Below, in pieces: positions 1 to 64,000 of a stretch of 64,000 nucleotides of DNA. The notes beneath the pieces are model-generated. The model ran no database searches, had not been told where the DNA came from, and saw only the letters and a list, made by a program, of their open reading frames with translations. The position numbers and the translations under genes were made by a program. Source of the stretch: Paenibacillus sp. Soil750 (GTDB taxonomy: Bacteria; Bacillota; Bacilli; Paenibacillales; NBRC-103111); NCBI RefSeq assembly GCF_001428045.1, contig NZ_LMSD01000012.1:758735-822734 (forward strand), written 5' to 3'. How positions within the stretch are numbered: position 1 is the stretch's first letter; each line of letters begins with the position of its first letter.

Positions 1-16
1 GCTGTAAAAGATTCAT
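1..16 (-). CDS. First codons of a leftward gene cut by the window edge
   Basis: On the minus strand an ATG at 16-14 follows AAGGTGA with a 2-base gap and opens codons for M-N-L-L-Q before the window ends. The same promoter, RBS and first codons lie in the repeat copy at 3920-4068, where they begin a decayed SLH-anchored glycosidase. By inference the gene off the left edge is a paralogue of that enzyme. Only five codons are visible, so the product cannot be confirmed. Confidence 0.35.
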
Positions 17-149
17 AGTCACCTTTTTGGTGTCGGTGGTATGGAAATTAATTATAAAGATTTATAATATACATTTTATATGTGAAAAGAACGGCCATCC
101 ATGTGACATCTATTAGATTTCTATCATTATGCTTAGAACTTTGGCACTT
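1..149. repeat. 149-bp direct repeat, copy 1
   Basis: This stretch matches 3920-4068 base for base with one difference (A at 90, G at 4009). Identity stops after base 149. The left limit is unknown because the window begins inside the repeat. In the second copy the same DNA carries, on the minus strand, an RBS (AAGGTGA) and the start of a decayed glycosidase gene, so this is best read as a duplicated promoter and translation start rather than an insertion-sequence end. It has no flanking transposase and no obvious terminal inverted repeats. Confidence 0.9.
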
Positions 150-191
150 TACAAATGAAAACGGCTTTATTATGAAGGGAGTGCGAAAATT

Positions 192-926
192 TTGAAATCC
201 AAAACATTGAAATCATTTTTAATTGCAATGTCTCTTTTAATCGTCACTACTACAATAATCGGAACATTCCAAACTGCCTATGCAGCCGTAACAGTAACTT
301 TTAACTACACAACCGCAACAAACAGTTCAGATAGTCCATTGTTATTTGGCGGTTCCAATGAACCTAGTCCAGAACATAACTCAAATATTTATCCCAAACT
401 GAAAGGTGCAGGTTTGAAGTATCAACGAGGCACGATCCATATGGACACTCTCCTGCCCAGCAACATCACCCTCGCGGATTACAAAAATAATGTAAATAAT
501 GTACAAGATCCAAATACGTGGGATTGGACTGGACTGCAGTGGGTTGATTTTGCGAAGGCAAACGGTATAACTACAATGTTAAATATGTTTTATGCTCCAC
601 CTTGGCTTACTTATAGTGGTACCGCTAAAGGAGTTCCAAAAGACTGGAGTGTATATCAAGATATTATCAAAAAAGTTATTACTAAATATGGATCAAAACT
701 AGATTATGTTGAACCCTTGAATGCCATTACACCCGCCAATAAAGAAAATATAACCTTTTTGAAAACCCCTTTACTCATTCTATTGCCTCCTTTTTATTTT
801 AAAACGCTTTTATCAATGGTGAAACACGGATGCTCCCAAAATCTTTTCATCACCTCTTATTCTCACTGTACCTGGGCTACTCTAAAATTAACAAACTTAT
901 TTCTTACTATTAATCTAGATTTTTAG
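192..926 (+). pseudogene. Truncated secreted clan-A glycosidase
   Basis: This is the only recognised plus-strand gene. It has a TTG start behind AAGGGAG, a Sec signal peptide ending near residue 32 (AYAA), then about 150 residues of a TIM-barrel glycosidase N-terminus (clan GH-A; GH39/GH30/GH5-like, family not assigned). Homology appears to stop after the strand ending Y-V-E-P-L-N (about residue 177), exactly where the catalytic acid Glu of an N-E motif is expected; Ala stands there instead. The remaining 65 or so residues are low-complexity and read like out-of-frame or intergenic DNA. The product would lack both catalytic Glu residues, so the gene is probably dead. It is read away from repeat copy 1. 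Confidence 0.75.
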
Positions 927-936
927 CCATAAACAG

Positions 937-967
937 GGAACGCCCATAAATATATAACAGGCGTTCC
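937..967. other. Stem-loop between convergent genes
   Basis: GGAACGCC (937-944) pairs with GGCGTTCC (960-967) around a 15-base AT-rich loop. It sits between the stop of the truncated plus-strand glycosidase and the stop of the minus-strand GH43 gene. No T-run follows on either strand, so it is not a classic intrinsic terminator, although it may protect or end transcripts from both sides. Confidence 0.5.
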
Positions 968-1055
968 GAGTAACGATCTTGTTCCTTAATAACATCAAAA
1001 CCTGGTGTTAACTCCATTGTCTATTGGTGTTCTTAGAGTTTGTATTTCAAATAGT

Positions 1056-2573
1056 TTAGTTTTTAACCAGGGACCAATCGTCCACATTGACCCAATTTCC
1101 TGCATTTGCTACAGAGTATAGTGCAATACGTGCTTTACCGTTCGTTACATTAATATTCGGAATTGTAATTTGAGTCCAGCTGCTTATTGCTGAATTAACA
1201 TTATATCTGAGCTCAGATCCGCCATAGTTGCTGACATATATGTATGCAGTAGACTGTCCTCCACTACTTTTTACCCATGCCTTTAAGGTATAGGTTCCGT
1301 TTGGCAAATTCGTTAAATCTTGATAACGGGTAGCACTATAAGCCGCTGTCCCTGACTGCTTAGCTGACCATCTTCCTGAGTGACCGCCTAATGCATTGGC
1401 ATTCGGATTGGTTGTTGCATTCGTCCATGTCGTCCATCCTGCCAATGAATTTTGAGCAACGCGATCAGCTTCATAACTTGGATTCAATGCATAGTTGTTT
1501 CCGCTACCTACACTCCATGTTCCAGCGGCCGCATCTAAATTGAATTCACTTAAAGAATTCATACTCGGGGTCGTACCGTTAAAAGAAAGCGGCATCCATT
1601 GGTTGTAGCCGATACCGTTGCCCGCTAAATTACTCCAACGATCACCGCCAAATAAGATGGTAGTGCCAGAAGTACCCTGCACACTAACGAACAATCCAGT
1701 TTGCGTAACATGTGAGAAGTCTTTATCCGTATTACCCATGACAAACTCACTCGAATATGGCCCATAAATGTTCGTAGAGGAAATACAGTAGGTCTTCGAA
1801 GCATTCCATCCATGCAATTCAGAGCCGCAGACATAATAAACGCCGTTATACTTGAACATAGCGTTACCTTCTCGACCTGCTGGAACATTTAAGATCTGTG
1901 TTGCCGGTTCAACGTTTAAATAATCAGATGGACGCAGTGCTGAGATATAAATATTAGCACGACCCGCTCTATTACTATAAACCAAATAAGCTTTGCCATC
2001 GTCATCAATGAAAACAGATTGATCTCCAGTTCTTTCATTTATTACATTAGTAATAATAGGCTGCAGACTATTATAAGTAAAAGTCCCCGTAGGTGTACTA
2101 CTTGTGGCAAAAGCAGTTCCTTTACCATTTGGTCCTTGGTATTGAGTTACTAATACGTACTTCTGTGTGTTACTGTTATAAGCCACACCAACTCGACCTA
2201 TCCAATCTGCATCCCATGTCGATCCATCTGTTGCTGCAGTAACGACATTACCTTCAAATTTCCAATGCACCAAATCAGTAGATGAATAACAGGTAATTGC
2301 ATTAAAGCTACTATCACTGTTTAAGGATGTCGGATTATTATAGTACGTCACGGCACCATTATACTTAACCCCATACCAGTAATACGTATTCCCAACTTTA
2401 AGTACACCGCCTCCCTGCGAATAGATCGGATTACCTGCAGTATCTTTCCAAAAAACATCATTCGTAAGCTTCTGACTGGCAGCGCTAGCTGGCGTTACCC
2501 CAAAGCATATTACCAAAGCAAAAAGTAATAGAAAGACAGGGAACTTAGATAAACGTTTAAAGCCATTTTTCAT
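1056..2573 (-). CDS. Secreted GH43 enzyme, probably exo-beta-1,3-galactanase (subfamily 24-like), with C-terminal carbohydrate-binding module
   Basis: The 505-residue protein has a signal peptide (about 1-32, cleavage after PASA). A five-bladed beta-propeller follows at about 36-345. Visible GH43 features are D184 in a G-D-Q-S strand and E235 in R-E-G-N-A-M-F, the usual site of the catalytic acid. The propeller most resembles subfamily 24, exo-acting galactanases of arabinogalactan, which often lack the standard catalytic base; subfamily choice is from memory of the family. Residues about 360-505 form a separate beta-sandwich starting N-P-S-Y-E, like the modules at the ends of galactanases from related bacteria. 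The start follows AAAGGATGATCCGAA. It is a single-gene unit: a terminator lies upstream at 2688-2735 and a stem-loop downstream. It should act outside the cell and release galactose from beta-1,3-galactan backbones. Confidence 0.75.
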   Translation of the reverse strand: MKNGFKRLSKFPVFLLLFALVICFGVTPASAASQKLTNDVFWKDTAGNPIYSQGGGVLKVGNTYYWYGVKYNGAVTYYNNPTSLNSDSSFNAITCYSSTDLVHWKFEGNVVTAATDGSTWDADWIGRVGVAYNSNTQKYVLVTQYQGPNGKGTAFATSSTPTGTFTYNSLQPIITNVINERTGDQSVFIDDDGKAYLVYSNRAGRANIYISALRPSDYLNVEPATQILNVPAGREGNAMFKYNGVYYVCGSELHGWNASKTYCISSTNIYGPYSSEFVMGNTDKDFSHVTQTGLFVSVQGTSGTTILFGGDRWSNLAGNGIGYNQWMPLSFNGTTPSMNSLSEFNLDAAAGTWSVGSGNNYALNPSYEADRVAQNSLAGWTTWTNATTNPNANALGGHSGRWSAKQSGTAAYSATRYQDLTNLPNGTYTLKAWVKSSGGQSTAYIYVSNYGGSELRYNVNSAISSWTQITIPNINVTNGKARIALYSVANAGNWVNVDDWSLVKN

Positions 2574-2687
2574 TTCGGATCATCCTTTCGAATATTAGTT
2601 TTAAAATCAGACTTGAGGTACACACTTAAAGCAATTAATTCACCTTAACTAAATCATTCGATCACCCCCTTAAGGAGAATGTGCAAA

Positions 2688-2735
2688 AATAAAACACCTC
2701 TGTCAGAATTTTTGGATGCATTCGACAGAGGTGTT
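2688..2735 (-). terminator. Intrinsic terminator
   Basis: A perfect 12-bp stem, AACACCTCTGTC (2693-2704) with GACAGAGGTGTT (2724-2735), is followed on the minus strand by TTTTATTTTTG. It ends transcription of the decayed SLH gene and isolates the GH43 gene downstream. Confidence 0.9.
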
Positions 2736-2853
2736 GGGATATTAAGTATTTATGTATATAATATTTGTAAACCTGTTCTCTTATTGTAGTTGCTCTTGGT
2801 TTTTACTGTCTCCCACTGCGTGACAAAATCACCCAAAGCTATGGTTGGAGCAG

Positions 2854-3935
2854 TTAATCACTAGTGCTATCGTTAATGCTTTGAAACAATCTATACAAGA
2901 CAGTTGCAGCTTGTGCTCTAGTAGATGGGTTCTTAGGAGCAAAATAACCCTCTTTCGTTCCGTTCATTAGACCTGATTGCTGTAACGCTGAGACAGCATC
3001 TCTCGCATAGACGGAAACAATATCTAAATCTTGAAATCTAGTTGTTATGTTGTACGTGCTTAAAGGTATGCCATTTGCTATTCCTAACAGCTTGGAGACG
3101 CGGAAAATAAGCACAGCCATATCTTCACGACTGATTTCGTCGTTTACCCCAAAAGTTCCATTATCCTTACCTTGTACTAAGCCTGATTTCTGGGCGGAAG
3201 CAATGGAGCTATAATACCAAGAATCCTGCACAACGTCCGAAAAAGCAGCAGTAGCTGTCATATCTTCTAGGTCGAAAAGCTGTACAAGGAGTTTTACAAA
3301 CTCCGCTCTTGTCACCTGACCTTCCGGTACATAATAGCCCTCGCTTCTACCATCAATAATTTCACGAGAAGCTAACCCCAGAATGCCTTCACCAGCCCAT
3401 GCATATCCGTCCATATCCTTAAAATACACTGTGGAATGGTACGCCACATATTTGCTAAAATGATTTGGTTTAAACGTAACCATTTGCCTTAACTGAAGCA
3501 GTTAAAATCAAATTTTACATAGGCTAAGGATTGCGAAAAAGAATGTTCTTGACCGAATCCCGTCTGGATGGTACTGCTGTTAGAAAAATTCAAAGACCGA
3601 TAATTCCCATCCGCAATGTAAGTAGTTTCAGTAGCCATGTAAGATTGATCTGGTTGGACATCCATCCACCGAATCTGTGCATTCACAACGGTGAACCTTT
3701 ATCTTGTCGATACGGATCTGAATGCCATTAAAGAAAAATGGCTCACCGGAAATCTCCAATACCTGTTTCCTGTCATATCCGACCATAGCCACTCTAGAGA
3801 CTTCACCGGCATCTTTTTTTCGTTATGCTTTCCCTCGCAGTATATTTTGATTTCTTTAACTGACGAATAAAGAACTTCTCATGCTCTTTTAAACAGGTGT
3901 AGCCATCTTTCATCGCAGCGCTGTAAAAGATTCAT
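2854..3935 (-). pseudogene. Decayed SLH-anchored glycosidase with CBM96/DNRLRE-like fragment
   Basis: Reading minus from ATG 3935 (RBS AAGGTGA) the gene shows: residues M-N-L-L-Q onward with an early TGA; a shift within a run of seven A (complement of 3814-3820) after which the head of a glycosidase continues (G-E-P-F-F-F-N-G-I-Q-I-R-I-D-K, about 3628-3804); a second frame change and probable deletion to N-A-Q-I-R-W-M-D-V-Q-P-D, leading into a CBM96/DNRLRE-like piece (T-Y-I-A-D-G-N-Y, 3489-3680); then a jump to a linker containing H-F-S-K-Y and three SLH repeats (2854-3483, 209 residues, intact frame). The catalytic middle is missing. SLH repeats bind pyruvylated wall polymers, so the parent was a wall-anchored polysaccharide enzyme, like the large gene at 36573-42986. 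The SLH open frame alone has no clear RBS. Confidence 0.8.
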
Positions 3936-4068
3936 AGTCACCTTTTTGGTGTCGGTGGTATGGAAATTAATTATAAAGATTTATAATATACATTTTATAT
4001 GTGAAAAGGACGGCCATCCATGTGACATCTATTAGATTTCTATCATTATGCTTAGAACTTTGGCACTT
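3920..4068. repeat. 149-bp direct repeat, copy 2
   Basis: This copy is identical to 1-149 except at 4009. It contains the start codon (3935-3933), RBS and AT-rich promoter region of the decayed SLH glycosidase on the minus strand, including a TATAAT-like box (complement of ATTATA at 3970-3975). It also contains the small hairpin CACC-TTTTT-GGTG just inside the RBS. Confidence 0.9.
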
Positions 4069-4235
4069 ATCGCTGCCTAGTCTCTTCTATCATCCACGTA
4101 TGTTCACACATAATTGACTCGATATACTGAGATTACTTCAATTACGATTCCATAAAAAAATTCTACACCGCAACAGGTGGCTGAGAATCTACTCAATCGC
4201 GAGTTGGCGTCACTTGACAAGAACTTGATCCGATA

Positions 4236-4264
4236 ACTAAAAAAGCCCGCGGATTTTGCGGACT
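4236..4264 (-). terminator. Probable terminator of the locus A kinase/regulator unit
   Basis: On the minus strand AGTCCGC, a 7-base loop and GCGGGCT form a stem (one G-T pair) followed by TTTTTTAG. It lies about 300 bases beyond the stop of the response regulator at 4566 and is the first clear terminator there. Confidence 0.7.
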
Positions 4265-4340
4265 TCATTCTGACAATGTTCTTGTCAACCGACAATGGTA
4301 AGGGTTTGCGTTTTTTTCTTTTTTCACTTGTCTCGTACTG

Positions 4341-4380
4341 GGGATTAGAACGGATGTTTTGGGATTAGATCGGATGTTTT
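4341..4380. repeat. Two tandem 20-bp units
   Basis: The units at 4341-4360 and 4361-4380 differ only at their tenth base. About two helical turns separate equivalent bases, the spacing usual for paired AraC-family binding sites, but the pair lies downstream of a regulator gene, and no intact gene starts nearby. Confidence 0.7.
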
Positions 4381-4565
4381 TTATAGGTTTATCCTACAGC
4401 GGGTTATGTACGTATTTTTTTCCAAAGTAAAAAGCCGTGTAACAGATTACTGCTATGCTTTCAAATAATATGCTGATCCCGAGTTATCTGCATAGAATTC
4501 GAATTAATGATAAGGATTGAAATGCCAGCTTCGTCGATTTGAATCTGAGAAACAATCGCCTTTTA

Positions 4566-6056
4566 CTAAAGAGTTCGCCTATAATCACTAGGATTGCATC
4601 CATACTGGTCAGTAAACAGCTTTGCAAAGTAACGCGGATTTGAATATCCGACCATTTCTGCAACTTTCTGAACTTGTACATGAGGGTCTTTCAATAATTC
4701 TTGAGACTTCTTCAATCGGATATTGGTCAAATATTTAATAAACGTTGTTCCCATTTTCTTATGAAATATTGTGCTTAAGTAGTTTGGCGTTACCTTCAGC
4801 TCATCTGCGATTTGTAGGATACTAATCTCATTCATATAGCTCTTCTCAATGAAAAGAAGCGTTTGCTGGACGGTATCCTGAGGCCTCTGCATTTTAGGAA
4901 TATGTACAGATAGAAGAAGTTGACCATGCTCTTTCAGTTGTTTGATCCATACGTCAGCAGTTTCTTTGACATCCAAACGGCAACCGATGGTCGAGCTCAA
5001 GTATTGACTGATCATGCTTTTTACCTTTCTATGCTGCTGATCGTGACACATCTTTTCAAACCGTTCTCTACATTCACTAATTGCATTAATATACAGTGCA
5101 TAAGAGCTTTCCTCGTAATGCTTGACCAGCTTCTCTACACATTTACATAGTTGTAAATGCTCTTCATCGGTGCCCTTCACCCAGTCTTGCAAATGCCATC
5201 TTCGATTCATCCCATAGCCGATCCGCATAACAGATACACGCTGCAAACCATCCAACTGCTCCTTCACACCTGAATAGGAGTGACATTGTGCTGTCAGCAT
5301 AGTTAAACAAAATTCATTACCGATTACAGCCTCCTGCATCACCTGTTCCATATCTAGTGCGACTTTACCCATTAAGCGAGTGATATTCGGCTCATTACTC
5401 TCAGTAATCAAAGCCAATTCACCACTAGGTAGAAAAATAAAGGAATATCGAATTTTCGAATGTCCTTGCAGCCTGCTCCCGATTCGCTCCCGCATCTGTT
5501 TATAAAAAGAGCTCAACCTGCTGGATTTCAATGATTCTTCCAAGCCACTATCCACGTAAAATACGAACAAATGAAAATCCGTAATTTTCTGCTCAGCCGA
5601 ATCTTCTAACCCATCATCCACGACTAGCCCATGGCAAATATCTGTCATCCTTGACCCAAACTTCACGTTCATTCCATCGTTCTGTGTAAGCAAAGCAAGT
5701 TCAATATCGGAAAGTGATAAAGCTAACTCTGCCTGATCTACAGGTTTTAACAAGTAATTGGAAGCTCCAAGCCGAATGGCATCTTGTGCAAATGAGAATT
5801 CCGAGTATCCCGTCAACACGATCCATTTCATCTTCGGATACTCGTTTCTGATTAATTGAATAGCCTCAATGCCAGATAAATAAGGCATCTTAATATCCAC
5901 AATAGCCAAATCAGGCTGCTCATTCCGGATGAGCTCCATCATTTCTCTGCCGTCCGATGCAGTTCCAACAATGTTCCATGTCTGTGAAAGCTCCGAAATC
6001 ATGCTAATGAGACTTTCTTGAATCAGATATTCATCATCCGCAATAACAATCCTCAT
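4566..6056 (-). CDS. YesN-type response regulator, AraC family (locus A)
   Basis: The 496-residue protein has a receiver domain at about 1-120 with acidic residues D7/D8, the phospho-acceptor D54 in V-D-I-K-M-P and conserved Lys in L-L-K-P. A long linker of little known function follows. Residues about 395-496 form an AraC-type double helix-turn-helix, with the second helix pair at V-A-E-M-V-G-Y. Its ATG overlaps the kinase stop by 4 bases (ATGA), so the two are translationally coupled. It should be phosphorylated by the kinase at 6053-7813 and activate the promoters at 9207, 12545 and 14994, which share one architecture; that target assignment is inference from proximity. Confidence 0.9.
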   Translation of the reverse strand: MRIVIADDEYLIQESLISMISELSQTWNIVGTASDGREMMELIRNEQPDLAIVDIKMPYLSGIEAIQLIRNEYPKMKWIVLTGYSEFSFAQDAIRLGASNYLLKPVDQAELALSLSDIELALLTQNDGMNVKFGSRMTDICHGLVVDDGLEDSAEQKITDFHLFVFYVDSGLEESLKSSRLSSFYKQMRERIGSRLQGHSKIRYSFIFLPSGELALITESNEPNITRLMGKVALDMEQVMQEAVIGNEFCLTMLTAQCHSYSGVKEQLDGLQRVSVMRIGYGMNRRWHLQDWVKGTDEEHLQLCKCVEKLVKHYEESSYALYINAISECRERFEKMCHDQQHRKVKSMISQYLSSTIGCRLDVKETADVWIKQLKEHGQLLLSVHIPKMQRPQDTVQQTLLFIEKSYMNEISILQIADELKVTPNYLSTIFHKKMGTTFIKYLTNIRLKKSQELLKDPHVQVQKVAEMVGYSNPRYFAKLFTDQYGCNPSDYRRTL

Positions 6057-7813
6057 GCTGTCATCTCCTTTAATGGGATTTGAAGGGTTGCTTGAGTACC
6101 AACATCCTGCTCACTGTGAATGGCGAATGTTGCCTGTTGATAGACCAGTTGTAGACGTTCTTGCACGTTGTCTAAGCCAACGTGTGTCCCTGAATGAGGC
6201 TCTTTCGAAAAACCTGCGCCATCATCCTTTACCACAATAACCACATAGGCAATATCATTCTCTATGTGCATTGAAGCTGATACTACTAGCGAACAAGCGC
6301 GATTTATGGGTTCAATGCCATGTAGGATTGAATTCTCAACAAGTGGCTGCAGTAGCAACTTCGGGAACAATAAATTCCCTAATGCGGGGTCTAATTCCAT
6401 CGAAAAATCAAACCCTTTTCGGGAAAACCTCATCTTTTGCAAGTTACAGTAACTGACTAGGAAGTCAAACTCATCTTTTAATGTCGATTGATCCTTCTTA
6501 TCCAGGACATAACGAAGCATTCGACTGAGCGAAACAATATACCGCTCCAATAAATCCTTTTGTCCCAAACGATTCAGACCGATAAAGCCACTTAATACAT
6601 TATATAAAAAGTGGGGCTGCAACTGTGCCTGTAGAGATCGATACTCTGCATTTCGTAGATTTAATTCGGTATTACGTAGGGTTAACTGCGCTCGATATTC
6701 TCTATCTATGAGCTCATTAAGATGTGAAATCATCGAGTTAAGCGCCATCCCTATTTGTGCGATCTCATCTTTTCCGTGGACGTCCATTTGTGCGTCTATG
6801 TTTCCTCTTTGAACTCTTTTCATTAAAGCAACCATGTTCTTAAATGGCCGTATAATCCATCGAGAAAGAGAGAAGAACATAATAATTGTTGTGAGTAACC
6901 CGCCAATTCCAAAGGCTAAGCCAAGAATATACACCCATTTAAATTGTGCTTGTATACCCGAATTGGAGATGAATATAACTATATTCCAATGGGCTAACTC
7001 CAAATTTTTCTTAATGACGAAATACGAATCATTATTGCCTTTTACCTTCGTTACATCCTCTTTAATTCCATCCAAAATTTCCGTGGATAAAGGTGAAGTC
7101 GCATAAAGTGGTTGGTTTTGGTCATCTAAAATGGCAATGATCGATTTGGGATTCAAATGCATATCCCCAATAATTTTTTTCATAACATTCGTATCGGCAT
7201 CTGCCATTATTACCCCAACATGTGCTTCCGTGTCGGGATCCTTAATCAACCTGGCTACCGAAAAAACGTTAGTTACCGGCGGATTGCGCAAATAATCCTG
7301 TGCATGGGGACTAATGAATACGACTTGACCGTCGCCTGCCAGTGTTTTCTTGTACCAATCTTTAGTGGTATAGGGGTATTGATCGACCGTTTCTGTTGAA
7401 TTCACCATTCTGGCATACATAGTATCATCATTAGCAATAATCATCGTTCCAACGATATCTTCTCGCGTCATTTTCATGTAGGTAAAAAGCGTATTATACA
7501 GAGCTCGATTGGAGACTAACGTCGTATACAGGTCTGAGGAGGCATAGCTTGGACTTGCTTTTAGCTTCAAAGCATTCATGACGTCTTCACTTAAATAGGG
7601 GATGATTGTCAATTTCTCGAGGTCCGTTAAATACATTTCCATATTACGTTTCATGGAGACTAACGCACTGTCCGTTTCTGTCAATGCGTTTCGGACAATG
7701 ATTTGTTTATAATAGTAAGGCATAACAATCGTAATAAGCAGGGTAGGAATAATAATCGTCAGTAAAAATAGAATAGACAACTTTACCCGAAATGAGTATG
7801 CAAATTTCATCAA
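6053..7813 (-). CDS. YesM-type sensor histidine kinase (locus A)
   Basis: The 586-residue membrane kinase has a first transmembrane helix at about 12-33, an extracellular dCache-like sensor of about 255 residues, a second transmembrane helix at about 292-314, then HAMP (about 315-367). The phospho-acceptor His is H401 in Q-P-H-F-L-Y-N, the signature of the LytS/YesM family. The HATPase domain carries L-V-E-N-S-I-L-H-G (N box) and D-D-G-A-G. It lies 19 bases behind the second binding-protein gene and overlaps the response regulator by 4 bases. The upstream gene encodes a lipoprotein SBP closely related to the transporter SBP, so the kinase may read SBP occupancy rather than free sugar (inference). 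Confidence 0.9.
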   Translation of the reverse strand: MMKFAYSFRVKLSILFLLTIIIPTLLITIVMPYYYKQIIVRNALTETDSALVSMKRNMEMYLTDLEKLTIIPYLSEDVMNALKLKASPSYASSDLYTTLVSNRALYNTLFTYMKMTREDIVGTMIIANDDTMYARMVNSTETVDQYPYTTKDWYKKTLAGDGQVVFISPHAQDYLRNPPVTNVFSVARLIKDPDTEAHVGVIMADADTNVMKKIIGDMHLNPKSIIAILDDQNQPLYATSPLSTEILDGIKEDVTKVKGNNDSYFVIKKNLELAHWNIVIFISNSGIQAQFKWVYILGLAFGIGGLLTTIIMFFSLSRWIIRPFKNMVALMKRVQRGNIDAQMDVHGKDEIAQIGMALNSMISHLNELIDREYRAQLTLRNTELNLRNAEYRSLQAQLQPHFLYNVLSGFIGLNRLGQKDLLERYIVSLSRMLRYVLDKKDQSTLKDEFDFLVSYCNLQKMRFSRKGFDFSMELDPALGNLLFPKLLLQPLVENSILHGIEPINRACSLVVSASMHIENDIAYVVIVVKDDGAGFSKEPHSGTHVGLDNVQERLQLVYQQATFAIHSEQDVGTQATLQIPLKEMTA

Positions 7814-7832
7814 ACTCCTCCATAACTGCTGG

Positions 7833-9146
7833 TTACCTTCTCGCTAATCGGGTTACATTCTCTTTCATAATCGTACTAAATTCAGCTGCTGTTATATGCC
7901 CAGCAATCAGATCAAGTCCGTTTGTACACATGATATCCCACATGCCGTTCGGCAAATAAACCCGGTCAAAGTAAGGGAAAACACGCACATCCCTATATTG
8001 CTCATAATACTTAGCAAATTCATGATTAACTGTAACGCCTTTCAAACCGACCGGCAGCTTCATTACTTTAGCTATTTTCGCCAAATTATCTGGCTGCGCG
8101 TAGAAGGCAAGCAATTTCTTAGCTTCTGTCATATGCTTCGTATTTTTCCATATCCCCATGGTATCGCGCTCTCCACCTGAGAAGGTTGGCGTATCCCCCG
8201 CGACGATCGAAGGAATCGGCATTATCCCAATTTGAGCGTCTTTGTTCACCTTATACGTGTCCTCAGCGAAATTGGGCCCACCATCAAAGAAAGCTATTTT
8301 ATCTGTGGCAAAGAGCTTTGCAAGATCCGCGAACTTCGCTGTAATGATGTCCTTATTGATGTAACCCCTATCAAACATTTCTTTAAACTTCTCGGCCATC
8401 GGTGTCCACTTGGACCAATCAAAGCTGCCGTTCATCAAAGCGTTAGCTTCATTGTTTTTTGATGAAATTAGTTGTGGAATGGCAAATAAATCAAAGTGCT
8501 CCCCGACGGTCCAATTATCAGCTCCAGAGAAATAAAACGGAACAACTTCGCCTTTGCTTTCAGTGAGGATTTTCTCGGAAGCTGCCATTAATTCATCGAA
8601 GGTTTTGGGCACCTCAATGTTATATTTTTTGAGAACATTCACATTATACGAAATCCCATCTTTGGCTTCACTGATAGGTAGCACATACACCTTACCCTGC
8701 TTATCTGTCACGATATCACGAATACTATCCGATAACTGGGAAGCCCAGCTCTCATTCCTTAAATCTGTCAAATACTTGCCATACCGAATTTGAGCCCAAC
8801 CATGGGTATCAAACACATCTGGTAGATCACTCGCAGCCATTTTCACTTTCAATAGGCTCTCATATTCGGCAGGAAACTGGATATCAACCTTAATCGCTGG
8901 ATTAGCCCGTTCGAAATCTAATGCAATAGCTTTGTAAATATTTTGTCCCGCAGGGGTTGCGACATTCATCAGAACGGATAGTGTAACAATATTACCCACA
9001 TTTGCTCCCGTCTTGGTTGAATCCACCAAAGCACCTGCAAGTTGTGAAGAGTTGGCATCCTTCGTTATGCTGCTTGAGCACCCCAGTAAGAATATTGAAA
9101 GAGCAGTCGTACATGTCAATATAGCTAGCGCGGCTTTGGTAAACAT
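7833..9146 (-). CDS. Second sugar-binding lipoprotein (SBP2) linked to the kinase, locus A
   Basis: This 437-residue family-1 extracellular solute-binding protein has a lipobox L-L-G-C near residue 23. It is the same length as, and by eye roughly three-quarters identical to, the transporter SBP at 11166-12479; the stretch from D-L-P-D-V-F-D to Y-G-K-Y is unchanged and most differences are conservative. It is not in the permease transcript: a strong terminator (9288-9331) and its own promoter (9207-9249) separate them, and it is co-transcribed with the kinase and regulator instead. This placement suggests a sensory role with the kinase, as in the XylFII-LytS systems of clostridia, rather than transport. 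A backup transport SBP is the alternative. Confidence 0.85.
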   Translation of the reverse strand: MFTKAALAILTCTTALSIFLLGCSSSITKDANSSQLAGALVDSTKTGANVGNIVTLSVLMNVATPAGQNIYKAIALDFERANPAIKVDIQFPAEYESLLKVKMAASDLPDVFDTHGWAQIRYGKYLTDLRNESWASQLSDSIRDIVTDKQGKVYVLPISEAKDGISYNVNVLKKYNIEVPKTFDELMAASEKILTESKGEVVPFYFSGADNWTVGEHFDLFAIPQLISSKNNEANALMNGSFDWSKWTPMAEKFKEMFDRGYINKDIITAKFADLAKLFATDKIAFFDGGPNFAEDTYKVNKDAQIGIMPIPSIVAGDTPTFSGGERDTMGIWKNTKHMTEAKKLLAFYAQPDNLAKIAKVMKLPVGLKGVTVNHEFAKYYEQYRDVRVFPYFDRVYLPNGMWDIMCTNGLDLIAGHITAAEFSTIMKENVTRLARR

Positions 9147-9206
9147 GGTGAACCTCCAGGGACCTTTACCTCTATTCGGTCTCTCTATGATAACAGCTAT
9201 GTGCTA

Positions 9207-9249
9207 AGTATATCATCGTTGATAGCGCTTTCGCGAGTAAGAAAACTAC
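9207..9249 (-). promoter_or_regulatory. Locus A promoter module, copy 3 (SBP2-kinase-regulator)
   Basis: On the minus strand the module begins GTAGTTT (9249-9243), has an AGCGCTA core and ends in a -10 box TATACT (9212-9207). There is no good -35 hexamer 17 bases upstream of the -10, which fits an activator-dependent promoter. The core resembles a cre site with CG in place of TG (CG-AAAGCGCTATCA). The same elements at the same spacing occur at 12545-12587 and 14994-15036. Confidence 0.75.
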
Positions 9250-9287
9250 AATTCTTGTCTACTTTTCTACTCCACCCTTTCCAACGT

Positions 9288-9331
9288 AAAAGGAACCCAG
9301 ATAAGACATAAAAGTCCACCGGGTTCCTTTT
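9288..9331 (-). terminator. Intrinsic terminator after the locus A permeases
   Basis: AAAAGGAACCC (9288-9298) pairs with GGGTTCCTTTT (9321-9331) in a perfect 11-bp stem. It lies 17 bases past the permease stop. On the minus strand the 3' arm runs into TTTTACG. It separates transport genes from the sensory unit. Confidence 0.85.
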
Positions 9332-9347
9332 TATACCGAAGAGTTAA

Positions 9348-10163
9348 TTATCCTTTTACCGCACCAGCGGATAACCCATGAATAAAATACCGTTGCAAGA
9401 ACAAGTACAGCACCGCAAGTGGCAATGCCGCAATTACGGAACCAGCAGCCACCCAGCCTACGTTGCTCGTATACTGACCGAAAAAGGCTGAAAGCGCAAC
9501 AGTGAATGGTCGAATGGCCGTTTTTTGCAGAAAAAATGTTGAGAATTGATAATCGTTCCACACATTTACCCCGTTTAGAATAATGACCGTTGCCGTTACT
9601 GGCTTTAGTAGTGGGACGATTAATTTGAAAATAACTCCGAGCCTAGTCGAACCGTCCATCATAGCCGCTTCATCTAATTCACGTGGAATGGAGCTGATAA
9701 ATCCGGTATACAGAAAGATTGTAATTGGTAGATAGAACGTCACATGCAGCAGAATGATCCCCCAATAGGTGTTTAAAGCTCCAAGATCAACGTAAAATTT
9801 GTAGAGGGGTACTAGAATTGTAAGTGGCGGAACAATCAGAGCTGCGATAAAAAAGAGATACATCATCCGATTCAAGCGTGTCTTGTATCGCGCCAACGGA
9901 TACGACGATATTGTACCTAAGACAATAAGTAAAATAATGACTATAACCGTGATCACACTCGTGTTAATGAAGGCTTTACCCAGCTTCGCATTCACCCACG
10001 CATTCGTGAAATTCCCTGTGTACAAATAGTGGGGAATGCTCCACTTCGAACTGAGGTCTGAATCCTTTTTAAACGAGCTGGTTAGCAAGATATAGAAAGG
10101 CAAGATGTGAAGAATGCCAATGATCAGTACAAGGATGCTCATCCAACCTTTTGCCTGCTTCAT
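9348..10163 (-). CDS. CUT1 sugar ABC transporter permease (MalG type), locus A
   Basis: The 271-residue protein has six predicted membrane helices, beginning at W-M-S-I-L-V-L-I-I-G, and the permease EAA loop E-L-D-E-A-A-M-M-D-G near residue 168, which docks the ATPase. Length and order (SBP, MalF-type, MalG-type) are typical of the family. Its ATG overlaps the upstream permease stop by 4 bases. No ATPase gene lies nearby, so a shared MsmX-type ATPase elsewhere is expected to power it. Confidence 0.92.
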   Translation of the reverse strand: MKQAKGWMSILVLIIGILHILPFYILLTSSFKKDSDLSSKWSIPHYLYTGNFTNAWVNAKLGKAFINTSVITVIVIILLIVLGTISSYPLARYKTRLNRMMYLFFIAALIVPPLTILVPLYKFYVDLGALNTYWGIILLHVTFYLPITIFLYTGFISSIPRELDEAAMMDGSTRLGVIFKLIVPLLKPVTATVIILNGVNVWNDYQFSTFFLQKTAIRPFTVALSAFFGQYTSNVGWVAAGSVIAALPLAVLYLFLQRYFIHGLSAGAVKG

Positions 10164-11089
10164 AGTTCCTGCTCCCTTCTTCTCAGATAATACAAGACAC
10201 TCAAACAGATGACAGAGATGAGGACAAACATTAAGATTCCTAGTGCTGAAGCGAACCCTGCGTCTTGTCTTGTGAAATATAATTTATACATCAGTGTAGA
10301 TAAGGAAGCTGACGCAACCCCTGGCCCACTGTTGGTTAACGAAACGATTACATCGTAAAGCTTCAAGCCCCCGATGAGATTTAAAACAACACTGATCGTC
10401 ATCGAAGGTGAGAGTAATGGGATCGTGACATGTTTAAATTTAGAAAAAGCAGAAGCGCCATCAATATCAGCAGCCTCATAATAGTCTTTGGGAATGGTTT
10501 GAAGTCCAGCCAAATAAATAATCATTGCGACTCCGAGATACTGATACGTATTCACAAAGGTAATAATCCACACGTTAATCTTGGAGTCTGCCAACAAATT
10601 AAATGTCTTGGGTGAGAAAATATGAATAATGTCGTTAATCGCACCGCCATTGTATTGGAAGAAAAAGTACCAGACATATCCCATGATTAACGGGCTAATA
10701 ATAACTGGCATGTACACAATGGTTTTGGCAATGCCTGCTGTACGCATTTTGTAGTTAAGTAAGAGTGCATAAGCTAGACCGACACTATTCTGAAAAATTG
10801 TTGAGCCTACGCCATAAATAAACGTATTTCTGACGACTGTCCAGATATCTGCTTCCTTGAACATCCTCACATAATTATCAATTCCAATCCAAGTGGCATC
10901 CTGAGAGAAGCCGTCCCAATCTGTTAAGGAAATTTTCACCCCATTGATCAAAGGGTATATAACAAAAGCGAGGAGCAGTATCACCGTCGGCAGATACAGG
11001 AAATTAAGCCAAACAGGCGAACTTAACGATTTCCCCCACTTTCTCGGGGCTGCAACGGGTTCTGATCTCTTTTTATAAACAGTATCCAA
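10160..11089 (-). CDS. CUT1 sugar ABC transporter permease (MalF type), locus A
   Basis: I place the start at TTG 11089, giving 309 residues, because GGGAGGTAA (complement of 11094-11102) lies 7 bases upstream; the longer open frame from 11191 overlaps the SBP gene and has no RBS. The protein starts M-D-T-V-Y-K-K-R-S, has six membrane helices and the EAA loop Y-Y-E-A-A-D-I-D-G. It forms the membrane channel with the 9348-10163 permease. It follows its SBP in one transcript. Confidence 0.88.
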   Translation of the reverse strand: MDTVYKKRSEPVAAPRKWGKSLSSPVWLNFLYLPTVILLLAFVIYPLINGVKISLTDWDGFSQDATWIGIDNYVRMFKEADIWTVVRNTFIYGVGSTIFQNSVGLAYALLLNYKMRTAGIAKTIVYMPVIISPLIMGYVWYFFFQYNGGAINDIIHIFSPKTFNLLADSKINVWIITFVNTYQYLGVAMIIYLAGLQTIPKDYYEAADIDGASAFSKFKHVTIPLLSPSMTISVVLNLIGGLKLYDVIVSLTNSGPGVASASLSTLMYKLYFTRQDAGFASALGILMFVLISVICLSVLYYLRRREQEL

Positions 11090-11165
11090 TGGCTTACCTC
11101 CCATCTCTAGATGAATGAAGATTCCCATACCACTTGGGTCGTGATATGGGAACCCGTCATTGATG

Positions 11166-12479
11166 TTATTTTTTCGATAATCGAGCCACATTCTCTTTCA
11201 TGATCTGACTATATTTCTCTGCTGTAATGTGTCCTGTAATTAAATCAAGACCACTCGTACACATTACATCCCACATCCCGTTCGGCAAATATACACGGTC
11301 GAAGTAAGGGAATACACGAATGTCTTTATATTGCTCATAGTAGACTGCGAATTCGTGCGTAGCTGTAACACCCTTCAAACCTGCCGGAAGCTTCATAACA
11401 TTGGAAATTTTCGCTAAGTTCTCAGGTTTCGCAAAAAACGCAAGCAATTTCTTCGCTTCATCCATATGCTTCGTGTCTTTCCAAATCCCCATCGTGTCGC
11501 GTTCTCCACCAGAGAAATTCGGTGTATCTCCCGCAACGATTGAAGGAACTGGCATAATACCGATTTTGACATCCTTGTTCACTTTATACGCATCGTCAGC
11601 GAATGAAGGACCACCGTCAAAGAAAGCAACCTTATCTTGAGCGAATAGTTTAGCAAGATCTGAAAACTTCGCTGTCACGACATCTTTGTTCATATACCCT
11701 TTATCGTACATCTCTTTGAACTTCGTTGGCAGCGGTGTCCATTTGGACCAGTCGAAGCTACCATCCAATAAAGCACTTGCTGAATTGTCCTTCGGCGAAA
11801 TGAGTTGCGGGATAGCAAACAAGTCAAAATGCTCGCCCACCGTCCAATTGTCAGCACCCGCAAAGTAAAACGGAACAACCTCGCCTTTACTTTCAGTTTT
11901 GATCTTTTCAGAAGCTGCCATTAATTCATCAAAGGTTTTGGGCACCTCGATATTATATTTCTTAAGTACGTTCACATTGTAGGAAATCCCATCTTTGGCT
12001 TCACTAATCGGAAGCGCATACACTTTGCCTTGTTTGTCTGTTACGACATCTTTAATCGTATCCGTCAATTGTGATGCCCAACTCTCGCCTTTCAAATCAG
12101 CCAAATATTTGCCATAGCGAATTTGCGCCCATCCATGTGTATCGAACACGTCCGGCAGATCACTTGCAGCCATTTTCACTTTCAACAAGTTCTCGTATTC
12201 ACCTGGGAATTGTAAATCAACTTTAATTGTCGGGTTTGCTTTCTCAAAATCTGCTGCAACCACTTTATACGCTTCTTGTCCTGCTGGTTGTGCCACGTTC
12301 ATTAGAACGGATAATGTAACCTTATCCCCTGACTTTGTCTCTACTTTCGCTGGAGCAGCTGTAGTGCTTACAGATGGTGACGGATCTGCTTCTTTCGTAG
12401 TTGTGTTCGAACATCCAACCATCGCTAAGGATACGATTGATGTGCAAGCTAAAACAGTAAACACAGATTTCTTAAACAT
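11166..12479 (-). CDS. Sugar-binding lipoprotein (SBP1) of the locus A transporter
   Basis: This 437-residue family-1 solute-binding protein has a signal peptide and lipobox M-V-G-C near residue 23, a Ser/Thr/Pro-rich tether, and the bilobal fold (K-V-T-L-S-V-L-M-N-V first strand). It should hold an oligosaccharide outside the membrane and deliver it to the two permeases. The start has RBS AGGAGGGGTTACC. It is the first gene of the transport unit, directly behind the promoter at 12545-12587. A close paralogue lies at 7833-9146. Confidence 0.93.
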   Translation of the reverse strand: MFKKSVFTVLACTSIVSLAMVGCSNTTTKEADPSPSVSTTAAPAKVETKSGDKVTLSVLMNVAQPAGQEAYKVVAADFEKANPTIKVDLQFPGEYENLLKVKMAASDLPDVFDTHGWAQIRYGKYLADLKGESWASQLTDTIKDVVTDKQGKVYALPISEAKDGISYNVNVLKKYNIEVPKTFDELMAASEKIKTESKGEVVPFYFAGADNWTVGEHFDLFAIPQLISPKDNSASALLDGSFDWSKWTPLPTKFKEMYDKGYMNKDVVTAKFSDLAKLFAQDKVAFFDGGPSFADDAYKVNKDVKIGIMPVPSIVAGDTPNFSGGERDTMGIWKDTKHMDEAKKLLAFFAKPENLAKISNVMKLPAGLKGVTATHEFAVYYEQYKDIRVFPYFDRVYLPNGMWDVMCTSGLDLITGHITAEKYSQIMKENVARLSKK

Positions 12480-12544
12480 GGTAACCCCTCCTGGATATCT
12501 GTTATTTGATAAGGCCTCGGTTGTTTCTAACGACCTATACGTAA

Positions 12545-12587
12545 ATTATAGCCCCCTTGTTAGCGCTTACGTGAGAAAGGAAACTAC
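12545..12587 (-). promoter_or_regulatory. Locus A promoter module, copy 2 (SBP1-permeases)
   Basis: On the minus strand GTAGTTT (12587-12581), TCTCACG, AGCGCTAACAA and the -10 box TATAAT (12550-12545) occupy 43 bases, the same layout as at 9207-9249 and 14994-15036. The centre CGTAAGCGCTAACA differs from a cre consensus chiefly in its first base. CcpA repression on top of regulator-driven activation is the natural reading. Confidence 0.78.
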
Positions 12588-12633
12588 AAGAGATGTTCTC
12601 ATTTCTACTGCGTATACAATGTTTCTTGAGCGT

Positions 12634-12681
12634 TCAAAAAAAAGCTATCTACCACGAGCAGTCGCCCAGGTAGATAGCTTT
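12634..12681 (-). terminator. Intrinsic terminator of the clan-A/CBM35 glycosidase gene
   Basis: AAAGCTATCTACC (12641-12653) and GGTAGATAGCTTT (12669-12681) form a perfect 13-bp stem. On the minus strand it is followed by a run of eight T. It lies 19 bases after the glycosidase stop. Confidence 0.93.
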
Positions 12682-12699
12682 TTCCAAGTCATGCTATCG

Positions 12700-14868
12700 T
12701 TAATTTGTCACTGCAGCAATCTGAATACGATCTATATTTGGCGCATATCCAGATGAACTATTTGAAAACTTAATCGTGTTATTCCCAGCAGCTAATGTGA
12801 CATCCGCTACCGTTGTACCAAAGTTCGACCACCCTAGTGTATTACGGAAATACAATTTTTTTGCGGTGGCGCCATTCACGCTAATATTCGCGTAGCGATC
12901 AACAATGTTAGCATTGTAATTCGACGCACCCGCACCTAACTCACCATTTGCATAGGTGATAATCATTCGATAAACGCCAGCAGTAGCTACATTTACGTTT
13001 TTGAACTGTAACGTGTTGGCTGCTCCTCCACCAATCCAACCCACATAAGATCCACCGGAAGCCGCAGTGTCGCTCGTAATCACTGCAGCCCCAGCACGTG
13101 TATTACCAGCGGCCTCGGCCTCATAGCCAGTTATAGTACCTGTAGATGCCGCTACATCGATATAATCAATGTTATAGGCGTCGTTATCATCTGTTGTGAA
13201 AGCATTCATTGCAATGCGATTAATACCTGCAGTTAAGAAAACGTTGGTCGTATTACTAGCCCATGTACTCCAATTCGTCGTTCCCGTCAAACTTAAATCC
13301 TTCAGATGCACACCATTCAGCATAAAGCGCGCATTTCTATTGGTTGTAGCACCAGTTAGAGGACCTGCAGAATAGCGCAAAGTTACATTGTAGAAGCCAT
13401 TCGTTGGTGCTGTTACCACGAAGTTCGTACTTGCCGTACTACTACCGCCATAACCCTCGACGTAAGAGGTTCCAGCGTAGCCAGTATTCGTACCGGTATG
13501 GACGACCGCTGTTCCGCCTATGCTGGCATACTCAGCTTCATATCGTGAGTTTGTAGCCGTAGACAAGTCCCGATTCGGGGTCACAATCATTTGATAGGCT
13601 GATAATGCCTTCATATTGTTCACTGGAACGGTAATCTGCCCCGATGTAACAGCATAATCACCTTCTTGAACGATATAAGGACCGCTAGATGGATTTAGCC
13701 CTGACGTATCAACACCCCATACCGTCGCATGCACCGTACTGCCTAGATAAGAAGCTGAACCTAATCCTTTGACCACAACATCCGTATTAAACACATTCGT
13801 GCTGTTCGCCGAGCCGCCAAAAATCACTCTAACCTGCTGCTTGACGCTATCTAAAGAAGCAAGACCTTGCAATGACCCCGTTACTGATGGTGGGGTTACA
13901 GCAACCGTATTACCTACCATTTCCCCATACCATTTGTACAGCCACCAAGCGCCTGTTGCTTTATTATTTTGTGTAACGAGATCATTAAGCGAACCAGCTG
14001 TTGTCCAATAAGCCAAACTGCCGTACACCTTACTGCTCTCAAATTTGGATATAAACTGCACTAAGTTACCTGGCACACCAATATCCCCGGAACTACGGCC
14101 ATATTCATTTATTGATATCGGTCTCGGTGAGATGCCTAAGCTCGTTTCCACCCCGCGATAATGATTGTAATGCGTATACCAGTCTGTGAAGAAGTCATTT
14201 CCTAGCTCATGCCAAGTCGTAACGTCCGGTAAACAATTATTGTTTTTGGCAAAAGTCATAAACTGCTGATATACGGAGCTATCGTAGTAGGAGAAATTAA
14301 TGCCGCCTATTTTAGCCGTCGGGTCAATCGAACGTATCTTCTGATAAACGGTTTTCCAATCGTTGAATAATGTCTGCAATTTATTACTATTGTTATACCA
14401 AATCCAATCTGGCTCATTAAAAGGTACATACACATAATTACTGTGATTGGGATCTGCCGCCATTTGGGTAACCATCGTAGTTACTTTGGCCAAATAATCA
14501 GCCATACCTAAATTATCATAAGGCCAATTCTTATATATGTCCTGCATAATCACTTGGATTTGTTTGCCACCCGTGCGGAAAAATTGATTCTGCACATCAA
14601 ATACGTCACCGTTCGGGTGCTGTAGACCATTCGGTGGCTTTTGACTGGCATATTGCGTTTTGAGCGGAGCCAACATATTATCTGTTGGAATCCCATCATT
14701 TCCAAGCCCATAGAGGTAACCTGTAGCGCCATAAAGCAAGGGACCTGTATTCGAGGACAAATTCACTTGAAGTTGAGGATTAGCGGCGTAGCTACGCCCT
14801 ACAGGTAATACGGATAAGGATAGCAAACATGCGAATGCAATCATCGTTACTTTTTTGAACAACTTCAT
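12700..14868 (-). CDS. Secreted clan-A glycosidase with two CBM35-like modules
   Basis: The 722-residue protein has a signal peptide (about 1-29, S-Y-A-A). A TIM-barrel catalytic region covers about 33-350, with likely acid/base E152 in F-N-E-P-D-W and likely nucleophile E255 in S-I-N-E-Y-G; these sit at the ends of strands 4 and 7 as in clan GH-A. A beta-sandwich follows to about 450. Two CBM35/CBM6-like modules come next (Y-E-A-E-Y-A-S near 453 and Y-E-A-E-A-A-G near 590). The family cannot be fixed by eye; GH39, GH30 or GH79 relatives are possible, and it may belong to none. It has its own promoter (14994-15036), a cre-like site in the leader and a terminator. It probably makes the oligosaccharide imported by the locus A transporter. 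Confidence 0.75.
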   Translation of the reverse strand: MKLFKKVTMIAFACLLSLSVLPVGRSYAANPQLQVNLSSNTGPLLYGATGYLYGLGNDGIPTDNMLAPLKTQYASQKPPNGLQHPNGDVFDVQNQFFRTGGKQIQVIMQDIYKNWPYDNLGMADYLAKVTTMVTQMAADPNHSNYVYVPFNEPDWIWYNNSNKLQTLFNDWKTVYQKIRSIDPTAKIGGINFSYYDSSVYQQFMTFAKNNNCLPDVTTWHELGNDFFTDWYTHYNHYRGVETSLGISPRPISINEYGRSSGDIGVPGNLVQFISKFESSKVYGSLAYWTTAGSLNDLVTQNNKATGAWWLYKWYGEMVGNTVAVTPPSVTGSLQGLASLDSVKQQVRVIFGGSANSTNVFNTDVVVKGLGSASYLGSTVHATVWGVDTSGLNPSSGPYIVQEGDYAVTSGQITVPVNNMKALSAYQMIVTPNRDLSTATNSRYEAEYASIGGTAVVHTGTNTGYAGTSYVEGYGGSSTASTNFVVTAPTNGFYNVTLRYSAGPLTGATTNRNARFMLNGVHLKDLSLTGTTNWSTWASNTTNVFLTAGINRIAMNAFTTDDNDAYNIDYIDVAASTGTITGYEAEAAGNTRAGAAVITSDTAASGGSYVGWIGGGAANTLQFKNVNVATAGVYRMIITYANGELGAGASNYNANIVDRYANISVNGATAKKLYFRNTLGWSNFGTTVADVTLAAGNNTIKFSNSSSGYAPNIDRIQIAAVTN

Positions 14869-14963
14869 TCCCTCCCTAACTGATTAATTAATTCGATTCT
14901 CCTAACTAGGAACACTTAATATTGATGAAAACACTCACCACCCTTATAAATAATTGCGACAGT

Positions 14964-14977
14964 TTAAAGCGCTTTCA
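14964..14977 (-). promoter_or_regulatory. cre-like CcpA operator in the glycosidase leader
   Basis: TGAAAGCGCTTTAA on the minus strand matches the cre palindrome except in the last two bases. It lies between the -10 box (14994) and the start codon (14868), a position from which CcpA would block elongation (roadblock). Confidence 0.65.
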
Positions 14978-14993
14978 TCTCGGCCGTGAGTAA

Positions 14994-15036
14994 AGTATAG
15001 CACCGTTGTTAGCGCTCTCGTGAGACTGGAAACTAC
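14994..15036 (-). promoter_or_regulatory. Locus A promoter module, copy 1 (clan-A/CBM35 glycosidase)
   Basis: GTAGTTT (15036-15030), TCTCACG, AGCGCTAACAA and a -10 box TATACT (14999-14994) follow each other with the same 43-base span as the modules at 12545 and 9207. The -35 position is poor. The TATACTTTACTCA sequence around the -10 also occurs at the two locus B promoters. Confidence 0.78.
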
Positions 15037-15093
15037 GCTTGATGTACTTATTTACTACTGCTTACAAATGTCTAACGATTCCTCGAGCAAGAA

Positions 15094-15138
15094 ACAAAAA
15101 ACAGAAAATAGACCGCCTTGTGCGGTCTGCTTTCTGTT
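15094..15138 (-). terminator. Intrinsic terminator of the beta-helix enzyme gene
   Basis: AACAGAAA and AGACCGC on the left pair with GCGGTCT and TTTCTGTT on the right, with a small internal bulge and a 5-base loop. The minus strand continues GTTTTTTGTTTC. It lies 20 bases beyond the stop at 15159. Confidence 0.88.
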
Positions 15139-15158
15139 TTCAAAACCTTGAGACAAAA

Positions 15159-18100
15159 TTACATACCAAGAACTGCAAACTCATTGATTCCAGGCTGAGC
15201 AGAACCACTAGTAAAGGTTATACGGACAAACTTTGCACGTTTTTCGGAATCAAACATAAGCCTTGATTTAGCTTCCGCAATAGTGTTTCCGCTCTTATCT
15301 ATAACCTTCTTCCAGTTGGTCCCGTCATTGGAGATTTCAACATAGTACTTATATACGGAGGTTTGGCTAAGCCAATTGGAATCCACACCAGTAATATAGT
15401 ACTCGTTGCTAAGGTCAATCGTTAGCGAATGTCCAGCATTGCTATTATTAGCTTTCCATGCTGTTGATGCGTTTCCATCATTGCTATTGGTTGCATTATA
15501 ATTCGCTGCATTGCTATCTGTACTTACTCCTTTATTAAGACCAAGATTGGATTCTACTCCAATAAGCTCTTTCACTGAGAAATTATCAAGATAAGCCTTA
15601 TTCGTACCACCAAACCTCCAGGCTTTGAGTTTGACACTTGTGTTATTATATGTTGTTATTGCTTCACCTGAAGTACCGGTATTTCTATACGTAGGTGTAC
15701 CGTTTTCATTAGTTGACCAATTACCACTTACAGCAGTCCAGCCTACTGCAGTTCCGTCATTGAAGTCATCAGACATCATTACCTTGGCAGTCCTTTCCAT
15801 AGGCATAACAGCAACATTGTCGAATGCCGCCTCCGAGTTGTGGTTTTTAAGCGCAATTCCACCGATAGCAAACGGAGTAGCATCGGTACCTTGGACTACA
15901 AGATTCCCATTTACATAACCCTTAAGTGAATTTCCGTTCAATTCAAATTTAAGATTATACCAATTATAATTCGTAAAGGTATAATTTGCAGTTGCAATTG
16001 TTGACCATGACCCACCGTCGTTTTTGTCGATTTGGATTACGTTATCCTTCATCACAAGCTGATAATACTTATTAGGTGCTGCATACTTAGCCAACAAGGC
16101 AGTTTCAACACCACTATACCTTATTACATCCGCAGTGAACGTATAATCTTTCCAATTGTTAGCATCCGGACCTGTCTTAAATGCTGTATTCATCTTGGTG
16201 TAACTTGTTTGAGAAGCTGCTGCAAAGGGTGAACTTCCTTTCATCACGTCATTGACTGTCAGAAATATCTTGTTAGTTCCGTTATGTCCATTTACAACCT
16301 TGGCATCAGAAGATAAAAAGTAATAAGTATCCGGCTTCAGACCCGTCAGTACCTTTCTTGCTTCGCTGTAAATATTCCCGGCAGGGAACATAAGCCTGTT
16401 GCTCCCACTTTCATTCTCGATTCCAATTCCGGAGCCTACAACTGTTGTCCATCCGGACATCCCTCCGTTAAGATTTCCATCCGGAAAATTTTCGGTAGTT
16501 CCTTTTGCCAAGATACTGCTGTTTGATTCAGAGACATTGGTATTGTTGTTGGTCAAATCTACAAATTTCTCGGTAGCATCTGAAAAACGGTTGTTGTTTA
16601 CATATCCATTAAGGGTATGATCCAGTCTTATACTCGTCTTATCATTAGACCAGGAATAGATGTCAACCAGAGGAAGAAACACATTATCGTGAATATTAAT
16701 GTTAAAATAAGGACGGTCGGTGTTTAACAATGTATGGTTTAAACTGTTTTTTATTATTCCCATGTCATAGAACCTTGAGTTTTTCATCTCAATATCATGA
16801 GGGAAACTCCCCTCATACCACTCCACATCCGATCGTATATTGACATTGGAATTAATAACACTGTTATCAATTAGAACGCCATTATGTAGCAGCATCTCTG
16901 CTTGTTTTAAGCTGTTAGATTCAACATTCCTATAAATCTCTGCAGTATGTCCATATTTAGACGGAAAAGCAAACAGCGTTTGTAGTGGGTCAAAACCTGA
17001 AGGGATATTAGATGTAAAGGTTAGCAGCCAGCAATCCTCTTGTTTTCCGTCGTTGTTCCAATCATACTTGTAGATTTGCGGAGAGCCAGCAAGCGTCATA
17101 GTTAAATCAGTCAAGTGATCTGCTGTATTCTTATAAAATTCAATAGTATCTCCAGCGTATATTTTGCTCGGATCCTCATATCCATTGCTAAAATCACTCA
17201 ATATGACTTGATTGGCAGCAGGTTTTGCAACTACCGGTTTACCTTTAATAGCGTTATTCATGAAATCGTCTCTTGACGCGCTACCTCTAAAATGGTCAAC
17301 CGTAATTATCCCTGAACAGTTTAAAAACCAAGGTGTACCATATATATCTCCAAGATTAAAGCCATTCCATCCCCTGTCAAATTTGGGACCGAGGTCAATA
17401 TCCTTCAATGTAGGATTATTAACTCTGCTTAAGTAAAAGTTCCCGAAATTATAGCAGTACTGGTTTTCTATAGTCAATCCGTCAACGTCTTCTGCACTGA
17501 AGGGATAATATTCAGAAGGCATTGTTGTTTTCCAGAAAATATAATTCCCAACCTCAACTTCTGTAGGAAGCTTTGTATCGTTCATTACCATACGGGAAGT
17601 GTACCCTGAAACAAGACTCCATTTTTTCCCAGGTTGACTTGTATAGAGAATATAATTGTCTGTCCCCCAATACGGAGATTCCCATGTATTGACTTCATGG
17701 TAGTTCTGGCCATAACCTGCCATCATTTTGTCCTTGTCGAACAACGTCATTGCAGGAACATTTGTTTGAGAAGGTGAAGAACGCAGTGCTGTACTGGTAT
17801 CCGCTGTAGTGTTGTTCATTACATTTACGGTAACCGAACCACTGTCCTTTGCAATAACCTGTGCAATTGTATACCAATTCGGAGAAATTTCCCAGGAAAA
17901 ATTCTGAACTTTTATATTGGAACCGCCATTTATTTTAAACCCTCCTGCCTGGCCAAAGTTAGTCTGTATAAGAGTTCCAGGCTTCCCTGAAGCCTCAATC
18001 TGCCCCATAATTGTTAGGTCCTTTGCCCCTGCAATGTCTATTCTGTTTTTATTTTGATTCAATATATACGTACCTGCATCAAAAATTACTCTTATAGCAT

Positions 18101-18338
18101 CATTCGGGTGTGAATTCTTCCATATGATTGCATCATTAATAGCACTTTGTATGCCTGCTCCATCAGCGTTTTGGTCGTTAGCAGCCGTATATGCGTTAAC
18201 ATATATGTCATGATTACCTGCAGCATAAACTGTGGGCCCGCCCAGCCCAATGAATGCCAAAACAGTTGTTAGTATCATTGTCATAACTAGAAACGCAGAA
18301 AATTCTCTTTTCATACCTTTTACTCTTAATATCATCAT
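15159..18338 (-). CDS. Secreted parallel beta-helix enzyme (GH110-like or polysaccharide lyase-like) with LamG-like and F5/8-type modules
   Basis: I place the start at ATG 18338 because GGAGG lies 7 bases upstream; a longer open frame to 18518 only reads through a copied promoter. The 1059-residue protein begins M-M-I-L-R-V-K-G-M-K-R and has a signal peptide ending near residue 37 (V-Y-A-A). Residues about 40-600 are a right-handed beta-helix of pectin-lyase type, entered by G-I-Q-S-A-I-N-D-A, as in GH110 alpha-1,3-galactosidases. About 620-730 is a carbohydrate-binding sandwich, about 730-860 a concanavalin-like module, and the last 135 residues an F5/8-C (CBM32-like) module. The reaction cannot be set by eye. 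Its wording of codons looks more AT-rich than the kinase and regulator genes upstream, so it may have been acquired separately. Confidence 0.7.
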   Translation of the reverse strand: MMILRVKGMKREFSAFLVMTMILTTVLAFIGLGGPTVYAAGNHDIYVNAYTAANDQNADGAGIQSAINDAIIWKNSHPNDAIRVIFDAGTYILNQNKNRIDIAGAKDLTIMGQIEASGKPGTLIQTNFGQAGGFKINGGSNIKVQNFSWEISPNWYTIAQVIAKDSGSVTVNVMNNTTADTSTALRSSPSQTNVPAMTLFDKDKMMAGYGQNYHEVNTWESPYWGTDNYILYTSQPGKKWSLVSGYTSRMVMNDTKLPTEVEVGNYIFWKTTMPSEYYPFSAEDVDGLTIENQYCYNFGNFYLSRVNNPTLKDIDLGPKFDRGWNGFNLGDIYGTPWFLNCSGIITVDHFRGSASRDDFMNNAIKGKPVVAKPAANQVILSDFSNGYEDPSKIYAGDTIEFYKNTADHLTDLTMTLAGSPQIYKYDWNNDGKQEDCWLLTFTSNIPSGFDPLQTLFAFPSKYGHTAEIYRNVESNSLKQAEMLLHNGVLIDNSVINSNVNIRSDVEWYEGSFPHDIEMKNSRFYDMGIIKNSLNHTLLNTDRPYFNINIHDNVFLPLVDIYSWSNDKTSIRLDHTLNGYVNNNRFSDATEKFVDLTNNNTNVSESNSSILAKGTTENFPDGNLNGGMSGWTTVVGSGIGIENESGSNRLMFPAGNIYSEARKVLTGLKPDTYYFLSSDAKVVNGHNGTNKIFLTVNDVMKGSSPFAAASQTSYTKMNTAFKTGPDANNWKDYTFTADVIRYSGVETALLAKYAAPNKYYQLVMKDNVIQIDKNDGGSWSTIATANYTFTNYNWYNLKFELNGNSLKGYVNGNLVVQGTDATPFAIGGIALKNHNSEAAFDNVAVMPMERTAKVMMSDDFNDGTAVGWTAVSGNWSTNENGTPTYRNTGTSGEAITTYNNTSVKLKAWRFGGTNKAYLDNFSVKELIGVESNLGLNKGVSTDSNAANYNATNSNDGNASTAWKANNSNAGHSLTIDLSNEYYITGVDSNWLSQTSVYKYYVEISNDGTNWKKVIDKSGNTIAEAKSRLMFDSEKRAKFVRITFTSGSAQPGINEFAVLGM

Positions 18339-18393
18339 CAATTTACCTCCAATTTTAAATTCTGATACTTTGAAACCTGAGAGTCTATTGCAT

Positions 18394-18567
18394 ATACCCG
18401 CAAATCCCACACTCGTTACCTCTTCAGATTTTCCAATTTCATTCCCCCCTTCAAAGTGTTGATCGGAATCAATGCATTCAGCATTCATTTCGTCAATGAG
18501 TAAAGTATACGGCTGCAATTCTGCTCTTTGAATGCGATATCTTTGGAATTTCCTTCGAAATCTTCAG
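18394..18567 (-). repeat. Copied SBP promoter and 5' coding relic, copy 1
   Basis: On the minus strand this stretch aligns nearly gap-free with 26628-26801. It covers the promoter, a segment reading P-Y-T-L-L-I-D by chance in both, and a relic of the SBP signal-peptide codons (T-S-V-G-F-A-G-I here against T-S-A-A-F-A-G-I there). Here it leads into the beta-helix enzyme rather than an SBP. Confidence 0.88.
18504..18532 (-). promoter_or_regulatory. Promoter of the beta-helix enzyme gene
   Basis: On the minus strand a -35 TTCAAA (18532-18527) and -10 TATACT (18509-18504) are separated by 17 bases. The leader to the start codon is about 165 bases. The element is a copy of the promoter at 26738-26766. 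Confidence 0.75.
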
Positions 18568-18573
18568 CTTAAA

Positions 18574-18590
18574 TTTGAATCCGCTTACAT
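18574..18590 (-). promoter_or_regulatory. cre site (CcpA operator)
   Basis: ATGTAAGCGGATTCAAA on the minus strand fits the consensus WTGNAANCGNWNNCAWW at every position. It lies about 40 bases upstream of the -35 box and between the regulator stop (18619) and the enzyme promoter. Confidence 0.75.
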
Positions 18591-18618
18591 TTAAGTTTAA
18601 AGAGTATTTCTGTTTCTC

Positions 18619-20229
18619 CTATCGATATTCAATCGGGGCCGCCCCTGTAAATTTTTTAAATGCGTAGCTAAAATAATTCGAATTCGGATACCCAACGCGC
18701 TCCGCAATTTCAAAAACTTTCAAATCGGTTGTTCGAAGAAGTTCCGTAGCTTTCTCCATCCGAACCCTCGTAATATAGTTGTTAACGGTTTCTCCAACTT
18801 CATTTTTGAATATGGTGCAGAGATAATTCAGATTCATAAAGATACTCGAAGAAATAGCCTTTAAAGAGAGATCTTGATTGTAATGGTCCTCAATGTACTT
18901 TTTGACCTGCTCAATCTCGACCCTATAAGGTTTGCTCTTTGTTTTGATGATTTCTTTTAACCCAGAGGAGACATACTGCAAAAGCTTGGTCCGTATCTCG
19001 GAAGCTACTTCCGACGCGAGATCATCCACTGCACATAATTGCTCATACTGCCGGTCCGCGTCTTCCGCATGGATCCCGGTGTCTGCCAGCAGCTTGCGTA
19101 CTGTTCTTGCGATTTGGATGGCAACCTCGGCCAAATACCCTGTTTCCCCTGCAATCAACTCATTCGATTCGAGCTCATCCAGTAAATCCGCAGTTACGCT
19201 CACCGCCCTTTCGTTCATGGCCTTCAGGTGACGAACAATTTCCTGTTCCTTTTCGAACGGGAAGACCAGCCCCAAGACAGAATCCTTCTCAATACCCCTT
19301 CCGATTTTTTCATTTTTCTTATCCGATTTCCTCTTTTGAACAGATCCATAAGCTTCTCTGTAAGAAAAAGCAATTTGTCCATATCCTGAGTAGATGGAAC
19401 CGAATTGTACCGTGACCGTCAAGCCAAGAAATTCCGCTATGCTCTTTTCCAAGCTTCCGGCTTTCTGTTCTAGCTCCTCTTGATACAGTTGCCCATCTCT
19501 ACCGTCGAGACTGATAAGCGCTTCCAGGAGACCTTCATTCGTAACGATCGATAGTCCCCAGGCATTTTGATTTAATATTTCGTCACTAATATTTTTAACC
19601 GCATACAGGAACAAGTGCTTGCCCTCTTCATTGCCGGAAGACCGTTCGGCCAAATCCTCGATTCGGATGACGCAAGCTGCGAATTTATCCGATGGAAAGT
19701 CGATACCAAGCCATCCCAACTTATTTTTCATTTCGATTTCGCTATCCAAATAACTGGAATGAAGCAAATCGTAGACCCATTTTTCACGAAGAGCCGGCAG
19801 GGACTCGCGGAACTGTTGCTCCAAGCTCTCCAGGAACTGCTCCTTTCGTCGGTTCTCTGTCAGCTTGTCGCGGGTCTTCACGATTACTTCCATTAACTCA
19901 AGTGGAGATATAGGCTTCAGCAAATACTCACTAACGCCATATTTGATAGCTTCCTTGGCGTATTCGAAGTCGTTGTATCCGCTCAAGATAATGATAAAAC
20001 TGTCGGGTAATAACGGCCTCACCACCTTGGCAAATTCCAAGCCGTTGACGAAGGGCATGTTGATATCCAGCAGGATAATGTCTGGCCGATGAAGCTTCGC
20101 CTCGATCAGCGCGTCTCGGCCGTTTGCGGCTTGGCATGCGACTTCGAGCCCGTAACTCTCCCAGTCTATTCCTTCAACAATTCCGAGCCGGATGTTTTCC
20201 TCGTCATCCACGACCATAACTTTCAGCAT
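18619..20229 (-). CDS. YesN-type response regulator, AraC family (locus B)
   Basis: The 536-residue protein has a receiver domain at about 1-120 with D8/D9, acceptor D55 in L-L-D-I-N-M-P and a Lys in L-L-K-P, a linker of roughly 300 residues, and an AraC-type DNA-binding domain at about 430-536 (Y-L-C-T-I-F-K through F-K-K-F-T-G). It is encoded 33 bases behind its kinase. By position it should control the promoters at 26738-26766 and 18504-18532, which are copies of each other. Confidence 0.9.
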   Translation of the reverse strand: MLKVMVVDDEENIRLGIVEGIDWESYGLEVACQAANGRDALIEAKLHRPDIILLDINMPFVNGLEFAKVVRPLLPDSFIIILSGYNDFEYAKEAIKYGVSEYLLKPISPLELMEVIVKTRDKLTENRRKEQFLESLEQQFRESLPALREKWVYDLLHSSYLDSEIEMKNKLGWLGIDFPSDKFAACVIRIEDLAERSSGNEEGKHLFLYAVKNISDEILNQNAWGLSIVTNEGLLEALISLDGRDGQLYQEELEQKAGSLEKSIAEFLGLTVTVQFGSIYSGYGQIAFSYREAYGSVQKRKSDKKNEKIGRGIEKDSVLGLVFPFEKEQEIVRHLKAMNERAVSVTADLLDELESNELIAGETGYLAEVAIQIARTVRKLLADTGIHAEDADRQYEQLCAVDDLASEVASEIRTKLLQYVSSGLKEIIKTKSKPYRVEIEQVKKYIEDHYNQDLSLKAISSSIFMNLNYLCTIFKNEVGETVNNYITRVRMEKATELLRTTDLKVFEIAERVGYPNSNYFSYAFKKFTGAAPIEYR

Positions 20230-20262
20230 AGGCGTTCCTCCGCATATTAGTCTGCTTGCTCT

Positions 20263-22041
20263 TTATTCACCAGGTGGCTCCGTCAAAATCGGTATTCGGA
20301 TACGGACTTCAGTTCCGCTGTTTGCGGAACTGTTGAGAAATAATCCATAGGATGATCCAAAATACAAGCAGATTCTCTCGTTTACGTTCTTCAACCCGAA
20401 GGAGCCCGTCACGGCCGCTTTCGTTCCGCCTAAAGCGCTTCGGATTTCCGCAAGCTTCTCTGCGTCGATGCCAACCCCATCATCCCAGACAATAAAGAGA
20501 ACTGCATCCTTCTCTTGTTCGACTCGGATTTCAATTCGTCCTGGCAATTCTTTGTTTCTCAAACCATGAATGAGTGCGTTCTCGATAATCGGCTGTAATA
20601 TCAGCTTGGGCGTATATTGCTCCAAACTGACCTCCTCCGCCCGAATAGAGGACTCGAACCGATTCGCATTGCGGAATTTCTGAATGCTTAAATAACTTTT
20701 AGCATGCTCAATTTCCTGCTCAATTGTGATAAACTTGCTGCCTTTGCTAAGGCTAATCCGAAAAAACTTTCCGAGATTCGTAATGACTTCACTGATCTCC
20801 GGCTCCTTCTTGCGAACCGCGAACCAGTTCAAGGATTCCAATGTATTATAGAGAAAATGCGGATTAATTTGCGCTTCCAATGCTGTCAATTCTGCTTTCC
20901 TTTTGGCCTGCTCTTCCTCTTTGTTACGAACCAGCAGCTCTTTAATGTTGAAGGCCATTGAATGGATGACGTCATTTAATTCCTTAATTTCGTCGCCGGT
21001 ATTCACGATGGATTTTATATCAAAGTTGCCTCTCTCAATTTCCCTGATCGCCTTCATCAGCTGCATAAGAGGCCGAGTGATGTTCTTCGAGATCACGTTC
21101 GACAAATAAATGGCGAGTAGCAGCAAAATCAATCCGATAATGGCGATGAATAGCTGAATGGAATTAGCTTCGGACATAATGGCTTCTTGTGGAACAAGAC
21201 TCCTGATGTGCCAGCCATAATCTTTCGAATCACTCTGAAGCAGAGTATATTTGTCGCCGCCAACTTGTACAATCTGGTTCGACTTGTCGCCGAACTGTCC
21301 GGCAATGTCCCCATTATTAGGAAATCGGGAATCTTCCTTGCCGATCATTGGCTCATCGTTACCGTTATAGACCCTGTTAATCCAACCTTGGTTGAAATTC
21401 ACTTGTGCCAAAGCACCACTTATCACTCTCGCGTCCAATTCGATGGCAATGGTGTATAAGTACCTGGTCGGTCGTTCAGCATCATATACCTTCTGAAAAA
21501 AAGTGAACGTGTCCAGACTCGACATTGAAGTATCGCGTACAATTGACTTATGCAAGTCAGAAAACATCCACTCTGCGCCAGAATTCCAGAAATGTTGGTA
21601 CCAGGTCTGCTCAGCAATGTGATACTTATTATCATAGGCAAGATTATATATCTCCGAGCCTCTTCCATTATCATCTACAAGCGTAATATCAGTAATATAA
21701 GTCTTCAAATACTTGTATTTATTCAGCAGGACGCCCAATTGACCTTGGGTTCGGTAATCCACCGCTGCTTTTTGCTCCGATAACTCGAGCACTTTATGAT
21801 TCACCTGCTCATCGAGTGCGATATTTTTGGCCAAATAACGGGTGTCAAGTAAGTAATATTCAATATTTTCCATCGTTTTACTTACGAGCTGAAGGGAATA
21901 ATTGATCGTTTTATTCCTGATAACCTCTCTAACCCGAGTCGAAGTGATATAAAGCGTCGTAAGCAAGCAGAATGAAATCAACAACATGAAGCTGACAAAT
22001 ATCTTCTGACGTATCTTCAAACCGGCAATCCATTTTCTCAT
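20263..22041 (-). CDS. YesM-type sensor histidine kinase (locus B)
   Basis: The start is ATG 22041, 6 bases behind AGGAGGG, giving 592 residues; the frame is open further upstream but without RBS. Membrane helices lie at about 13-32 and about 285-305, enclosing an extracellular dCache-like sensor. HAMP follows, then the phospho-acceptor in I-N-P-H-F-L-Y-N and an HATPase domain (I-I-E-N-A-L-I-H-G, D-D-G-V-G). It follows the SBP2 gene by 38 bases and precedes the regulator, the same order as locus A. Confidence 0.9.
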   Translation of the reverse strand: MRKWIAGLKIRQKIFVSFMLLISFCLLTTLYITSTRVREVIRNKTINYSLQLVSKTMENIEYYLLDTRYLAKNIALDEQVNHKVLELSEQKAAVDYRTQGQLGVLLNKYKYLKTYITDITLVDDNGRGSEIYNLAYDNKYHIAEQTWYQHFWNSGAEWMFSDLHKSIVRDTSMSSLDTFTFFQKVYDAERPTRYLYTIAIELDARVISGALAQVNFNQGWINRVYNGNDEPMIGKEDSRFPNNGDIAGQFGDKSNQIVQVGGDKYTLLQSDSKDYGWHIRSLVPQEAIMSEANSIQLFIAIIGLILLLLAIYLSNVISKNITRPLMQLMKAIREIERGNFDIKSIVNTGDEIKELNDVIHSMAFNIKELLVRNKEEEQAKRKAELTALEAQINPHFLYNTLESLNWFAVRKKEPEISEVITNLGKFFRISLSKGSKFITIEQEIEHAKSYLSIQKFRNANRFESSIRAEEVSLEQYTPKLILQPIIENALIHGLRNKELPGRIEIRVEQEKDAVLFIVWDDGVGIDAEKLAEIRSALGGTKAAVTGSFGLKNVNERICLYFGSSYGLFLNSSANSGTEVRIRIPILTEPPGE

Positions 22042-22079
22042 GGTACCCTCCTGACGGAAACGGATACAATTCTTGTCCG

Positions 22080-23363
22080 TCATCTATCATCGCCGAAATT
22101 GATTGCCGTTCCTATCCTGGCTTTTATCTCACTTACGGCGTTTCCTATAGCCATAGAGGCATCGATATTGTCAACCATCATATAGAAAGCTTGCATGCGC
22201 AGCTCTTTTTCAATCACATTGTCGTAAGGTCTGAACTGCTGCTTGATCTGTTTCCCGACAGTCCAATCAAAGAACATTTTCGAAAGACGATCATTGAAAT
22301 AGGGATCGGCCGCATTCAATATCTCATCCGAGTAAGCATCTTTGTAGGCCGAGAACTGGTTCGTACGAATGACAGCCTCTGAGCCTTGCCGGGAAAGGGC
22401 GAAATTCATCCGCAAAGCTGAGGCTTTTTTGTGTTTCGGATTGGACTTCTTCGGCATGGCGTAACCATTCCCCCCACGGTAAAAGATGCCGCCAGGCGGG
22501 GCTAAAACGCCCCAACGTCCGATGCCATCTTTGTCTACATTCTGTATGCTGGCAGCATGCCAGTCTGCATACGGGTAAAACAAAACGGTATCTTCCGTAT
22601 AGGAACGCTCCAGTTTGATGTCCTGAAATTTGGCGATGTATCCTCTGTCGAGTAATGTCTCGATGAAACGAAACCGCGGAAGCATATTTTCTCTCAACAG
22701 GAGTGTGTTGCCCTCGAGGTAATTTTTGTTGGAAGAGACGAGCAGCTCTTCAATCGACATGGAATCAGGAAACAAAAAGGCTTTACCGCCACTGTTCGTT
22801 TTGATGGTGTCCCCAATAGCGAGAAGATCGTCCCATTTCTTCAACCGGTCTGCAAGTATAGCCGGATCGTCCGTACCCAAATAGCGGCGGGCAACCGCCT
22901 TATTGTACCAAAAACATGCAATTCCCGTAGCCACTGGGAGAATGACGAACTCCCCTTGTGCATTTCTCGTTACATCAGTCAAGCCGGGAGCAACGTTGTT
23001 CGAATCGACCCCGTAAATCGTCAGATTCTCGAAAGCGCCTTCCATAGAAAGCCATTTGCCCCACCAATACGATTCGACTTTCACGATATCCGGTACATCC
23101 GAACCCGTACTCAGATTAAGAAGAAACCGATTTTCGTACTCCGACCAGGGTACCAAAACAACATTAACGTGAATATAAGGATAGATCTTGTTAAATTCCT
23201 CGTTAATCTTGTCTTCGACGCCCTTGTCATAAGCCCATAACGTAATCGTCACATCTTCGTTCCCCGAATTCGGGAAAGCGTCATCGATCGCTGCATCCCT
23301 GCAACCAGTTGAGCTGAATATAAGGGATAGGATAAGCAGAAAGGACAATCGTTTCATTCTCAT
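22080..23363 (-). CDS. Second sugar-binding lipoprotein (SBP2) linked to the kinase, locus B
   Basis: This 427-residue family-1 SBP has a signal peptide ending at C21 (S-S-T-G-C, a weak lipobox). It is a diverged paralogue of the transporter SBP at 25322-26677: shared landmarks are E-S-Y-W-W-G-(K/R)-(W/F), D-K-D-G-(I/K)-G-R-W-G and A-P-P-G-G. It lies between the permeases and the kinase. It is further from its transport partner than the SBP pair of locus A is. A sensory role with the kinase is inferred from position; transport of a second ligand by the same permeases is the alternative. Confidence 0.83.
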   Translation of the reverse strand: MRMKRLSFLLILSLIFSSTGCRDAAIDDAFPNSGNEDVTITLWAYDKGVEDKINEEFNKIYPYIHVNVVLVPWSEYENRFLLNLSTGSDVPDIVKVESYWWGKWLSMEGAFENLTIYGVDSNNVAPGLTDVTRNAQGEFVILPVATGIACFWYNKAVARRYLGTDDPAILADRLKKWDDLLAIGDTIKTNSGGKAFLFPDSMSIEELLVSSNKNYLEGNTLLLRENMLPRFRFIETLLDRGYIAKFQDIKLERSYTEDTVLFYPYADWHAASIQNVDKDGIGRWGVLAPPGGIFYRGGNGYAMPKKSNPKHKKASALRMNFALSRQGSEAVIRTNQFSAYKDAYSDEILNAADPYFNDRLSKMFFDWTVGKQIKQQFRPYDNVIEKELRMQAFYMMVDNIDASMAIGNAVSEIKARIGTAINFGDDR

Positions 23364-23459
23364 GCTGAAACCACCTTAGGCAAAGTAAAAGCATTATAAT
23401 ACCGACGTCAGTCCCTTTTCTCTGAAGCGCTCCATCCTCTGCACCCTGGCCTCTGCCAT

Positions 23460-24290
23460 TTACGCTTTTACAGCACCTGCCGTCAAACCACTTTGTACCC
23501 GGTTGGAGAAAATTAAATACAGCAGCACCACGGGCAGTGTAGCGATCGAAAGCGCAAGGATCTTAGCACCATTGTCCTGATAATATAAGGAATTGAAAGA
23601 GTTGATACCGAGCGGCACCGTAAACATCCGGCTGTCGTTGATAGTGACCAAAGGCACGAAGAAGGAATTCCAGGACCAGACGAAATTGAGCAGCCCTAAA
23701 GTAATGAGTGCAGGTGTAATCATGGGAGTCACGATGCTAAAAAAAATCCGAAATTCTCCTGCCGAGTCGATTCTGGCGCTCTCCAGCACCTCCATCGGAA
23801 CGATATCCTTGATATATTGAGTTATCCAAAACACGCCAAATCCTGCAAATACATAGGGCAAGATAGCAGGAATAAGCGTGTCATTCAAGTGGAAGAGCTT
23901 CATTTCGTATACGTAAGCGACAATACTCAGTTGAGAGGGGACCATCATAGAGAACAATACAATATTGTAGAACAACTTGTTCCCTTTGAATGGGAACTTC
24001 GCAAAACCATAGCCGCATAGCGCCGAGGTCAACAGGGAAAAGATGACGCTGGACATCGACATCAACATGCTGTTCTTCATGAAAGTCGGAAACGACGTTT
24101 TCGAAATCGTCACGAAGTTTTGCAAGATATAGTTGGATGGGAGACCATTAAAGCTAAACATCTGAAAGCTGTCGTAAGTTCCCATAACGATCATGGCGTA
24201 GAAGGGGGCCAACGAGACAACGGTCAATACAGCGACAATCGAATAGAACAAAGTCCCTCCCGCAAAATGTGTTTTGCTGCCTGAATTCAT
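23460..24290 (-). CDS. CUT1 sugar ABC transporter permease (MalG type), locus B
   Basis: The 276-residue protein has six membrane helices and an EAA loop (L-E-S-A-R-I-D-S-A-G) in which the usual second Ala and the Gly are partly changed, as often seen in MalG-type partners. It overlaps the MalF-type permease by 4 bases. The C-terminus S-G-L-T-A-G-A-V-K-A is typical of the family. Confidence 0.92.
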   Translation of the reverse strand: MNSGSKTHFAGGTLFYSIVAVLTVVSLAPFYAMIVMGTYDSFQMFSFNGLPSNYILQNFVTISKTSFPTFMKNSMLMSMSSVIFSLLTSALCGYGFAKFPFKGNKLFYNIVLFSMMVPSQLSIVAYVYEMKLFHLNDTLIPAILPYVFAGFGVFWITQYIKDIVPMEVLESARIDSAGEFRIFFSIVTPMITPALITLGLLNFVWSWNSFFVPLVTINDSRMFTVPLGINSFNSLYYQDNGAKILALSIATLPVVLLYLIFSNRVQSGLTAGAVKA

Positions 24291-25249
24291 CTGCCTTTCC
24301 CCTCCCGATTCAACACTTTGAAGCCAACCCAGGCCAAAAAGATAATGACAACCGTCATCAAGTACGCGACGGCGGAAGCCGTTCCTGCTCTGAATAAGAT
24401 AAAGCCTTCTTCGTAAACATAACTGACGAGCGTATACACACTTTTCTCTGGACCACCCAATGTACTTGCAATGCTCAAATTGCTATCCGTGCCTACGACG
24501 AGCAAGGAAGGCTCATCGAATATTTGCAGCCCCCATATGATCGAAGTGATAACGATAAATACTGTAATCGGTTTAATGATCGGCAGCGCCACATACCAAA
24601 ATTTCTGCCACGTACTGGCACCATCAATATCGGCCGCCTCATACAATTCCACCGGCACGGATTTTAAACCAGCAAAATACAGCAACATAAAATAACCGAG
24701 ATTCTTCCAAAATACTATTAATGCTACAATTAACACGACATAGTTCGGATTCGCCATCCAATAAATAGGTGCTTTCACCAATCCTAGCTTCTGTATAAAG
24801 ATATTAATGAATCCGGTCTGGTAATCAAACAGAAGACCGAACAAAACGCCTACCGCTACTGGCGTCGTTACATAGGGCAGGAAAGAAATAGATTTGAATG
24901 CCTGTGAGAACCTTTTGAATTTAACCTCCAGCATATAAGCCATGCCAAGAGCAGTAATGATACAGGCGGGTAAGGCCAGCACAATAATACGCACCGTATT
25001 CAGCAGGGATTTATAGAACATCTTCCCTTTCAAAATTTGGATATAATTATCCAGACCAACCCAAGTCATATCGTTAAAATAATTCCACTTTGTGAAGCTG
25101 ATCCAAAGCGTGAACACCGTTGGAGCCAAAGAAAAAACGATCAAAAGAAGTAAATATGGCGCAATAAAGAAGTATCCGTAATTCTCGGTGTGTTTGATCA
25201 GCATTGGCTTTTGGCGATCCACTTTCGTTTCCATATGCAACTTTCCCAC
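24287..25249 (-). CDS. CUT1 sugar ABC transporter permease (MalF type), locus B
   Basis: The 320-residue protein has six membrane helices from about residue 27 and the EAA loop L-Y-E-A-A-D-I-D-G. The start is uncertain: GTG 25249 opens the frame, and an ATG five codons later (M-E-T-K-V) is preceded by GGGAAAG. It follows the SBP gene across a stem-loop at 25276-25303 in what should be one transcript. Confidence 0.9.
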   Translation of the reverse strand: MGKLHMETKVDRQKPMLIKHTENYGYFFIAPYLLLLIVFSLAPTVFTLWISFTKWNYFNDMTWVGLDNYIQILKGKMFYKSLLNTVRIIVLALPACIITALGMAYMLEVKFKRFSQAFKSISFLPYVTTPVAVGVLFGLLFDYQTGFINIFIQKLGLVKAPIYWMANPNYVVLIVALIVFWKNLGYFMLLYFAGLKSVPVELYEAADIDGASTWQKFWYVALPIIKPITVFIVITSIIWGLQIFDEPSLLVVGTDSNLSIASTLGGPEKSVYTLVSYVYEEGFILFRAGTASAVAYLMTVVIIFLAWVGFKVLNREGKGR

Positions 25250-25275
25250 TCCAATCTTCCTTATCCGAATTATAA

Positions 25276-25303
25276 TGCAAGGGCTGGAAACCCAGCCCTT
25301 GCA
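25276..25303 (-). other. Intercistronic stem-loop between SBP and permease
   Basis: TGCAAGGGCTGG (25276-25287) pairs perfectly with CCAGCCCTTGCA (25292-25303) around 4 bases. The minus strand continues TTATAATTCGG without a T-run, so it should not terminate fully. Such hairpins protect the SBP part of the mRNA and let SBP be made in excess over permeases. Confidence 0.8.
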
Positions 25304-25321
25304 TTAAATTCTTTTGCTTAA

Positions 25322-26677
25322 TTATTTGATCGAATCGTCTTTCGATTTGATTGCCTCTACGGCTTTAACTACAGCTTTGTCCGGCTCCAGACCCGATTTT
25401 TCCATGTCCAGCGCAACAGCTTTCAGTTGATCTTCAATGACACTGTCATGTTTGCCATATTTCACCGGTTTCATATTTTTGATGACGTCATAGAAATAAG
25501 CCGTAATGTCAAGATTGAAATAGTCATTTACACCGTTCGTCCATTTTTTCTGTTGAATATCCTTGACTGCGGTAAGGTTTCCGAACTTGTTGTTAACCTT
25601 CATACCTGCTTCCGAGAACAAGCGATGCTTAATAAACAGTGCTGCAAGCTCGGCTTTGTTACGATCGCCTTTGTCCACAACCAGTTCAGCCGTGCCGCCG
25701 CGGAAATATTCTCCTCCTGGAGGCGCGAACATACCCCAACGACCTTTGCCATCTTTATCGCTGGCTGGAATCGTTCCTTCTCTCCAACCCGCCGACGGGA
25801 AGAATACGACTTTGCCAGATGCCCAGGCAGCATCCATCGCCGGTCCGTTCACTTTAGCAATATACCCTTCTTTCAGTGCCTTATCCAATGTATTGTATGC
25901 AGAAGTCATGTTTTCTTTTACTTTCAGCGTATCACCGTCCACGTAGCTTTTGCCGGTCGACACCTGAGAAGCAATCAAGCCTTCCATCACATCGGTCGCA
26001 TTCGTAAACGCGGTCAATTTGCCCCCACTTTTTTCCTTAACTTCCTTACCAGCATTCAAGATGAATTCATCCATCGAGGCATATTTGCCGACGATTGTTG
26101 CGGCATCATCCGTACCGAATACTTCTTTCGCCAAGTCCTTCCGGTACCAAATCGCTCCTAGCCCCAGACCTTGTGGAATGGCAACGAATTTACCATCGGC
26201 ATCTACGACCGCATTCGCAGCCGCATCGACAGTTTCACTCTTTTTGAAACCAAGCGTCGATAAATCGACAAACGTATTTTTGTATGAGAGGAATCTGCCC
26301 CACCAGTACGACTCAGCCATTGCCACATCCGGCAGCGCTCCTCCGGAAGCTTTGGCCGTCTCAAACTTGGTGACGTAGTCTCCCCAGCCCATGACGGTCA
26401 GGTTTACCTTAACGTTCGGATAGGTTTTATTGAAATCAGCAATGGATTCGTCAAAATAGGGCTTCCACCAAGTCCACACTGTGATTTCGCCTTTGTAATC
26501 CTCCGGCTTCTTATCCGTTTTGCTTGCACCTGCAGAATTGTCTGCAGTCGCTTTCGGTACGGAACTGCTAACACTTGCTTCCGGTTTGGAAGAATCACTG
26601 CAGCCAACAAGTAAGCCCAAGGTCATAATACCCGCAAATGCCGCACTCGTTATCTTCTTCAAATTACTCAAATTCAT
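25322..26677 (-). CDS. Sugar-binding lipoprotein (SBP1) of the locus B transporter
   Basis: From ATG 26677 the protein has 451 residues: M-N-L-S-N-L-K-K, a hydrophobic stretch and lipobox L-V-G-C near residue 26, a Ser/Lys tether, then the family-1 solute-binding fold. The RBS GAGGGGG is close to the ATG, and a TTG two codons later has better spacing, so the start is uncertain by two codons. The frame upstream to 26752 is leader, not protein. It should deliver an oligosaccharide to the 24287 and 23460 permeases. Confidence 0.9.
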   Translation of the reverse strand: MNLSNLKKITSAAFAGIMTLGLLVGCSDSSKPEASVSSSVPKATADNSAGASKTDKKPEDYKGEITVWTWWKPYFDESIADFNKTYPNVKVNLTVMGWGDYVTKFETAKASGGALPDVAMAESYWWGRFLSYKNTFVDLSTLGFKKSETVDAAANAVVDADGKFVAIPQGLGLGAIWYRKDLAKEVFGTDDAATIVGKYASMDEFILNAGKEVKEKSGGKLTAFTNATDVMEGLIASQVSTGKSYVDGDTLKVKENMTSAYNTLDKALKEGYIAKVNGPAMDAAWASGKVVFFPSAGWREGTIPASDKDGKGRWGMFAPPGGEYFRGGTAELVVDKGDRNKAELAALFIKHRLFSEAGMKVNNKFGNLTAVKDIQQKKWTNGVNDYFNLDITAYFYDVIKNMKPVKYGKHDSVIEDQLKAVALDMEKSGLEPDKAVVKAVEAIKSKDDSIK

Positions 26678-26801
26678 TACCCCCTCATAGTGAAGACCGG
26701 GATCAATGCATTTAGCATTCATTCCGTCTATGAGTAAAGTATACGGATTCAATCTCGCTCCTTGAATACGATATCTTTCGAGTTTCCTTCGAAATCTTCA
26801 G
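26628..26801 (-). repeat. SBP promoter and 5' coding segment, copy 2 (probable source)
   Basis: This is the counterpart of 18394-18567 and includes the promoter and the first 16 or so codons of the SBP. Because the SBP codons are functional here and a relic there, this copy is the likely donor. Confidence 0.88.
26738..26766 (-). promoter_or_regulatory. Promoter of the locus B SBP-permease unit
   Basis: On the minus strand -35 TTCAAG (26766-26761) and -10 TATACT (26743-26738) are 17 bases apart. The sequence TATACTTTACTCA is shared with the promoters at 18504 and 14994. Confidence 0.75.
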
Positions 26802-26825
26802 ATCCTATTCATTCGTTTCCTACAG

Positions 26826-26875
26826 AAAAAACGCCGAGAATTCCTGAAGTTGCGGATTGGTCTTGGCGTTTTTTT
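26826..26875 (-). terminator. Intrinsic terminator, end of locus D operon
   Basis: AAAAACGCCGAGA on the left pairs with TCTTGGCGTTTTT on the right (one G-T pair). T-runs flank both sides, so it may work in both directions. It lies about 60 bases past the acetylesterase stop and insulates the locus B promoter. Confidence 0.85.
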
Positions 26876-26935
26876 ACAATAATTCTCTCAATAAGTACAT
26901 TCGTTCATGCCTGACAGATGCTCTTGACCCCTACA

Positions 26936-28045
26936 CTACCTCAAATACAAGTTTAACGGCTGAATCTTCAACTCTTTCAATCCCGTGTAGACAAGCTTCG
27001 CAACTTCAATTCCACCCTGCTGTTGGAAATGAGTATTGTCTTCCACACCATCAGGGAAGTTCATGAATTCACCAGGTGCCAGCCACATAAATAACCGTTT
27101 GGTTCCCTCAGGTCCCTCCGATTCGAATAACACCTTGCTCCGTTCAGCCAAGTCAATCAATGGCACTTCTTGTTCGACGGCCAGCTCACGCATCGCTTTC
27201 AGATAATCGCCATGTGTATCCCGAAGCGAACTATCTTCTTCGAAGAATCGCCGCTGTACGGACGTAACCAATATCGGATAGGCGCCTCGCTCGCGAGCTC
27301 CATCGATATAAATCTTTAACGTTTCTTTATAGGTCGTAAAAGGATCGGTAAACCTTGCTTCATCTGGCTTTTGGTCGTTATGCCCGAACTGGATGAGCAG
27401 ATAATCGTGTGGCTTGATTTTGCTCCAAATCGTATCCAATACACCTTCGCCTATAAAGCTCAATGAGCTGCGACCTGACAGCGCATAATTGGCTACTGAC
27501 GCATCAGCTTTGACGAACAGCGGCAGCATTTGTCCCCAACCTGCATATGGATAGCCATCTGTTGGTTGGTCAGTTACGGTAGAATCCCCAGCTAGAAAGA
27601 GTGTACATGCAGTTGGAAAATACTCAATTTCCAACGCATTAATGCGCGGTGCTCTGCCTGTGAATGTTAGCTTGAGTTGCGCATCCGTCACCCACACGGA
27701 GAAGCTCGTACGAACAAAATGTCCTGCTGACGTACGCTGCTTATGCACAACAAGTCTGCCCTCACCTGTGGTAATCGTCGTTTCTGTTTCAGCGATCTCA
27801 TCGCCTACTAGCACCGAAACCTTATAGTTCCCATCTGCTGGAACATCCACGAGAAACGAGGTATCGAGCGGAATGCAAAAGTCTCTGCGCAATGGGCCTG
27901 GTTCTTCACGATCCTTAGCATGGACATTTTTCACGTTGCTGAATCCGTAGCCAATTGCCTTCTCATACTGGTCACCCGGTGAGATTTTCGTGTAACCTTG
28001 CTCGGGATTCGCTACCCCGAAATCAAACTTAAACGCATGTGTCAT
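26936..28045 (-). CDS. Cytoplasmic CE12 acetylesterase, rhamnogalacturonan acetylesterase-like (YesT/RhgT family)
   Basis: The 369-residue SGNH-fold esterase has an N-terminal carbohydrate-binding-like sandwich (about 1-145), then block I G-D-S-T with nucleophile S155, block II Gly in A-L-S-G-R-S, block III G-H-N-D (221-224) and block V D-N-T-H-F with the catalytic Asp and His. It should remove acetyl groups from imported rhamnogalacturonan or xylan fragments; CE12 members act on both. No signal peptide is present, so it works in the cytoplasm. It is the last gene of the locus D operon, 19 bases behind the GH115-like gene. Confidence 0.85.
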   Translation of the reverse strand: MTHAFKFDFGVANPEQGYTKISPGDQYEKAIGYGFSNVKNVHAKDREEPGPLRRDFCIPLDTSFLVDVPADGNYKVSVLVGDEIAETETTITTGEGRLVVHKQRTSAGHFVRTSFSVWVTDAQLKLTFTGRAPRINALEIEYFPTACTLFLAGDSTVTDQPTDGYPYAGWGQMLPLFVKADASVANYALSGRSSLSFIGEGVLDTIWSKIKPHDYLLIQFGHNDQKPDEARFTDPFTTYKETLKIYIDGARERGAYPILVTSVQRRFFEEDSSLRDTHGDYLKAMRELAVEQEVPLIDLAERSKVLFESEGPEGTKRLFMWLAPGEFMNFPDGVEDNTHFQQQGGIEVAKLVYTGLKELKIQPLNLYLR

Positions 28046-28064
28046 CGTAGAATTCCTTTCTTGG

Positions 28065-30149
28065 TTACCTGCGAGAAAAATGCTGCTTCAGAAGAAGAGC
28101 TAACTCGTTGTCGGATAATGGGTTTCGGTGCGTATTTTCCAGATAGATATGCTTTTCCGTTTCTGGCATCAAATATTCCTTATACCATAAGAAAAAATCC
28201 GGGCTATCGCCATGCATACGCAAAAACCGCCTTACCGTATCTACGTTATTAACCGTACTCTCTATATTCGTGAGCCAATCTGCTCGGTAGAAACGATCCC
28301 ATTTTCCATGTTCGGCATCTCTCAGTATATCTAGCCCTTTTTTATAAGACCACATCGATTCAGAGGCGAAAACAAAAGCTTGTGGATATCGCTGCTCATG
28401 GTACTCCCTATACGAACGACACAGCCAGTAAAATCCTTCGCATCCGGATAAATGCAGGGCTCCATGGAAACGAAGGTGGTCCGCAGCCCTTCTCACATCG
28501 TCTGTCCCTAATTTTGTAAGAACTTCTTCGCATCGTTGAAGCCAAGCTCCCCATTTCTCAATACCTTGTGCCAGGAGATCTTCAAAATTCTTCACTTGTT
28601 GGGAAAATGGAACATCTCCCACAGCCCAGAACAATCTCGAATCTGGCTGTTCACGCTTTCCTTGCAACCAATGACCGATGATTTGTCTGGCAGGATGATG
28701 ATAATACTCATCTCCAGCTAAATCATCAGCATGGGGTCCATATTGTATCGCTGCTTCCGAATAGCTTTGATAGAGTTCTTCTAGCTCATCTTGATGACCA
28801 GCATAATAGCTACTTACGAATTCCTTTAAATGCTTACTAACATCAATAGTTCCGGCACTCCATAGCTCCCGAAGAATGTCCAAGGAATAGACATGAGGCC
28901 GAATATTCCCACAATTAATTAGCAAATAATCGTCAGTACCGGCAGCGAACGCCGTCTCGATCTCCTGCTTCAGAAATGTCGCTGACCCTGGGTACATTGT
29001 CAAATGATTCGATGCTTGCAAATCATGGAACGTCACGTGATAATACAGACCATCTCTGCCTCTGTCATCGATGGTAGGAAGCGATGGTACACGATGATTC
29101 TGATTGTTGTGTCTCCGGGAAACCATTTTCCCGTACCCGTTATCAGCCCATATTTTAATCACATCGTCAGGCAAATCAACATAGCCACCTTTGAACAATT
29201 CGGCGATCTCCCCATATAAAGCTACGCAATAAACGGGATTCTGCACGCTACTGCCGATCATATCGTACTGCTTGCGGATAACCTTACTGATCATTGCACC
29301 GCGCTTTTCAGACGTGTCGAACGAAGGATCGTTATGCCAGAAAGGCGCATCTCCTTGGCCTCGGAAGGAAAGTACCCAAAGGACCTTCATGTCCTTTTGC
29401 CCTTCGATAGCTTCTGCCCACAAGCTTTCAAACAACTCCGGAGCCTCCTGATAGCTGGCGTTCCTGCCTGGGAAAGCGCGTAAAAACATTTCTGCACCCA
29501 ACGGCTCAGCATGATGATGTGTCACCCATAGCCCCATTTCTGAGGCAAGCTCGTAGTGAATGCCATCTCTCGGTAGGTCCGTACCCGGAATGACCATGTT
29601 GCCACCGCTACGTAAAAGCGCTTCAAAAACGGGTTCCCATACATCCCTTGTAGGTGGATAAGGGTCTTTCCAACCAATCAATGACACTTCGTCATTAACG
29701 AACCAACCTCGATACCGAACCTTTGGCACTGGGGAATCGTATTCAAGACAATGAATGTTAATTCCGGTCTGCTTAGCAATAGATTGATCGCCCCAAAACC
29801 AGAACGGCTGTATGCCTAAGAATTTTCTGCTAAATTCAAGAATTCCGTAAACCAGTCCCAAATCATCATGACCAATAATCTCCATGCGGGATATTCCACC
29901 ATCCGAGTGGAAACGAAAGCCAAACGCCTCAGATCGTTTCGGTATGTCGTCTTTTTCTACGGCAAGCCTTATGCATAACTGTGATTTTTCATCAGCTTCC
30001 GTTACCAATTGTGGCTTAGTACCCAATACCGTTTCGAAATCTCTTACCAACATCCTCAGGGCATGTTCAACCGATGAAAGCAGTATTCCAGGGACTTCAA
30101 TGTGCACCTGTCCTTTTAAATCCAGTTGTTCAATTGCTTGATTACTCAT
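28065..30149 (-). CDS. GH115-like alpha-glucuronidase, cytoplasmic
   Basis: I place the start at M-S-N-Q (30149), 11 bases behind AAAGGA; the open frame begins four codons earlier, directly abutting the RBS. The 694-residue protein shows the GH115 order: N-terminal alpha/beta domain, Y-R-G-W-F-V-N-D-E, a barrel starting V-W-E-P-V-F-E-A-L-L-R-S-G-G-N, then S-F-R-G-Q-G-D, L-P-D-D-V-I-K-I-W-A-D-N, Y-Y-H-V-T-F-H and I-N-C-G-N-I-R-P. It is shorter than most family members, which carry extra C-terminal domains. GH115 enzymes remove (methyl)glucuronate from xylan or arabinogalactan. No signal peptide, so it would act on imported fragments. Confidence 0.78.
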   Translation of the reverse strand: MSNQAIEQLDLKGQVHIEVPGILLSSVEHALRMLVRDFETVLGTKPQLVTEADEKSQLCIRLAVEKDDIPKRSEAFGFRFHSDGGISRMEIIGHDDLGLVYGILEFSRKFLGIQPFWFWGDQSIAKQTGINIHCLEYDSPVPKVRYRGWFVNDEVSLIGWKDPYPPTRDVWEPVFEALLRSGGNMVIPGTDLPRDGIHYELASEMGLWVTHHHAEPLGAEMFLRAFPGRNASYQEAPELFESLWAEAIEGQKDMKVLWVLSFRGQGDAPFWHNDPSFDTSEKRGAMISKVIRKQYDMIGSSVQNPVYCVALYGEIAELFKGGYVDLPDDVIKIWADNGYGKMVSRRHNNQNHRVPSLPTIDDRGRDGLYYHVTFHDLQASNHLTMYPGSATFLKQEIETAFAAGTDDYLLINCGNIRPHVYSLDILRELWSAGTIDVSKHLKEFVSSYYAGHQDELEELYQSYSEAAIQYGPHADDLAGDEYYHHPARQIIGHWLQGKREQPDSRLFWAVGDVPFSQQVKNFEDLLAQGIEKWGAWLQRCEEVLTKLGTDDVRRAADHLRFHGALHLSGCEGFYWLCRSYREYHEQRYPQAFVFASESMWSYKKGLDILRDAEHGKWDRFYRADWLTNIESTVNNVDTVRRFLRMHGDSPDFFLWYKEYLMPETEKHIYLENTHRNPLSDNELALLLKQHFSRR

Positions 30150-30192
30150 TACATATAACATCCTTTCATTTAACTCACTATGAAATTTAGAA

Positions 30193-30217
30193 AACCCCCA
30201 TAAACAGCATGGGGGTT
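30193..30217 (-). other. Intercistronic stem-loop after the SBP gene
   Basis: AACCCCCAT pairs with ATGGGGGTT around 7 bases, 11 bases past the SBP stop. On the minus strand it is followed by TTCTAAATTTC, too weak a T-run for full termination. A partial terminator or mRNA-protecting hairpin that keeps downstream enzyme levels below SBP levels is likely. Confidence 0.7.
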
Positions 30218-30228
30218 ACTCAAACCAT

Positions 30229-31860
30229 TTATTTCTTCTTCATATCCTTGTAGGCAGCTCTGCGCTCATCAGTAACCGTTTGACCGCCAATCTTCAAATA
30301 TTCTTGAACACCTGCATCAAATGTTTTTCCAAAATCGTCTGGTTTCGCCATGATACTTTTTATGACAACCTCAATCGCCTTATCCTTTAAGGTTTTTCCA
30401 TATTTAATCTCGGAATCAATAGGACGATCGAAACGTGGAATCGTGTAGCCGTCTTTAAGCCCATTTTTAATTGTTTGTATCGCTAGTTCTTTATAGTTAG
30501 GAAATGATAGAGCAGTCGCTTCAATATTTTTATCAAGGGAACCGAAATCTTTACCGTTAATCACCATCGCAATATCGGCGTTATTGTAGAATGTTTTCTT
30601 CGCTTCATCCGTTGTGATTGCTTTCGGAAAGCCATTCTCTAACGTATAGTGTTGGCCTTCGATACCATTTTGCAGTGTGAACAGTACGTCTGGCTTCGAC
30701 ATCCAATCTAAATACTTGATGACTTCAACCGCACGCTTACTCGACTTAGGAACCATCAGATATGCGCCAATTGGGTCGTAAATTGCTTTTACTGACTTGC
30801 CTTCCTCATTCGTGAATGGATCCATCGCAACATACTCGGCGCCTGGCACATTCTTTTTGAGCGTATCGAATACATTGCCAGTACCAAATAAGTTTTGATG
30901 AGCAGCAAGTGCAGTAAAGGCACCTACAAGACCATTCGAAGCATCTTTCTCAAAGCTTTTGCCATCTTTATCAAGTGCGAAGTCTGGATTAATTAAACCT
31001 TCACTATTCATTTTATTCAAGAATTGTATGCCTTCTTTATAACCTGGTTTCGTCAATTCAGGGATGTAATTCGACGTCGACAAGGCATAGTTATCTTCTT
31101 CTGACAATTTCTTAATAAACGAAGTTATACTACCTGCGGACGTAATCGCCGCACTATCAAGAGCACTGAAATCGTATGGGATTACTTTACCACCTGTTTT
31201 GCCAGGATCTTTCTCTTTAAACGCTTTCATTGTTTTGTAAAATTCATCTGTTGTCTTCGGAACCGGCATGCCAAGCTTATCTAACCAATCCTTGCGAATG
31301 TAGGAAGACTGTGTAAATTGTAGCGTTCTCTTTGCAGGGATTGTATACTGCTTCCCGCTAAAGATACCGTAGGAAAGGACTTCCGTACCAAGGAACTTCT
31401 TCAGATTGGGTCCATTGGCATCGATTACCGAACTGAGATCGGTCAAGCCTCCACTTTTCACATAGTTGTTAATCGTCGTTGTATCATACGTGAACACGAG
31501 ATCAGGAGCATCGCCGGAAGCCATAAGAACGTTGAGTTTATCCACCTCTTGGCTCCGTGGGACAGGAATGAACTGTAGTTTGATATTGTTGGGGTCGCCG
31601 AAATTTTTCTGAATCCATTGTGTCCAGAAGTTGTTGTCAACAGGACCTGCACCTGCTGGCGCATTCCCTCTGTCGAATACTTCTACCTTAAGTGTAACGG
31701 GATCTTTACTCACAGCAGGAGTTGCAGTAGCACCTGTCGTAGCACTTGTTGTAGCACTGGGAGAAACTTCCTTCGTTGAACTCGAACAAGCTGAAAGCAA
31801 ACTAGCTAATACGATAACTGTTGTCGAAGCCCCAAACCATTTACGTTGCGAAACTTTCAT
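30229..31860 (-). CDS. LplA-type oligosaccharide-binding lipoprotein, locus D
   Basis: From ATG 31860 (RBS AAGGGGAG, 7-base gap) the protein has 543 residues; the open frame starts six codons earlier. Lipobox L-S-A-C lies near residue 25, followed by a Thr/Ser/Ala tether. It belongs to the large-SBP group (LplA/YtcQ, 500-560 residues) that works with LplB/LplC-type permeases. In related bacteria such transporters import aldouronates from glucuronoxylan, which would suit the GH115-like enzyme downstream. It lies third in the operon behind both permeases. Confidence 0.9.
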   Translation of the reverse strand: MKVSQRKWFGASTTVIVLASLLSACSSSTKEVSPSATTSATTGATATPAVSKDPVTLKVEVFDRGNAPAGAGPVDNNFWTQWIQKNFGDPNNIKLQFIPVPRSQEVDKLNVLMASGDAPDLVFTYDTTTINNYVKSGGLTDLSSVIDANGPNLKKFLGTEVLSYGIFSGKQYTIPAKRTLQFTQSSYIRKDWLDKLGMPVPKTTDEFYKTMKAFKEKDPGKTGGKVIPYDFSALDSAAITSAGSITSFIKKLSEEDNYALSTSNYIPELTKPGYKEGIQFLNKMNSEGLINPDFALDKDGKSFEKDASNGLVGAFTALAAHQNLFGTGNVFDTLKKNVPGAEYVAMDPFTNEEGKSVKAIYDPIGAYLMVPKSSKRAVEVIKYLDWMSKPDVLFTLQNGIEGQHYTLENGFPKAITTDEAKKTFYNNADIAMVINGKDFGSLDKNIEATALSFPNYKELAIQTIKNGLKDGYTIPRFDRPIDSEIKYGKTLKDKAIEVVIKSIMAKPDDFGKTFDAGVQEYLKIGGQTVTDERRAAYKDMKKK

Positions 31861-31950
31861 GTTCAAACTCCCCTTCACATTTGTTTGTAATTTACATGTA
31901 TGTTAGACCTCGAATAAAACGAGGAATTAACCGATTTCAGTGGTCCCAAA

Positions 31951-32841
31951 TTAACCCTTCACTGCTCCAATCATAACGCCGGAGACAAAGTACCTCTGAA
32001 GCCATGGATATACAATTAAGATCGGAATAGTAGCAAATACTATGCTCGCTGCCTTAATACTTTCCGGTACAGATTCGATCTGAGAAGCACCTTCCTGCGC
32101 TGTCAAATCCGTTATCTGGCTGTTTACAACGATCTGATACAACTTGAGTTGAAGCGGATACAATTCTGAGTTGGTGATGTAAAATAGTGCATCCAAAAAT
32201 CCATTCCATCTGGATACCGCGTAAAACAAACTTAGTGTTGCTAAAGCTGGCATCGAAAGAGGCAAAACGATACGCACGAGAGTCCCGATGTGGGAGCTGC
32301 CATCTAAATAGGCCGACTCTTCCAAACTGGCTGGTATGGAGGAGAAGAAGGTTCGTAAAATGATTAGGTTAAATGCTGAGATCATGCTAGGTACGATCAA
32401 CGCAGACAAACTATCCAACATCCCTAGTTGTTTCACTAGCAAATATTCGGGAATTAAACCTCCGCTGAAAAACATCGTGAACACGATAATGATCATGAAC
32501 ACTTTTCTCCCTCTAAGTCGATCTTTAGTTAACGGATATGCAGCACAAATGCTCATAAGCATACTCAGTGCCGTATAAGTAACTGTTAGAATAATCGTCA
32601 GCCCCATCGACCACAATATTCTCGCATCTTGAAACACGATGCCATAAGCGTGAAAGTCCAGTTCACGCGGGAAAAAAGTAACTAAATCAGAAAGAATTGC
32701 GTGCTTCGAGCTAAGCGAAATCGCTATGATATGCAGAAACGGCAGCAGGCAGAGCAACAGCGTCACGCTGATTACTAGCATAATAACCGCGTCGATTACA
32801 CGCAAACGATTAGGTTTACTACGTAAAATTTCATTTCTCAT
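31951..32841 (-). CDS. LplC-type ABC transporter permease, locus D
   Basis: The ATG at 32841 has GGAGG 7 bases upstream and gives 296 residues; the longer frame from 32859 overlaps the previous gene. Six membrane helices and the loop L-E-E-S-A-Y-L-D-G-S are visible, with the family ending G-A-V-K-G. It pairs with the LplB-type permease directly upstream. Confidence 0.92.
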   Translation of the reverse strand: MRNEILRSKPNRLRVIDAVIMLVISVTLLLCLLPFLHIIAISLSSKHAILSDLVTFFPRELDFHAYGIVFQDARILWSMGLTIILTVTYTALSMLMSICAAYPLTKDRLRGRKVFMIIIVFTMFFSGGLIPEYLLVKQLGMLDSLSALIVPSMISAFNLIILRTFFSSIPASLEESAYLDGSSHIGTLVRIVLPLSMPALATLSLFYAVSRWNGFLDALFYITNSELYPLQLKLYQIVVNSQITDLTAQEGASQIESVPESIKAASIVFATIPILIVYPWLQRYFVSGVMIGAVKG

Positions 32842-32852
32842 GTTGATTCCTC

Positions 32853-33809
32853 CTACCATAATCCTTCCTCACCGAATCGTTTCGCGATCATATTGGCTGA
32901 TACTACGAAAACGAGTCCAATCAGAGCTTGGAACAAACCAATCGCTGTGGCTAGAGAAAATTGTGCTGATTGCAGACCTACTTTGTAGACATAGGTGGAA
33001 ATGACTTCTGCATAATCCTTAACAAGTGAATTACCCATTACAAAAGGACGCTCGAAACCAATTGTCATGATATGGCCAATCTGCATAATGAGAAGTACCA
33101 CGATTGTCGACCGAATGCCTGGGAGCGTAATATGCCACATTTTCTTCCACCTTCCGGCCCCGTCGACCTCTACCGCTTCATAAAGTTCCTTATTGATACC
33201 CGTTAATGCCGCCAAGTAGATAATCGTTCCCCATCCAGCGCTTTGCCAAACTCCTGTTCCCAAGTACACAAGTACCCATTTGATCTTATCCGTTAAAAAT
33301 GGAATTGCAGGAATGCCGACCGAGTTGAGCATGTTGTTAACGAGGCCGCCTTTTGTGGCAAACATTTGATAGACGAGACCACCGATAATGATCCACGAAA
33401 TAAAGTGAGGCAGGTACAAGAGTGTCTGTGCCACTTTTTTAAACCATACCACTCGCAATTCATTAAGCAGAAGCGCTAGAATAATTGGTGCTGGAAACGA
33501 AAATATCAAATCCAATAAGTTCAGAACTAGTGTATTCCTTACAACCGTATAGAACTGACTCATTGCGAATATTTCTTGGAAGTTCTGGAACCCTACCCAT
33601 TTGCTGCCGGTTACCCCTTGAAAAATACTGTAATCCTGGAACGCTATCGCCGCGCCATACATCGGCACGTATTTGAAAACAATGAAATATAAGAGTGGGA
33701 GAGTTAGCAGTAGATATAATTGAAAATCCTTTCGAAACCACTTTTCTTTTCGACGCCTCACGGACACCGGTAACGATTGCAGCTTACTTTGTGTATTAGT
33801 TTGGTCCAT
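32853..33809 (-). CDS. LplB-type ABC transporter permease, locus D
   Basis: The start at ATG 33809 (M-D-Q-T-N-T-Q) follows AAGGG by 6 bases and gives 318 residues; the open frame to 33893 would run into the promoter -10 box. Six membrane helices follow a basic N-terminus (R-R-R-K-E-K-W), and the EAA loop reads L-Y-E-A-V-E-V-D-G. First gene of the locus D operon. Confidence 0.9.
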   Translation of the reverse strand: MDQTNTQSKLQSLPVSVRRRKEKWFRKDFQLYLLLTLPLLYFIVFKYVPMYGAAIAFQDYSIFQGVTGSKWVGFQNFQEIFAMSQFYTVVRNTLVLNLLDLIFSFPAPIILALLLNELRVVWFKKVAQTLLYLPHFISWIIIGGLVYQMFATKGGLVNNMLNSVGIPAIPFLTDKIKWVLVYLGTGVWQSAGWGTIIYLAALTGINKELYEAVEVDGAGRWKKMWHITLPGIRSTIVVLLIMQIGHIMTIGFERPFVMGNSLVKDYAEVISTYVYKVGLQSAQFSLATAIGLFQALIGLVFVVSANMIAKRFGEEGLW

Positions 33810-34215
33810 ATGCATCCCTTCTTTTCTTTTAGTTAGGCAGCCTATTTCATATGGCCACCATGCCTGAGCGAACTGATTCAGTTGAATAACCACAATATAA
33901 AGTAATACCGTACACGGTACAACATTCTAATTTCAGGTCATTAGCTAAATTCCGAAACCCTTGATTTAATAGGCTTTTTCAATAAATAAAAGCAAATTTC
34001 CGCTTTCTAGATACTTACTTTGCTTAATCCTTATATTAGTGATTTAAGCCCAATAATAGGAAAAAACTGAAAATTGGGTTATTAACGGAATTAAGTTAAT
34101 TCAATTAAGCTTAAAGATTCCGAAAATGTCCTATCTTAACGTTAATAAAAAAACAGTAGTCAGGATTTAAATCTCCAAGACTACTGCTTTTTTATTTTCT
34201 CAATGAGAAAGTTAC
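33810..34215 (-). promoter_or_regulatory. Locus D operon promoter and upstream region
   Basis: On the minus strand -35 TTGTAC (33922-33917) and -10 TATATT (33899-33894) are 17 bases apart. A near-perfect palindrome, TACCGTG/TACGGTA, overlaps the -35 and spacer (33906-33919), a position where a bound repressor would block polymerase. Upstream, 33960-34140 is AT-rich with no gene. The terminator of the AraC-type regulator lies at 34148-34196. Confidence 0.78.
34148..34196 (-). terminator. Intrinsic terminator of the membrane AraC regulator gene
   Basis: CAGTAGTC (34154-34161) pairs with GACTACTG (34179-34186), extended by A/T pairs at the base. On the minus strand TTTTTTT follows. It lies 20-30 bases past the regulator stop at 34216. 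Confidence 0.9.
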
Positions 34216-36429
34216 TCATTGCTGCGATTCTCTATACTGGCTCGGCGACATACCAACCAATTTTTTAAAAACCCGGTTGAACGAGTTAGAGCTACTATAG
34301 CCTGTTTTCTCCGAAATATCTTGAACATTTTCTTTCGTCTGAATCAATAGCTGTTTGGCGTATTCCATCCGAAGTGAGATTAAAAAATCACTGAAATTCT
34401 CGCCAATTTCTTCTTTAAACAACTGGCTTAGATATTTGGAATTAACTTGAAAGCGGTCGCTCAAATAGGTCAAAGAAAGATTCGGATCCTTAAAGTTCTC
34501 TGCGACGAAACTTCGTATCTCTTTCATAAGCACATGATGCCTTCGATTCTGTGAAAGTTCCAGTAATTGCTCAACCATCTGTTCAATCCCTTGACGATAA
34601 CTAGTCTCAATCTGGTCGATTGTGTCCGATTGTTCCATGGCAAGCAGTAAATCGGGCTTTAAAATTGATCGCCAGTACTTTCCTATCTCTGGCATAATAC
34701 CTTCTAATTCCCGCTCCAATTGAAAGATTAAATAATGGAGAAGTCGATCAATATCTTCCTTGGGCAGTTGTTGACTTCGCATTTCCTGAAATAAATTCAC
34801 CAAATGCTCCTGCCATCCTAATTCCGCTTGCCGAACTTGACGCACAACGGATTGAATCCATTGCAAATAGGTAAACCATTCACCTGATAATCCTTCTTGA
34901 ACTTCAACGGTGTCAATAATTTTGTTAATTCCTAGCGTAACCTTGCGGTTAACCGCATGAGTAGCTTCTTGATATGATCGGCTGATCATACTCGAATCGG
35001 TAGCGTTACCTATACCGAATGTAACTGTAAAATCCAACTGATCTGCGATCCATGAACGAATTTGCTCTGTTAATTTTAGTGCATTATGTTCAATGTCTTG
35101 ATCTTCCTCAGACATATGAAGAATGACTAGCCGATTTTTGGCAATCCACTCGATCATAACTTGTTGGTTCTGCTGCTCGGCGAATTCAACCACAACACTA
35201 TTAATAACAAACTTAAATAAAGACTGATCCTTCTGGTTATATTTCAAACAAAATTGTACGTAATGATCCATCTCAAGAATTGTCGCAACAAATCGGGTAC
35301 CCTCTTTAAGTGCATAATGTTCACGCTCTTGTACCCATATTGCCTTCTCTGCTTCATATTCACCATTTATTAAACTAAGCAAAAACTGTTGCCTGCGTAT
35401 CGTTAAGTCTTCCTGCCGTTTCTCCTGAAAAGCCATATTATTAGTAATTAATCGCTCAATAGCCTGATCAATAAAAGAAAACTCATTTTTGTCATTTTTC
35501 AAATCAGCAGACTTAATTATCGTTGAAAATCGATCTATCCGATGTAAAATCGCCTCAATCGGCTTATAGTTTCGACGTGTTACATAAAAGGTTGAACCAA
35601 TGGCAAGTAAGATGGAGCCAAGGATGGCAAAAATCCAAAACACGCCGCCATTCAGTAAAATGCTATACAATCTGCCACCTTTAATCTCCGTTTGATAGCT
35701 CCATCCCGTATAATCCGAAACGACTTCAGCATGAACTCCTTTATCACTCGAAGCAAAAGCCACTTCTGGTAGAAAAGGAACGTGCTGATCATCATAAATT
35801 TGTGCATTGGTCAAATTACGGTCAATCATCTCATCGATGAATTTGGATAGTGCGTCGACTTTTACGTTTATAACTATATATCCGAGACTGCCTGTATTTA
35901 GCGGGATTTTTCTACCCAAAGATATGACCTTAATAGCCAAATCCTCCTCATTGCTCCCCTTTTTAAATCTCGGAGAAGACCAATTCACTGGATATGGCTG
36001 TTCTAACAATTCTGAAATAACGCTGCGATCAGGAAATACGTCCAAGGGACGAATCTTGCTTTGATCAAGCACTTGCTTATCTATTGCCCGATAAAAATAG
36101 ACGGAATCGATGAAAGCATGTTGAACCATCATACCGCTCAGTACGTTAGATGCTGAAACGTTCAGCAATCTATCTGAAGGATTGTCAAGGAATGCATGTA
36201 GTTCCACATTAGCCTCAATCAATTTCCTGGCATCTGTATCAATCGTTTTTAACGAATTATCAATCATATTACTGATGTACTCAGTTGTTACTTTATTAGC
36301 TTGAATCGCGTTACGCACATTTAATTCGTTTAAAATTGTAATAAATATAAAGATTAGCACACTGATGGTGAGGAACAAAATAGGAAGATATGAAAACAAC
36401 ATACGTTTAATATAAGTGCTATTTTTCAT
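34216..36429 (-). CDS. Membrane-bound AraC-family one-component regulator, locus D
   Basis: The ATG at 36429 has CAGGAG 7 bases upstream and gives 737 residues. A transmembrane helix near 10-32 and another near 265-290 enclose an extracellular sensor domain. There is no HAMP-kinase-ATPase part; instead a cytoplasmic linker leads to an AraC-type DNA-binding domain in the last 105 residues (L-S-D-R-F-Q-V, K-Y-L-S-Q-L-F-K, F-K-K-L-V-G-M-S-P). It thus senses outside and binds DNA from the membrane. The promoter of the adjacent transporter operon is the obvious target. Its own upstream region holds an 18-bp direct repeat with 21-bp period. Confidence 0.9.
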   Translation of the reverse strand: MKNSTYIKRMLFSYLPILFLTISVLIFIFITILNELNVRNAIQANKVTTEYISNMIDNSLKTIDTDARKLIEANVELHAFLDNPSDRLLNVSASNVLSGMMVQHAFIDSVYFYRAIDKQVLDQSKIRPLDVFPDRSVISELLEQPYPVNWSSPRFKKGSNEEDLAIKVISLGRKIPLNTGSLGYIVINVKVDALSKFIDEMIDRNLTNAQIYDDQHVPFLPEVAFASSDKGVHAEVVSDYTGWSYQTEIKGGRLYSILLNGGVFWIFAILGSILLAIGSTFYVTRRNYKPIEAILHRIDRFSTIIKSADLKNDKNEFSFIDQAIERLITNNMAFQEKRQEDLTIRRQQFLLSLINGEYEAEKAIWVQEREHYALKEGTRFVATILEMDHYVQFCLKYNQKDQSLFKFVINSVVVEFAEQQNQQVMIEWIAKNRLVILHMSEEDQDIEHNALKLTEQIRSWIADQLDFTVTFGIGNATDSSMISRSYQEATHAVNRKVTLGINKIIDTVEVQEGLSGEWFTYLQWIQSVVRQVRQAELGWQEHLVNLFQEMRSQQLPKEDIDRLLHYLIFQLERELEGIMPEIGKYWRSILKPDLLLAMEQSDTIDQIETSYRQGIEQMVEQLLELSQNRRHHVLMKEIRSFVAENFKDPNLSLTYLSDRFQVNSKYLSQLFKEEIGENFSDFLISLRMEYAKQLLIQTKENVQDISEKTGYSSSNSFNRVFKKLVGMSPSQYRESQQ

Positions 36430-36514
36430 ATTTAAACTCCTGTTCATTACCCTTGTATACAAATAACTCCTCAGGCTGAATGTAATCTCGAATTTCATCA
36501 ACAAGAGGAGCCAT

Positions 36515-36553
36515 TTGTTATTAAATTAGAGTCAATTGTTATTAAGTTAGAGT
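36515..36553. promoter_or_regulatory. 18-bp direct repeat, 21-bp period, upstream of the AraC regulator
   Basis: TTGTTATTAAATTAGAGT (36515-36532) and TTGTTATTAAGTTAGAGT (36536-36553) differ at one base and are 21 bases apart, two helical turns. AraC-family proteins commonly bind such tandem half-sites, so autoregulation is likely. The pair sits 86-124 bases upstream of the regulator start and just past the stop of the large SLH gene. Confidence 0.75.
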
Positions 36554-36572
36554 ATTCCGGTTACTGGGTTGT

Positions 36573-39500
36573 TCAATTACCTAACATAATATTAAATATG
36601 ACGGTGGCTGCCTCTGCCCTAGTAGCCACACCTTGTGGTTTAAAACTGCCGTCGATAAACCCGTTAATGAAACTAGCTCCTTTTAATGCTGCTATGGCTT
36701 CAGAAGCATAGGTAGAAATCATCGCTTGATCAATATATCCTCCATCAGATACTGCTGAAGTATTGATCATACGATTAAGAAGAAGTGCTCTATATGTCAT
36801 TACTGCCATTTCTTCTCGTGTAATTACACGCTCTCCACCGAAAGTTCCATCACCATTGCCTGTTACAATTCCAAGCTGTTCAGCGGAAGAAAGTGCTTCA
36901 TAATACCAACTTCCCACCTTCACATCGGTGAATTTGCTGACCGCCTGTGATTCTGATAAATCAAGTGCGTTCATCAATATTTGCAAAAATTCATATCGGG
37001 TAACCGGACGGGTTGGTTCGAAACTACCATTCTCCATCCCATTAATGATCCCACGCGCTGCGAGTGACTCAATAATCTCTTTTGCCCATGTTACTTTAGC
37101 AAGATCGGTGAATCCAACACTATTATATGCGATTGCATATTTGCTGAAGTGGGATGCATTCCATACGATTTTCCCAGTCGTCACGTCGTATTTTGCAGTC
37201 TTTACAATACTCAAGTTACCATCGTCAGATAGTGAGTAAACGATAATTTGATGTGGATTTTCACCTGGTTTTGGCGAATAGTCGGTCTCAACCTTGACTG
37301 AATCTGTCCCCTCGAACTGACTTACTCGCTGACCATTAACATGTAAATTGAAGTCATAGACTGTATTTCCATTAATCTTCTGCTGTATTTCAACAGGGAA
37401 TGCGCTTGAGTCCACTTGAGTAATCGTCAGTTCAACATTTTTGGATTCTGGATTCAATATATTTGAAGACTCATTCACGTTGAGAGTGATTATGACCGTA
37501 CCAGATTTTACTACGATTTTCGAAATCTCATTATTTTTATCAACAACGCCCTGGACTGGAATGTCAATCCTTGTGCTTTGGACACCAGAATCCGATAGTG
37601 CCGATACTTCAATGACCAGCTGCTTGCCAGTTGCCGATTCTATTGCTTTAGCGATATCCTCAGCCTTAATGTTTACCTGCACATGACCAGCAGCATCTAC
37701 AGTCGGAGCAACGAATAATGTACCTTCTCTCACGGTAACTTCATGTTGATTATTGTCGATAATGGACACATTACCGTTATTAACATTATTATTGTTACTA
37801 TCAGGAGTAGGATTTTTGATGATTACAGCAGCCTTGAATAGTGAGATTGCCAAATTCAATTGAGTGACTGCTTCATTCACTATGCTTTGTTCGGCCTCCC
37901 CATCCATTAAGATCGTATGCGCTGACTCGATCGCAATTCTCAGTGCCTCTCTGGACGCTGTGGAGTAATTGCCGTTTTCTGTTCCTTCCACTGAATTGGT
38001 GTACAGTTCTTCGGCATTCTGAATGGCAGCGTCAAGCGCTGAGGAATTCACACCGTTGACAGAGTTGGAGAAGGTATTAATAGCTGCAATTAAATTGGCA
38101 ACAACTTCATCAACCTCTGACTGACTGACATTGATACGGTTGTATATGATTTCCGCAGCATCGAGTGCTGTTTGCAGGAGAGCCTTCGAACCTAATGGAT
38201 ACTGACTGCCCATTTCCCCTTCTTCAGAATGTTCAATCAAATCAATGGCCGCTGCAATCTTCGTTGATAAAGTTAACTTATTAACAACAACAACCGAAGA
38301 ATTAAAGGCTTTAATTGCCACCATTAGAGCTACATTTGCATTATTCACCATTGTTTGATCGGCTAATGAATCATTAATAACTTCTGATGCCGTCTCAATT
38401 GCAATATGCAAAAGAGCTTTGGACTCAATGGAATAATTTCCGTTGAATTCTCCAATTATTGCCTCATGATATACTGCTTCTGCTACAGAAATTGTACTGC
38501 TAAGCAGATTTTTATTAACACCATTAACCTTGCCTAGAAATGTATCTATTGCTGTTTGGAGGTCTACAACTGCTGAGTATGCTTCAGTTTGAGATAAACT
38601 ACTGCTACTTTTAGTTAATGTCTGATTTAAGACTTCTTGCAGCGTGTCAACAATTTCCGATGTATATTGACCCTCATCTTCTCCCACTACTGAATTAGCG
38701 ATTATCAATTGTGCCTGTGCAATAGCAGCATTAAGTGGGCCACGATCAATGGTATTAACCGAATTGCGGAAAATTAGATCTGCACTCGATAAAGCGGAAC
38801 TGGCCGCATTCACATCGGACTGAGTCGACAATAGATCCTCTTGTACTGCTTTTGCATTTTCAATTACAGCAATAAAGGCATCAACTTTGTCTTGTGTATA
38901 TTGTCCTTCCTTATCACCAATAATAGTATCATCTAGGATCGCTTCTGCCATGCCAATCGCAGTACTAAGATTTACCAGGTTTTTCCCTACTACTGAAATT
39001 GAAGATATTGCCGTATATTTTCCATCCACGCTAGTTGCGGTAATCGTCGCGCTACCTGCGTTATGCCCAGTTACATAACCAAGGGAATCAACACTGGCGA
39101 TGGATGAATCACTTGACAACCATGTAACCATCTGATTATCCGCATCTTCAGGTAGCACCGTTGCAGTCAATTGCGCTGAGGTATTCTGACCCAATGTTAA
39201 AGTTGTATTATCTATTTGAATCCCAGAAACAGAGGTCAAGTACGTACCGAATCCTTGAAATTCCACAATACAAGGATATTGTGATGACGGTGTAACACCT
39301 GTAATCGTGATTTGGATCCATCGACCGACTGCATTATCCCCTAAATTATCAGAGTAATTCGGTCCGACAACGCTATTATTCGTCTTGTCCAAGATTAAGG
39401 TATACCCCGTTGTCTCGGAATCAGATATTTCTACTTTGTACTTATAAACGTTTGCAAATGCAACTAAGTCGGCTCTCGACAGCTTTGCTTTTGCACCTAA

Positions 39501-42500
39501 GTCAATTCGTACCCAGCGAGGTACCGCTGATGAATTGCTACACCACGCTGTATTCGTATTCCCATCAACAAAGTTGTTTGCTGAAGAGCTACTACCAGTT
39601 GACTGAGCTTTTGCGGGTTTCCCCTTTGTAAGCAGATTACTTACTGTCACAGTACTCGTAGCAGTAAAGCCACCTTCATCAGTTGTTGCCGTAATCGTCG
39701 CATTTCCATTGCTTATACCTTTTACAACTCCATTAATATCTACAGTTGCAACAGTTTCATTACTGCTTGACCAATGTACAACTTTATTTAAAGTGTTAGT
39801 TGGCTGTACAGTTACAGTTAATTGACCCTTGTTCCCCGATAGTAAGCTCAAAGTTCCCGCACTAAGGGTGACTCCGCTGACAGGCTGTGGAATATCAGGG
39901 GTAGTTAATGTAAGTGTAGGTCCATCAGTGCTCCAATCGCTTGTACCTGTCTTAGCCTGAATCTGAAAAGTATAGTTGGTCAACTTTGTGAGGTTTTTAA
40001 CTTCATATGTCTTGTATGTTGCCTCCACTGTTGTCAACTCTACGCCATCTTTCAATATACGATACTCAGAGACATTGTCTCTAGGCATTGCCTCAGTCCA
40101 ATTCAACGTCAATTCCGTTGCCAGCAAGTTCGTGGCGGAAACTTTACCATCTCCCCATATTGGCAGTCGGTTATCGGATATATCTTGCCCAGTGATATCA
40201 ACAATAATTGAAGACTTCGTTCCTGAACCATCTGCGGTCATTGCGGTTACTTTTACTTGTCCATTTTTGTTCGCAATTAATACTCCACTATTTGTCACAT
40301 AGGCACGATCTGTTTCTGTGCCATTGACCTCAGATACTGACCAAAGAATAGTTGGGTCACTCACGTTAAAAGGAATAACCTGGCCTGATAGTTGCAAATT
40401 TCCACGGTCGTGTGAAATTGAAGTATCACCCGTGATTAAAACATCCGTAGCCGTAATATGAGGAGCTTGATATACCTCTACTTCTGCAAGCTGCATCATA
40501 TAATTGGCTCCACCTTCATTACGAAGCTTCGTCCCTTCAATCTTCACATAGCGAGCTTGCTTATTCTCAAATTGAAAACCCTGAGGATTGCCAGTTGAGG
40601 GATTCGGATAGTCGGTTTCATTTATTGCCTTTAACCAGTTCACTCCATCCTGTGAAAGCTGGATATTGAAATCCGACGGGAAATACTTGCCCAAATTTCC
40701 AGCATCCGAACGAGGAAATAAGGAAACCTGATTAATTGAATTCACCGTACCTAAATCGATTGTCAAGGACTCTGTATGATTACTAGCATTTCCAGATGAG
40801 CTCGACCAACCTAGACTGCTAGAATTGGATTGCGTCACTCCATCCACAACGTAAGCGTTAGACCAACCCGTAGAAATTAACGAACTTGTTGCGGTTATTG
40901 TCTTAGTCTTCGCGATATTCTCAGGATATACCAACGGGGACGGATTATTCGTTACGTTAGCTATAGCGCTAAATGCTTTGAGTTCATTTAGTTGCAAGCG
41001 ATACTTACCATCAGCCTGAGACAACTGCGTAGATAATAGGCGAACATAGCGAACATTAGCTGAATCGAAATTGAACGTCTGCACGCCTGAAACCGCTGCT
41101 CCATTGTTATAATTTGTGTAAGAGGATAGATCCGTCCAGTGTCCGCCATCTGCAGAACCCTGTATTTTGAAATCTATCGGGAATCCCTTACCGCTATTTC
41201 CCTCATCATCTCTGGGGTACAGTTCAACTTTATTAATAGAGCGAGTTTCACCCAAATCTACAGATACCCATTCTGTTTGATTAGGAGTATCATAACCTAA
41301 GCTAGAGTAACCTCTATTTGGATTGCCTACATCCGCCATTGTGAACGAAAATATAATACTATCGGTTAGTAAATTTTTCGTCCAACCTGTCTGTGGATTC
41401 TCGTAAGAGGTGCGGGCAAAAACTTGGCGTCCTGCTGCAACATTGACAAACGGCAAAGGCGGCGTACTATCTACAGGACCGGCAGTCGGCGCACCATCAG
41501 TTGGTTCCAACACAATCTGCATAACACTATATGCAGTCATGTTCTCAATACGGTTAAAGTTGCCCGACGAGCTTTGAATGGAACTTTCCTTTAGTGTCGC
41601 ATTTTCAGAGGGACCAACAGGATATCCTCTTAAGCCTGTAGCATAATCCCTCCAATAGTTCCCGTTATTGCTGTCAACAAGCTTTTTCGTTACTTTATAG
41701 TTTTTCCCCATTTCTTGGTATGGTAGATTTGAGAGGTTGATCGTCATATTAACGTCAGTATTGGAATAATTCCAAAGGAGCATTGAGACTTTACCTGTCG
41801 CAGAATCCTTCGTTACGAACCCGTAAGTATTTTTGTTGTCTGAATTAGTACCCGTTATTGATGACTGCACAATTTGTGATTCCAAATTGTCATACATCTC
41901 AAACGTATTAGCAACAGCCTTTTTATGTCCGTCAATGGTAAATATACCGGAATCTGAAAAAAACAAACTTGTTGGAGATAGAGCATCAACAGGCGTAAAG
42001 TAGTAGATTTGATCCACTTCCGGACGAAGAACAGCATCATACATTCTTTTTGCTGCATAGGCAGCGTTCAAATTCGTATCCTTCTGAGTCCCCCCTGCAC
42101 CACCACTTGTGTAGTCATAGTTCCACTCGGTATATTTGATCGGTTTTACTGGAACATTGTTACTGGAAAACAAATTGTAGATATTTGTAGATGAGAAATC
42201 AGCCGCTCCATATTGATGGACAGAAATGTAGTCGAACGGAATTGTTGGATTGTTCTTCAGGTAATTCATGAAGGTCGGTTTCCAACTTCCATCTGCAATA
42301 TTTAAGTTCCTGAAGCCAATCCCCCCGATTACAGCGGTTGCATCTACTCCTCGGATTGCAGTTGCAAAAGCGCCGTACATTTGTGCTACCTGTGCAGGAG
42401 TTGTCGGCTTATTGAAATTCTCCGGCTCATTATGAGACTCCCAATACCAGCCTGTGTAACCAAGATTCTTATAATGCTGAGCAATTACTCCCGAAATTTG

Positions 42501-42986
42501 ACCAAATTCGATAATTCCTTGTGCAGAAGGCGCACCTTCACCCGAGATACCGGTTCCGCCTAGTGCACTTGGCAAATACCCTAGGCACATCATCGGGGTC
42601 ATTCCCCGCTCAACAAGAGGAAGAACAACTTTGTCCAATTTAGTGAAATCATATTCCAATTGCTGAGTAACAGCGTTGCGGGAAACCACATGATAGAACA
42701 AGTCAGTTATGACCCAATCGATCCGAACGACTTTTATTCCAATTTCCTTCATTTGATCATAATACGATGGCAACCAATTTAAGTTGTTGTTTGTTAAATG
42801 ACCACCACGCGCTAAATTCTGTATTTTCACCTTGTCGTAACTTCCGGTTGTTACATCATAATCTGCCGATAATGTCGTTGATCCCGCCGCTTGAACCAGT
42901 CCCGGTCCTACAGCCCCCATGAAAATTGAAACAAATAACAGGAATGCCAACCCAGTCATTGATAATCTCTTTACAAACAAACCCAT
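36573..42986 (-). CDS. Giant wall-anchored GH39-like glycosidase with F5/8, FN3, Big_2, FIVAR and SLH modules
   Basis: The ATG at 42986 (AGGGG, 8-base gap) gives 2137 residues. Signal peptide to about 34 (V-Q-A-A-G). GH39-like barrel and sandwich about 35-495, acid/base E187 in H-N-E-P-E and nucleophile E287 in Y-T-E-W-N. F5/8-C modules about 515-670 and 690-840, an Ig-like stretch, FN3 about 936-1032, Big_2 about 1032-1115, third F5/8-C about 1116-1249, second Big_2 to about 1334. Then five FIVAR-type helical repeats of about 78 residues (1337-1722), each with a G-x-Y motif. A linker with H-F-S-K-Y leads to three SLH repeats (about 1957-2137). SLH holds the enzyme on the wall polymer; FIVAR repeats probably act as a spacer. 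GH39 includes beta-xylosidases and related activities; the substrate is unknown. No transporter gene shares its transcript. Confidence 0.85.
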   Translation of the reverse strand: MGLFVKRLSMTGLAFLLFVSIFMGAVGPGLVQAAGSTTLSADYDVTTGSYDKVKIQNLARGGHLTNNNLNWLPSYYDQMKEIGIKVVRIDWVITDLFYHVVSRNAVTQQLEYDFTKLDKVVLPLVERGMTPMMCLGYLPSALGGTGISGEGAPSAQGIIEFGQISGVIAQHYKNLGYTGWYWESHNEPENFNKPTTPAQVAQMYGAFATAIRGVDATAVIGGIGFRNLNIADGSWKPTFMNYLKNNPTIPFDYISVHQYGAADFSSTNIYNLFSSNNVPVKPIKYTEWNYDYTSGGAGGTQKDTNLNAAYAAKRMYDAVLRPEVDQIYYFTPVDALSPTSLFFSDSGIFTIDGHKKAVANTFEMYDNLESQIVQSSITGTNSDNKNTYGFVTKDSATGKVSMLLWNYSNTDVNMTINLSNLPYQEMGKNYKVTKKLVDSNNGNYWRDYATGLRGYPVGPSENATLKESSIQSSSGNFNRIENMTAYSVMQIVLEPTDGAPTAGPVDSTPPLPFVNVAAGRQVFARTSYENPQTGWTKNLLTDSIIFSFTMADVGNPNRGYSSLGYDTPNQTEWVSVDLGETRSINKVELYPRDDEGNSGKGFPIDFKIQGSADGGHWTDLSSYTNYNNGAAVSGVQTFNFDSANVRYVRLLSTQLSQADGKYRLQLNELKAFSAIANVTNNPSPLVYPENIAKTKTITATSSLISTGWSNAYVVDGVTQSNSSSLGWSSSSGNASNHTESLTIDLGTVNSINQVSLFPRSDAGNLGKYFPSDFNIQLSQDGVNWLKAINETDYPNPSTGNPQGFQFENKQARYVKIEGTKLRNEGGANYMMQLAEVEVYQAPHITATDVLITGDTSISHDRGNLQLSGQVIPFNVSDPTILWSVSEVNGTETDRAYVTNSGVLIANKNGQVKVTAMTADGSGTKSSIIVDITGQDISDNRLPIWGDGKVSATNLLATELTLNWTEAMPRDNVSEYRILKDGVELTTVEATYKTYEVKNLTKLTNYTFQIQAKTGTSDWSTDGPTLTLTTPDIPQPVSGVTLSAGTLSLLSGNKGQLTVTVQPTNTLNKVVHWSSSNETVATVDINGVVKGISNGNATITATTDEGGFTATSTVTVSNLLTKGKPAKAQSTGSSSSANNFVDGNTNTAWCSNSSAVPRWVRIDLGAKAKLSRADLVAFANVYKYKVEISDSETTGYTLILDKTNNSVVGPNYSDNLGDNAVGRWIQITITGVTPSSQYPCIVEFQGFGTYLTSVSGIQIDNTTLTLGQNTSAQLTATVLPEDADNQMVTWLSSDSSIASVDSLGYVTGHNAGSATITATSVDGKYTAISSISVVGKNLVNLSTAIGMAEAILDDTIIGDKEGQYTQDKVDAFIAVIENAKAVQEDLLSTQSDVNAASSALSSADLIFRNSVNTIDRGPLNAAIAQAQLIIANSVVGEDEGQYTSEIVDTLQEVLNQTLTKSSSSLSQTEAYSAVVDLQTAIDTFLGKVNGVNKNLLSSTISVAEAVYHEAIIGEFNGNYSIESKALLHIAIETASEVINDSLADQTMVNNANVALMVAIKAFNSSVVVVNKLTLSTKIAAAIDLIEHSEEGEMGSQYPLGSKALLQTALDAAEIIYNRINVSQSEVDEVVANLIAAINTFSNSVNGVNSSALDAAIQNAEELYTNSVEGTENGNYSTASREALRIAIESAHTILMDGEAEQSIVNEAVTQLNLAISLFKAAVIIKNPTPDSNNNNVNNGNVSIIDNNQHEVTVREGTLFVAPTVDAAGHVQVNIKAEDIAKAIESATGKQLVIEVSALSDSGVQSTRIDIPVQGVVDKNNEISKIVVKSGTVIITLNVNESSNILNPESKNVELTITQVDSSAFPVEIQQKINGNTVYDFNLHVNGQRVSQFEGTDSVKVETDYSPKPGENPHQIIVYSLSDDGNLSIVKTAKYDVTTGKIVWNASHFSKYAIAYNSVGFTDLAKVTWAKEIIESLAARGIINGMENGSFEPTRPVTRYEFLQILMNALDLSESQAVSKFTDVKVGSWYYEALSSAEQLGIVTGNGDGTFGGERVITREEMAVMTYRALLLNRMINTSAVSDGGYIDQAMISTYASEAIAALKGASFINGFIDGSFKPQGVATRAEAATVIFNIMLGN

Positions 42987-43235
42987 CTGACTTTCCCCTC
43001 TCGAAGTATATTTTTTGAAGCTATATAAACGCCTATTTCTCAGCCACATGAGGCTGAAGGCCGCTTCAAAACACCTAAAACTACACCAGTTGACGTCGCT
43101 TATATTTCAAGGCAAAGATCCCATCGAAGTATGTAGATCGCCGCCTTCTCCCCCAAAATATTTCATACCTCCTAAAAACATCCCTCATGAAATCATCTAT
43201 TCCCCTACTACAAAAGCTCCTATTTTTCTTAAAGT

Positions 43236-43335
43236 GAAGGAATACTCCATCATTTTAAAGGAAAAAAACTTAAACGATAATTTCAATATTTTAATATTTG
43301 TATCATTTCGTTAGCTTTTTTAATTAAATAATTTC
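43236..43335. repeat. Diverged ~100-bp direct repeat, copy 1
   Basis: It shares with 43661-43765 the order GAAGG-ATACT-CATCATTTTAA, TTAAA-GATAATTTCA and GTTAGCTTTTTTAATT. Similarity is clear but well short of identity, pointing to an old duplication of upstream DNA. Confidence 0.7.
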
Positions 43336-43660
43336 TGAAGTTATGGATTATGCTGATTACTTATTTTGTTTACTACTTGTTCTAATACTGAAATTTCCAT
43401 TTGTTTAATTTCATCTAAATCTTCCAAACTAAGTTTTAGATTTTTCTTTTTTGGAATCTAATTTGTATATTAACTTCTACTCTCCTTCCTCAAATAGTCA
43501 GCATTATAAAACGCTTACAAAACACACTATAAGAGTAAGCCACTATCCTTCACAATAAACTCATTTCAGTTCCTTAACTGTTTTCCGTTCCCCTTAGACA
43601 GGTACACCTAGCAAACAAAAAAGCACAACTAAACAGTTTCAACACCAATATATCTATAGC

Positions 43661-43765
43661 GAAGGTATACTTCATCATTTTAATTGAAAGAAAGTTAAAT
43701 GATAATTTCACTATTTGGACATATATTTCAATTTGTTAGCTTTTTTAATTGTTGTGAAATAATTT
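43661..43765. repeat. Diverged ~100-bp direct repeat, copy 2
   Basis: Partner of 43236-43335, with the same blocks in the same order and small length differences. It directly abuts the terminator of locus E. Confidence 0.7.
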
Positions 43766-43780
43766 TACTCATTATTAAAA

Positions 43781-43815
43781 AGAAAACAGACAGAAACGAT
43801 TAAACCATTCCTGTC
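43781..43815 (-). terminator. Intrinsic terminator of locus E
   Basis: On the minus strand GACAGGAA pairs with TTTCTGTC (one G-T pair), followed by TGTTTTCTTTTT. It lies about 40 bases past the last permease stop. Confidence 0.8.
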
Positions 43816-43853
43816 TCTCTATATAAAATCAACAGTTATTCACCCTTAATCGA

Positions 43854-44681
43854 TTAACCTTTCACAGCACCAGATGTAAGCCCCGACACTACATATTTTT
43901 GAAGTACAAGAAAGATGACAACAATTGGCAACGAGATCAGAATTATATTAGCAAATAATAAATTCCAGTCCGAGTGTTTCTGTCCGTAAAAACTGAAAGT
44001 GGTCAACACAACAGTAAACTTTTTGGGTGTATTCATTAGGAAGATCGAAACTGAAAAGTCATTCCAAATACCCATAAACGAGATTATGATAACTGTTACA
44101 GTAACAGGAAGAATCAGAGGCAATATGATTTGTCCGAATAACCTGATAGGCCCACAACCATCAAGAGCTGCGGATTCGTCTAAATGAATTGGTATACTTT
44201 TAAAATAACCGGTAAAAAGAAACACGCTTGTTGGAAACGATAAAGCAACAAATACAAGAATGATGCCTGTGTATGTCTGTGAAAGTCCTAAGCTTTTAAT
44301 TAGGAAGAACGTTGCTGGAGCACAAAATGGAACAGATAGTCCAGCAATAATCGCATAGTTTATCCCTTCTGTCAGTCGACTTTTTCTTCGTTGGATAATA
44401 AAACCGCTCATAGCTCCAAAAAAGACAATTAAAATGACGGATACACATGTAATTAGCAAACTATTTTTATAAGCTGTTGCAAGTTTGGCGATCTGTATGA
44501 CCTCGCTATAGTTATTCATAATTTGATGTACTGTTACACCATTCCAGGACAAGCTTAGCTTGTTACTGCTGGCATAATCTTTAAATGAATTCACAAGAAT
44601 CATATAGATGGGCACTAAGATTAGCAAACTAAGCAGCACCGCAATGGTTTCCATGGAAAATTTACGCATAGATAATTTCAT
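43854..44681 (-). CDS. CUT1 sugar ABC transporter permease (MalG type), locus E
   Basis: The 275-residue protein has six membrane helices and the EAA loop L-D-E-S-A-A-L-D-G near residue 170, ending S-G-A-V-K-G. Its start overlaps the stop of the MalF-type permease by 4 bases. Last gene of the operon. Confidence 0.92.
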   Translation of the reverse strand: MKLSMRKFSMETIAVLLSLLILVPIYMILVNSFKDYASSNKLSLSWNGVTVHQIMNNYSEVIQIAKLATAYKNSLLITCVSVILIVFFGAMSGFIIQRRKSRLTEGINYAIIAGLSVPFCAPATFFLIKSLGLSQTYTGIILVFVALSFPTSVFLFTGYFKSIPIHLDESAALDGCGPIRLFGQIILPLILPVTVTVIIISFMGIWNDFSVSIFLMNTPKKFTVVLTTFSFYGQKHSDWNLLFANIILISLPIVVIFLVLQKYVVSGLTSGAVKG

Positions 44682-45553
44682 AGTTCCACTTCTCTTCTAC
44701 GAATGAATACGTAAGTAATAATGGAAGTAACCGCAACGAATATAGTCAATACAACATTCCCTGCACTAGCGAGGCCTTGCAGATTGTTTCCGAAATTTTC
44801 AAATATTGCTGTATTTAAAACCTCAGTTGCCCGGCCTGGACCGCCTCCGGTTGTCGCAGCAACCAAGTCAAACACTCTAAGTCCACCAATGATATTACCT
44901 ACTAAAGCCACATTGAAGGCAGGCATAATTAACGGGAATGTAATATGCCAGAAGCGTTTTGAGCCCGAAGCGCCATCGATTTCTGCTGATTCATAATACT
45001 CCTTAGAGATGGATTGCAGCCCGGAAAGTATAATCACCATATTATATCCAGCCCACTTCCAAGTTTCGATTCCAGCAATAGAAAAAATAGCAAGTTTTAT
45101 GTCCGTTAACCAATTCAATTGGAATACATTCAAGTGCAAATTTCCTAGTGTCTGATTAAGCAATCCGTTAGTAGGATGTAAGATTGCAGTGAACAAAATA
45201 CCGACTGCAATTGTATTTAATACTGCAGGCAGGAAAAATACGGTCCGAATAAAATTACTTGATTTTAATTTCTGATTAACGAATAAAGCAAGCCCCATTC
45301 CTAATGCAACCTTAGCAATACCTGTAACAAACGTAAAAATCAGCGTATTCTTCAGAGCAATTTTCATTAAGGGATCAATTACTATATCTTGATAATTACT
45401 AAGTCCGATAAATTTAGCTGTATAAAAATCCCAACTTGTAAATGAGTAATAGAAAGTAGTTATAAAAGGTATTAGAAAAAAAACGAAGTAAACGATAAAT
45501 CCTGGAGCCAAGCCCCACAGGGGATACATCCTTTTTGTGTAATTGTTCAGCAC
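44678..45553 (-). CDS. CUT1 sugar ABC transporter permease (MalF type), locus E
   Basis: The 291-residue protein has six membrane helices and the EAA loop Y-Y-E-S-A-E-I-D-G. It lies behind a stem-loop (45581-45622) that follows the SBP gene, and the start is preceded by GGTAGGAG. Confidence 0.92.
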   Translation of the reverse strand: MLNNYTKRMYPLWGLAPGFIVYFVFFLIPFITTFYYSFTSWDFYTAKFIGLSNYQDIVIDPLMKIALKNTLIFTFVTGIAKVALGMGLALFVNQKLKSSNFIRTVFFLPAVLNTIAVGILFTAILHPTNGLLNQTLGNLHLNVFQLNWLTDIKLAIFSIAGIETWKWAGYNMVIILSGLQSISKEYYESAEIDGASGSKRFWHITFPLIMPAFNVALVGNIIGGLRVFDLVAATTGGGPGRATEVLNTAIFENFGNNLQGLASAGNVVLTIFVAVTSIITYVFIRRREVEL

Positions 45554-45580
45554 ATATACGCTCCTACCATTAATAAGATA

Positions 45581-45622
45581 TTCGGTTGACTTTCCTCTAA
45601 GATCAAAGGTAAGTCAACCGAA
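45581..45622 (-). other. Intercistronic stem-loop between SBP and permease, locus E
   Basis: TTCGGTTGACTT (45581-45592) pairs perfectly with AAGTCAACCGAA (45611-45622) around 18 bases. No T-run follows on the minus strand (ATCTTATTAATG), so read-through into the permeases is expected. Confidence 0.8.
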
Positions 45623-45646
45623 TTTCATTTCTCTATGAATATATAA

Positions 45647-47011
45647 TTATTTCCCTGACCAATTGGGATCTTGTTTTGCCTTGGCTGCTTTTGCAAAATC
45701 ATTGTCCAGTTCTTTCGCTACGTCTACTGGCGTTTTTCCACCAACGAGCATGTCTTGCAAATACTTCTCGAATGGACCTTTTTGATACTTAGTGTAATCA
45801 AGAGGTGACTGGAATGATTTCCCCTCATCGATTAGTTTTTTAATATCCTGTTGGGCAGGCACCAAGCCATTGACTTGAATGCCTTTAGCAAAAGGAATAT
45901 CGGGCTGCGCTTTAAAGTACGCTTGTTGAGCTTCCTGTGATACCATGAAAGCAACCACTTTCTTTGCTAGCTCTTTGTTCTTGGATTCAGATGGCACCCA
46001 TAATCCACTTGGTGGCGAAATATTAATAAGTTGACCTTCATCAAAAGGAATACCGAAGGCGCCAATATTATTGGCTTTATCCTTATCCGCTTTTACTAAA
46101 TCCGGTACAATCCAGGATCCCATAGCATACATTGCGATCTTCCCGTCAAGTAACGCTTGGCGAGAAGATTGGTCATCATCAGATAGGAATGTTTTGTTAA
46201 TGAGCTGCTTATCTGCCAATTCTTTTACTTTGCTGATTGAATCAACGAATAGCTTCAAATCCGTAAAATGGGTTTTGTTTGTACTTAATCCATCCGCAGT
46301 CGGTGTCACTTTATCTTTGGAGTCTCGAACTGCGCCAACAAGTGGAATAATTTGCAAGGTCCAAGCATCCTTACCTGCAAAATAAACAGGTGTTATTCCC
46401 TTTGCCTTCAATTGTTCACTTACTGCCAGAAATTCTTTCCAGTCCTTAGGCACTTGAAGGCCATTGTCTTGGAAAACTTTCTTGTTGTAGAACATAGACA
46501 TCGTACCAACTTCTCCAAATGGAGCTACTATTAATTTGCCGTCTGATTTATATTTAGGAGTATCCAGCGCTTTGCTATCATAGTTTTTCATCCAGTCACC
46601 TGAAAGATCTTCCAGACGAGCGCTTCCACCTAACTTACTGGACCAAGTCGCATCATACCAAGAAAGAATATCTGGCGGTTCGCCTGCAGCAAATTTCGTT
46701 TGAACGACTTGATCACCAGCGTCGCCCTCTGCTATCTTTTCTAACTCAATTTTTGCACCAAGCTCGGCTGACTTGAAATTGACCAAATCGACGACAGCTT
46801 GAAAGCCAGGTCGTACCCAAGAAGAATGTACAACGAGTGTTAATGTTTTCACAGCTTTAGCTGTAGCAGGCGTCTGAGAACTTGCTCCTGCTTTATCTGT
46901 TGCTGTTGCATTTGGCGAGCTTGTCCCTGCTGAGTTACCGCATGCAGCTAGGGTTAACATGGTGACAACCATGCCAGTGGATACAAGAAGTTTTCCCCTT
47001 TTCACTTTCAT
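45647..47011 (-). CDS. Sugar-binding lipoprotein of the locus E transporter
   Basis: The 454-residue family-1 SBP has a lipobox L-A-A-C near residue 24 and a Ser/Thr/Ala tether. AAAGGGAG is very close to the ATG; a GTG two codons later (M-K-R-G-K after conversion) has better spacing, so the start is uncertain by two codons. It shows the family landmark S-W-V-R-P-G and the C-lobe G-L-W-V-P. This is the only SBP of locus E, unlike loci A, B and F. A 172-base gap with inverted repeat ATGATAAC/GTTATCAT (47050-47057, 47088-47095) separates it from the regulator gene, so it probably has its own promoter. Confidence 0.92.
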   Translation of the reverse strand: MKVKRGKLLVSTGMVVTMLTLAACGNSAGTSSPNATATDKAGASSQTPATAKAVKTLTLVVHSSWVRPGFQAVVDLVNFKSAELGAKIELEKIAEGDAGDQVVQTKFAAGEPPDILSWYDATWSSKLGGSARLEDLSGDWMKNYDSKALDTPKYKSDGKLIVAPFGEVGTMSMFYNKKVFQDNGLQVPKDWKEFLAVSEQLKAKGITPVYFAGKDAWTLQIIPLVGAVRDSKDKVTPTADGLSTNKTHFTDLKLFVDSISKVKELADKQLINKTFLSDDDQSSRQALLDGKIAMYAMGSWIVPDLVKADKDKANNIGAFGIPFDEGQLINISPPSGLWVPSESKNKELAKKVVAFMVSQEAQQAYFKAQPDIPFAKGIQVNGLVPAQQDIKKLIDEGKSFQSPLDYTKYQKGPFEKYLQDMLVGGKTPVDVAKELDNDFAKAAKAKQDPNWSGK

Positions 47012-47183
47012 CTCTCCCTTTAAGTTAGTTACTATTTGGTTCTATTAACATGATAACTTATTTGCAATTCATCAATCATTTCACTCTGTTATCATCGATT
47101 ATAGTTTTTTAAGATAATAAGGTTTGATTAATAGTAATAAGGAATAGGCCAATTAAAACAGCCCGCCGATTAATTTGCTATGC

Positions 47184-48800
47184 TCATGGCTCATCTGATC
47201 TGTAATCTTGCCCCTCTATATACTGTTTTGGCGTAACACCATATCTTTTTTTGAATACTTTAAAAAAATAAGGATAATTATGAAAACCAGATGAAATCGC
47301 GATTTCCCTCAGATCCTGAGAACCCTCTTTAAGAAGCACGGATACCTTTTTCAACTTCATTTCTGTCAAATACTCCATAAAACCAACCCCAACATGCGCT
47401 TTGAAGATTTTGCTTAAATATACTTTACTGATTTTTAGGTATTGTGCTACTGACTCCAACGTAATGTCTTCTGAATATTGTTTATCTATATATAGGATTG
47501 CGTTGTTAACATGCAAAGATTCATACTTTTCCCCTTTTTCTGATAACGCCTCATATAATCGCTCAAACACAAGATGAAACCATTGCCTTGCTTCGTCAAT
47601 AGACTCGAAGGTCTGTATGGCTTCTGCAGGCGGTCTATTATTATAAACTTTCGCAATTTCCACCTGAAGCTCTTTACATACCCGATTAACAATACTAATT
47701 AGATCATTAAATATCATTTGAGAACTGTAAATATCTAGACTCGTCTGAATGATTGTCTGAAACACTTGGTTCAGCAACATCATGGTTTTCTCTGAGTCTT
47801 TTAAATGAATCATCGCGATCAAGCTTTTCTCCATTTCCAGACTGACACCCTTAAAAGAATTCGTCATATGTGGGGGGGATGATTCTTTTATAACCGTATT
47901 CTTACCTTTTAAAAATTTCTGTGACATCTGTACCCTTGCAAACTCGTAACTTTTCTTTATATCAACAATGTTCCTTGAATTGGGACCAATACTAAAACTG
48001 ACAGTTATATTTAAAAATCTTTTCAAAGAAAGCCTTATTCTATCCAACACTTGCATGGTTCCTTGTTCATTGGTAGAAGAACTTACAGCATATTTGAAAG
48101 AACGAAGAAGCACAAATTGCTCAGTAGCCACATGGCAGATTGCCCCATTATCCTCATCCTTTAATATTTCCTCGATAATATTCAAAATAGCAAAATTAAA
48201 TAAGGATATCTCCTTCATACTTCTTTCCGCATTCTTCTGCTTATATCCGTCTACGCTCATAATAATTACGCATATATTTTTTAAGTCCAGTTGTATATCC
48301 AACACGGCAAGTCTCTGCTCAATTTCCTCTTCCCTATATAAGCCCGAAAGTAGATCCAACGTAAACTTGTTTCGCAGCGCTAATAAATTGTTCTGATCCA
48401 ACGATCGGAATGTGTTCGTTTTATTGGCAAGCTGTTCCTTTGCTCTAATTAGCGTGTCTAGCATCGTCGATGCATGTAAGTTATGTTTCAATATATAATC
48501 GACTACGCCATCTTTTAAGGCACTTCGCACATAATCATAATCATCATAATTACTTAGTATAATGACCTTAATATGAGGATATTGAACCTTTAATGTATTC
48601 ATTAATTCAATTCCACCCATTCTGGGCATTTTCACATCAGTCAATACAATATCGGGATTACATTCCTTGACCATAAACAGTGCATCAATCCCGTCCTTGG
48701 CTTCACCACAAATATGATATCCATTTCTTTCCCAATCCAGCAGAAGCTTCACTGTTGTTCTCACTAACAACTCATCATCAACAATCAGTACTTTAACCAT
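47184..48800 (-). CDS. YesN-type response regulator, AraC family (locus E)
   Basis: The 538-residue protein has a receiver domain with D8/D9 and acceptor D55 in L-T-D-V-K-M-P. The usual L-L-K-P switch Lys region reads I-L-K-H, so Lys is kept. The AraC-type DNA-binding domain covers about 430-530 (V-A-Q-Y-L-K-I, Y-L-S-K-I-F-K, F-K-K-R-Y-G-V-T-P). Its ATG overlaps the kinase stop by 8 bases. Confidence 0.9.
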   Translation of the reverse strand: MVKVLIVDDELLVRTTVKLLLDWERNGYHICGEAKDGIDALFMVKECNPDIVLTDVKMPRMGGIELMNTLKVQYPHIKVIILSNYDDYDYVRSALKDGVVDYILKHNLHASTMLDTLIRAKEQLANKTNTFRSLDQNNLLALRNKFTLDLLSGLYREEEIEQRLAVLDIQLDLKNICVIIMSVDGYKQKNAERSMKEISLFNFAILNIIEEILKDEDNGAICHVATEQFVLLRSFKYAVSSSTNEQGTMQVLDRIRLSLKRFLNITVSFSIGPNSRNIVDIKKSYEFARVQMSQKFLKGKNTVIKESSPPHMTNSFKGVSLEMEKSLIAMIHLKDSEKTMMLLNQVFQTIIQTSLDIYSSQMIFNDLISIVNRVCKELQVEIAKVYNNRPPAEAIQTFESIDEARQWFHLVFERLYEALSEKGEKYESLHVNNAILYIDKQYSEDITLESVAQYLKISKVYLSKIFKAHVGVGFMEYLTEMKLKKVSVLLKEGSQDLREIAISSGFHNYPYFFKVFKKRYGVTPKQYIEGQDYRSDEP

Positions 48801-50562
48801 CCTTACCCTCCTCTATTTCAACAATATAAGGTTGAGTAATTTTCACATGGGTGAAATAATGTTTTTCACTTACAATGTTGAAGCTCGCCAGCTCGCCATA
48901 GTATAAGCTCAATCGTTTTCGAACATTGATAATACCTATACTTTTTTTGCATAAATCGTCATCCATTATCTCGATAATTTTCTCTTCATCCATACCAACT
49001 CCGTTGTCCTCAATATCGATTATTAAAGAATCATTACTTTTGTAAATTTTCACCACCAATATGCCTTGACCTTTCATTCCCGCAATCCCGTGTCTTAATG
49101 CGTTTTCAACAATTGGCTGAAGCAGAAGCTTCAATATGCTAGCATTCTTTATTTCATTCTCTACTGATATGCGTGAGATAAACTTACTATTGTATTTATA
49201 TTCCTGTATGCGAAGGTAATTAGTTAAGTATTCAACCTCTTCATGAACCGTAATCATTCTACGACTATCCATATTGACATGCATTAGTGTAGCCAAAGAT
49301 TCAGAAACATCCCTAATCCCTTCAGCTCCTTGCAATTGAGCTAAAAATTTAATTGTATTTAATGTATTGTATAAAAAATGAGGATTAATTTGTGCTTGCA
49401 GTGCTTTCATCTCTGCTATTCTTTTTTCACTTTCGTTATGAGCTGTCGATTCGACCAAATCCTGAATCCGCTGCACCATGCGATTAAATTGGTTGTAAAG
49501 TTGGCCAACTTCATCTTGACTCTTGATATGAATGGCAATATCGAGGTTGCCGCGATCGATTTTTTTCATGGCTTTGCTCAGTAATAGTAGGTTGCGAGTA
49601 AGAATTGAAATGATCCCGTACAGAATTGCAAATGAAATAAGGGCCATAAAAGAAGTAAATAATAAGTTCGCTCTTTGTGTTTTATGAATACCGTCTAATA
49701 ATTTTGTCTTTGGAATAAGCCCCACAGTAGTCCAGTCTGTAAAAGAAGAATGATTAAAGATAGCTAAAGTGTCTTCCCCAGCGATATCTAAATAAATGTT
49801 ATTTTTATATTCTTGCTTACTCTCCCACGCTTTCATTACTGCTTCTGGTAAAATAAACGGTTCTAACTCACTCGGTGGTTTCAGTATCCACCCACCATTC
49901 TGATTCAACATAATAATGGATGCATTGTCTTTTAAGTTTACGTTAAATATATCTAGTAATAGATTAAAACGAATGTCAGCTTTGACAAACCCAATGACCC
50001 TATCATCTTTTACTATAGGTCTCACAATTGAAATGACCGAATCTTTGCTTTCAGGATTCTTAAATTCGACAACTCCATTTATATAAGAATACGGCCCTAT
50101 AATTAACTTACGTCCTTTAGATTGAAGTACATCGGTGTACCAGCTTTGCTTCTTTACATCATCGAATCGCATAAAATCCCCTGCCCCTGTCATTCGACCA
50201 GCTAAGTCTGTTACCATTAAACCGCTGAGATACCTTTTAAAGTTCAATTCATTGGCAATTAGCGATTCGATTTTTCTTTCATCCTTCAGAAAATCGATTT
50301 GAGAAGAATAACCTGTTGTGGAAAAAGCATTAATTATTTCTGGGTTAATTGAGAGCATGGCAACAATATGGTCAACATCTCGCAATGAAACTTCAAAATT
50401 ATCATTTGTTACCTTAAGCATTTCTTTCATATACGAAGTCGCGGAAGCCTCCGTATCGCTGGTTACGCGTGAATTCCATTGGTACGTATTCAGGATTGTA
50501 AAAATAACAACGAGCACGATCATGCTCAATATAATTTTATATTTAATACTTAGACTATTCAT
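48793..50562 (-). CDS. YesM-type sensor histidine kinase (locus E)
   Basis: The 589-residue protein has membrane helices near 10-27 and about 295-317, an extracellular dCache-like sensor between them, HAMP, the phospho-acceptor in I-N-P-H-F-L-Y-N-T-L-N and an HATPase domain (I-V-E-N-A-L-R-H-G, D-N-G-V-G). RBS AAAGGA, 6-base gap. It starts 72 bases past the last permease of locus F; a GC-rich hairpin at 50601-50618 lies between. Confidence 0.9.
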   Translation of the reverse strand: MNSLSIKYKIILSMIVLVVIFTILNTYQWNSRVTSDTEASATSYMKEMLKVTNDNFEVSLRDVDHIVAMLSINPEIINAFSTTGYSSQIDFLKDERKIESLIANELNFKRYLSGLMVTDLAGRMTGAGDFMRFDDVKKQSWYTDVLQSKGRKLIIGPYSYINGVVEFKNPESKDSVISIVRPIVKDDRVIGFVKADIRFNLLLDIFNVNLKDNASIIMLNQNGGWILKPPSELEPFILPEAVMKAWESKQEYKNNIYLDIAGEDTLAIFNHSSFTDWTTVGLIPKTKLLDGIHKTQRANLLFTSFMALISFAILYGIISILTRNLLLLSKAMKKIDRGNLDIAIHIKSQDEVGQLYNQFNRMVQRIQDLVESTAHNESEKRIAEMKALQAQINPHFLYNTLNTIKFLAQLQGAEGIRDVSESLATLMHVNMDSRRMITVHEEVEYLTNYLRIQEYKYNSKFISRISVENEIKNASILKLLLQPIVENALRHGIAGMKGQGILVVKIYKSNDSLIIDIEDNGVGMDEEKIIEIMDDDLCKKSIGIINVRKRLSLYYGELASFNIVSEKHYFTHVKITQPYIVEIEEGKDG

Positions 50563-50600
50563 AAATGTCCTTTCTGTCAGAACAATTGCAAAAGTGCAAA

Positions 50601-50618
50601 TACCCCCACTAGGGGGTA
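50601..50618 (-). terminator. Probable terminator of locus F
   Basis: TACCCCC pairs with GGGGGTA around 4 bases, about 17 bases past the permease stop. On the minus strand TATTTGCACTTTTGC follows. The T-tract is weak, so partial read-through into the locus E kinase is possible. Confidence 0.6.
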
Positions 50619-50634
50619 CTCTGGTTTCTTAAGA

Positions 50635-51519
50635 CTATCCTTTTACACTTCCCAATGTTAAACCCTTAACGAAATACTTCTGCAAGAAAGGGTAAATGCA
50701 AAGAATCGGTAGTATGGATACAAAGAGTTGTGCAGCAATAACCGTACGATTCGAAATGTTGTTTAACAACGCCAAATCAGCTGAATTTATATTTGTTAAT
50801 GATTTTGAAACGATTACCGTGCGCAAGTAAGTCTGCAATGGATAGTGACTTGGCGAGTTCATATAGATCAAACCGTCAAACCAGGAATTCCAATGGGTAA
50901 TAATGCAAAACAATAAAATAGTTGCGATTGAAGGTTTAGAAATAGGCAAATATATGCTCCAAAGTGTTCGCCAATTGCCAGCCCCGTCCATCATCGCTGA
51001 CTCCTCAAGCTCGTTTGGTAACGTCCGAAAAAAATTCAGCATTAAAATGATATTAAACACATTAACTGCTGATGGAATAATAAGAGCCCAGATTGAATCC
51101 ATCAGTCCTGTCGCTTTCACAACCATAAAACTGGGGATCAACCCTCCGTTGAAGATCATAGTGAAGGCGAAAAACCAAGCATAAACTGTCCTCATCGGGA
51201 AACGCCGATTTGTTTTAGATAATGGATAGGCAGCCAAGATAGTCAATATCATATTTATAGAGACTCCCAAGATCACGCGCTCAACTGCAACTAGGAACGA
51301 CTGACCGAAGGCGGGATTTTCCAAGATATACTTATAAGAATCCAAAGTGAAACCAACTGGCCACATACTAACCCAACCTGCTGTTACGGCAGAGTTAGAG
51401 CTAAATGACATTGCAAGCATGTGTATAATTGGAAACACGCAGGTGAGTGAGAATATGGCAAGTGCAGCATAATTAATAATAAGAAAAGATATTCTCCCAA
51501 ATGTTCGCTGTTCCAACAT
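50635..51519 (-). CDS. LplC-type ABC transporter permease, locus F
   Basis: The 294-residue protein has six membrane helices, the EAA loop L-E-E-S-A-M-M-D-G-A-G and the family end G-S-V-K-G. It follows the LplB-type permease by 14 bases. RBS AAGGAGGTTACATTCA. Confidence 0.92.
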   Translation of the reverse strand: MLEQRTFGRISFLIINYAALAIFSLTCVFPIIHMLAMSFSSNSAVTAGWVSMWPVGFTLDSYKYILENPAFGQSFLVAVERVILGVSINMILTILAAYPLSKTNRRFPMRTVYAWFFAFTMIFNGGLIPSFMVVKATGLMDSIWALIIPSAVNVFNIILMLNFFRTLPNELEESAMMDGAGNWRTLWSIYLPISKPSIATILLFCIITHWNSWFDGLIYMNSPSHYPLQTYLRTVIVSKSLTNINSADLALLNNISNRTVIAAQLFVSILPILCIYPFLQKYFVKGLTLGSVKG

Positions 51520-51533
51520 TGAATGTAACCTCC

Positions 51534-52445
51534 TTAAAAAATGCGATAATCTGCTAATTTATAAGCTAAGTAGTAAGAAGTAGATATAAATATGAAAGAA
51601 ATGATGGATTTGAACAAGCCCACCGCTGTCGCCACGCCGTACTGCATTTGTTCTATACCAAGCCGATAGACAAATGTATCAAGGATATCCGAACTACTGT
51701 ATACCTGGGGGCTATATAAATTAAAGATCTGATCAAAACCAGCATTTAAAACATTTCCTAGAGCTAATACAGTGAGCAGAACAATAATAGGACGCATTCC
51801 TGGAAGAGTAACATGCCACATTTGATTCATATGTCCCGCGCCGTCGAGTGCTGAAGCTTCGTACAATGATTTGTCAATACTTAAAATAGCCGCCAAATAG
51901 ACAATCGTGTCAAATCCAACCTCTTTCCAAATGTGTGATGCAATAAGAACAAACCGGAACCAACCTGAATCACCCAAAAAGTATATGGGTTTAATATGGA
52001 ATTGAGATAAAACAATATTTACTAATCCACCTGAGGGGGATAGCAAGTCGATCAATATGCCAGACAAAATTACCCAAGATAGAAAATAAGGTATATATAC
52101 AAGCGTCTGGACTGAACGTTTAAATATCATATGCTTCACTTCATTCAGCATGATTGCCAAACAGATAGGAAGGATGATTCCTACAACAATCTTAAGTAAA
52201 GCAATTACTATTGTATTTGACATGACCTGCATGAACCCAGGCATACTCCAAACATACTTGAAATTATCCATTCCAATCCATGGTGAGCCAAACCATCCGT
52301 TAGCTGGAATAAAATCCTGAAACGCGATTGCAAGACCAGCAAGTGGCCCATAACTATAGATTAGGATAAGAATTACTGCCGGCAGTAACATGATGTGGAA
52401 TGCAGCTCTTGGCATACCTCTTCTTTTTCGAAATGTCGTATTCAT
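51534..52445 (-). CDS. LplB-type ABC transporter permease, locus F
   Basis: The 303-residue protein has six membrane helices behind a basic N-terminus (F-R-K-R-R-G-M) and the EAA loop L-Y-E-A-S-A-L-D-G-A-G. It lies behind SBP1 across the stem-loop at 52479-52498. Confidence 0.92.
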   Translation of the reverse strand: MNTTFRKRRGMPRAAFHIMLLPAVILILIYSYGPLAGLAIAFQDFIPANGWFGSPWIGMDNFKYVWSMPGFMQVMSNTIVIALLKIVVGIILPICLAIMLNEVKHMIFKRSVQTLVYIPYFLSWVILSGILIDLLSPSGGLVNIVLSQFHIKPIYFLGDSGWFRFVLIASHIWKEVGFDTIVYLAAILSIDKSLYEASALDGAGHMNQMWHVTLPGMRPIIVLLTVLALGNVLNAGFDQIFNLYSPQVYSSSDILDTFVYRLGIEQMQYGVATAVGLFKSIISFIFISTSYYLAYKLADYRIF

Positions 52446-52478
52446 GGTCTTAACTCCATTTCTCTCGTAATTGAAGTA

Positions 52479-52498
52479 GAGGGAGACTTATCTCCCTC
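52479..52498 (-). other. Intercistronic stem-loop between SBP1 and permease, locus F
   Basis: GAGGGAGA pairs with TCTCCCTC around CTTA, 20 bases past the SBP1 stop; no T-run follows. It matches the hairpins behind the SBP genes of loci B, D and E. Confidence 0.75.
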
Positions 52499-52517
52499 CG
52501 TCTTCTAATGCTTCAAT

Positions 52518-54194
52518 TTATTTCTTCGCAGCGTCCCAATCGTTTACTTCTTTCGTGATTTGTGTTAATCCAAGCTTATTAAGATTTTCTACGAATGCAT
52601 CAAAATGATCAATTGACTCTGCACCCATGATAACTTTTGTAAAGAATTCCATCTCTGTTTTCTTGATCGTATCCATCCGACTCTTCATCGTATCCGTTGG
52701 AGATCCATAGAAATTGTCTAGAAGGAACAGATTATTTTTGTCGTATTCATTCATGATTCTGAACGAACCCGTTTCACCGAATACTTTTTCGAACTGTGCT
52801 TGCGTGTTGTCGCCGCCTTGATATTTTTTAATATTGTCATAATATGTTTTCTCTTCACTATTCAATTTAGCGGCATCACCTGATTTCATTGCGTTCGTAA
52901 CATTCAGATGCGCTGACAAATTTTTCTTAGCTGCCCACTCTTGGAAAATTGTCGGATGTTGTCCAGGGCCTTTCGGTCCAAAAAATTTATCATATAATTG
53001 TACATCCGGTCCGCGATTTACTTCTACAAAGTAATTTAACAACTTCACTAACGCTTCTGGATTCTTAAAATTTTTATTAACAACATAATATCCACGTACA
53101 TTTAGCTTGATCTGAGGCTTAGCTGGCTGGCTGTTATTTGAAACAAGTCCATATGAGAGCCAGTTGGAGTCTTTGAAATTATCCTTCGTTTGTTGAAGTG
53201 GATACATAGCGTTCCACATTGCACCATATTCGATGCCAACTCTGCCGCTTGCTGCCAGTTCTGTCGCTTTTGCTGAATCCTTAGCGCCGAAATCCGCCTC
53301 AATAAGGCCTTCCTTGTACAGTTTGTTCAAGTATATGAGTGCTTCTTTCATCTGTGGTTGAACACTACCATAAGCTAGCTTCCCTGAGCTATCTTTTAAC
53401 CAAATACGAGGATAAGCCTGGAAGCCATTAAATATACCTAATGCTTCACCAACGCCTGGATCAAGGAAGTCCTTATTTAGCATTAAACCATACGTATCTG
53501 CTTTACCATTGCCGTCCGGATCTTTCTCTTTAAACGCTTTCATCACATTATAAAGTTCATCCAATGACTTAGGGACTTTAAGTTGCAGTTTGTCCAGCCA
53601 GTCTTGCCGCATCCATAAGAATGATGCTGTATCAATAGACGAATCTACTTGTGGAATAGCCAAGACCTTACCACCAAATGTTGCCGAATCCCATGGTGCT
53701 TGACCTGATTCAGCCACGGTATCCTTCGTTAGTTTTGAAGCATACTTATCATACACATCTTTGAGATCTGTTCGAATTAAATTCGTTTTAGACAATAATG
53801 CTAATTGCTCAATGTTGACTGTCATAATATCAGGAATATTTCCAGAAGCGATGGCAACACTCTTCTTTTGAGAACATAAATCAGTCCCTGAACAAAACCA
53901 TGTTGCATTCAGGTCGATACCATACTTATCCCGATAATCTTTATTCCATGGATTATTGGGCCAATCGGCTTCCTTAAAATCCTTTGCCATAGCATCGTTA
54001 ATTTGAAAATCGATTGAAACTTTCAGTGGTGGATCATACTTCGCGTTAGGATCTGCAGAAGTTGCAGGTGTAGTTGCAGATGCAGTTGCTGCAGGTGTTG
54101 CACTATTTGTAGCACTATCTTTTTTCTCGCCACATGCAGCCATAATTCCGGTACTTAAAATAACTGTGCTAAGTACTAATAAACTTTTCTTCAC
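52518..54194 (-). CDS. LplA-type oligosaccharide-binding lipoprotein (SBP1), locus F
   Basis: I place the start at GTG 54194 (GGGGGAA, 6-base gap), giving 558 residues; the open frame to 54269 has no RBS. It begins M-K-K-S-L-L-V-L-S, with lipobox M-A-A-C near residue 21 and a Ser/Thr/Ala/Pro tether. It is a large LplA-type SBP and a clear paralogue of the next gene: shared blocks include P-W-N-K/L-W-N-K, N-I-E-Q-L-A-L-L-S-K and F-Y-G-S-P-T-(D/E)-T-M-K-S. It belongs with the two permeases downstream. Confidence 0.9.
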   Translation of the reverse strand: MKKSLLVLSTVILSTGIMAACGEKKDSATNSATPAATASATTPATSADPNAKYDPPLKVSIDFQINDAMAKDFKEADWPNNPWNKDYRDKYGIDLNATWFCSGTDLCSQKKSVAIASGNIPDIMTVNIEQLALLSKTNLIRTDLKDVYDKYASKLTKDTVAESGQAPWDSATFGGKVLAIPQVDSSIDTASFLWMRQDWLDKLQLKVPKSLDELYNVMKAFKEKDPDGNGKADTYGLMLNKDFLDPGVGEALGIFNGFQAYPRIWLKDSSGKLAYGSVQPQMKEALIYLNKLYKEGLIEADFGAKDSAKATELAASGRVGIEYGAMWNAMYPLQQTKDNFKDSNWLSYGLVSNNSQPAKPQIKLNVRGYYVVNKNFKNPEALVKLLNYFVEVNRGPDVQLYDKFFGPKGPGQHPTIFQEWAAKKNLSAHLNVTNAMKSGDAAKLNSEEKTYYDNIKKYQGGDNTQAQFEKVFGETGSFRIMNEYDKNNLFLLDNFYGSPTDTMKSRMDTIKKTEMEFFTKVIMGAESIDHFDAFVENLNKLGLTQITKEVNDWDAAKK

Positions 54195-54255
54195 TGTCTG
54201 TTCCCCCAATATGAGTGATTTGTTTACATTCTTAATGATAGAACATGACAAATAC

Positions 54256-54289
54256 GTAAGCGATATCACGTTATTGACATCGCTTACAC
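54256..54289 (-). promoter_or_regulatory. Inverted pair of cre-like operators upstream of SBP1, locus F
   Basis: GTAAGCGAT (54256-54264) and ATCGCTTAC (54279-54287) form a 9-bp inverted repeat with a 14-base gap. Each arm lies in a cre-like site; on the minus strand TGTAAGCGATGTCAAT (54288-54273) fits the consensus core fully. CcpA repression of the SBP1-permease unit is likely. Confidence 0.7.
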
Positions 54290-54333
54290 TTTGTTGACTT
54301 CTTAAATTTACACATTTCCGTTAAAGCAAAGAA

Positions 54334-54369
54334 AGAGAAACAGAGAGCATGTTTGCTCTCTGTTTCTCT
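54334..54369 (-). terminator. Strong hairpin between SBP2 and SBP1, locus F
   Basis: A perfect 16-bp stem (54334-54349 with 54354-54369) around a 4-base loop begins 18 bases past the SBP2 stop. On the minus strand TTCTTTGCTTT follows, an interrupted T-tract. It may end most SBP2 transcripts and so separate the sensory unit from the transport unit. Confidence 0.7.
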
Positions 54370-54387
54370 CTATTAAATCCATAATTT

Positions 54388-56085
54388 CTACTTATTGTTA
54401 TTCCATTCATTAACTTCTTTCGTTATTTGCAGCAGTCCTATTTTATTCAATTCCTGTATGAATACATCGAAGTTATCAACTGATTCAACTCCCATAATAA
54501 CTTTTGTATAGTATTCCATTTCTTTGTCACTAATAATTTTCATTTTTGATTTCATCGTCTCGGTTGGAGAGCCATAAAATCTATCCATCATAAATAGATT
54601 TTTGTCATAATACATTTTCATTGCATTATAGGAACCTGTTACCCCAAAAACTTTTTCATATTGAGCCATACTGTTATCTCCAGCCTTGTATTTAAGAATG
54701 TTCTCAAAGTATCCTTTTTGCTCCGGAGTCAACTTGGATACCTCACCCGTTTTCAACGCGTTTACTACATTTTCGTGTGCTTGTAGATTCTTCTTCGTAG
54801 GCCATGCGCGGAAAGGCATGTAATGAAGGCCAGGGTTTTTTAATGGGTCTGTAACCCCATCCCTAACATTATAAAATTTATTATACTCATCCATATTTTC
54901 GCCAAAAGATTTTTCAGTGAAAAGATTTAGAAGTTTAATCAAAGCTTCTGGATGTCCGAATCCTTTCTTCACAACGATATAATTTTCGTTGTTTAAATTA
55001 ATTTTTGCTTTTGCAGGTTGATCATCACTTGAGAGAATGCCCAATCCCCTCCAATCAGAATCCGGGAAATTATCTTTCGTTTTCTGCAACGGCGTCATTG
55101 CGTTCCACATAGCACCAAATTCCACGCCTGATCGATTTGCTGCAGCGGCATCCGTAGCCCTCTGCCAGTCCTTGGCTGCAAAATCCTTTTCAATCAAACC
55201 TTCTCTATATAACGTTTGGAGATAAGTCAGTGCTTTCTTCATTTCTGGCAGCGTGCTGCCGTAGACCAAATGCCCTGATGAATCATTAATCCAGGTTTGC
55301 GGATAAGCATGGAATCCGTTAAAAATTCCGATAGCTTCAGCTACGCCTTGTTGTAAGAAATCTTTACTCAGCATAAGTCCGACAGGTTTGCCTGTTTTAC
55401 CTAAGTCTGCTTTTACGAATGCTTTTATCACTTCATGCAATTCATTTAAATTCTTCGGCTCTTGAAGGTTTAATTGTATCAGCCAATCTTTGCGTATCCA
55501 CATGAAGGAAGCAGCATCACCTGAAGAGTTCGTCATGGGAATGGCAGTGAGCTTGCCATCGGACATTGCCGCTTGAAAAGCTGAATTGCCTTCCTGTTTC
55601 ATGATACTTTTTGTCAATTGGGACGCATATTGATCATAGATAGGCCCAAGATCTTTATTAATCAACTCCGCTTTGGACAGTAAAGCCAGCTGCTCAATAT
55701 TAACGTTAAAAATATCCGGTAGGTCACCCGAAGCAATATCTATTGAAACTTTTTGCAATGATTGCTCAGTAGAGCGAGTAATCCATTTATACACAAGGTT
55801 AATACCTAATTCGTCTTTCATTGCCTTGTTCCATAAATTATTCTTCAAACCTAAATCTGAATATTGTTCCTTTATTGCCACATTGACTTCAAAGATTGTT
55901 TTTATAGTAATTGGCGGATCATATTTTGCCATTATATCTGTATTCGGTTTCAAATTGGTGTCGGCGTTTGTAGTATTGGTTGGTAAACTTGTAGCTTCTT
56001 CACCACTGTTCGAGCAAGCGACGATGAAAATTAGTAAAAAAGCAGCAATTGTTGGACAAACAAACATACTCTTAAATTTAGTCAT
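54388..56085 (-). CDS. LplA-type binding lipoprotein paralogue (SBP2), locus F
   Basis: The 565-residue protein has lipobox I-V-A-C near residue 24 and a Thr/Asn-rich tether. It is a paralogue of SBP1 along the whole length (blocks I-E-Q-L-A-L-L-S-K, K-D-N-F-x-D-S-D/N-W and M-K-S-x-M). It lies directly behind the response regulator, with a strong hairpin and a cre pair between it and SBP1. As in loci A and B the extra SBP is grouped with the kinase/regulator, here downstream of them. A co-receptor role is inferred. Confidence 0.87.
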   Translation of the reverse strand: MTKFKSMFVCPTIAAFLLIFIVACSNSGEEATSLPTNTTNADTNLKPNTDIMAKYDPPITIKTIFEVNVAIKEQYSDLGLKNNLWNKAMKDELGINLVYKWITRSTEQSLQKVSIDIASGDLPDIFNVNIEQLALLSKAELINKDLGPIYDQYASQLTKSIMKQEGNSAFQAAMSDGKLTAIPMTNSSGDAASFMWIRKDWLIQLNLQEPKNLNELHEVIKAFVKADLGKTGKPVGLMLSKDFLQQGVAEAIGIFNGFHAYPQTWINDSSGHLVYGSTLPEMKKALTYLQTLYREGLIEKDFAAKDWQRATDAAAANRSGVEFGAMWNAMTPLQKTKDNFPDSDWRGLGILSSDDQPAKAKINLNNENYIVVKKGFGHPEALIKLLNLFTEKSFGENMDEYNKFYNVRDGVTDPLKNPGLHYMPFRAWPTKKNLQAHENVVNALKTGEVSKLTPEQKGYFENILKYKAGDNSMAQYEKVFGVTGSYNAMKMYYDKNLFMMDRFYGSPTETMKSKMKIISDKEMEYYTKVIMGVESVDNFDVFIQELNKIGLLQITKEVNEWNNNK

Positions 56086-56112
56086 TCAATTCCCCTTTCG
56101 CCCGTTCATTTG

Positions 56113-57750
56113 CTAAGCGCGGTTCCTGTATTCTTGTGGGGTTATACCGACCACTTTTTTAAAAAATCTGCTAAAATAGCCTGCAGTGGTAAAACCTAAT
56201 TGGCTCGCGACTTCCTGAATTTGAAGAGCAGGGTTTTTAAGGTTTTCTTTAGCAGAATGAATTTTAAGATTTGTAATGTAATCCGATAACGTCATTCCCT
56301 CCGTTTGTTTAAACAGCCGCGACAAATATTCAGGCGTTAAATAGATCTGTTCAGCAAGATGAATAAGAGTCAGATCGCCATCCAAATGTTTATTAATATA
56401 TTGTTTCACCTGGTATATCGCCCTTTCCTTTTCCTTCCCCATCTGTTCTCTGTTTAACTCAAACAGGAAAATTGTCATCTCCTTCGCATAATCCCAAACA
56501 GCCTCCCATTTGCCTTGTAAAAACAGTTCTTGCCATCTTGTTAGCAATGACAAATGTACACTTCGATCTCTCTCTTCCAAATTCGTATATAACGAACTAA
56601 AACCTAGCCCCAGCAGATAAAAGAGTTCAAAGACAAATGTGTTATCCTTTTCAATCGGTCCATGTAAGGCCTCCTTAAACTCGGCAATCACTCTTAAACA
56701 AGCCTCTTGCTGTCTTGTCTCCAAATGATTTTGTAATTGCCCAGCCTTTTTGATTAAGACATGTCCCTCGATCGCATCAGATAAGTTCTGATGATTTAGT
56801 GATCCCCAGTGATCGTTTGCATCCGTTAATATCATTCCCCTCTCACCGTAAAACTGCATCAATAACAGCTTTAAAAAAGAAAAGTGTTGAGGTAGTTCAT
56901 CTATTAGCGATGATTTGTTAAGCCAAGCAACTGACAGCGGAGCTCTCCATGACATCTGAGCAGTTTTCAACAATGTTTCTAGCGTACCACCAACAAATGA
57001 ACATGCACGCTCCCAACTCAGGTTCATCTGAGTTTTCGGTTGAAGCAGAACAATAATATAGGACGGGCTGTATATACTGCTCACAACTTCAGTCAATGAG
57101 CCTAGAAGCATATGAGCTACATTTTGAATTGAAACAAATTGGTTATTTATTTCCGTTCTTGACATACCTTCAGCATCATCCATACGAATCAATACAAGAA
57201 TAAAGGGTTGATTGACAGATAAACAAATAGAAAGTTCCTTGAACTGTTGTTGATTAATATCACTCACTTTGAGTGAACCTTCCATCAAATCAGTGATGTA
57301 CAACGTTCTCATGTGCTCAATATGCATTTTATAATAAATATCCGCTTTATCGGTTAGCGTTTCCATGAGTAAGTCAGTTTCAACGTCTTTAATGGCAAGT
57401 GAGACATTTTCCAGAATTAGTGAATCGCCATCTGCTTTTAACACATACCGCACATCCGAATATTGAATTGCCTGATAAACATAATCAAATTCATTATGTC
57501 CCGTAAGAAAAATCACTTTACAGCGCGGCCAACGCATTTTAATTTGATCTAGTAATTGAAGGCCTGACATTTGTGGCATTCGAATGTCAGTAAGCACAAT
57601 GTCCATACGGATACGCTCTAAAATTGCTATCGCCTCAAAAGCGGATGATGCCTTAAATATTGTAAGCTCCAGTTGCTCATTTTCAGTGAACAACTCAACT
57701 AAACCTTCTAGAATATAAGGCTCGTCATCAACAATCAGCAATTTATGCAT
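56113..57750 (-). CDS. YesN-type response regulator, AraC family (locus F)
   Basis: The start is ATG 57750 (GGAGG, 9-base gap), giving 545 residues; the longer frame to 57798 lies within the kinase gene. Receiver domain with D8/D9 and acceptor D55 in L-T-D-I-R-M-P. The switch position reads Y-V-L-K-A-D, as in related regulators without Pro. The DNA-binding domain covers about 440-545 (I-Y-L-T-P-E-Y-L-S-R-L-F-K, F-K-K-V-V-G-I-T-P). It overlaps the kinase by 8 bases. Confidence 0.9.
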   Translation of the reverse strand: MHKLLIVDDEPYILEGLVELFTENEQLELTIFKASSAFEAIAILERIRMDIVLTDIRMPQMSGLQLLDQIKMRWPRCKVIFLTGHNEFDYVYQAIQYSDVRYVLKADGDSLILENVSLAIKDVETDLLMETLTDKADIYYKMHIEHMRTLYITDLMEGSLKVSDINQQQFKELSICLSVNQPFILVLIRMDDAEGMSRTEINNQFVSIQNVAHMLLGSLTEVVSSIYSPSYIIVLLQPKTQMNLSWERACSFVGGTLETLLKTAQMSWRAPLSVAWLNKSSLIDELPQHFSFLKLLLMQFYGERGMILTDANDHWGSLNHQNLSDAIEGHVLIKKAGQLQNHLETRQQEACLRVIAEFKEALHGPIEKDNTFVFELFYLLGLGFSSLYTNLEERDRSVHLSLLTRWQELFLQGKWEAVWDYAKEMTIFLFELNREQMGKEKERAIYQVKQYINKHLDGDLTLIHLAEQIYLTPEYLSRLFKQTEGMTLSDYITNLKIHSAKENLKNPALQIQEVASQLGFTTAGYFSRFFKKVVGITPQEYRNRA

Positions 57751-59503
57751 GTGATAAATCCTCCCCCTCAATGATAATACAAATACAAATCCCCCCATAT
57801 CGACGACTTATAGAAGCATTCAATCCACTATTTGGACCAAATACAGATTTGAGTCTCCGGTCGACATTGCGAATAGCTGTTGTTTCCTTATCAAAAGAAT
57901 CATCGGTATTCAGGCATGCATGAATGCGTGCCAAATTATCTTCTGCACGATCCCCATTATCTTCAACGCATATTCTAAGTTGTTGATCGTTCAGTTCAAT
58001 AGTAACAGACAAAACACCTTTATCCAGCTTGTCCTCCATCCCATGTATATAAGCATTCTCAATCAACGGTTGAATAATGAGTCGGGGGACCAGTCTAGGC
58101 TTGAAGCGTTCAGGTACTTCTCCAAAAATGAGTGTCACTCGGTTGTTAAAACGTGTTTGTTGGATATTTGCATAATTTTTAGCGTGTTGAACCTCATTTT
58201 CCAGAATAACCATATCACTTGAGTTTTTAGTGACAAATCTGAAATATTGAGCCAATTGGTCAACAAAAATAACTGCTTCTTCCAGTTTCTCTAATTTGAT
58301 CATTCGAACAACGATAAAAAGACTGTTATACAGAAAATGAGGATTAATTTGAGATTGCAGTTGCTTTAATTCTGCAGTCTGAAGCAAGATGGTTTTTCTG
58401 TACTGCTCATCTATTAAATGCCGAAGACTATCCACAGTCCAGTTAAACTGTTCATACAGGTATCTGTACTCATCCTGATGGTTATGATGTATGACCGTTT
58501 CCAGATTCCCCTCTTCCACCCGTTTAAACGCACGTACCATTTGAAGCAGCGGGCGGTGAATCGTATTATTGTTGTAAGCAAGAAAAAAACAAATAGCGAC
58601 GAACGTCAATACTGTAAAAATCCAGAACCAAATGGCTCTTCTATGCACTTGCTTGAAAATTACATCTTTTGGAATAAACTGTTGGAGTAGCAGCTTGTTA
58701 TCTTTAGATGCGGCAACCTGAATGACCATGTAAGACTTCCCTGAAATATTTCTTTCTTCTGAAAGTTGTAATTGATTAGAATTACCTTCACTCTCTGATT
58801 TTAGAAATGGTTCAAATTGATTCTCTCCATTACTATCATAAGTAAACTGATATTGATCACCTATTCTTAGAATCACAATTCCACTATATGTTCTAATATT
58901 CGACTGAACTAAGTCATTTTCAATTTCAGGAATCGATAATTCTATTTCTAAAATTACGGTTGGTGTCTCTTTCATTGGATCAATTGTTATTGGAGATAGA
59001 TCTGAAATGGTCATATAAAGCTTCCCACTGCTATACACAATTTGGGATGGGTGCTTTAAATTCTTCTCATTTATCATTTGGGTGTCAAATTCGCCTAGTC
59101 CAGTCACCGCGGATAACGCTATGTTTTCTTTAGGTGCATATAATTTTATATCTTCCACAATGGGACTCATATTTCTGATTGACTGCAGTCTTGACTGAAC
59201 AGAAAGAATTGCCTGTATTCTCGCATATGAATCATGACTATCATAGCCGATAGCAATTTGATTAACGTAACGGTCTGTTAACATTTCAAACTGCATTAAG
59301 GAAATTTTATTAATTGTATTTTCTAAATTTTTAAGGTAATAATCTGATTGTTCCATGGATTGTTCAGTAATGTATTTCTTCATATGTGATATATCCCAAT
59401 AATATAAATAAAGGCTGAACACATAGATAGGTATGATAGCAATAATAAAACTGATGATTAACTTACTAAAAATTGATTTTAGCTGAAATTTTCGATAGCG
59501 AAT
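57743..59503 (-). CDS. YesM-type sensor histidine kinase (locus F), apparent ATT start
   Basis: From ATT 59503 the kinase has 586 residues. The frame from the first canonical ATG candidate (59422) would begin at M-F-S-L-Y, inside the first membrane helix. The upstream codons read I-R-Y-R-K-F-Q-L-K then a clean hydrophobic helix, the normal N-terminus of this family, and AGGAGG lies 8 bases before the ATT with no ATG, GTG or TTG in frame at that point. Two membrane helices, a dCache-like sensor, HAMP, the acceptor I-N-P-H-F-L-Y-N-S and an HATPase domain follow. It starts 20 bases past the GH78 stop. A sequencing error or another rare start (ATC) cannot be excluded. Confidence 0.8.
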   Translation of the reverse strand: MRYRKFQLKSIFSKLIISFIIAIIPIYVFSLYLYYWDISHMKKYITEQSMEQSDYYLKNLENTINKISLMQFEMLTDRYVNQIAIGYDSHDSYARIQAILSVQSRLQSIRNMSPIVEDIKLYAPKENIALSAVTGLGEFDTQMINEKNLKHPSQIVYSSGKLYMTISDLSPITIDPMKETPTVILEIELSIPEIENDLVQSNIRTYSGIVILRIGDQYQFTYDSNGENQFEPFLKSESEGNSNQLQLSEERNISGKSYMVIQVAASKDNKLLLQQFIPKDVIFKQVHRRAIWFWIFTVLTFVAICFFLAYNNNTIHRPLLQMVRAFKRVEEGNLETVIHHNHQDEYRYLYEQFNWTVDSLRHLIDEQYRKTILLQTAELKQLQSQINPHFLYNSLFIVVRMIKLEKLEEAVIFVDQLAQYFRFVTKNSSDMVILENEVQHAKNYANIQQTRFNNRVTLIFGEVPERFKPRLVPRLIIQPLIENAYIHGMEDKLDKGVLSVTIELNDQQLRICVEDNGDRAEDNLARIHACLNTDDSFDKETTAIRNVDRRLKSVFGPNSGLNASISRRYGGICICIIIEGEDLSHA

Positions 59504-59523
59504 AAGGATGTCCTCCTAATAAC

Positions 59524-62175
59524 TTACTTAAAACAGGTTTCAAAATGATAGCTGCCCGAACCAACTCTAACTATCGTATAATAGTATCCACCTTCATACA
59601 CAACATCATGGCTAATTGGATAACCATTCTCTAACACTAATGCTCCTATCCCAAGAATAGGGATACGCACCTGTGCGGAAGTATTAGCTGGAATGCTCAC
59701 AGATAAGCTGACTTTCTCTTTGGAATGTGAAAAATCGACTAAAATTAATCCTCTGACTGAATGATATTTGCCGCGCACATGGTGAAGTTTCTCACATAGG
59801 TACGGTGCAATACTAATTTCTTTATAGGCTCCGGAGATTGATGAGATACCTAGTAAATCCTTGTAAAGCCATTCCAATATATGTCCCATCATATCATGAT
59901 TACGTGAACGTGCATCATCTGTCCAAAACTCCGGCAGTGCTGTCTCTCCTTTTTCGACGAATCGTATGTAACTCGGATGCTCTGGTTGCATCATCATATC
60001 AAACACAATATCATTGCGTTTCGTCGCTGAGAGTGCTCCGAATAAAAACCTAAGACCAATCTCTCCTGAATGTATTTGCCGTGTAGAGGCGGTTTTATGA
60101 AGAGTCAATTCAACTTCCTTTCGATTGGCTTCAGGAACTAATCCGAAGAACAGCGGCATTGCCTGAATAACTTGATTCTCAGGATCGAACTTGCCGTCAA
60201 TTTTGCAATACACAGTGCGAATTTGACCGAAGCAAGTAACCGTCTTAAGTAATAGTGCGTTGTATACCTTACGTATTCGTTCTGACTCTTGCAAATAGTA
60301 ATTAGCATCTTCAGGAATTCCCAGTCGTTCAGCAAATTTCGCCATTAGCCGGTAATTCTCATAATAAATCGCAGACTCCACATTCTCGATATAATCACCA
60401 CCCGTTTGTGGATGAATACCCCAATCCCCAAGACCATGATTAATCAGACCACCATAAACTTCTTTCGACTTCAAATAAGCCATATAGGTTTTCATTGCCG
60501 GATAAGCCATTTGTATCGCTGTTTCATTTCCATATGTCTCTAACAGCAAGTCGGGGACGGTCAAAATAGAACTTCCCCATGCAATTGAATCACGGAATCC
60601 CCCTTCAAATTTAGAGTATTCAGGTGCAATATCAGGAATAAGTCCTTCATCCGTTTGAGCTTCTATCATATCCTGCACAATCTTGAGCCATAAATCTTCG
60701 ACGTGCTTCACATACATAATGGAGGGTCCCATTAGGCCAGCGGTTTCAATCCAACCTAACTTCTCAATCGTCGGACAGTCTGAATGAACACTTTGCAGAT
60801 TGCTTTCAATCGCTTTCGTAATGATATCTGCAAGCTTTCCGATTCTGGGATCATTGGTTTCCAGTTCACCTGTATCGACCGAGTCTGATGTAACGAAATG
60901 CCCCTTTACATCATGTATAAATGGCTTATATTTTTTCTCTACATCTCGTGTACAACCTTCAATCTGTATCCATCTTGCTCCATAGCAGGAGAAATCAGGT
61001 TTCCATACTTCAACTTCGCCAGTCCCCTCCAGTATATACTCGGAGTAGGTAACTATATCCCAAGGTGTCGCGATGGTTCCGTCTTCCCTCATTAATTCAC
61101 CTGGTTTAATCGTAACTTTGGTACCTGCTGAACCACTAACATAAATTTCAAACATGCCTGACATATTTTGTCCTAAATCGAATACAAAAACCTCAGGTAA
61201 CGGTTCGTTAATTTGAATGGCATGGTAGATGTTTTTCACAGTAATAGCAGGTTGATTTTGCACAACCAATTTTCCAATAGGAGGGTTCAAAATCACTGCT
61301 TTCTGCCAATCCGAATCGTTATAACCTACTTGCGACCAGCTGTGTGGGTATAGACGAGCATCAAAATTTTCAGATCCATATACGTTAGCTAGCGTGGTTG
61401 CGCTATTCCTCACCTGCCAACCTTCTTCATTCGTATGTACAGTCGAACGATTTCCGTCCTCATACTCGATGTGGCATTCAGCTATAGTCATAAGTTGACT
61501 GCCGTATGGCTCATAACCTTTGTCCATCGTGTAAAAGTGCCTACTCCCGCTGTCTCCAGCGAAAAAACCGTTGCCAACATGTATACCTATAACATTCCAA
61601 CCCTGAGTCAGATTATCTGTCACATCAAAACAGGTATACTGTATGGACTTATGGTAGTTCGTCCATCCCGGATCCATCTCATGATCCCCTATTTTACTGC
61701 CATTCATATAACAATTAAAATGCCCTAGACCGGAAACTAAAACATAGGCTTTTTTCACTTTTGAGTTAATTTCAAAGGAGCGACGGGTATAGAATGGCTT
61801 ACTTTGTCCGTTACCGATCCACTTAGCTTTCCATGAATCCTCCAAGTAACCAGTAACGAATGGTGAAACATCGCTACATGAAATATGCCCTTCCTGATCC
61901 CATACTTCCACTTGCCAGTAATAGTCTTTGACACTACAAAGTGGTAACCCTGCGTAACTCACAGCCAATTGTTCCGAGGAAGTAATTATACCGCTATCCC
62001 ACACTAGATTCTGAGCTAATGCTAGGGAATGTAGGTCTTCAGCCACTAATATTCTGTATCTTATTTGGTGCTCATTCTTCTGCTTGTTTTGAAGCTGCCA
62101 AGAAAATATCGGTTTCCTCGCAGTAATCCCCAGGGGTGAAGCAAAGTTTTTTATTTTCAAGAAAATTGGTCTCAT
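59524..62175 (-). CDS. GH78 alpha-L-rhamnosidase, cytoplasmic
   Basis: The 883-residue protein has the GH78 order: an N-terminal fibronectin-like domain (I-T-A-R-K-P-I-F-S-W), two beta-sandwich domains, and an alpha/alpha six-hairpin catalytic barrel from about residue 440, with a C-terminal sandwich. The catalytic segment near residue 465 reads D-C-P-T-I-E-K-L-G-W-I-E: the first Asp and the Glu are kept, while the usual G-W-x-G-D ends G-W-I-E, seen in a side branch of the family. No signal peptide. It should remove terminal alpha-L-rhamnose from imported oligosaccharides. RBS GGAGAAAAACAA. It is followed at 20 bases by the kinase, so enzyme and sensor are made together. Confidence 0.88.
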   Translation of the reverse strand: MRPIFLKIKNFASPLGITARKPIFSWQLQNKQKNEHQIRYRILVAEDLHSLALAQNLVWDSGIITSSEQLAVSYAGLPLCSVKDYYWQVEVWDQEGHISCSDVSPFVTGYLEDSWKAKWIGNGQSKPFYTRRSFEINSKVKKAYVLVSGLGHFNCYMNGSKIGDHEMDPGWTNYHKSIQYTCFDVTDNLTQGWNVIGIHVGNGFFAGDSGSRHFYTMDKGYEPYGSQLMTIAECHIEYEDGNRSTVHTNEEGWQVRNSATTLANVYGSENFDARLYPHSWSQVGYNDSDWQKAVILNPPIGKLVVQNQPAITVKNIYHAIQINEPLPEVFVFDLGQNMSGMFEIYVSGSAGTKVTIKPGELMREDGTIATPWDIVTYSEYILEGTGEVEVWKPDFSCYGARWIQIEGCTRDVEKKYKPFIHDVKGHFVTSDSVDTGELETNDPRIGKLADIITKAIESNLQSVHSDCPTIEKLGWIETAGLMGPSIMYVKHVEDLWLKIVQDMIEAQTDEGLIPDIAPEYSKFEGGFRDSIAWGSSILTVPDLLLETYGNETAIQMAYPAMKTYMAYLKSKEVYGGLINHGLGDWGIHPQTGGDYIENVESAIYYENYRLMAKFAERLGIPEDANYYLQESERIRKVYNALLLKTVTCFGQIRTVYCKIDGKFDPENQVIQAMPLFFGLVPEANRKEVELTLHKTASTRQIHSGEIGLRFLFGALSATKRNDIVFDMMMQPEHPSYIRFVEKGETALPEFWTDDARSRNHDMMGHILEWLYKDLLGISSISGAYKEISIAPYLCEKLHHVRGKYHSVRGLILVDFSHSKEKVSLSVSIPANTSAQVRIPILGIGALVLENGYPISHDVVYEGGYYYTIVRVGSGSYHFETCFK

Positions 62176-62242
62176 TTGTTTTTCTCCTTTTCCAATCAGT
62201 GATTCTAAAAGATATACATATCTCGAATTCTTAAGAAAGAAA

Positions 62243-62269
62243 GCCCAGTCGCAAAGAGCGAACTGAGCC
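62243..62269 (-). other. Intercistronic stem-loop between GH106-like and GH78 genes
   Basis: On the minus strand GCTCAGT(T)CGC pairs with GCGACTGGGC with one bulge and one G-T pair, followed by TTTCTTTCTTAAG. It could be a weak terminator or an mRNA-protecting hairpin. Confidence 0.55.
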
Positions 62270-62296
62270 TTTTATTATTTATACATTCTGACGGCC

Positions 62297-64000
62297 TTAA
62301 AGCTTCTTATACATATGAATTTGACTCATCAACCCATAAGGAACAGTTACATATTCCGGCGTATATTCCTGCCCAGTGCGTCGATAGTCCCACCATTCCT
62401 TCCAATCATATGCCGTTCCTGCCTGGTGCAATGGGCCGAGCATATTACGAGGACTTCCAACAATCTCGATATCAATCGAGTTCTGACCTTGTTTCAGAAA
62501 ATCGGTAACATCTAAGTTTTTAGCTGAACGCCAAGGAATATGTCCAACTTCCTTGCCATTTACCCGGACGACAATTGTTACTGCGGCAAAATCACCTAAC
62601 TCCATAATCATACGGCATTCATCTAAGTCAAAATGTTCATATTTCAAATGATAAATTATACTGCCACAATAGTGCAAATAGCCCTGGAGACACCAGTCTC
62701 CGAATCTGAGCATTTCAGGCTCCTTAATAATCTGACGATCAGATCCTAATGCAAATTCACCTATTAAATAGCAGTCTTCCATTTCCATTTCATGCGTATA
62801 TGAACAAGTAAGCAATAGTGTATTTCGACCATTAACTAATGTAGGAAGTTTAATTGTTCCCATGCAACGATCCAAGTACCAACCCGTTACTTCATGATCT
62901 ACCTTTTGGCCGTTTAAGCTTACCTCAAATCGCTGCGCTTGTTCAGCAACAAGATAAATTTCTTTCTCTGGCACATCAGACACATCGATTGTAAACTCAA
63001 AAGTGATTTGTGCATGATCCTGCTCATGCGCCTGGTGAATCCAGAGATGCCGTTGCAGACCACCATTATAGTAAACCTGGCGCATTCCGAGTGATGATCG
63101 AATCTCCCGTTGTGCTTGCCAAACGTCTGTCACTTCGGACCAATCGCCTGTTTCATTTTGATAGCGACATTTGTCCAACACTAGTACATTAGGTGCTGTA
63201 CGGCTAAACAAGCTTACCGGCCCAAGAGCTGTTACTATTTCCCCTTTTTGCTCTTGAGGTGGATTGAACATCCAATTATCAGTACGTATAACTTCAACTG
63301 GTCTTATGGTGTTATTCATCACATACAATTTGGAATCTGTAGGACCAAATGTTTGTTTAAAACACACTCGACCATCTACTCTTTGGGTTTCAACTCGACT
63401 AATATCACCACTAAGGAGATCCCAAATTTCTACTTCCCCGTACCCGGCAAGCTGAATTTCAACCACGTGTTCAGCAGTGCGATCTTTATTTACAACAAAC
63501 ACGACTTGCCCATCATCCATCTGCCTTTGCATATATAAGAAAGTGTCGGCTTCCCTCATTTTGCGGTCCCTAATGCTAACTTTTCGATCCAAAATCTTTT
63601 CAAGTTCAAATGGAACAGCTCCTGCTTCACTAACATGAATGAAATTGGGATGCGCCGACAGCTGAAGAACCTCATCCGAGACATTACCATCTACAAGATT
63701 AGGCAGACTTCCTACTGCTACAACTTTTCCACCTGCATCGATAAATTGTCGAATAAGCTCTACCGTGCTGCCGAATATATTAACCATCGAAGGCAACACA
63801 ACTACTTCATATGCTGCTTTATTGACATGAAACTTTCCGTCAATAATCTGTCCTGTTTCTTGCAAAATAGTCTCGTCACCAAGATCATAATCGTAATGAG
63901 CAGCAAGCATTAGGTCAATAAATTCATTAAATTGACGATTAAATGCTTGTAGTTCGTCATGATTGCCAGCGGAATTGCCCCATCTTCCATTCACATCAAT
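62297..64000 (-). CDS. C-terminal part of a GH106-like alpha-L-rhamnosidase, cut by the window edge
   Basis: About 567 residues are visible and the 5' end is off the right edge. The part present starts inside the enzyme: a region with A-A-H-Y-D-Y-D-L-G-D-E, then V-V-V-L-P-S-M and F-I-D-A-G-G-K-V-V-A-V-G, as in the GH106/trimerisation-type domain beside the catalytic barrel, followed by beta-sandwich domains (V-R-V-N-G-K-E-V-G, W-W-D-Y-R-R-T-G near the end). GH106 enzymes cleave alpha-L-rhamnose from rhamnogalacturonan side chains. Catalytic residues lie outside the window. It lies 121 bases upstream of the GH78 gene in the same direction. Confidence 0.6.
   Translation of the reverse strand: MDVNGRWGNSAGNHDELQAFNRQFNEFIDLMLAAHYDYDLGDETILQETGQIIDGKFHVNKAAYEVVVLPSMVNIFGSTVELIRQFIDAGGKVVAVGSLPNLVDGNVSDEVLQLSAHPNFIHVSEAGAVPFELEKILDRKVSIRDRKMREADTFLYMQRQMDDGQVVFVVNKDRTAEHVVEIQLAGYGEVEIWDLLSGDISRVETQRVDGRVCFKQTFGPTDSKLYVMNNTIRPVEVIRTDNWMFNPPQEQKGEIVTALGPVSLFSRTAPNVLVLDKCRYQNETGDWSEVTDVWQAQREIRSSLGMRQVYYNGGLQRHLWIHQAHEQDHAQITFEFTIDVSDVPEKEIYLVAEQAQRFEVSLNGQKVDHEVTGWYLDRCMGTIKLPTLVNGRNTLLLTCSYTHEMEMEDCYLIGEFALGSDRQIIKEPEMLRFGDWCLQGYLHYCGSIIYHLKYEHFDLDECRMIMELGDFAAVTIVVRVNGKEVGHIPWRSAKNLDVTDFLKQGQNSIDIEIVGSPRNMLGPLHQAGTAYDWKEWWDYRRTGQEYTPEYVTVPYGLMSQIHMYKKL

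What the first reader, a model, noticed from the sequence alone, without database searches (positions are those of the whole stretch)
4566..59503. Three loci pair an extra binding protein with a kinase/regulator
In loci A (7833-9146), B (22080-23363) and F (54388-56085) a paralogue of the transporter SBP is encoded beside the YesM/YesN pair; locus E has a kinase/regulator but no extra SBP. In locus A it has its own promoter and is cut off from the permeases by a terminator; in F a strong hairpin separates it. Unrelated SBP families (CUT1 type in A and B, LplA type in F) have reached the same layout, so it looks selected. The XylFII-LytS system is an established precedent for an SBP acting as kinase co-receptor; extension to these families is inference.
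Basis: partly seen in the sequence, partly recalled or inferred. Interest (0 to 1): 0.8.

Follow-up and report, generated by a model that had tools for sequence, protein, structure and literature searches.

The report
Sugar-binding proteins paired with sensor kinases
Three sugar-uptake loci in this Paenibacillus-like genome each carry a second sugar-binding lipoprotein next to a sensor kinase and its regulator, most likely so that the second protein detects the sugar for the kinase while the first one transports it; this kind of three-part sensor is already known, and here it turns out to have arisen repeatedly.

Summary
The genes are there. Loci A and B carry a second sugar-binding protein (SBP2) directly 5' of the kinase; locus F carries one 3' of the regulator, so "the same layout" holds only for A and B. 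Best reading: SBP2 is a dedicated co-receptor of the kinase. This is a known kind of system: CuaDSR (co-receptor binding shown), NagB1-NagS in Paenibacillus (title seen), AraPST/GanPST in Geobacillus; the nearest solved kinase is GanS. Support is uneven. B is strong: SBP1, SBP2, permeases, kinase and regulator occur together in 5 of 5 loci examined, in Paenibacillus and Cohnella. A is moderate: SBP2 is an old in-locus duplicate with three to four times as many private changes as SBP1, but 18 of 21 related kinase matches lack it. F is weak: two near-identical loci. Outside the window the pattern is stronger: one SBP-kinase pair without upstream permeases is kept in 18 of 19 other matches, and an LplA/AlgQ2-type SBP sits with its kinase where permeases are absent. 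Eight of 115 kinases in the genome have such an SBP, on scattered branches. No binding was tested. Side finding: a conserved T9 frameshift in a related kinase gene in three genomes.

The parts
7833..9146 (-). Locus A SBP2, candidate sensor SBP (CUT1/MsmE-like lipoprotein, 437 aa)
   Evidence: SBP_bac_1; 76% to SBP1; lipobox LLGC; nearest solved MsmE 4rk9/4r6h; 19 nt 5' of HK
6053..7813 (-). Locus A sensor kinase (YesM-like, 586 aa)
   Evidence: His_kinase + HAMP; dCache_1 below cut-off
4566..6056 (-). Locus A response regulator (YesN/AraC-like), 4-nt overlap with the kinase
   Evidence: Response_reg + HTH_18
11166..12479 (-). Locus A SBP1, transport SBP
   Evidence: SBP_bac_1; next to permeases
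9348..11191 (-). Locus A two permeases (9348-10163, 10160-11191)
   Evidence: BPD_transp_1
9270..9347 (-). Intergenic hairpin between permeases and SBP2, locus A
   Evidence: z -4.5, 0 of 200 shuffles as stable; not listed by the simple terminator scan
22080..23363 (-). Locus B SBP2, candidate sensor SBP (427 aa), 4-nt overlap with the kinase
   Evidence: SBP_bac_1; kept beside HK in 5 of 5 loci examined
20263..22083 (-). Locus B sensor kinase (606 aa); tandem-Cache sensor, GanS-like kinase core
18619..20229 (-). Locus B response regulator (AraC-like)
   Evidence: Pfam
25322..26752 (-). Locus B SBP1, transport SBP
   Evidence: SBP_bac_1; own clade in tree
23460..25249 (-). Locus B two permeases (23460-24290, 24287-25249)
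   Evidence: ORFs; labelled permease by own-genome profiles
54388..56085 (-). Locus F SBP2 (LplA/AlgQ2-type lipoprotein, 565 aa), 27 nt 3' of the regulator
   Evidence: AlgQ2-like; 51% to SBP1; 96% in G022
56113..57798 (-). Locus F response regulator
   Evidence: Response_reg + HTH_18
57743..59422 (-). Locus F sensor kinase (559 aa), Cache-like sensor in model
52518..54269 (-). Locus F SBP1, transport SBP (LplA type)
   Evidence: best hit of SBP2; next to permeases 50635-52445
54332..54371 (-). 18-bp hairpin with T-rich tail between SBP2 and SBP1, locus F
   Evidence: z -4.4 for 54270-54387
47184..50562 (-). Locus E kinase (48793-50562) and regulator (47184-48800) without an extra SBP: the within-window contrast
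   Evidence: Pfam; SBP 45647-47011 is the single transport SBP

Best explanation
SBP2 is a membrane-anchored, sugar-specific sensor subunit of a three-component system. It binds an oligosaccharide, docks on the extracytoplasmic tandem-Cache domain of the neighbouring YesM-like kinase, and the phosphorylated AraC-type regulator then switches on the transporter and hydrolase genes of the locus. SBP1, encoded with the permeases, does the uptake. The kinase-side SBP arises by duplication of the transport SBP (A, F, and earlier B) or comes from another SBP subfamily. Shown here: gene content, hairpins that separate the units in A and F, homology, co-inheritance (B), asymmetric evolution (A), and repeated occurrence. 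Inferred: ligand binding, docking, signalling, target promoters. My estimates by locus: B 0.8, A 0.7, F 0.5.
For: B: SBP2B relatives form one clade and SBP1B another (100/100); SBP1, SBP2, permeases, HK and RR occur together in all 5 loci examined, although in 2 Cohnella loci HK-RR is divergent from SBP2-SBP1-P-P; SBP2 identities between loci (43-82%) track those of HK (42-84%) and are lower than SBP1's (51-88%). A: the SBP1/SBP2 split postdates the split from G020/G023 (100/99); after it SBP2 took 57 private changes against 14 in SBP1 (chi2 26; 54 against 18 with the other outgroup); dN 0.145 with saturated dS argues for long-term purifying selection, not decay; SBP2A breaks 9 of 113 positions invariant in transport-type relatives, SBP1A 3 of 114. 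Wider: own SBP C44:5831-7126 has a kinase directly 3' in 18 of 19 other matches (gap -55 to 26 nt) with no permease in the 1.5-kb 5' flank; in 3 of 4 such loci seen at length the downstream transporter has an LplA-type SBP, so the sensor SBP is not a duplicate of it. Own LplA-type SBP C6:68347-70041 sits 23-42 nt from its kinase with no permease in the flanks seen in 6 genomes, while 16 relatives have permeases upstream and a 64-171 nt gap to the kinase. SBP distances follow the sensor domain more than the kinase domain in the C44 pairs (partial r 0.74 against 0.14). Precedents: CuaD-CuaS binding; NagB1-NagS by title.
Against: No interaction or ligand was tested. 18 of 21 HK-A family matches have no SBP2 directly 5' in their 1.5-kb flanks, so such kinases need none. 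HK-A's sensor domain shows no clear speed-up where SBP2 appeared (own against G023 with 7 outgroups: chi2 0.1-2.1 in six, 5.3 in one). One transport-type SBP (L134) breaks a larger share of invariant positions (24 of 113) than any sensor-type one, and two others (11 of 122-123) slightly exceed SBP2A, so that measure is weak. The mirror test is not specific: other sets give partial r (sensor/kinase) 0.50/0.55 (C6 family, n 24), 0.53/0.44 (A-type, n 14) and 0.30/0.60 (P-P-L-H, n 18). The own-genome gap difference is p 0.023 with 8 cases but p 0.087 when two single-SBP cases are kept in. The 5 B loci were found through SBP2 itself, and 7 of the 12 SBP2B-like proteins were not seen in context. F is in two near-identical genomes only.
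Confidence: 0.7

Rival explanations
1. SBP2 is a second feeder of the same permeases: it delivers a different oligosaccharide to the shared transporter, and lies beside the kinase only because kinase pairs usually flank transporters.
For: SBP2A is still 76% identical to SBP1A and keeps 104 of 113 transport-invariant positions; in F and in two Cohnella B loci SBP2 lies directly before SBP1-P-P; extra SBPs beside permeases away from the kinase also occur (C1:539141, C8:29824).
Against: Hairpins put SBP2 on the kinase side in A and F, and it overlaps the kinase gene in B; SBP-HK pairs without upstream permeases are conserved; the extra SBP is beside HK-RR in 8 of 10 clusters.
Confidence: 0.17
2. 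One transport SBP does both jobs (as in relatives with a single SBP) and SBP2 only tunes it, for example as a competitor, sugar buffer or antagonist of the kinase.
For: Among 21 HK-A family matches, 13 have permeases directly upstream and 5 a divergent SBP, with no SBP2 in the flanks seen. The CuaDSR authors report that the kinase pair without CuaD still responds to cellobiose (PMC10384115).
Against: In CuaDSR, CuaD improved growth and only CuaD bound CuaS; B keeps both SBPs in 5 of 5 loci examined.
Confidence: 0.08
3. SBP2 mainly serves a chemoreceptor, with the kinase a secondary partner.
For: In two B-type loci (Cohnella CFH 77786, P. sedimenti) a dCache-HAMP-MCP gene sits between the permeases and SBP2.
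Against: No such gene lies between them in the window's B locus or in the two more distant Cohnella loci.
Confidence: 0.03
4. SBP2 is a functionless duplicate on its way out.
For: Fast evolution of SBP2A.
Against: Saturated dS with dN 0.145, intact lipobox and frame in A; retention across genera in B.
Confidence: 0.02

Closest known systems
CuaDSR with CuaABC, Ruminiclostridium cellulolyticum (PMC10384115: Results read, Discussion passages)
   Same: Second SBP gene beside a two-TM HAMP class-I kinase and a YesN/AraC regulator; separate SBP1 with permeases; SBP2 a lipoprotein.
   Different: Sugar known (cellobiose) and binding shown there; here the sugars are unknown and F has the SBP after the regulator.
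NagB1-NagS/NagB2, Paenibacillus sp. FPU-7 (PMC8233162 passages; 2024 NagS title seen only in a reference list)
   Same: Homologous SBPs in Paenibacillus, one beside kinase and regulator, one beside permeases. PDB 8w7p, titled 'Extracellular domain of a sensor histidine kinase', matches the HK-B and HK-F models; that it is NagS is recalled.
   Different: There nagB1 and nagB2 are shown as separate gene contexts (Fig. 1 legend); A, B and F keep both SBPs in one cluster.
AraPST / GanPST, Geobacillus stearothermophilus (Shulami 2011 cited inside PMC10384115; gene details recalled)
   Different: Sequence orthology of the SBPs was not tested.
XylFII-LytS, Clostridium beijerinckii (cited in PMC10384115)
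   Same: A sensor SBP separate from the transport SBP acts through a kinase.
   Different: XylFII is of another SBP class (recalled); SBP2 of A and B match SBP_bac_1.

Membership tests
SBP - class-I kinase - AraC regulator three-component system (CuaDSR/AraPST type) | Lipoprotein SBP gene directly joined to the kinase gene, in order SBP-HK-RR | tested here: met
   Met for A (19 nt) and B (-4 nt). Not met for F, which is HK-RR-SBP2 (27 nt after RR).
SBP - class-I kinase - AraC regulator three-component system (CuaDSR/AraPST type) | Separate transport SBP with permeases in the locus | tested here: met
   SBP1 and permease pair in A, B and F
SBP - class-I kinase - AraC regulator three-component system (CuaDSR/AraPST type) | Kinase with extracytoplasmic sensor, HAMP and His_kinase; receiver-AraC regulator | tested here: met
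   Pfam for A, B, F; models with Cache-like sensors for HK-B and HK-F
SBP - class-I kinase - AraC regulator three-component system (CuaDSR/AraPST type) | SBP2 and kinase inherited together | tested here: inconclusive
   B met, 5 of 5 loci examined. A not met outside the own genome (18 of 21 lack it, 1 fragment). F: own plus one near-identical genome.
SBP - class-I kinase - AraC regulator three-component system (CuaDSR/AraPST type) | SBP2, not SBP1, binds the kinase's extracytoplasmic domain | not testable with these tools
   Only single chains can be folded here
SBP - class-I kinase - AraC regulator three-component system (CuaDSR/AraPST type) | SBP2 binds the inducing sugar; regulator activates the transporter promoter | not testable with these tools
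   Needs binding and reporter assays
XylFII-LytS | SBP of the XylFII class (Peripla_BP-type, recalled) | tested here: not met
   A and B SBP2 match SBP_bac_1; F SBP2 matches AlgQ2-type SBPs

The most novel reading that the evidence does not exclude
In Paenibacillaceae the Cache domain of YesM-type kinases is a general docking platform for SBPs. Lineages repeatedly split one sugar-binding protein into a dedicated sensor and a dedicated transporter, by duplication or by recruiting another subfamily, and this includes LplA/AlgQ2-type SBPs (own C6 triad, perhaps F), for which I found no published kinase co-receptor in my searches. Sensing and uptake specificity could then evolve separately, and in this genome have done so several times.
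Probability: 0.35. Interest if true: 0.6.

Novelty: new member of a known kind. Interest (0 to 1): 0.42.

Why it matters
If right, the inducer of a sugar locus should be sought with the kinase-side SBP rather than the transport SBP, which gives a practical way to find inducers for YesM/YesN pairs of unknown signal (115 kinases of this type in this genome). SBP1/SBP2 pairs such as A (76% identical) and B (ancient split) are natural experiments in how one binding protein is re-aimed from a permease to a kinase. It also warns that an SBP beside a kinase should not be annotated as a transporter part by default.

Tried and rejected
Rejected: F as the same layout as A and B (gene order differs). Rejected as evidence: promoter matches in A (at chance); cre-like sites as proof of a separate promoter (enriched in the window, 142 against 87 expected at up to 2 mismatches, and one lies at 9219-9234 before SBP2A, but they precede several operons). 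HK-A sensor-domain acceleration: tested, not found. SBP-kinase fusions: the two long kinases checked (912 and 929 aa) match dCache_1 below its cut-off and no SBP family; a systematic fusion search was not done. LytS was not among the 50 rows shown in either fold comparison, which excludes nothing. Listings for AraPST/GanPST terms showed no primary paper. The genus holds only 30 genomes, so a request for 200 returned 30. Counts from relatives use 60 genomes, own included; their loci carry 1.5-kb flanks only.

Dropped before counts: in the C6 family 30 of 34 matches had loci; 8 of those 30 (L211, L222, L226-L231) were left out of the gap comparison because of contig ends, rearrangement, a small intervening ORF, no permease seen or no kinase directly 3'; in the C44 family 1 of 19 other matches (L252) is a fragment with a stop. 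In the tree of own kinases 5 of 115 were left out for length. In one search the odd transport SBP L134 was left out before invariant positions were listed; one search keeps it. One search scored only 150 of 211 candidate SBPs, so no genome-wide SBP total is given. Gene calls are mechanical (longest ORFs), so small gaps are approximate.
Full report
What is in the window. The window is G000:C12:758735-822734 of an 8.3 Mb genome with 115 His_kinase (PF06580) matches. Locus A reads SBP1-P-P, hairpin, SBP2-HK-RR; B reads SBP1-P-P-SBP2-HK-RR with a 4-nt SBP2/HK overlap; F reads HK-RR-SBP2, hairpin, SBP1-P-P; E is HK-RR with one ordinary SBP-P-P unit. SBP2 resembles its own SBP1 best in each case (76, 33 and 51%), which fits three separate in-locus duplications of different ages.

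How common it is in this genome. Sixteen of 115 kinases have an SBP as immediate 5' neighbour on the same strand within 350 nt (unlabelled ORFs under 150 aa ignored); 6 of these are the SBP of a P-P-SBP transporter and 10 are not. Two of the 10 (C41:237755, C9:65374) have their permeases downstream and were counted as single-SBP systems, leaving 8 candidates for a dedicated sensor SBP: A, B, C34:351109, C44:8323, C1:674084, C6:71280, C23:644663 and C23:134422. The gap to the kinase is shorter in these 8 than in the 6 transport cases (p 0.023), less clearly with all 10 (p 0.087). On a quick tree of 110 kinases these 8 need 7 changes, 3 at least forced by well-supported branches; they are no more clustered than shuffled labels (77 of 500 as low). 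The association thus arose repeatedly.

Locus A over time. Among 60 genomes (own included) 17 have HK-A family matches, 21 in all. Directly upstream of the kinase: an SBP only in the two own copies (A and C23); a permease in 13; an SBP in divergent orientation in 5; one match is a fragment. The ancestral form is therefore probably S-P-P-H-R with one SBP. The SBP tree puts SBP2A as sister of SBP1A (100/99) after the split from G020 and G023, with branch lengths 0.35 and 0.033; Tajima counts are 57:14 and 54:18. dS is saturated and dN 0.145, so the duplicate is old and constrained. The kinase's sensor domain shows no clear matching acceleration. The second own copy, C23, and three relatives (G008, G010, G027) are SBP-HK without adjacent permeases and form their own SBP clade (96/92; the tree warns of long branches meeting there), a second origin within one SBP family.

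Locus B over time. All 4 have SBP1, permeases, HK and RR next to SBP2; two have an extra MCP chemoreceptor gene between the permeases and SBP2, and two have HK-RR divergent from SBP2-SBP1-P-P. Searching the other way, HK-B has relatives at E <= 1e-85 only in the own genome and G021, both with SBP2. SBP1 and SBP2 are separate clades at 100/100. The family is rare: 12 proteins at E <= 1e-30 among 5.8 billion, of which 5 were seen in context.

Locus F. SBP2F and HK-F have close relatives only in G022 (96 and 98%), with the same gene order. Of 28 other kinase loci shown for HK-F (36% identity or less over most of their length), 13 have a permease directly upstream, 2 an LplA-type SBP, 11 other genes, and 2 are fragments. 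The hairpin that closes the HK-RR-SBP2 unit is strong, but the case rests on position alone.

Stronger cases outside the window. The own SBP at C44 (CUT1 type) is followed by a kinase at -55 to 26 nt in 18 of 19 other matches; none of the 18 has a permease in the 1.5-kb 5' flank, and in 3 of 4 loci seen at length (own, G001, G056, not G021) the downstream transporter carries an LplA-type SBP instead. The own LplA-type SBP at C6 and 5 orthologues (89-95%) sit 23-42 nt before their kinase with no permease in the flanks seen, while 16 relatives at 56-64% have permeases upstream and 64-171 nt gaps (Mann-Whitney p 2e-4, not corrected for relatedness). Keeping SBP and kinase together where permeases are gone is what a sensor pair predicts. 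In the C44 pairs (n 19) SBP distances follow the sensor domain beyond the kinase domain (partial r 0.74, reverse 0.14); other sets give 0.50/0.55 (C6 family, n 24), 0.53/0.44 (A-type, n 14) and 0.30/0.60 (P-P-L-H, n 18).

Mechanism. Steps shown in a relative: the sensor SBP binds the kinase's outer domain, and the strain with the full system grows better on the sugar than the strain with the kinase pair alone (CuaDSR). Steps inferred here: ligand, docking, target promoters. SBP2's faster evolution and the tight kinase-side genes fit release from the permeases and adaptation to the kinase, but relaxed constraint would give the same rate signal.

Novelty. A and B are new members of a known kind. 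The LplA/AlgQ2-type sensor pairs would be a variant; my searches showed none in print, and most subscription papers are not held. Interest is moderate because the principle, including in Paenibacillus, is already published.

Noticed in passing
L254:3252-4972 (G010), also L124 (G008) and L125 (G027): The kinase of an SBP-HK-RR triad related to A/C23 is split into two overlapping ORFs (289 and 299 aa) at a TTTTTTTTT run just before TM2 in all three genomes. Between G010 and G027 dS is about 0.30 and dN/dS 0.093 (5' ORF) and 0.041 (3' ORF), so both halves look to be under purifying selection: possible programmed slippage or a split receptor. G008 and G010 are near-identical, so two lineages at most; none of 120 own kinase genes has an A9/T9 run; no notable RNA structure around it (z -1.2).
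   Followed up: partly
L199:7792-9873 and L200:7624-9708: An MCP chemoreceptor (dCache-HAMP-MCPsignal) sits between the permeases and SBP2 in two B-type loci, so one SBP might serve both a kinase and chemotaxis.
   Followed up: partly
window 9219-9234, 12557-12572, 15006-15021, 18575-18590, 54254-54289: cre-like palindromes lie before several operons, including SBP2A and SBP1F; 142 matches at up to 2 mismatches against 87 expected, 0 of 100 shuffles as many.
   Followed up: no
window 26936-30161, 59524-62175, 36573-43049, 1056-2573: The loci sit among plant-polysaccharide enzymes: a GDSL esterase, GH115, an alpha-L-rhamnosidase, a 2158-aa protein with GH39 and S-layer domains, and GH43.
   Followed up: no
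G000:C12:938152-946193 (own genome): An extra SBP lies directly 3' of a regulator (SBP-P-P-HK-RR-SBP), the only other F-like position among the 10 two-SBP clusters counted.
   Followed up: no
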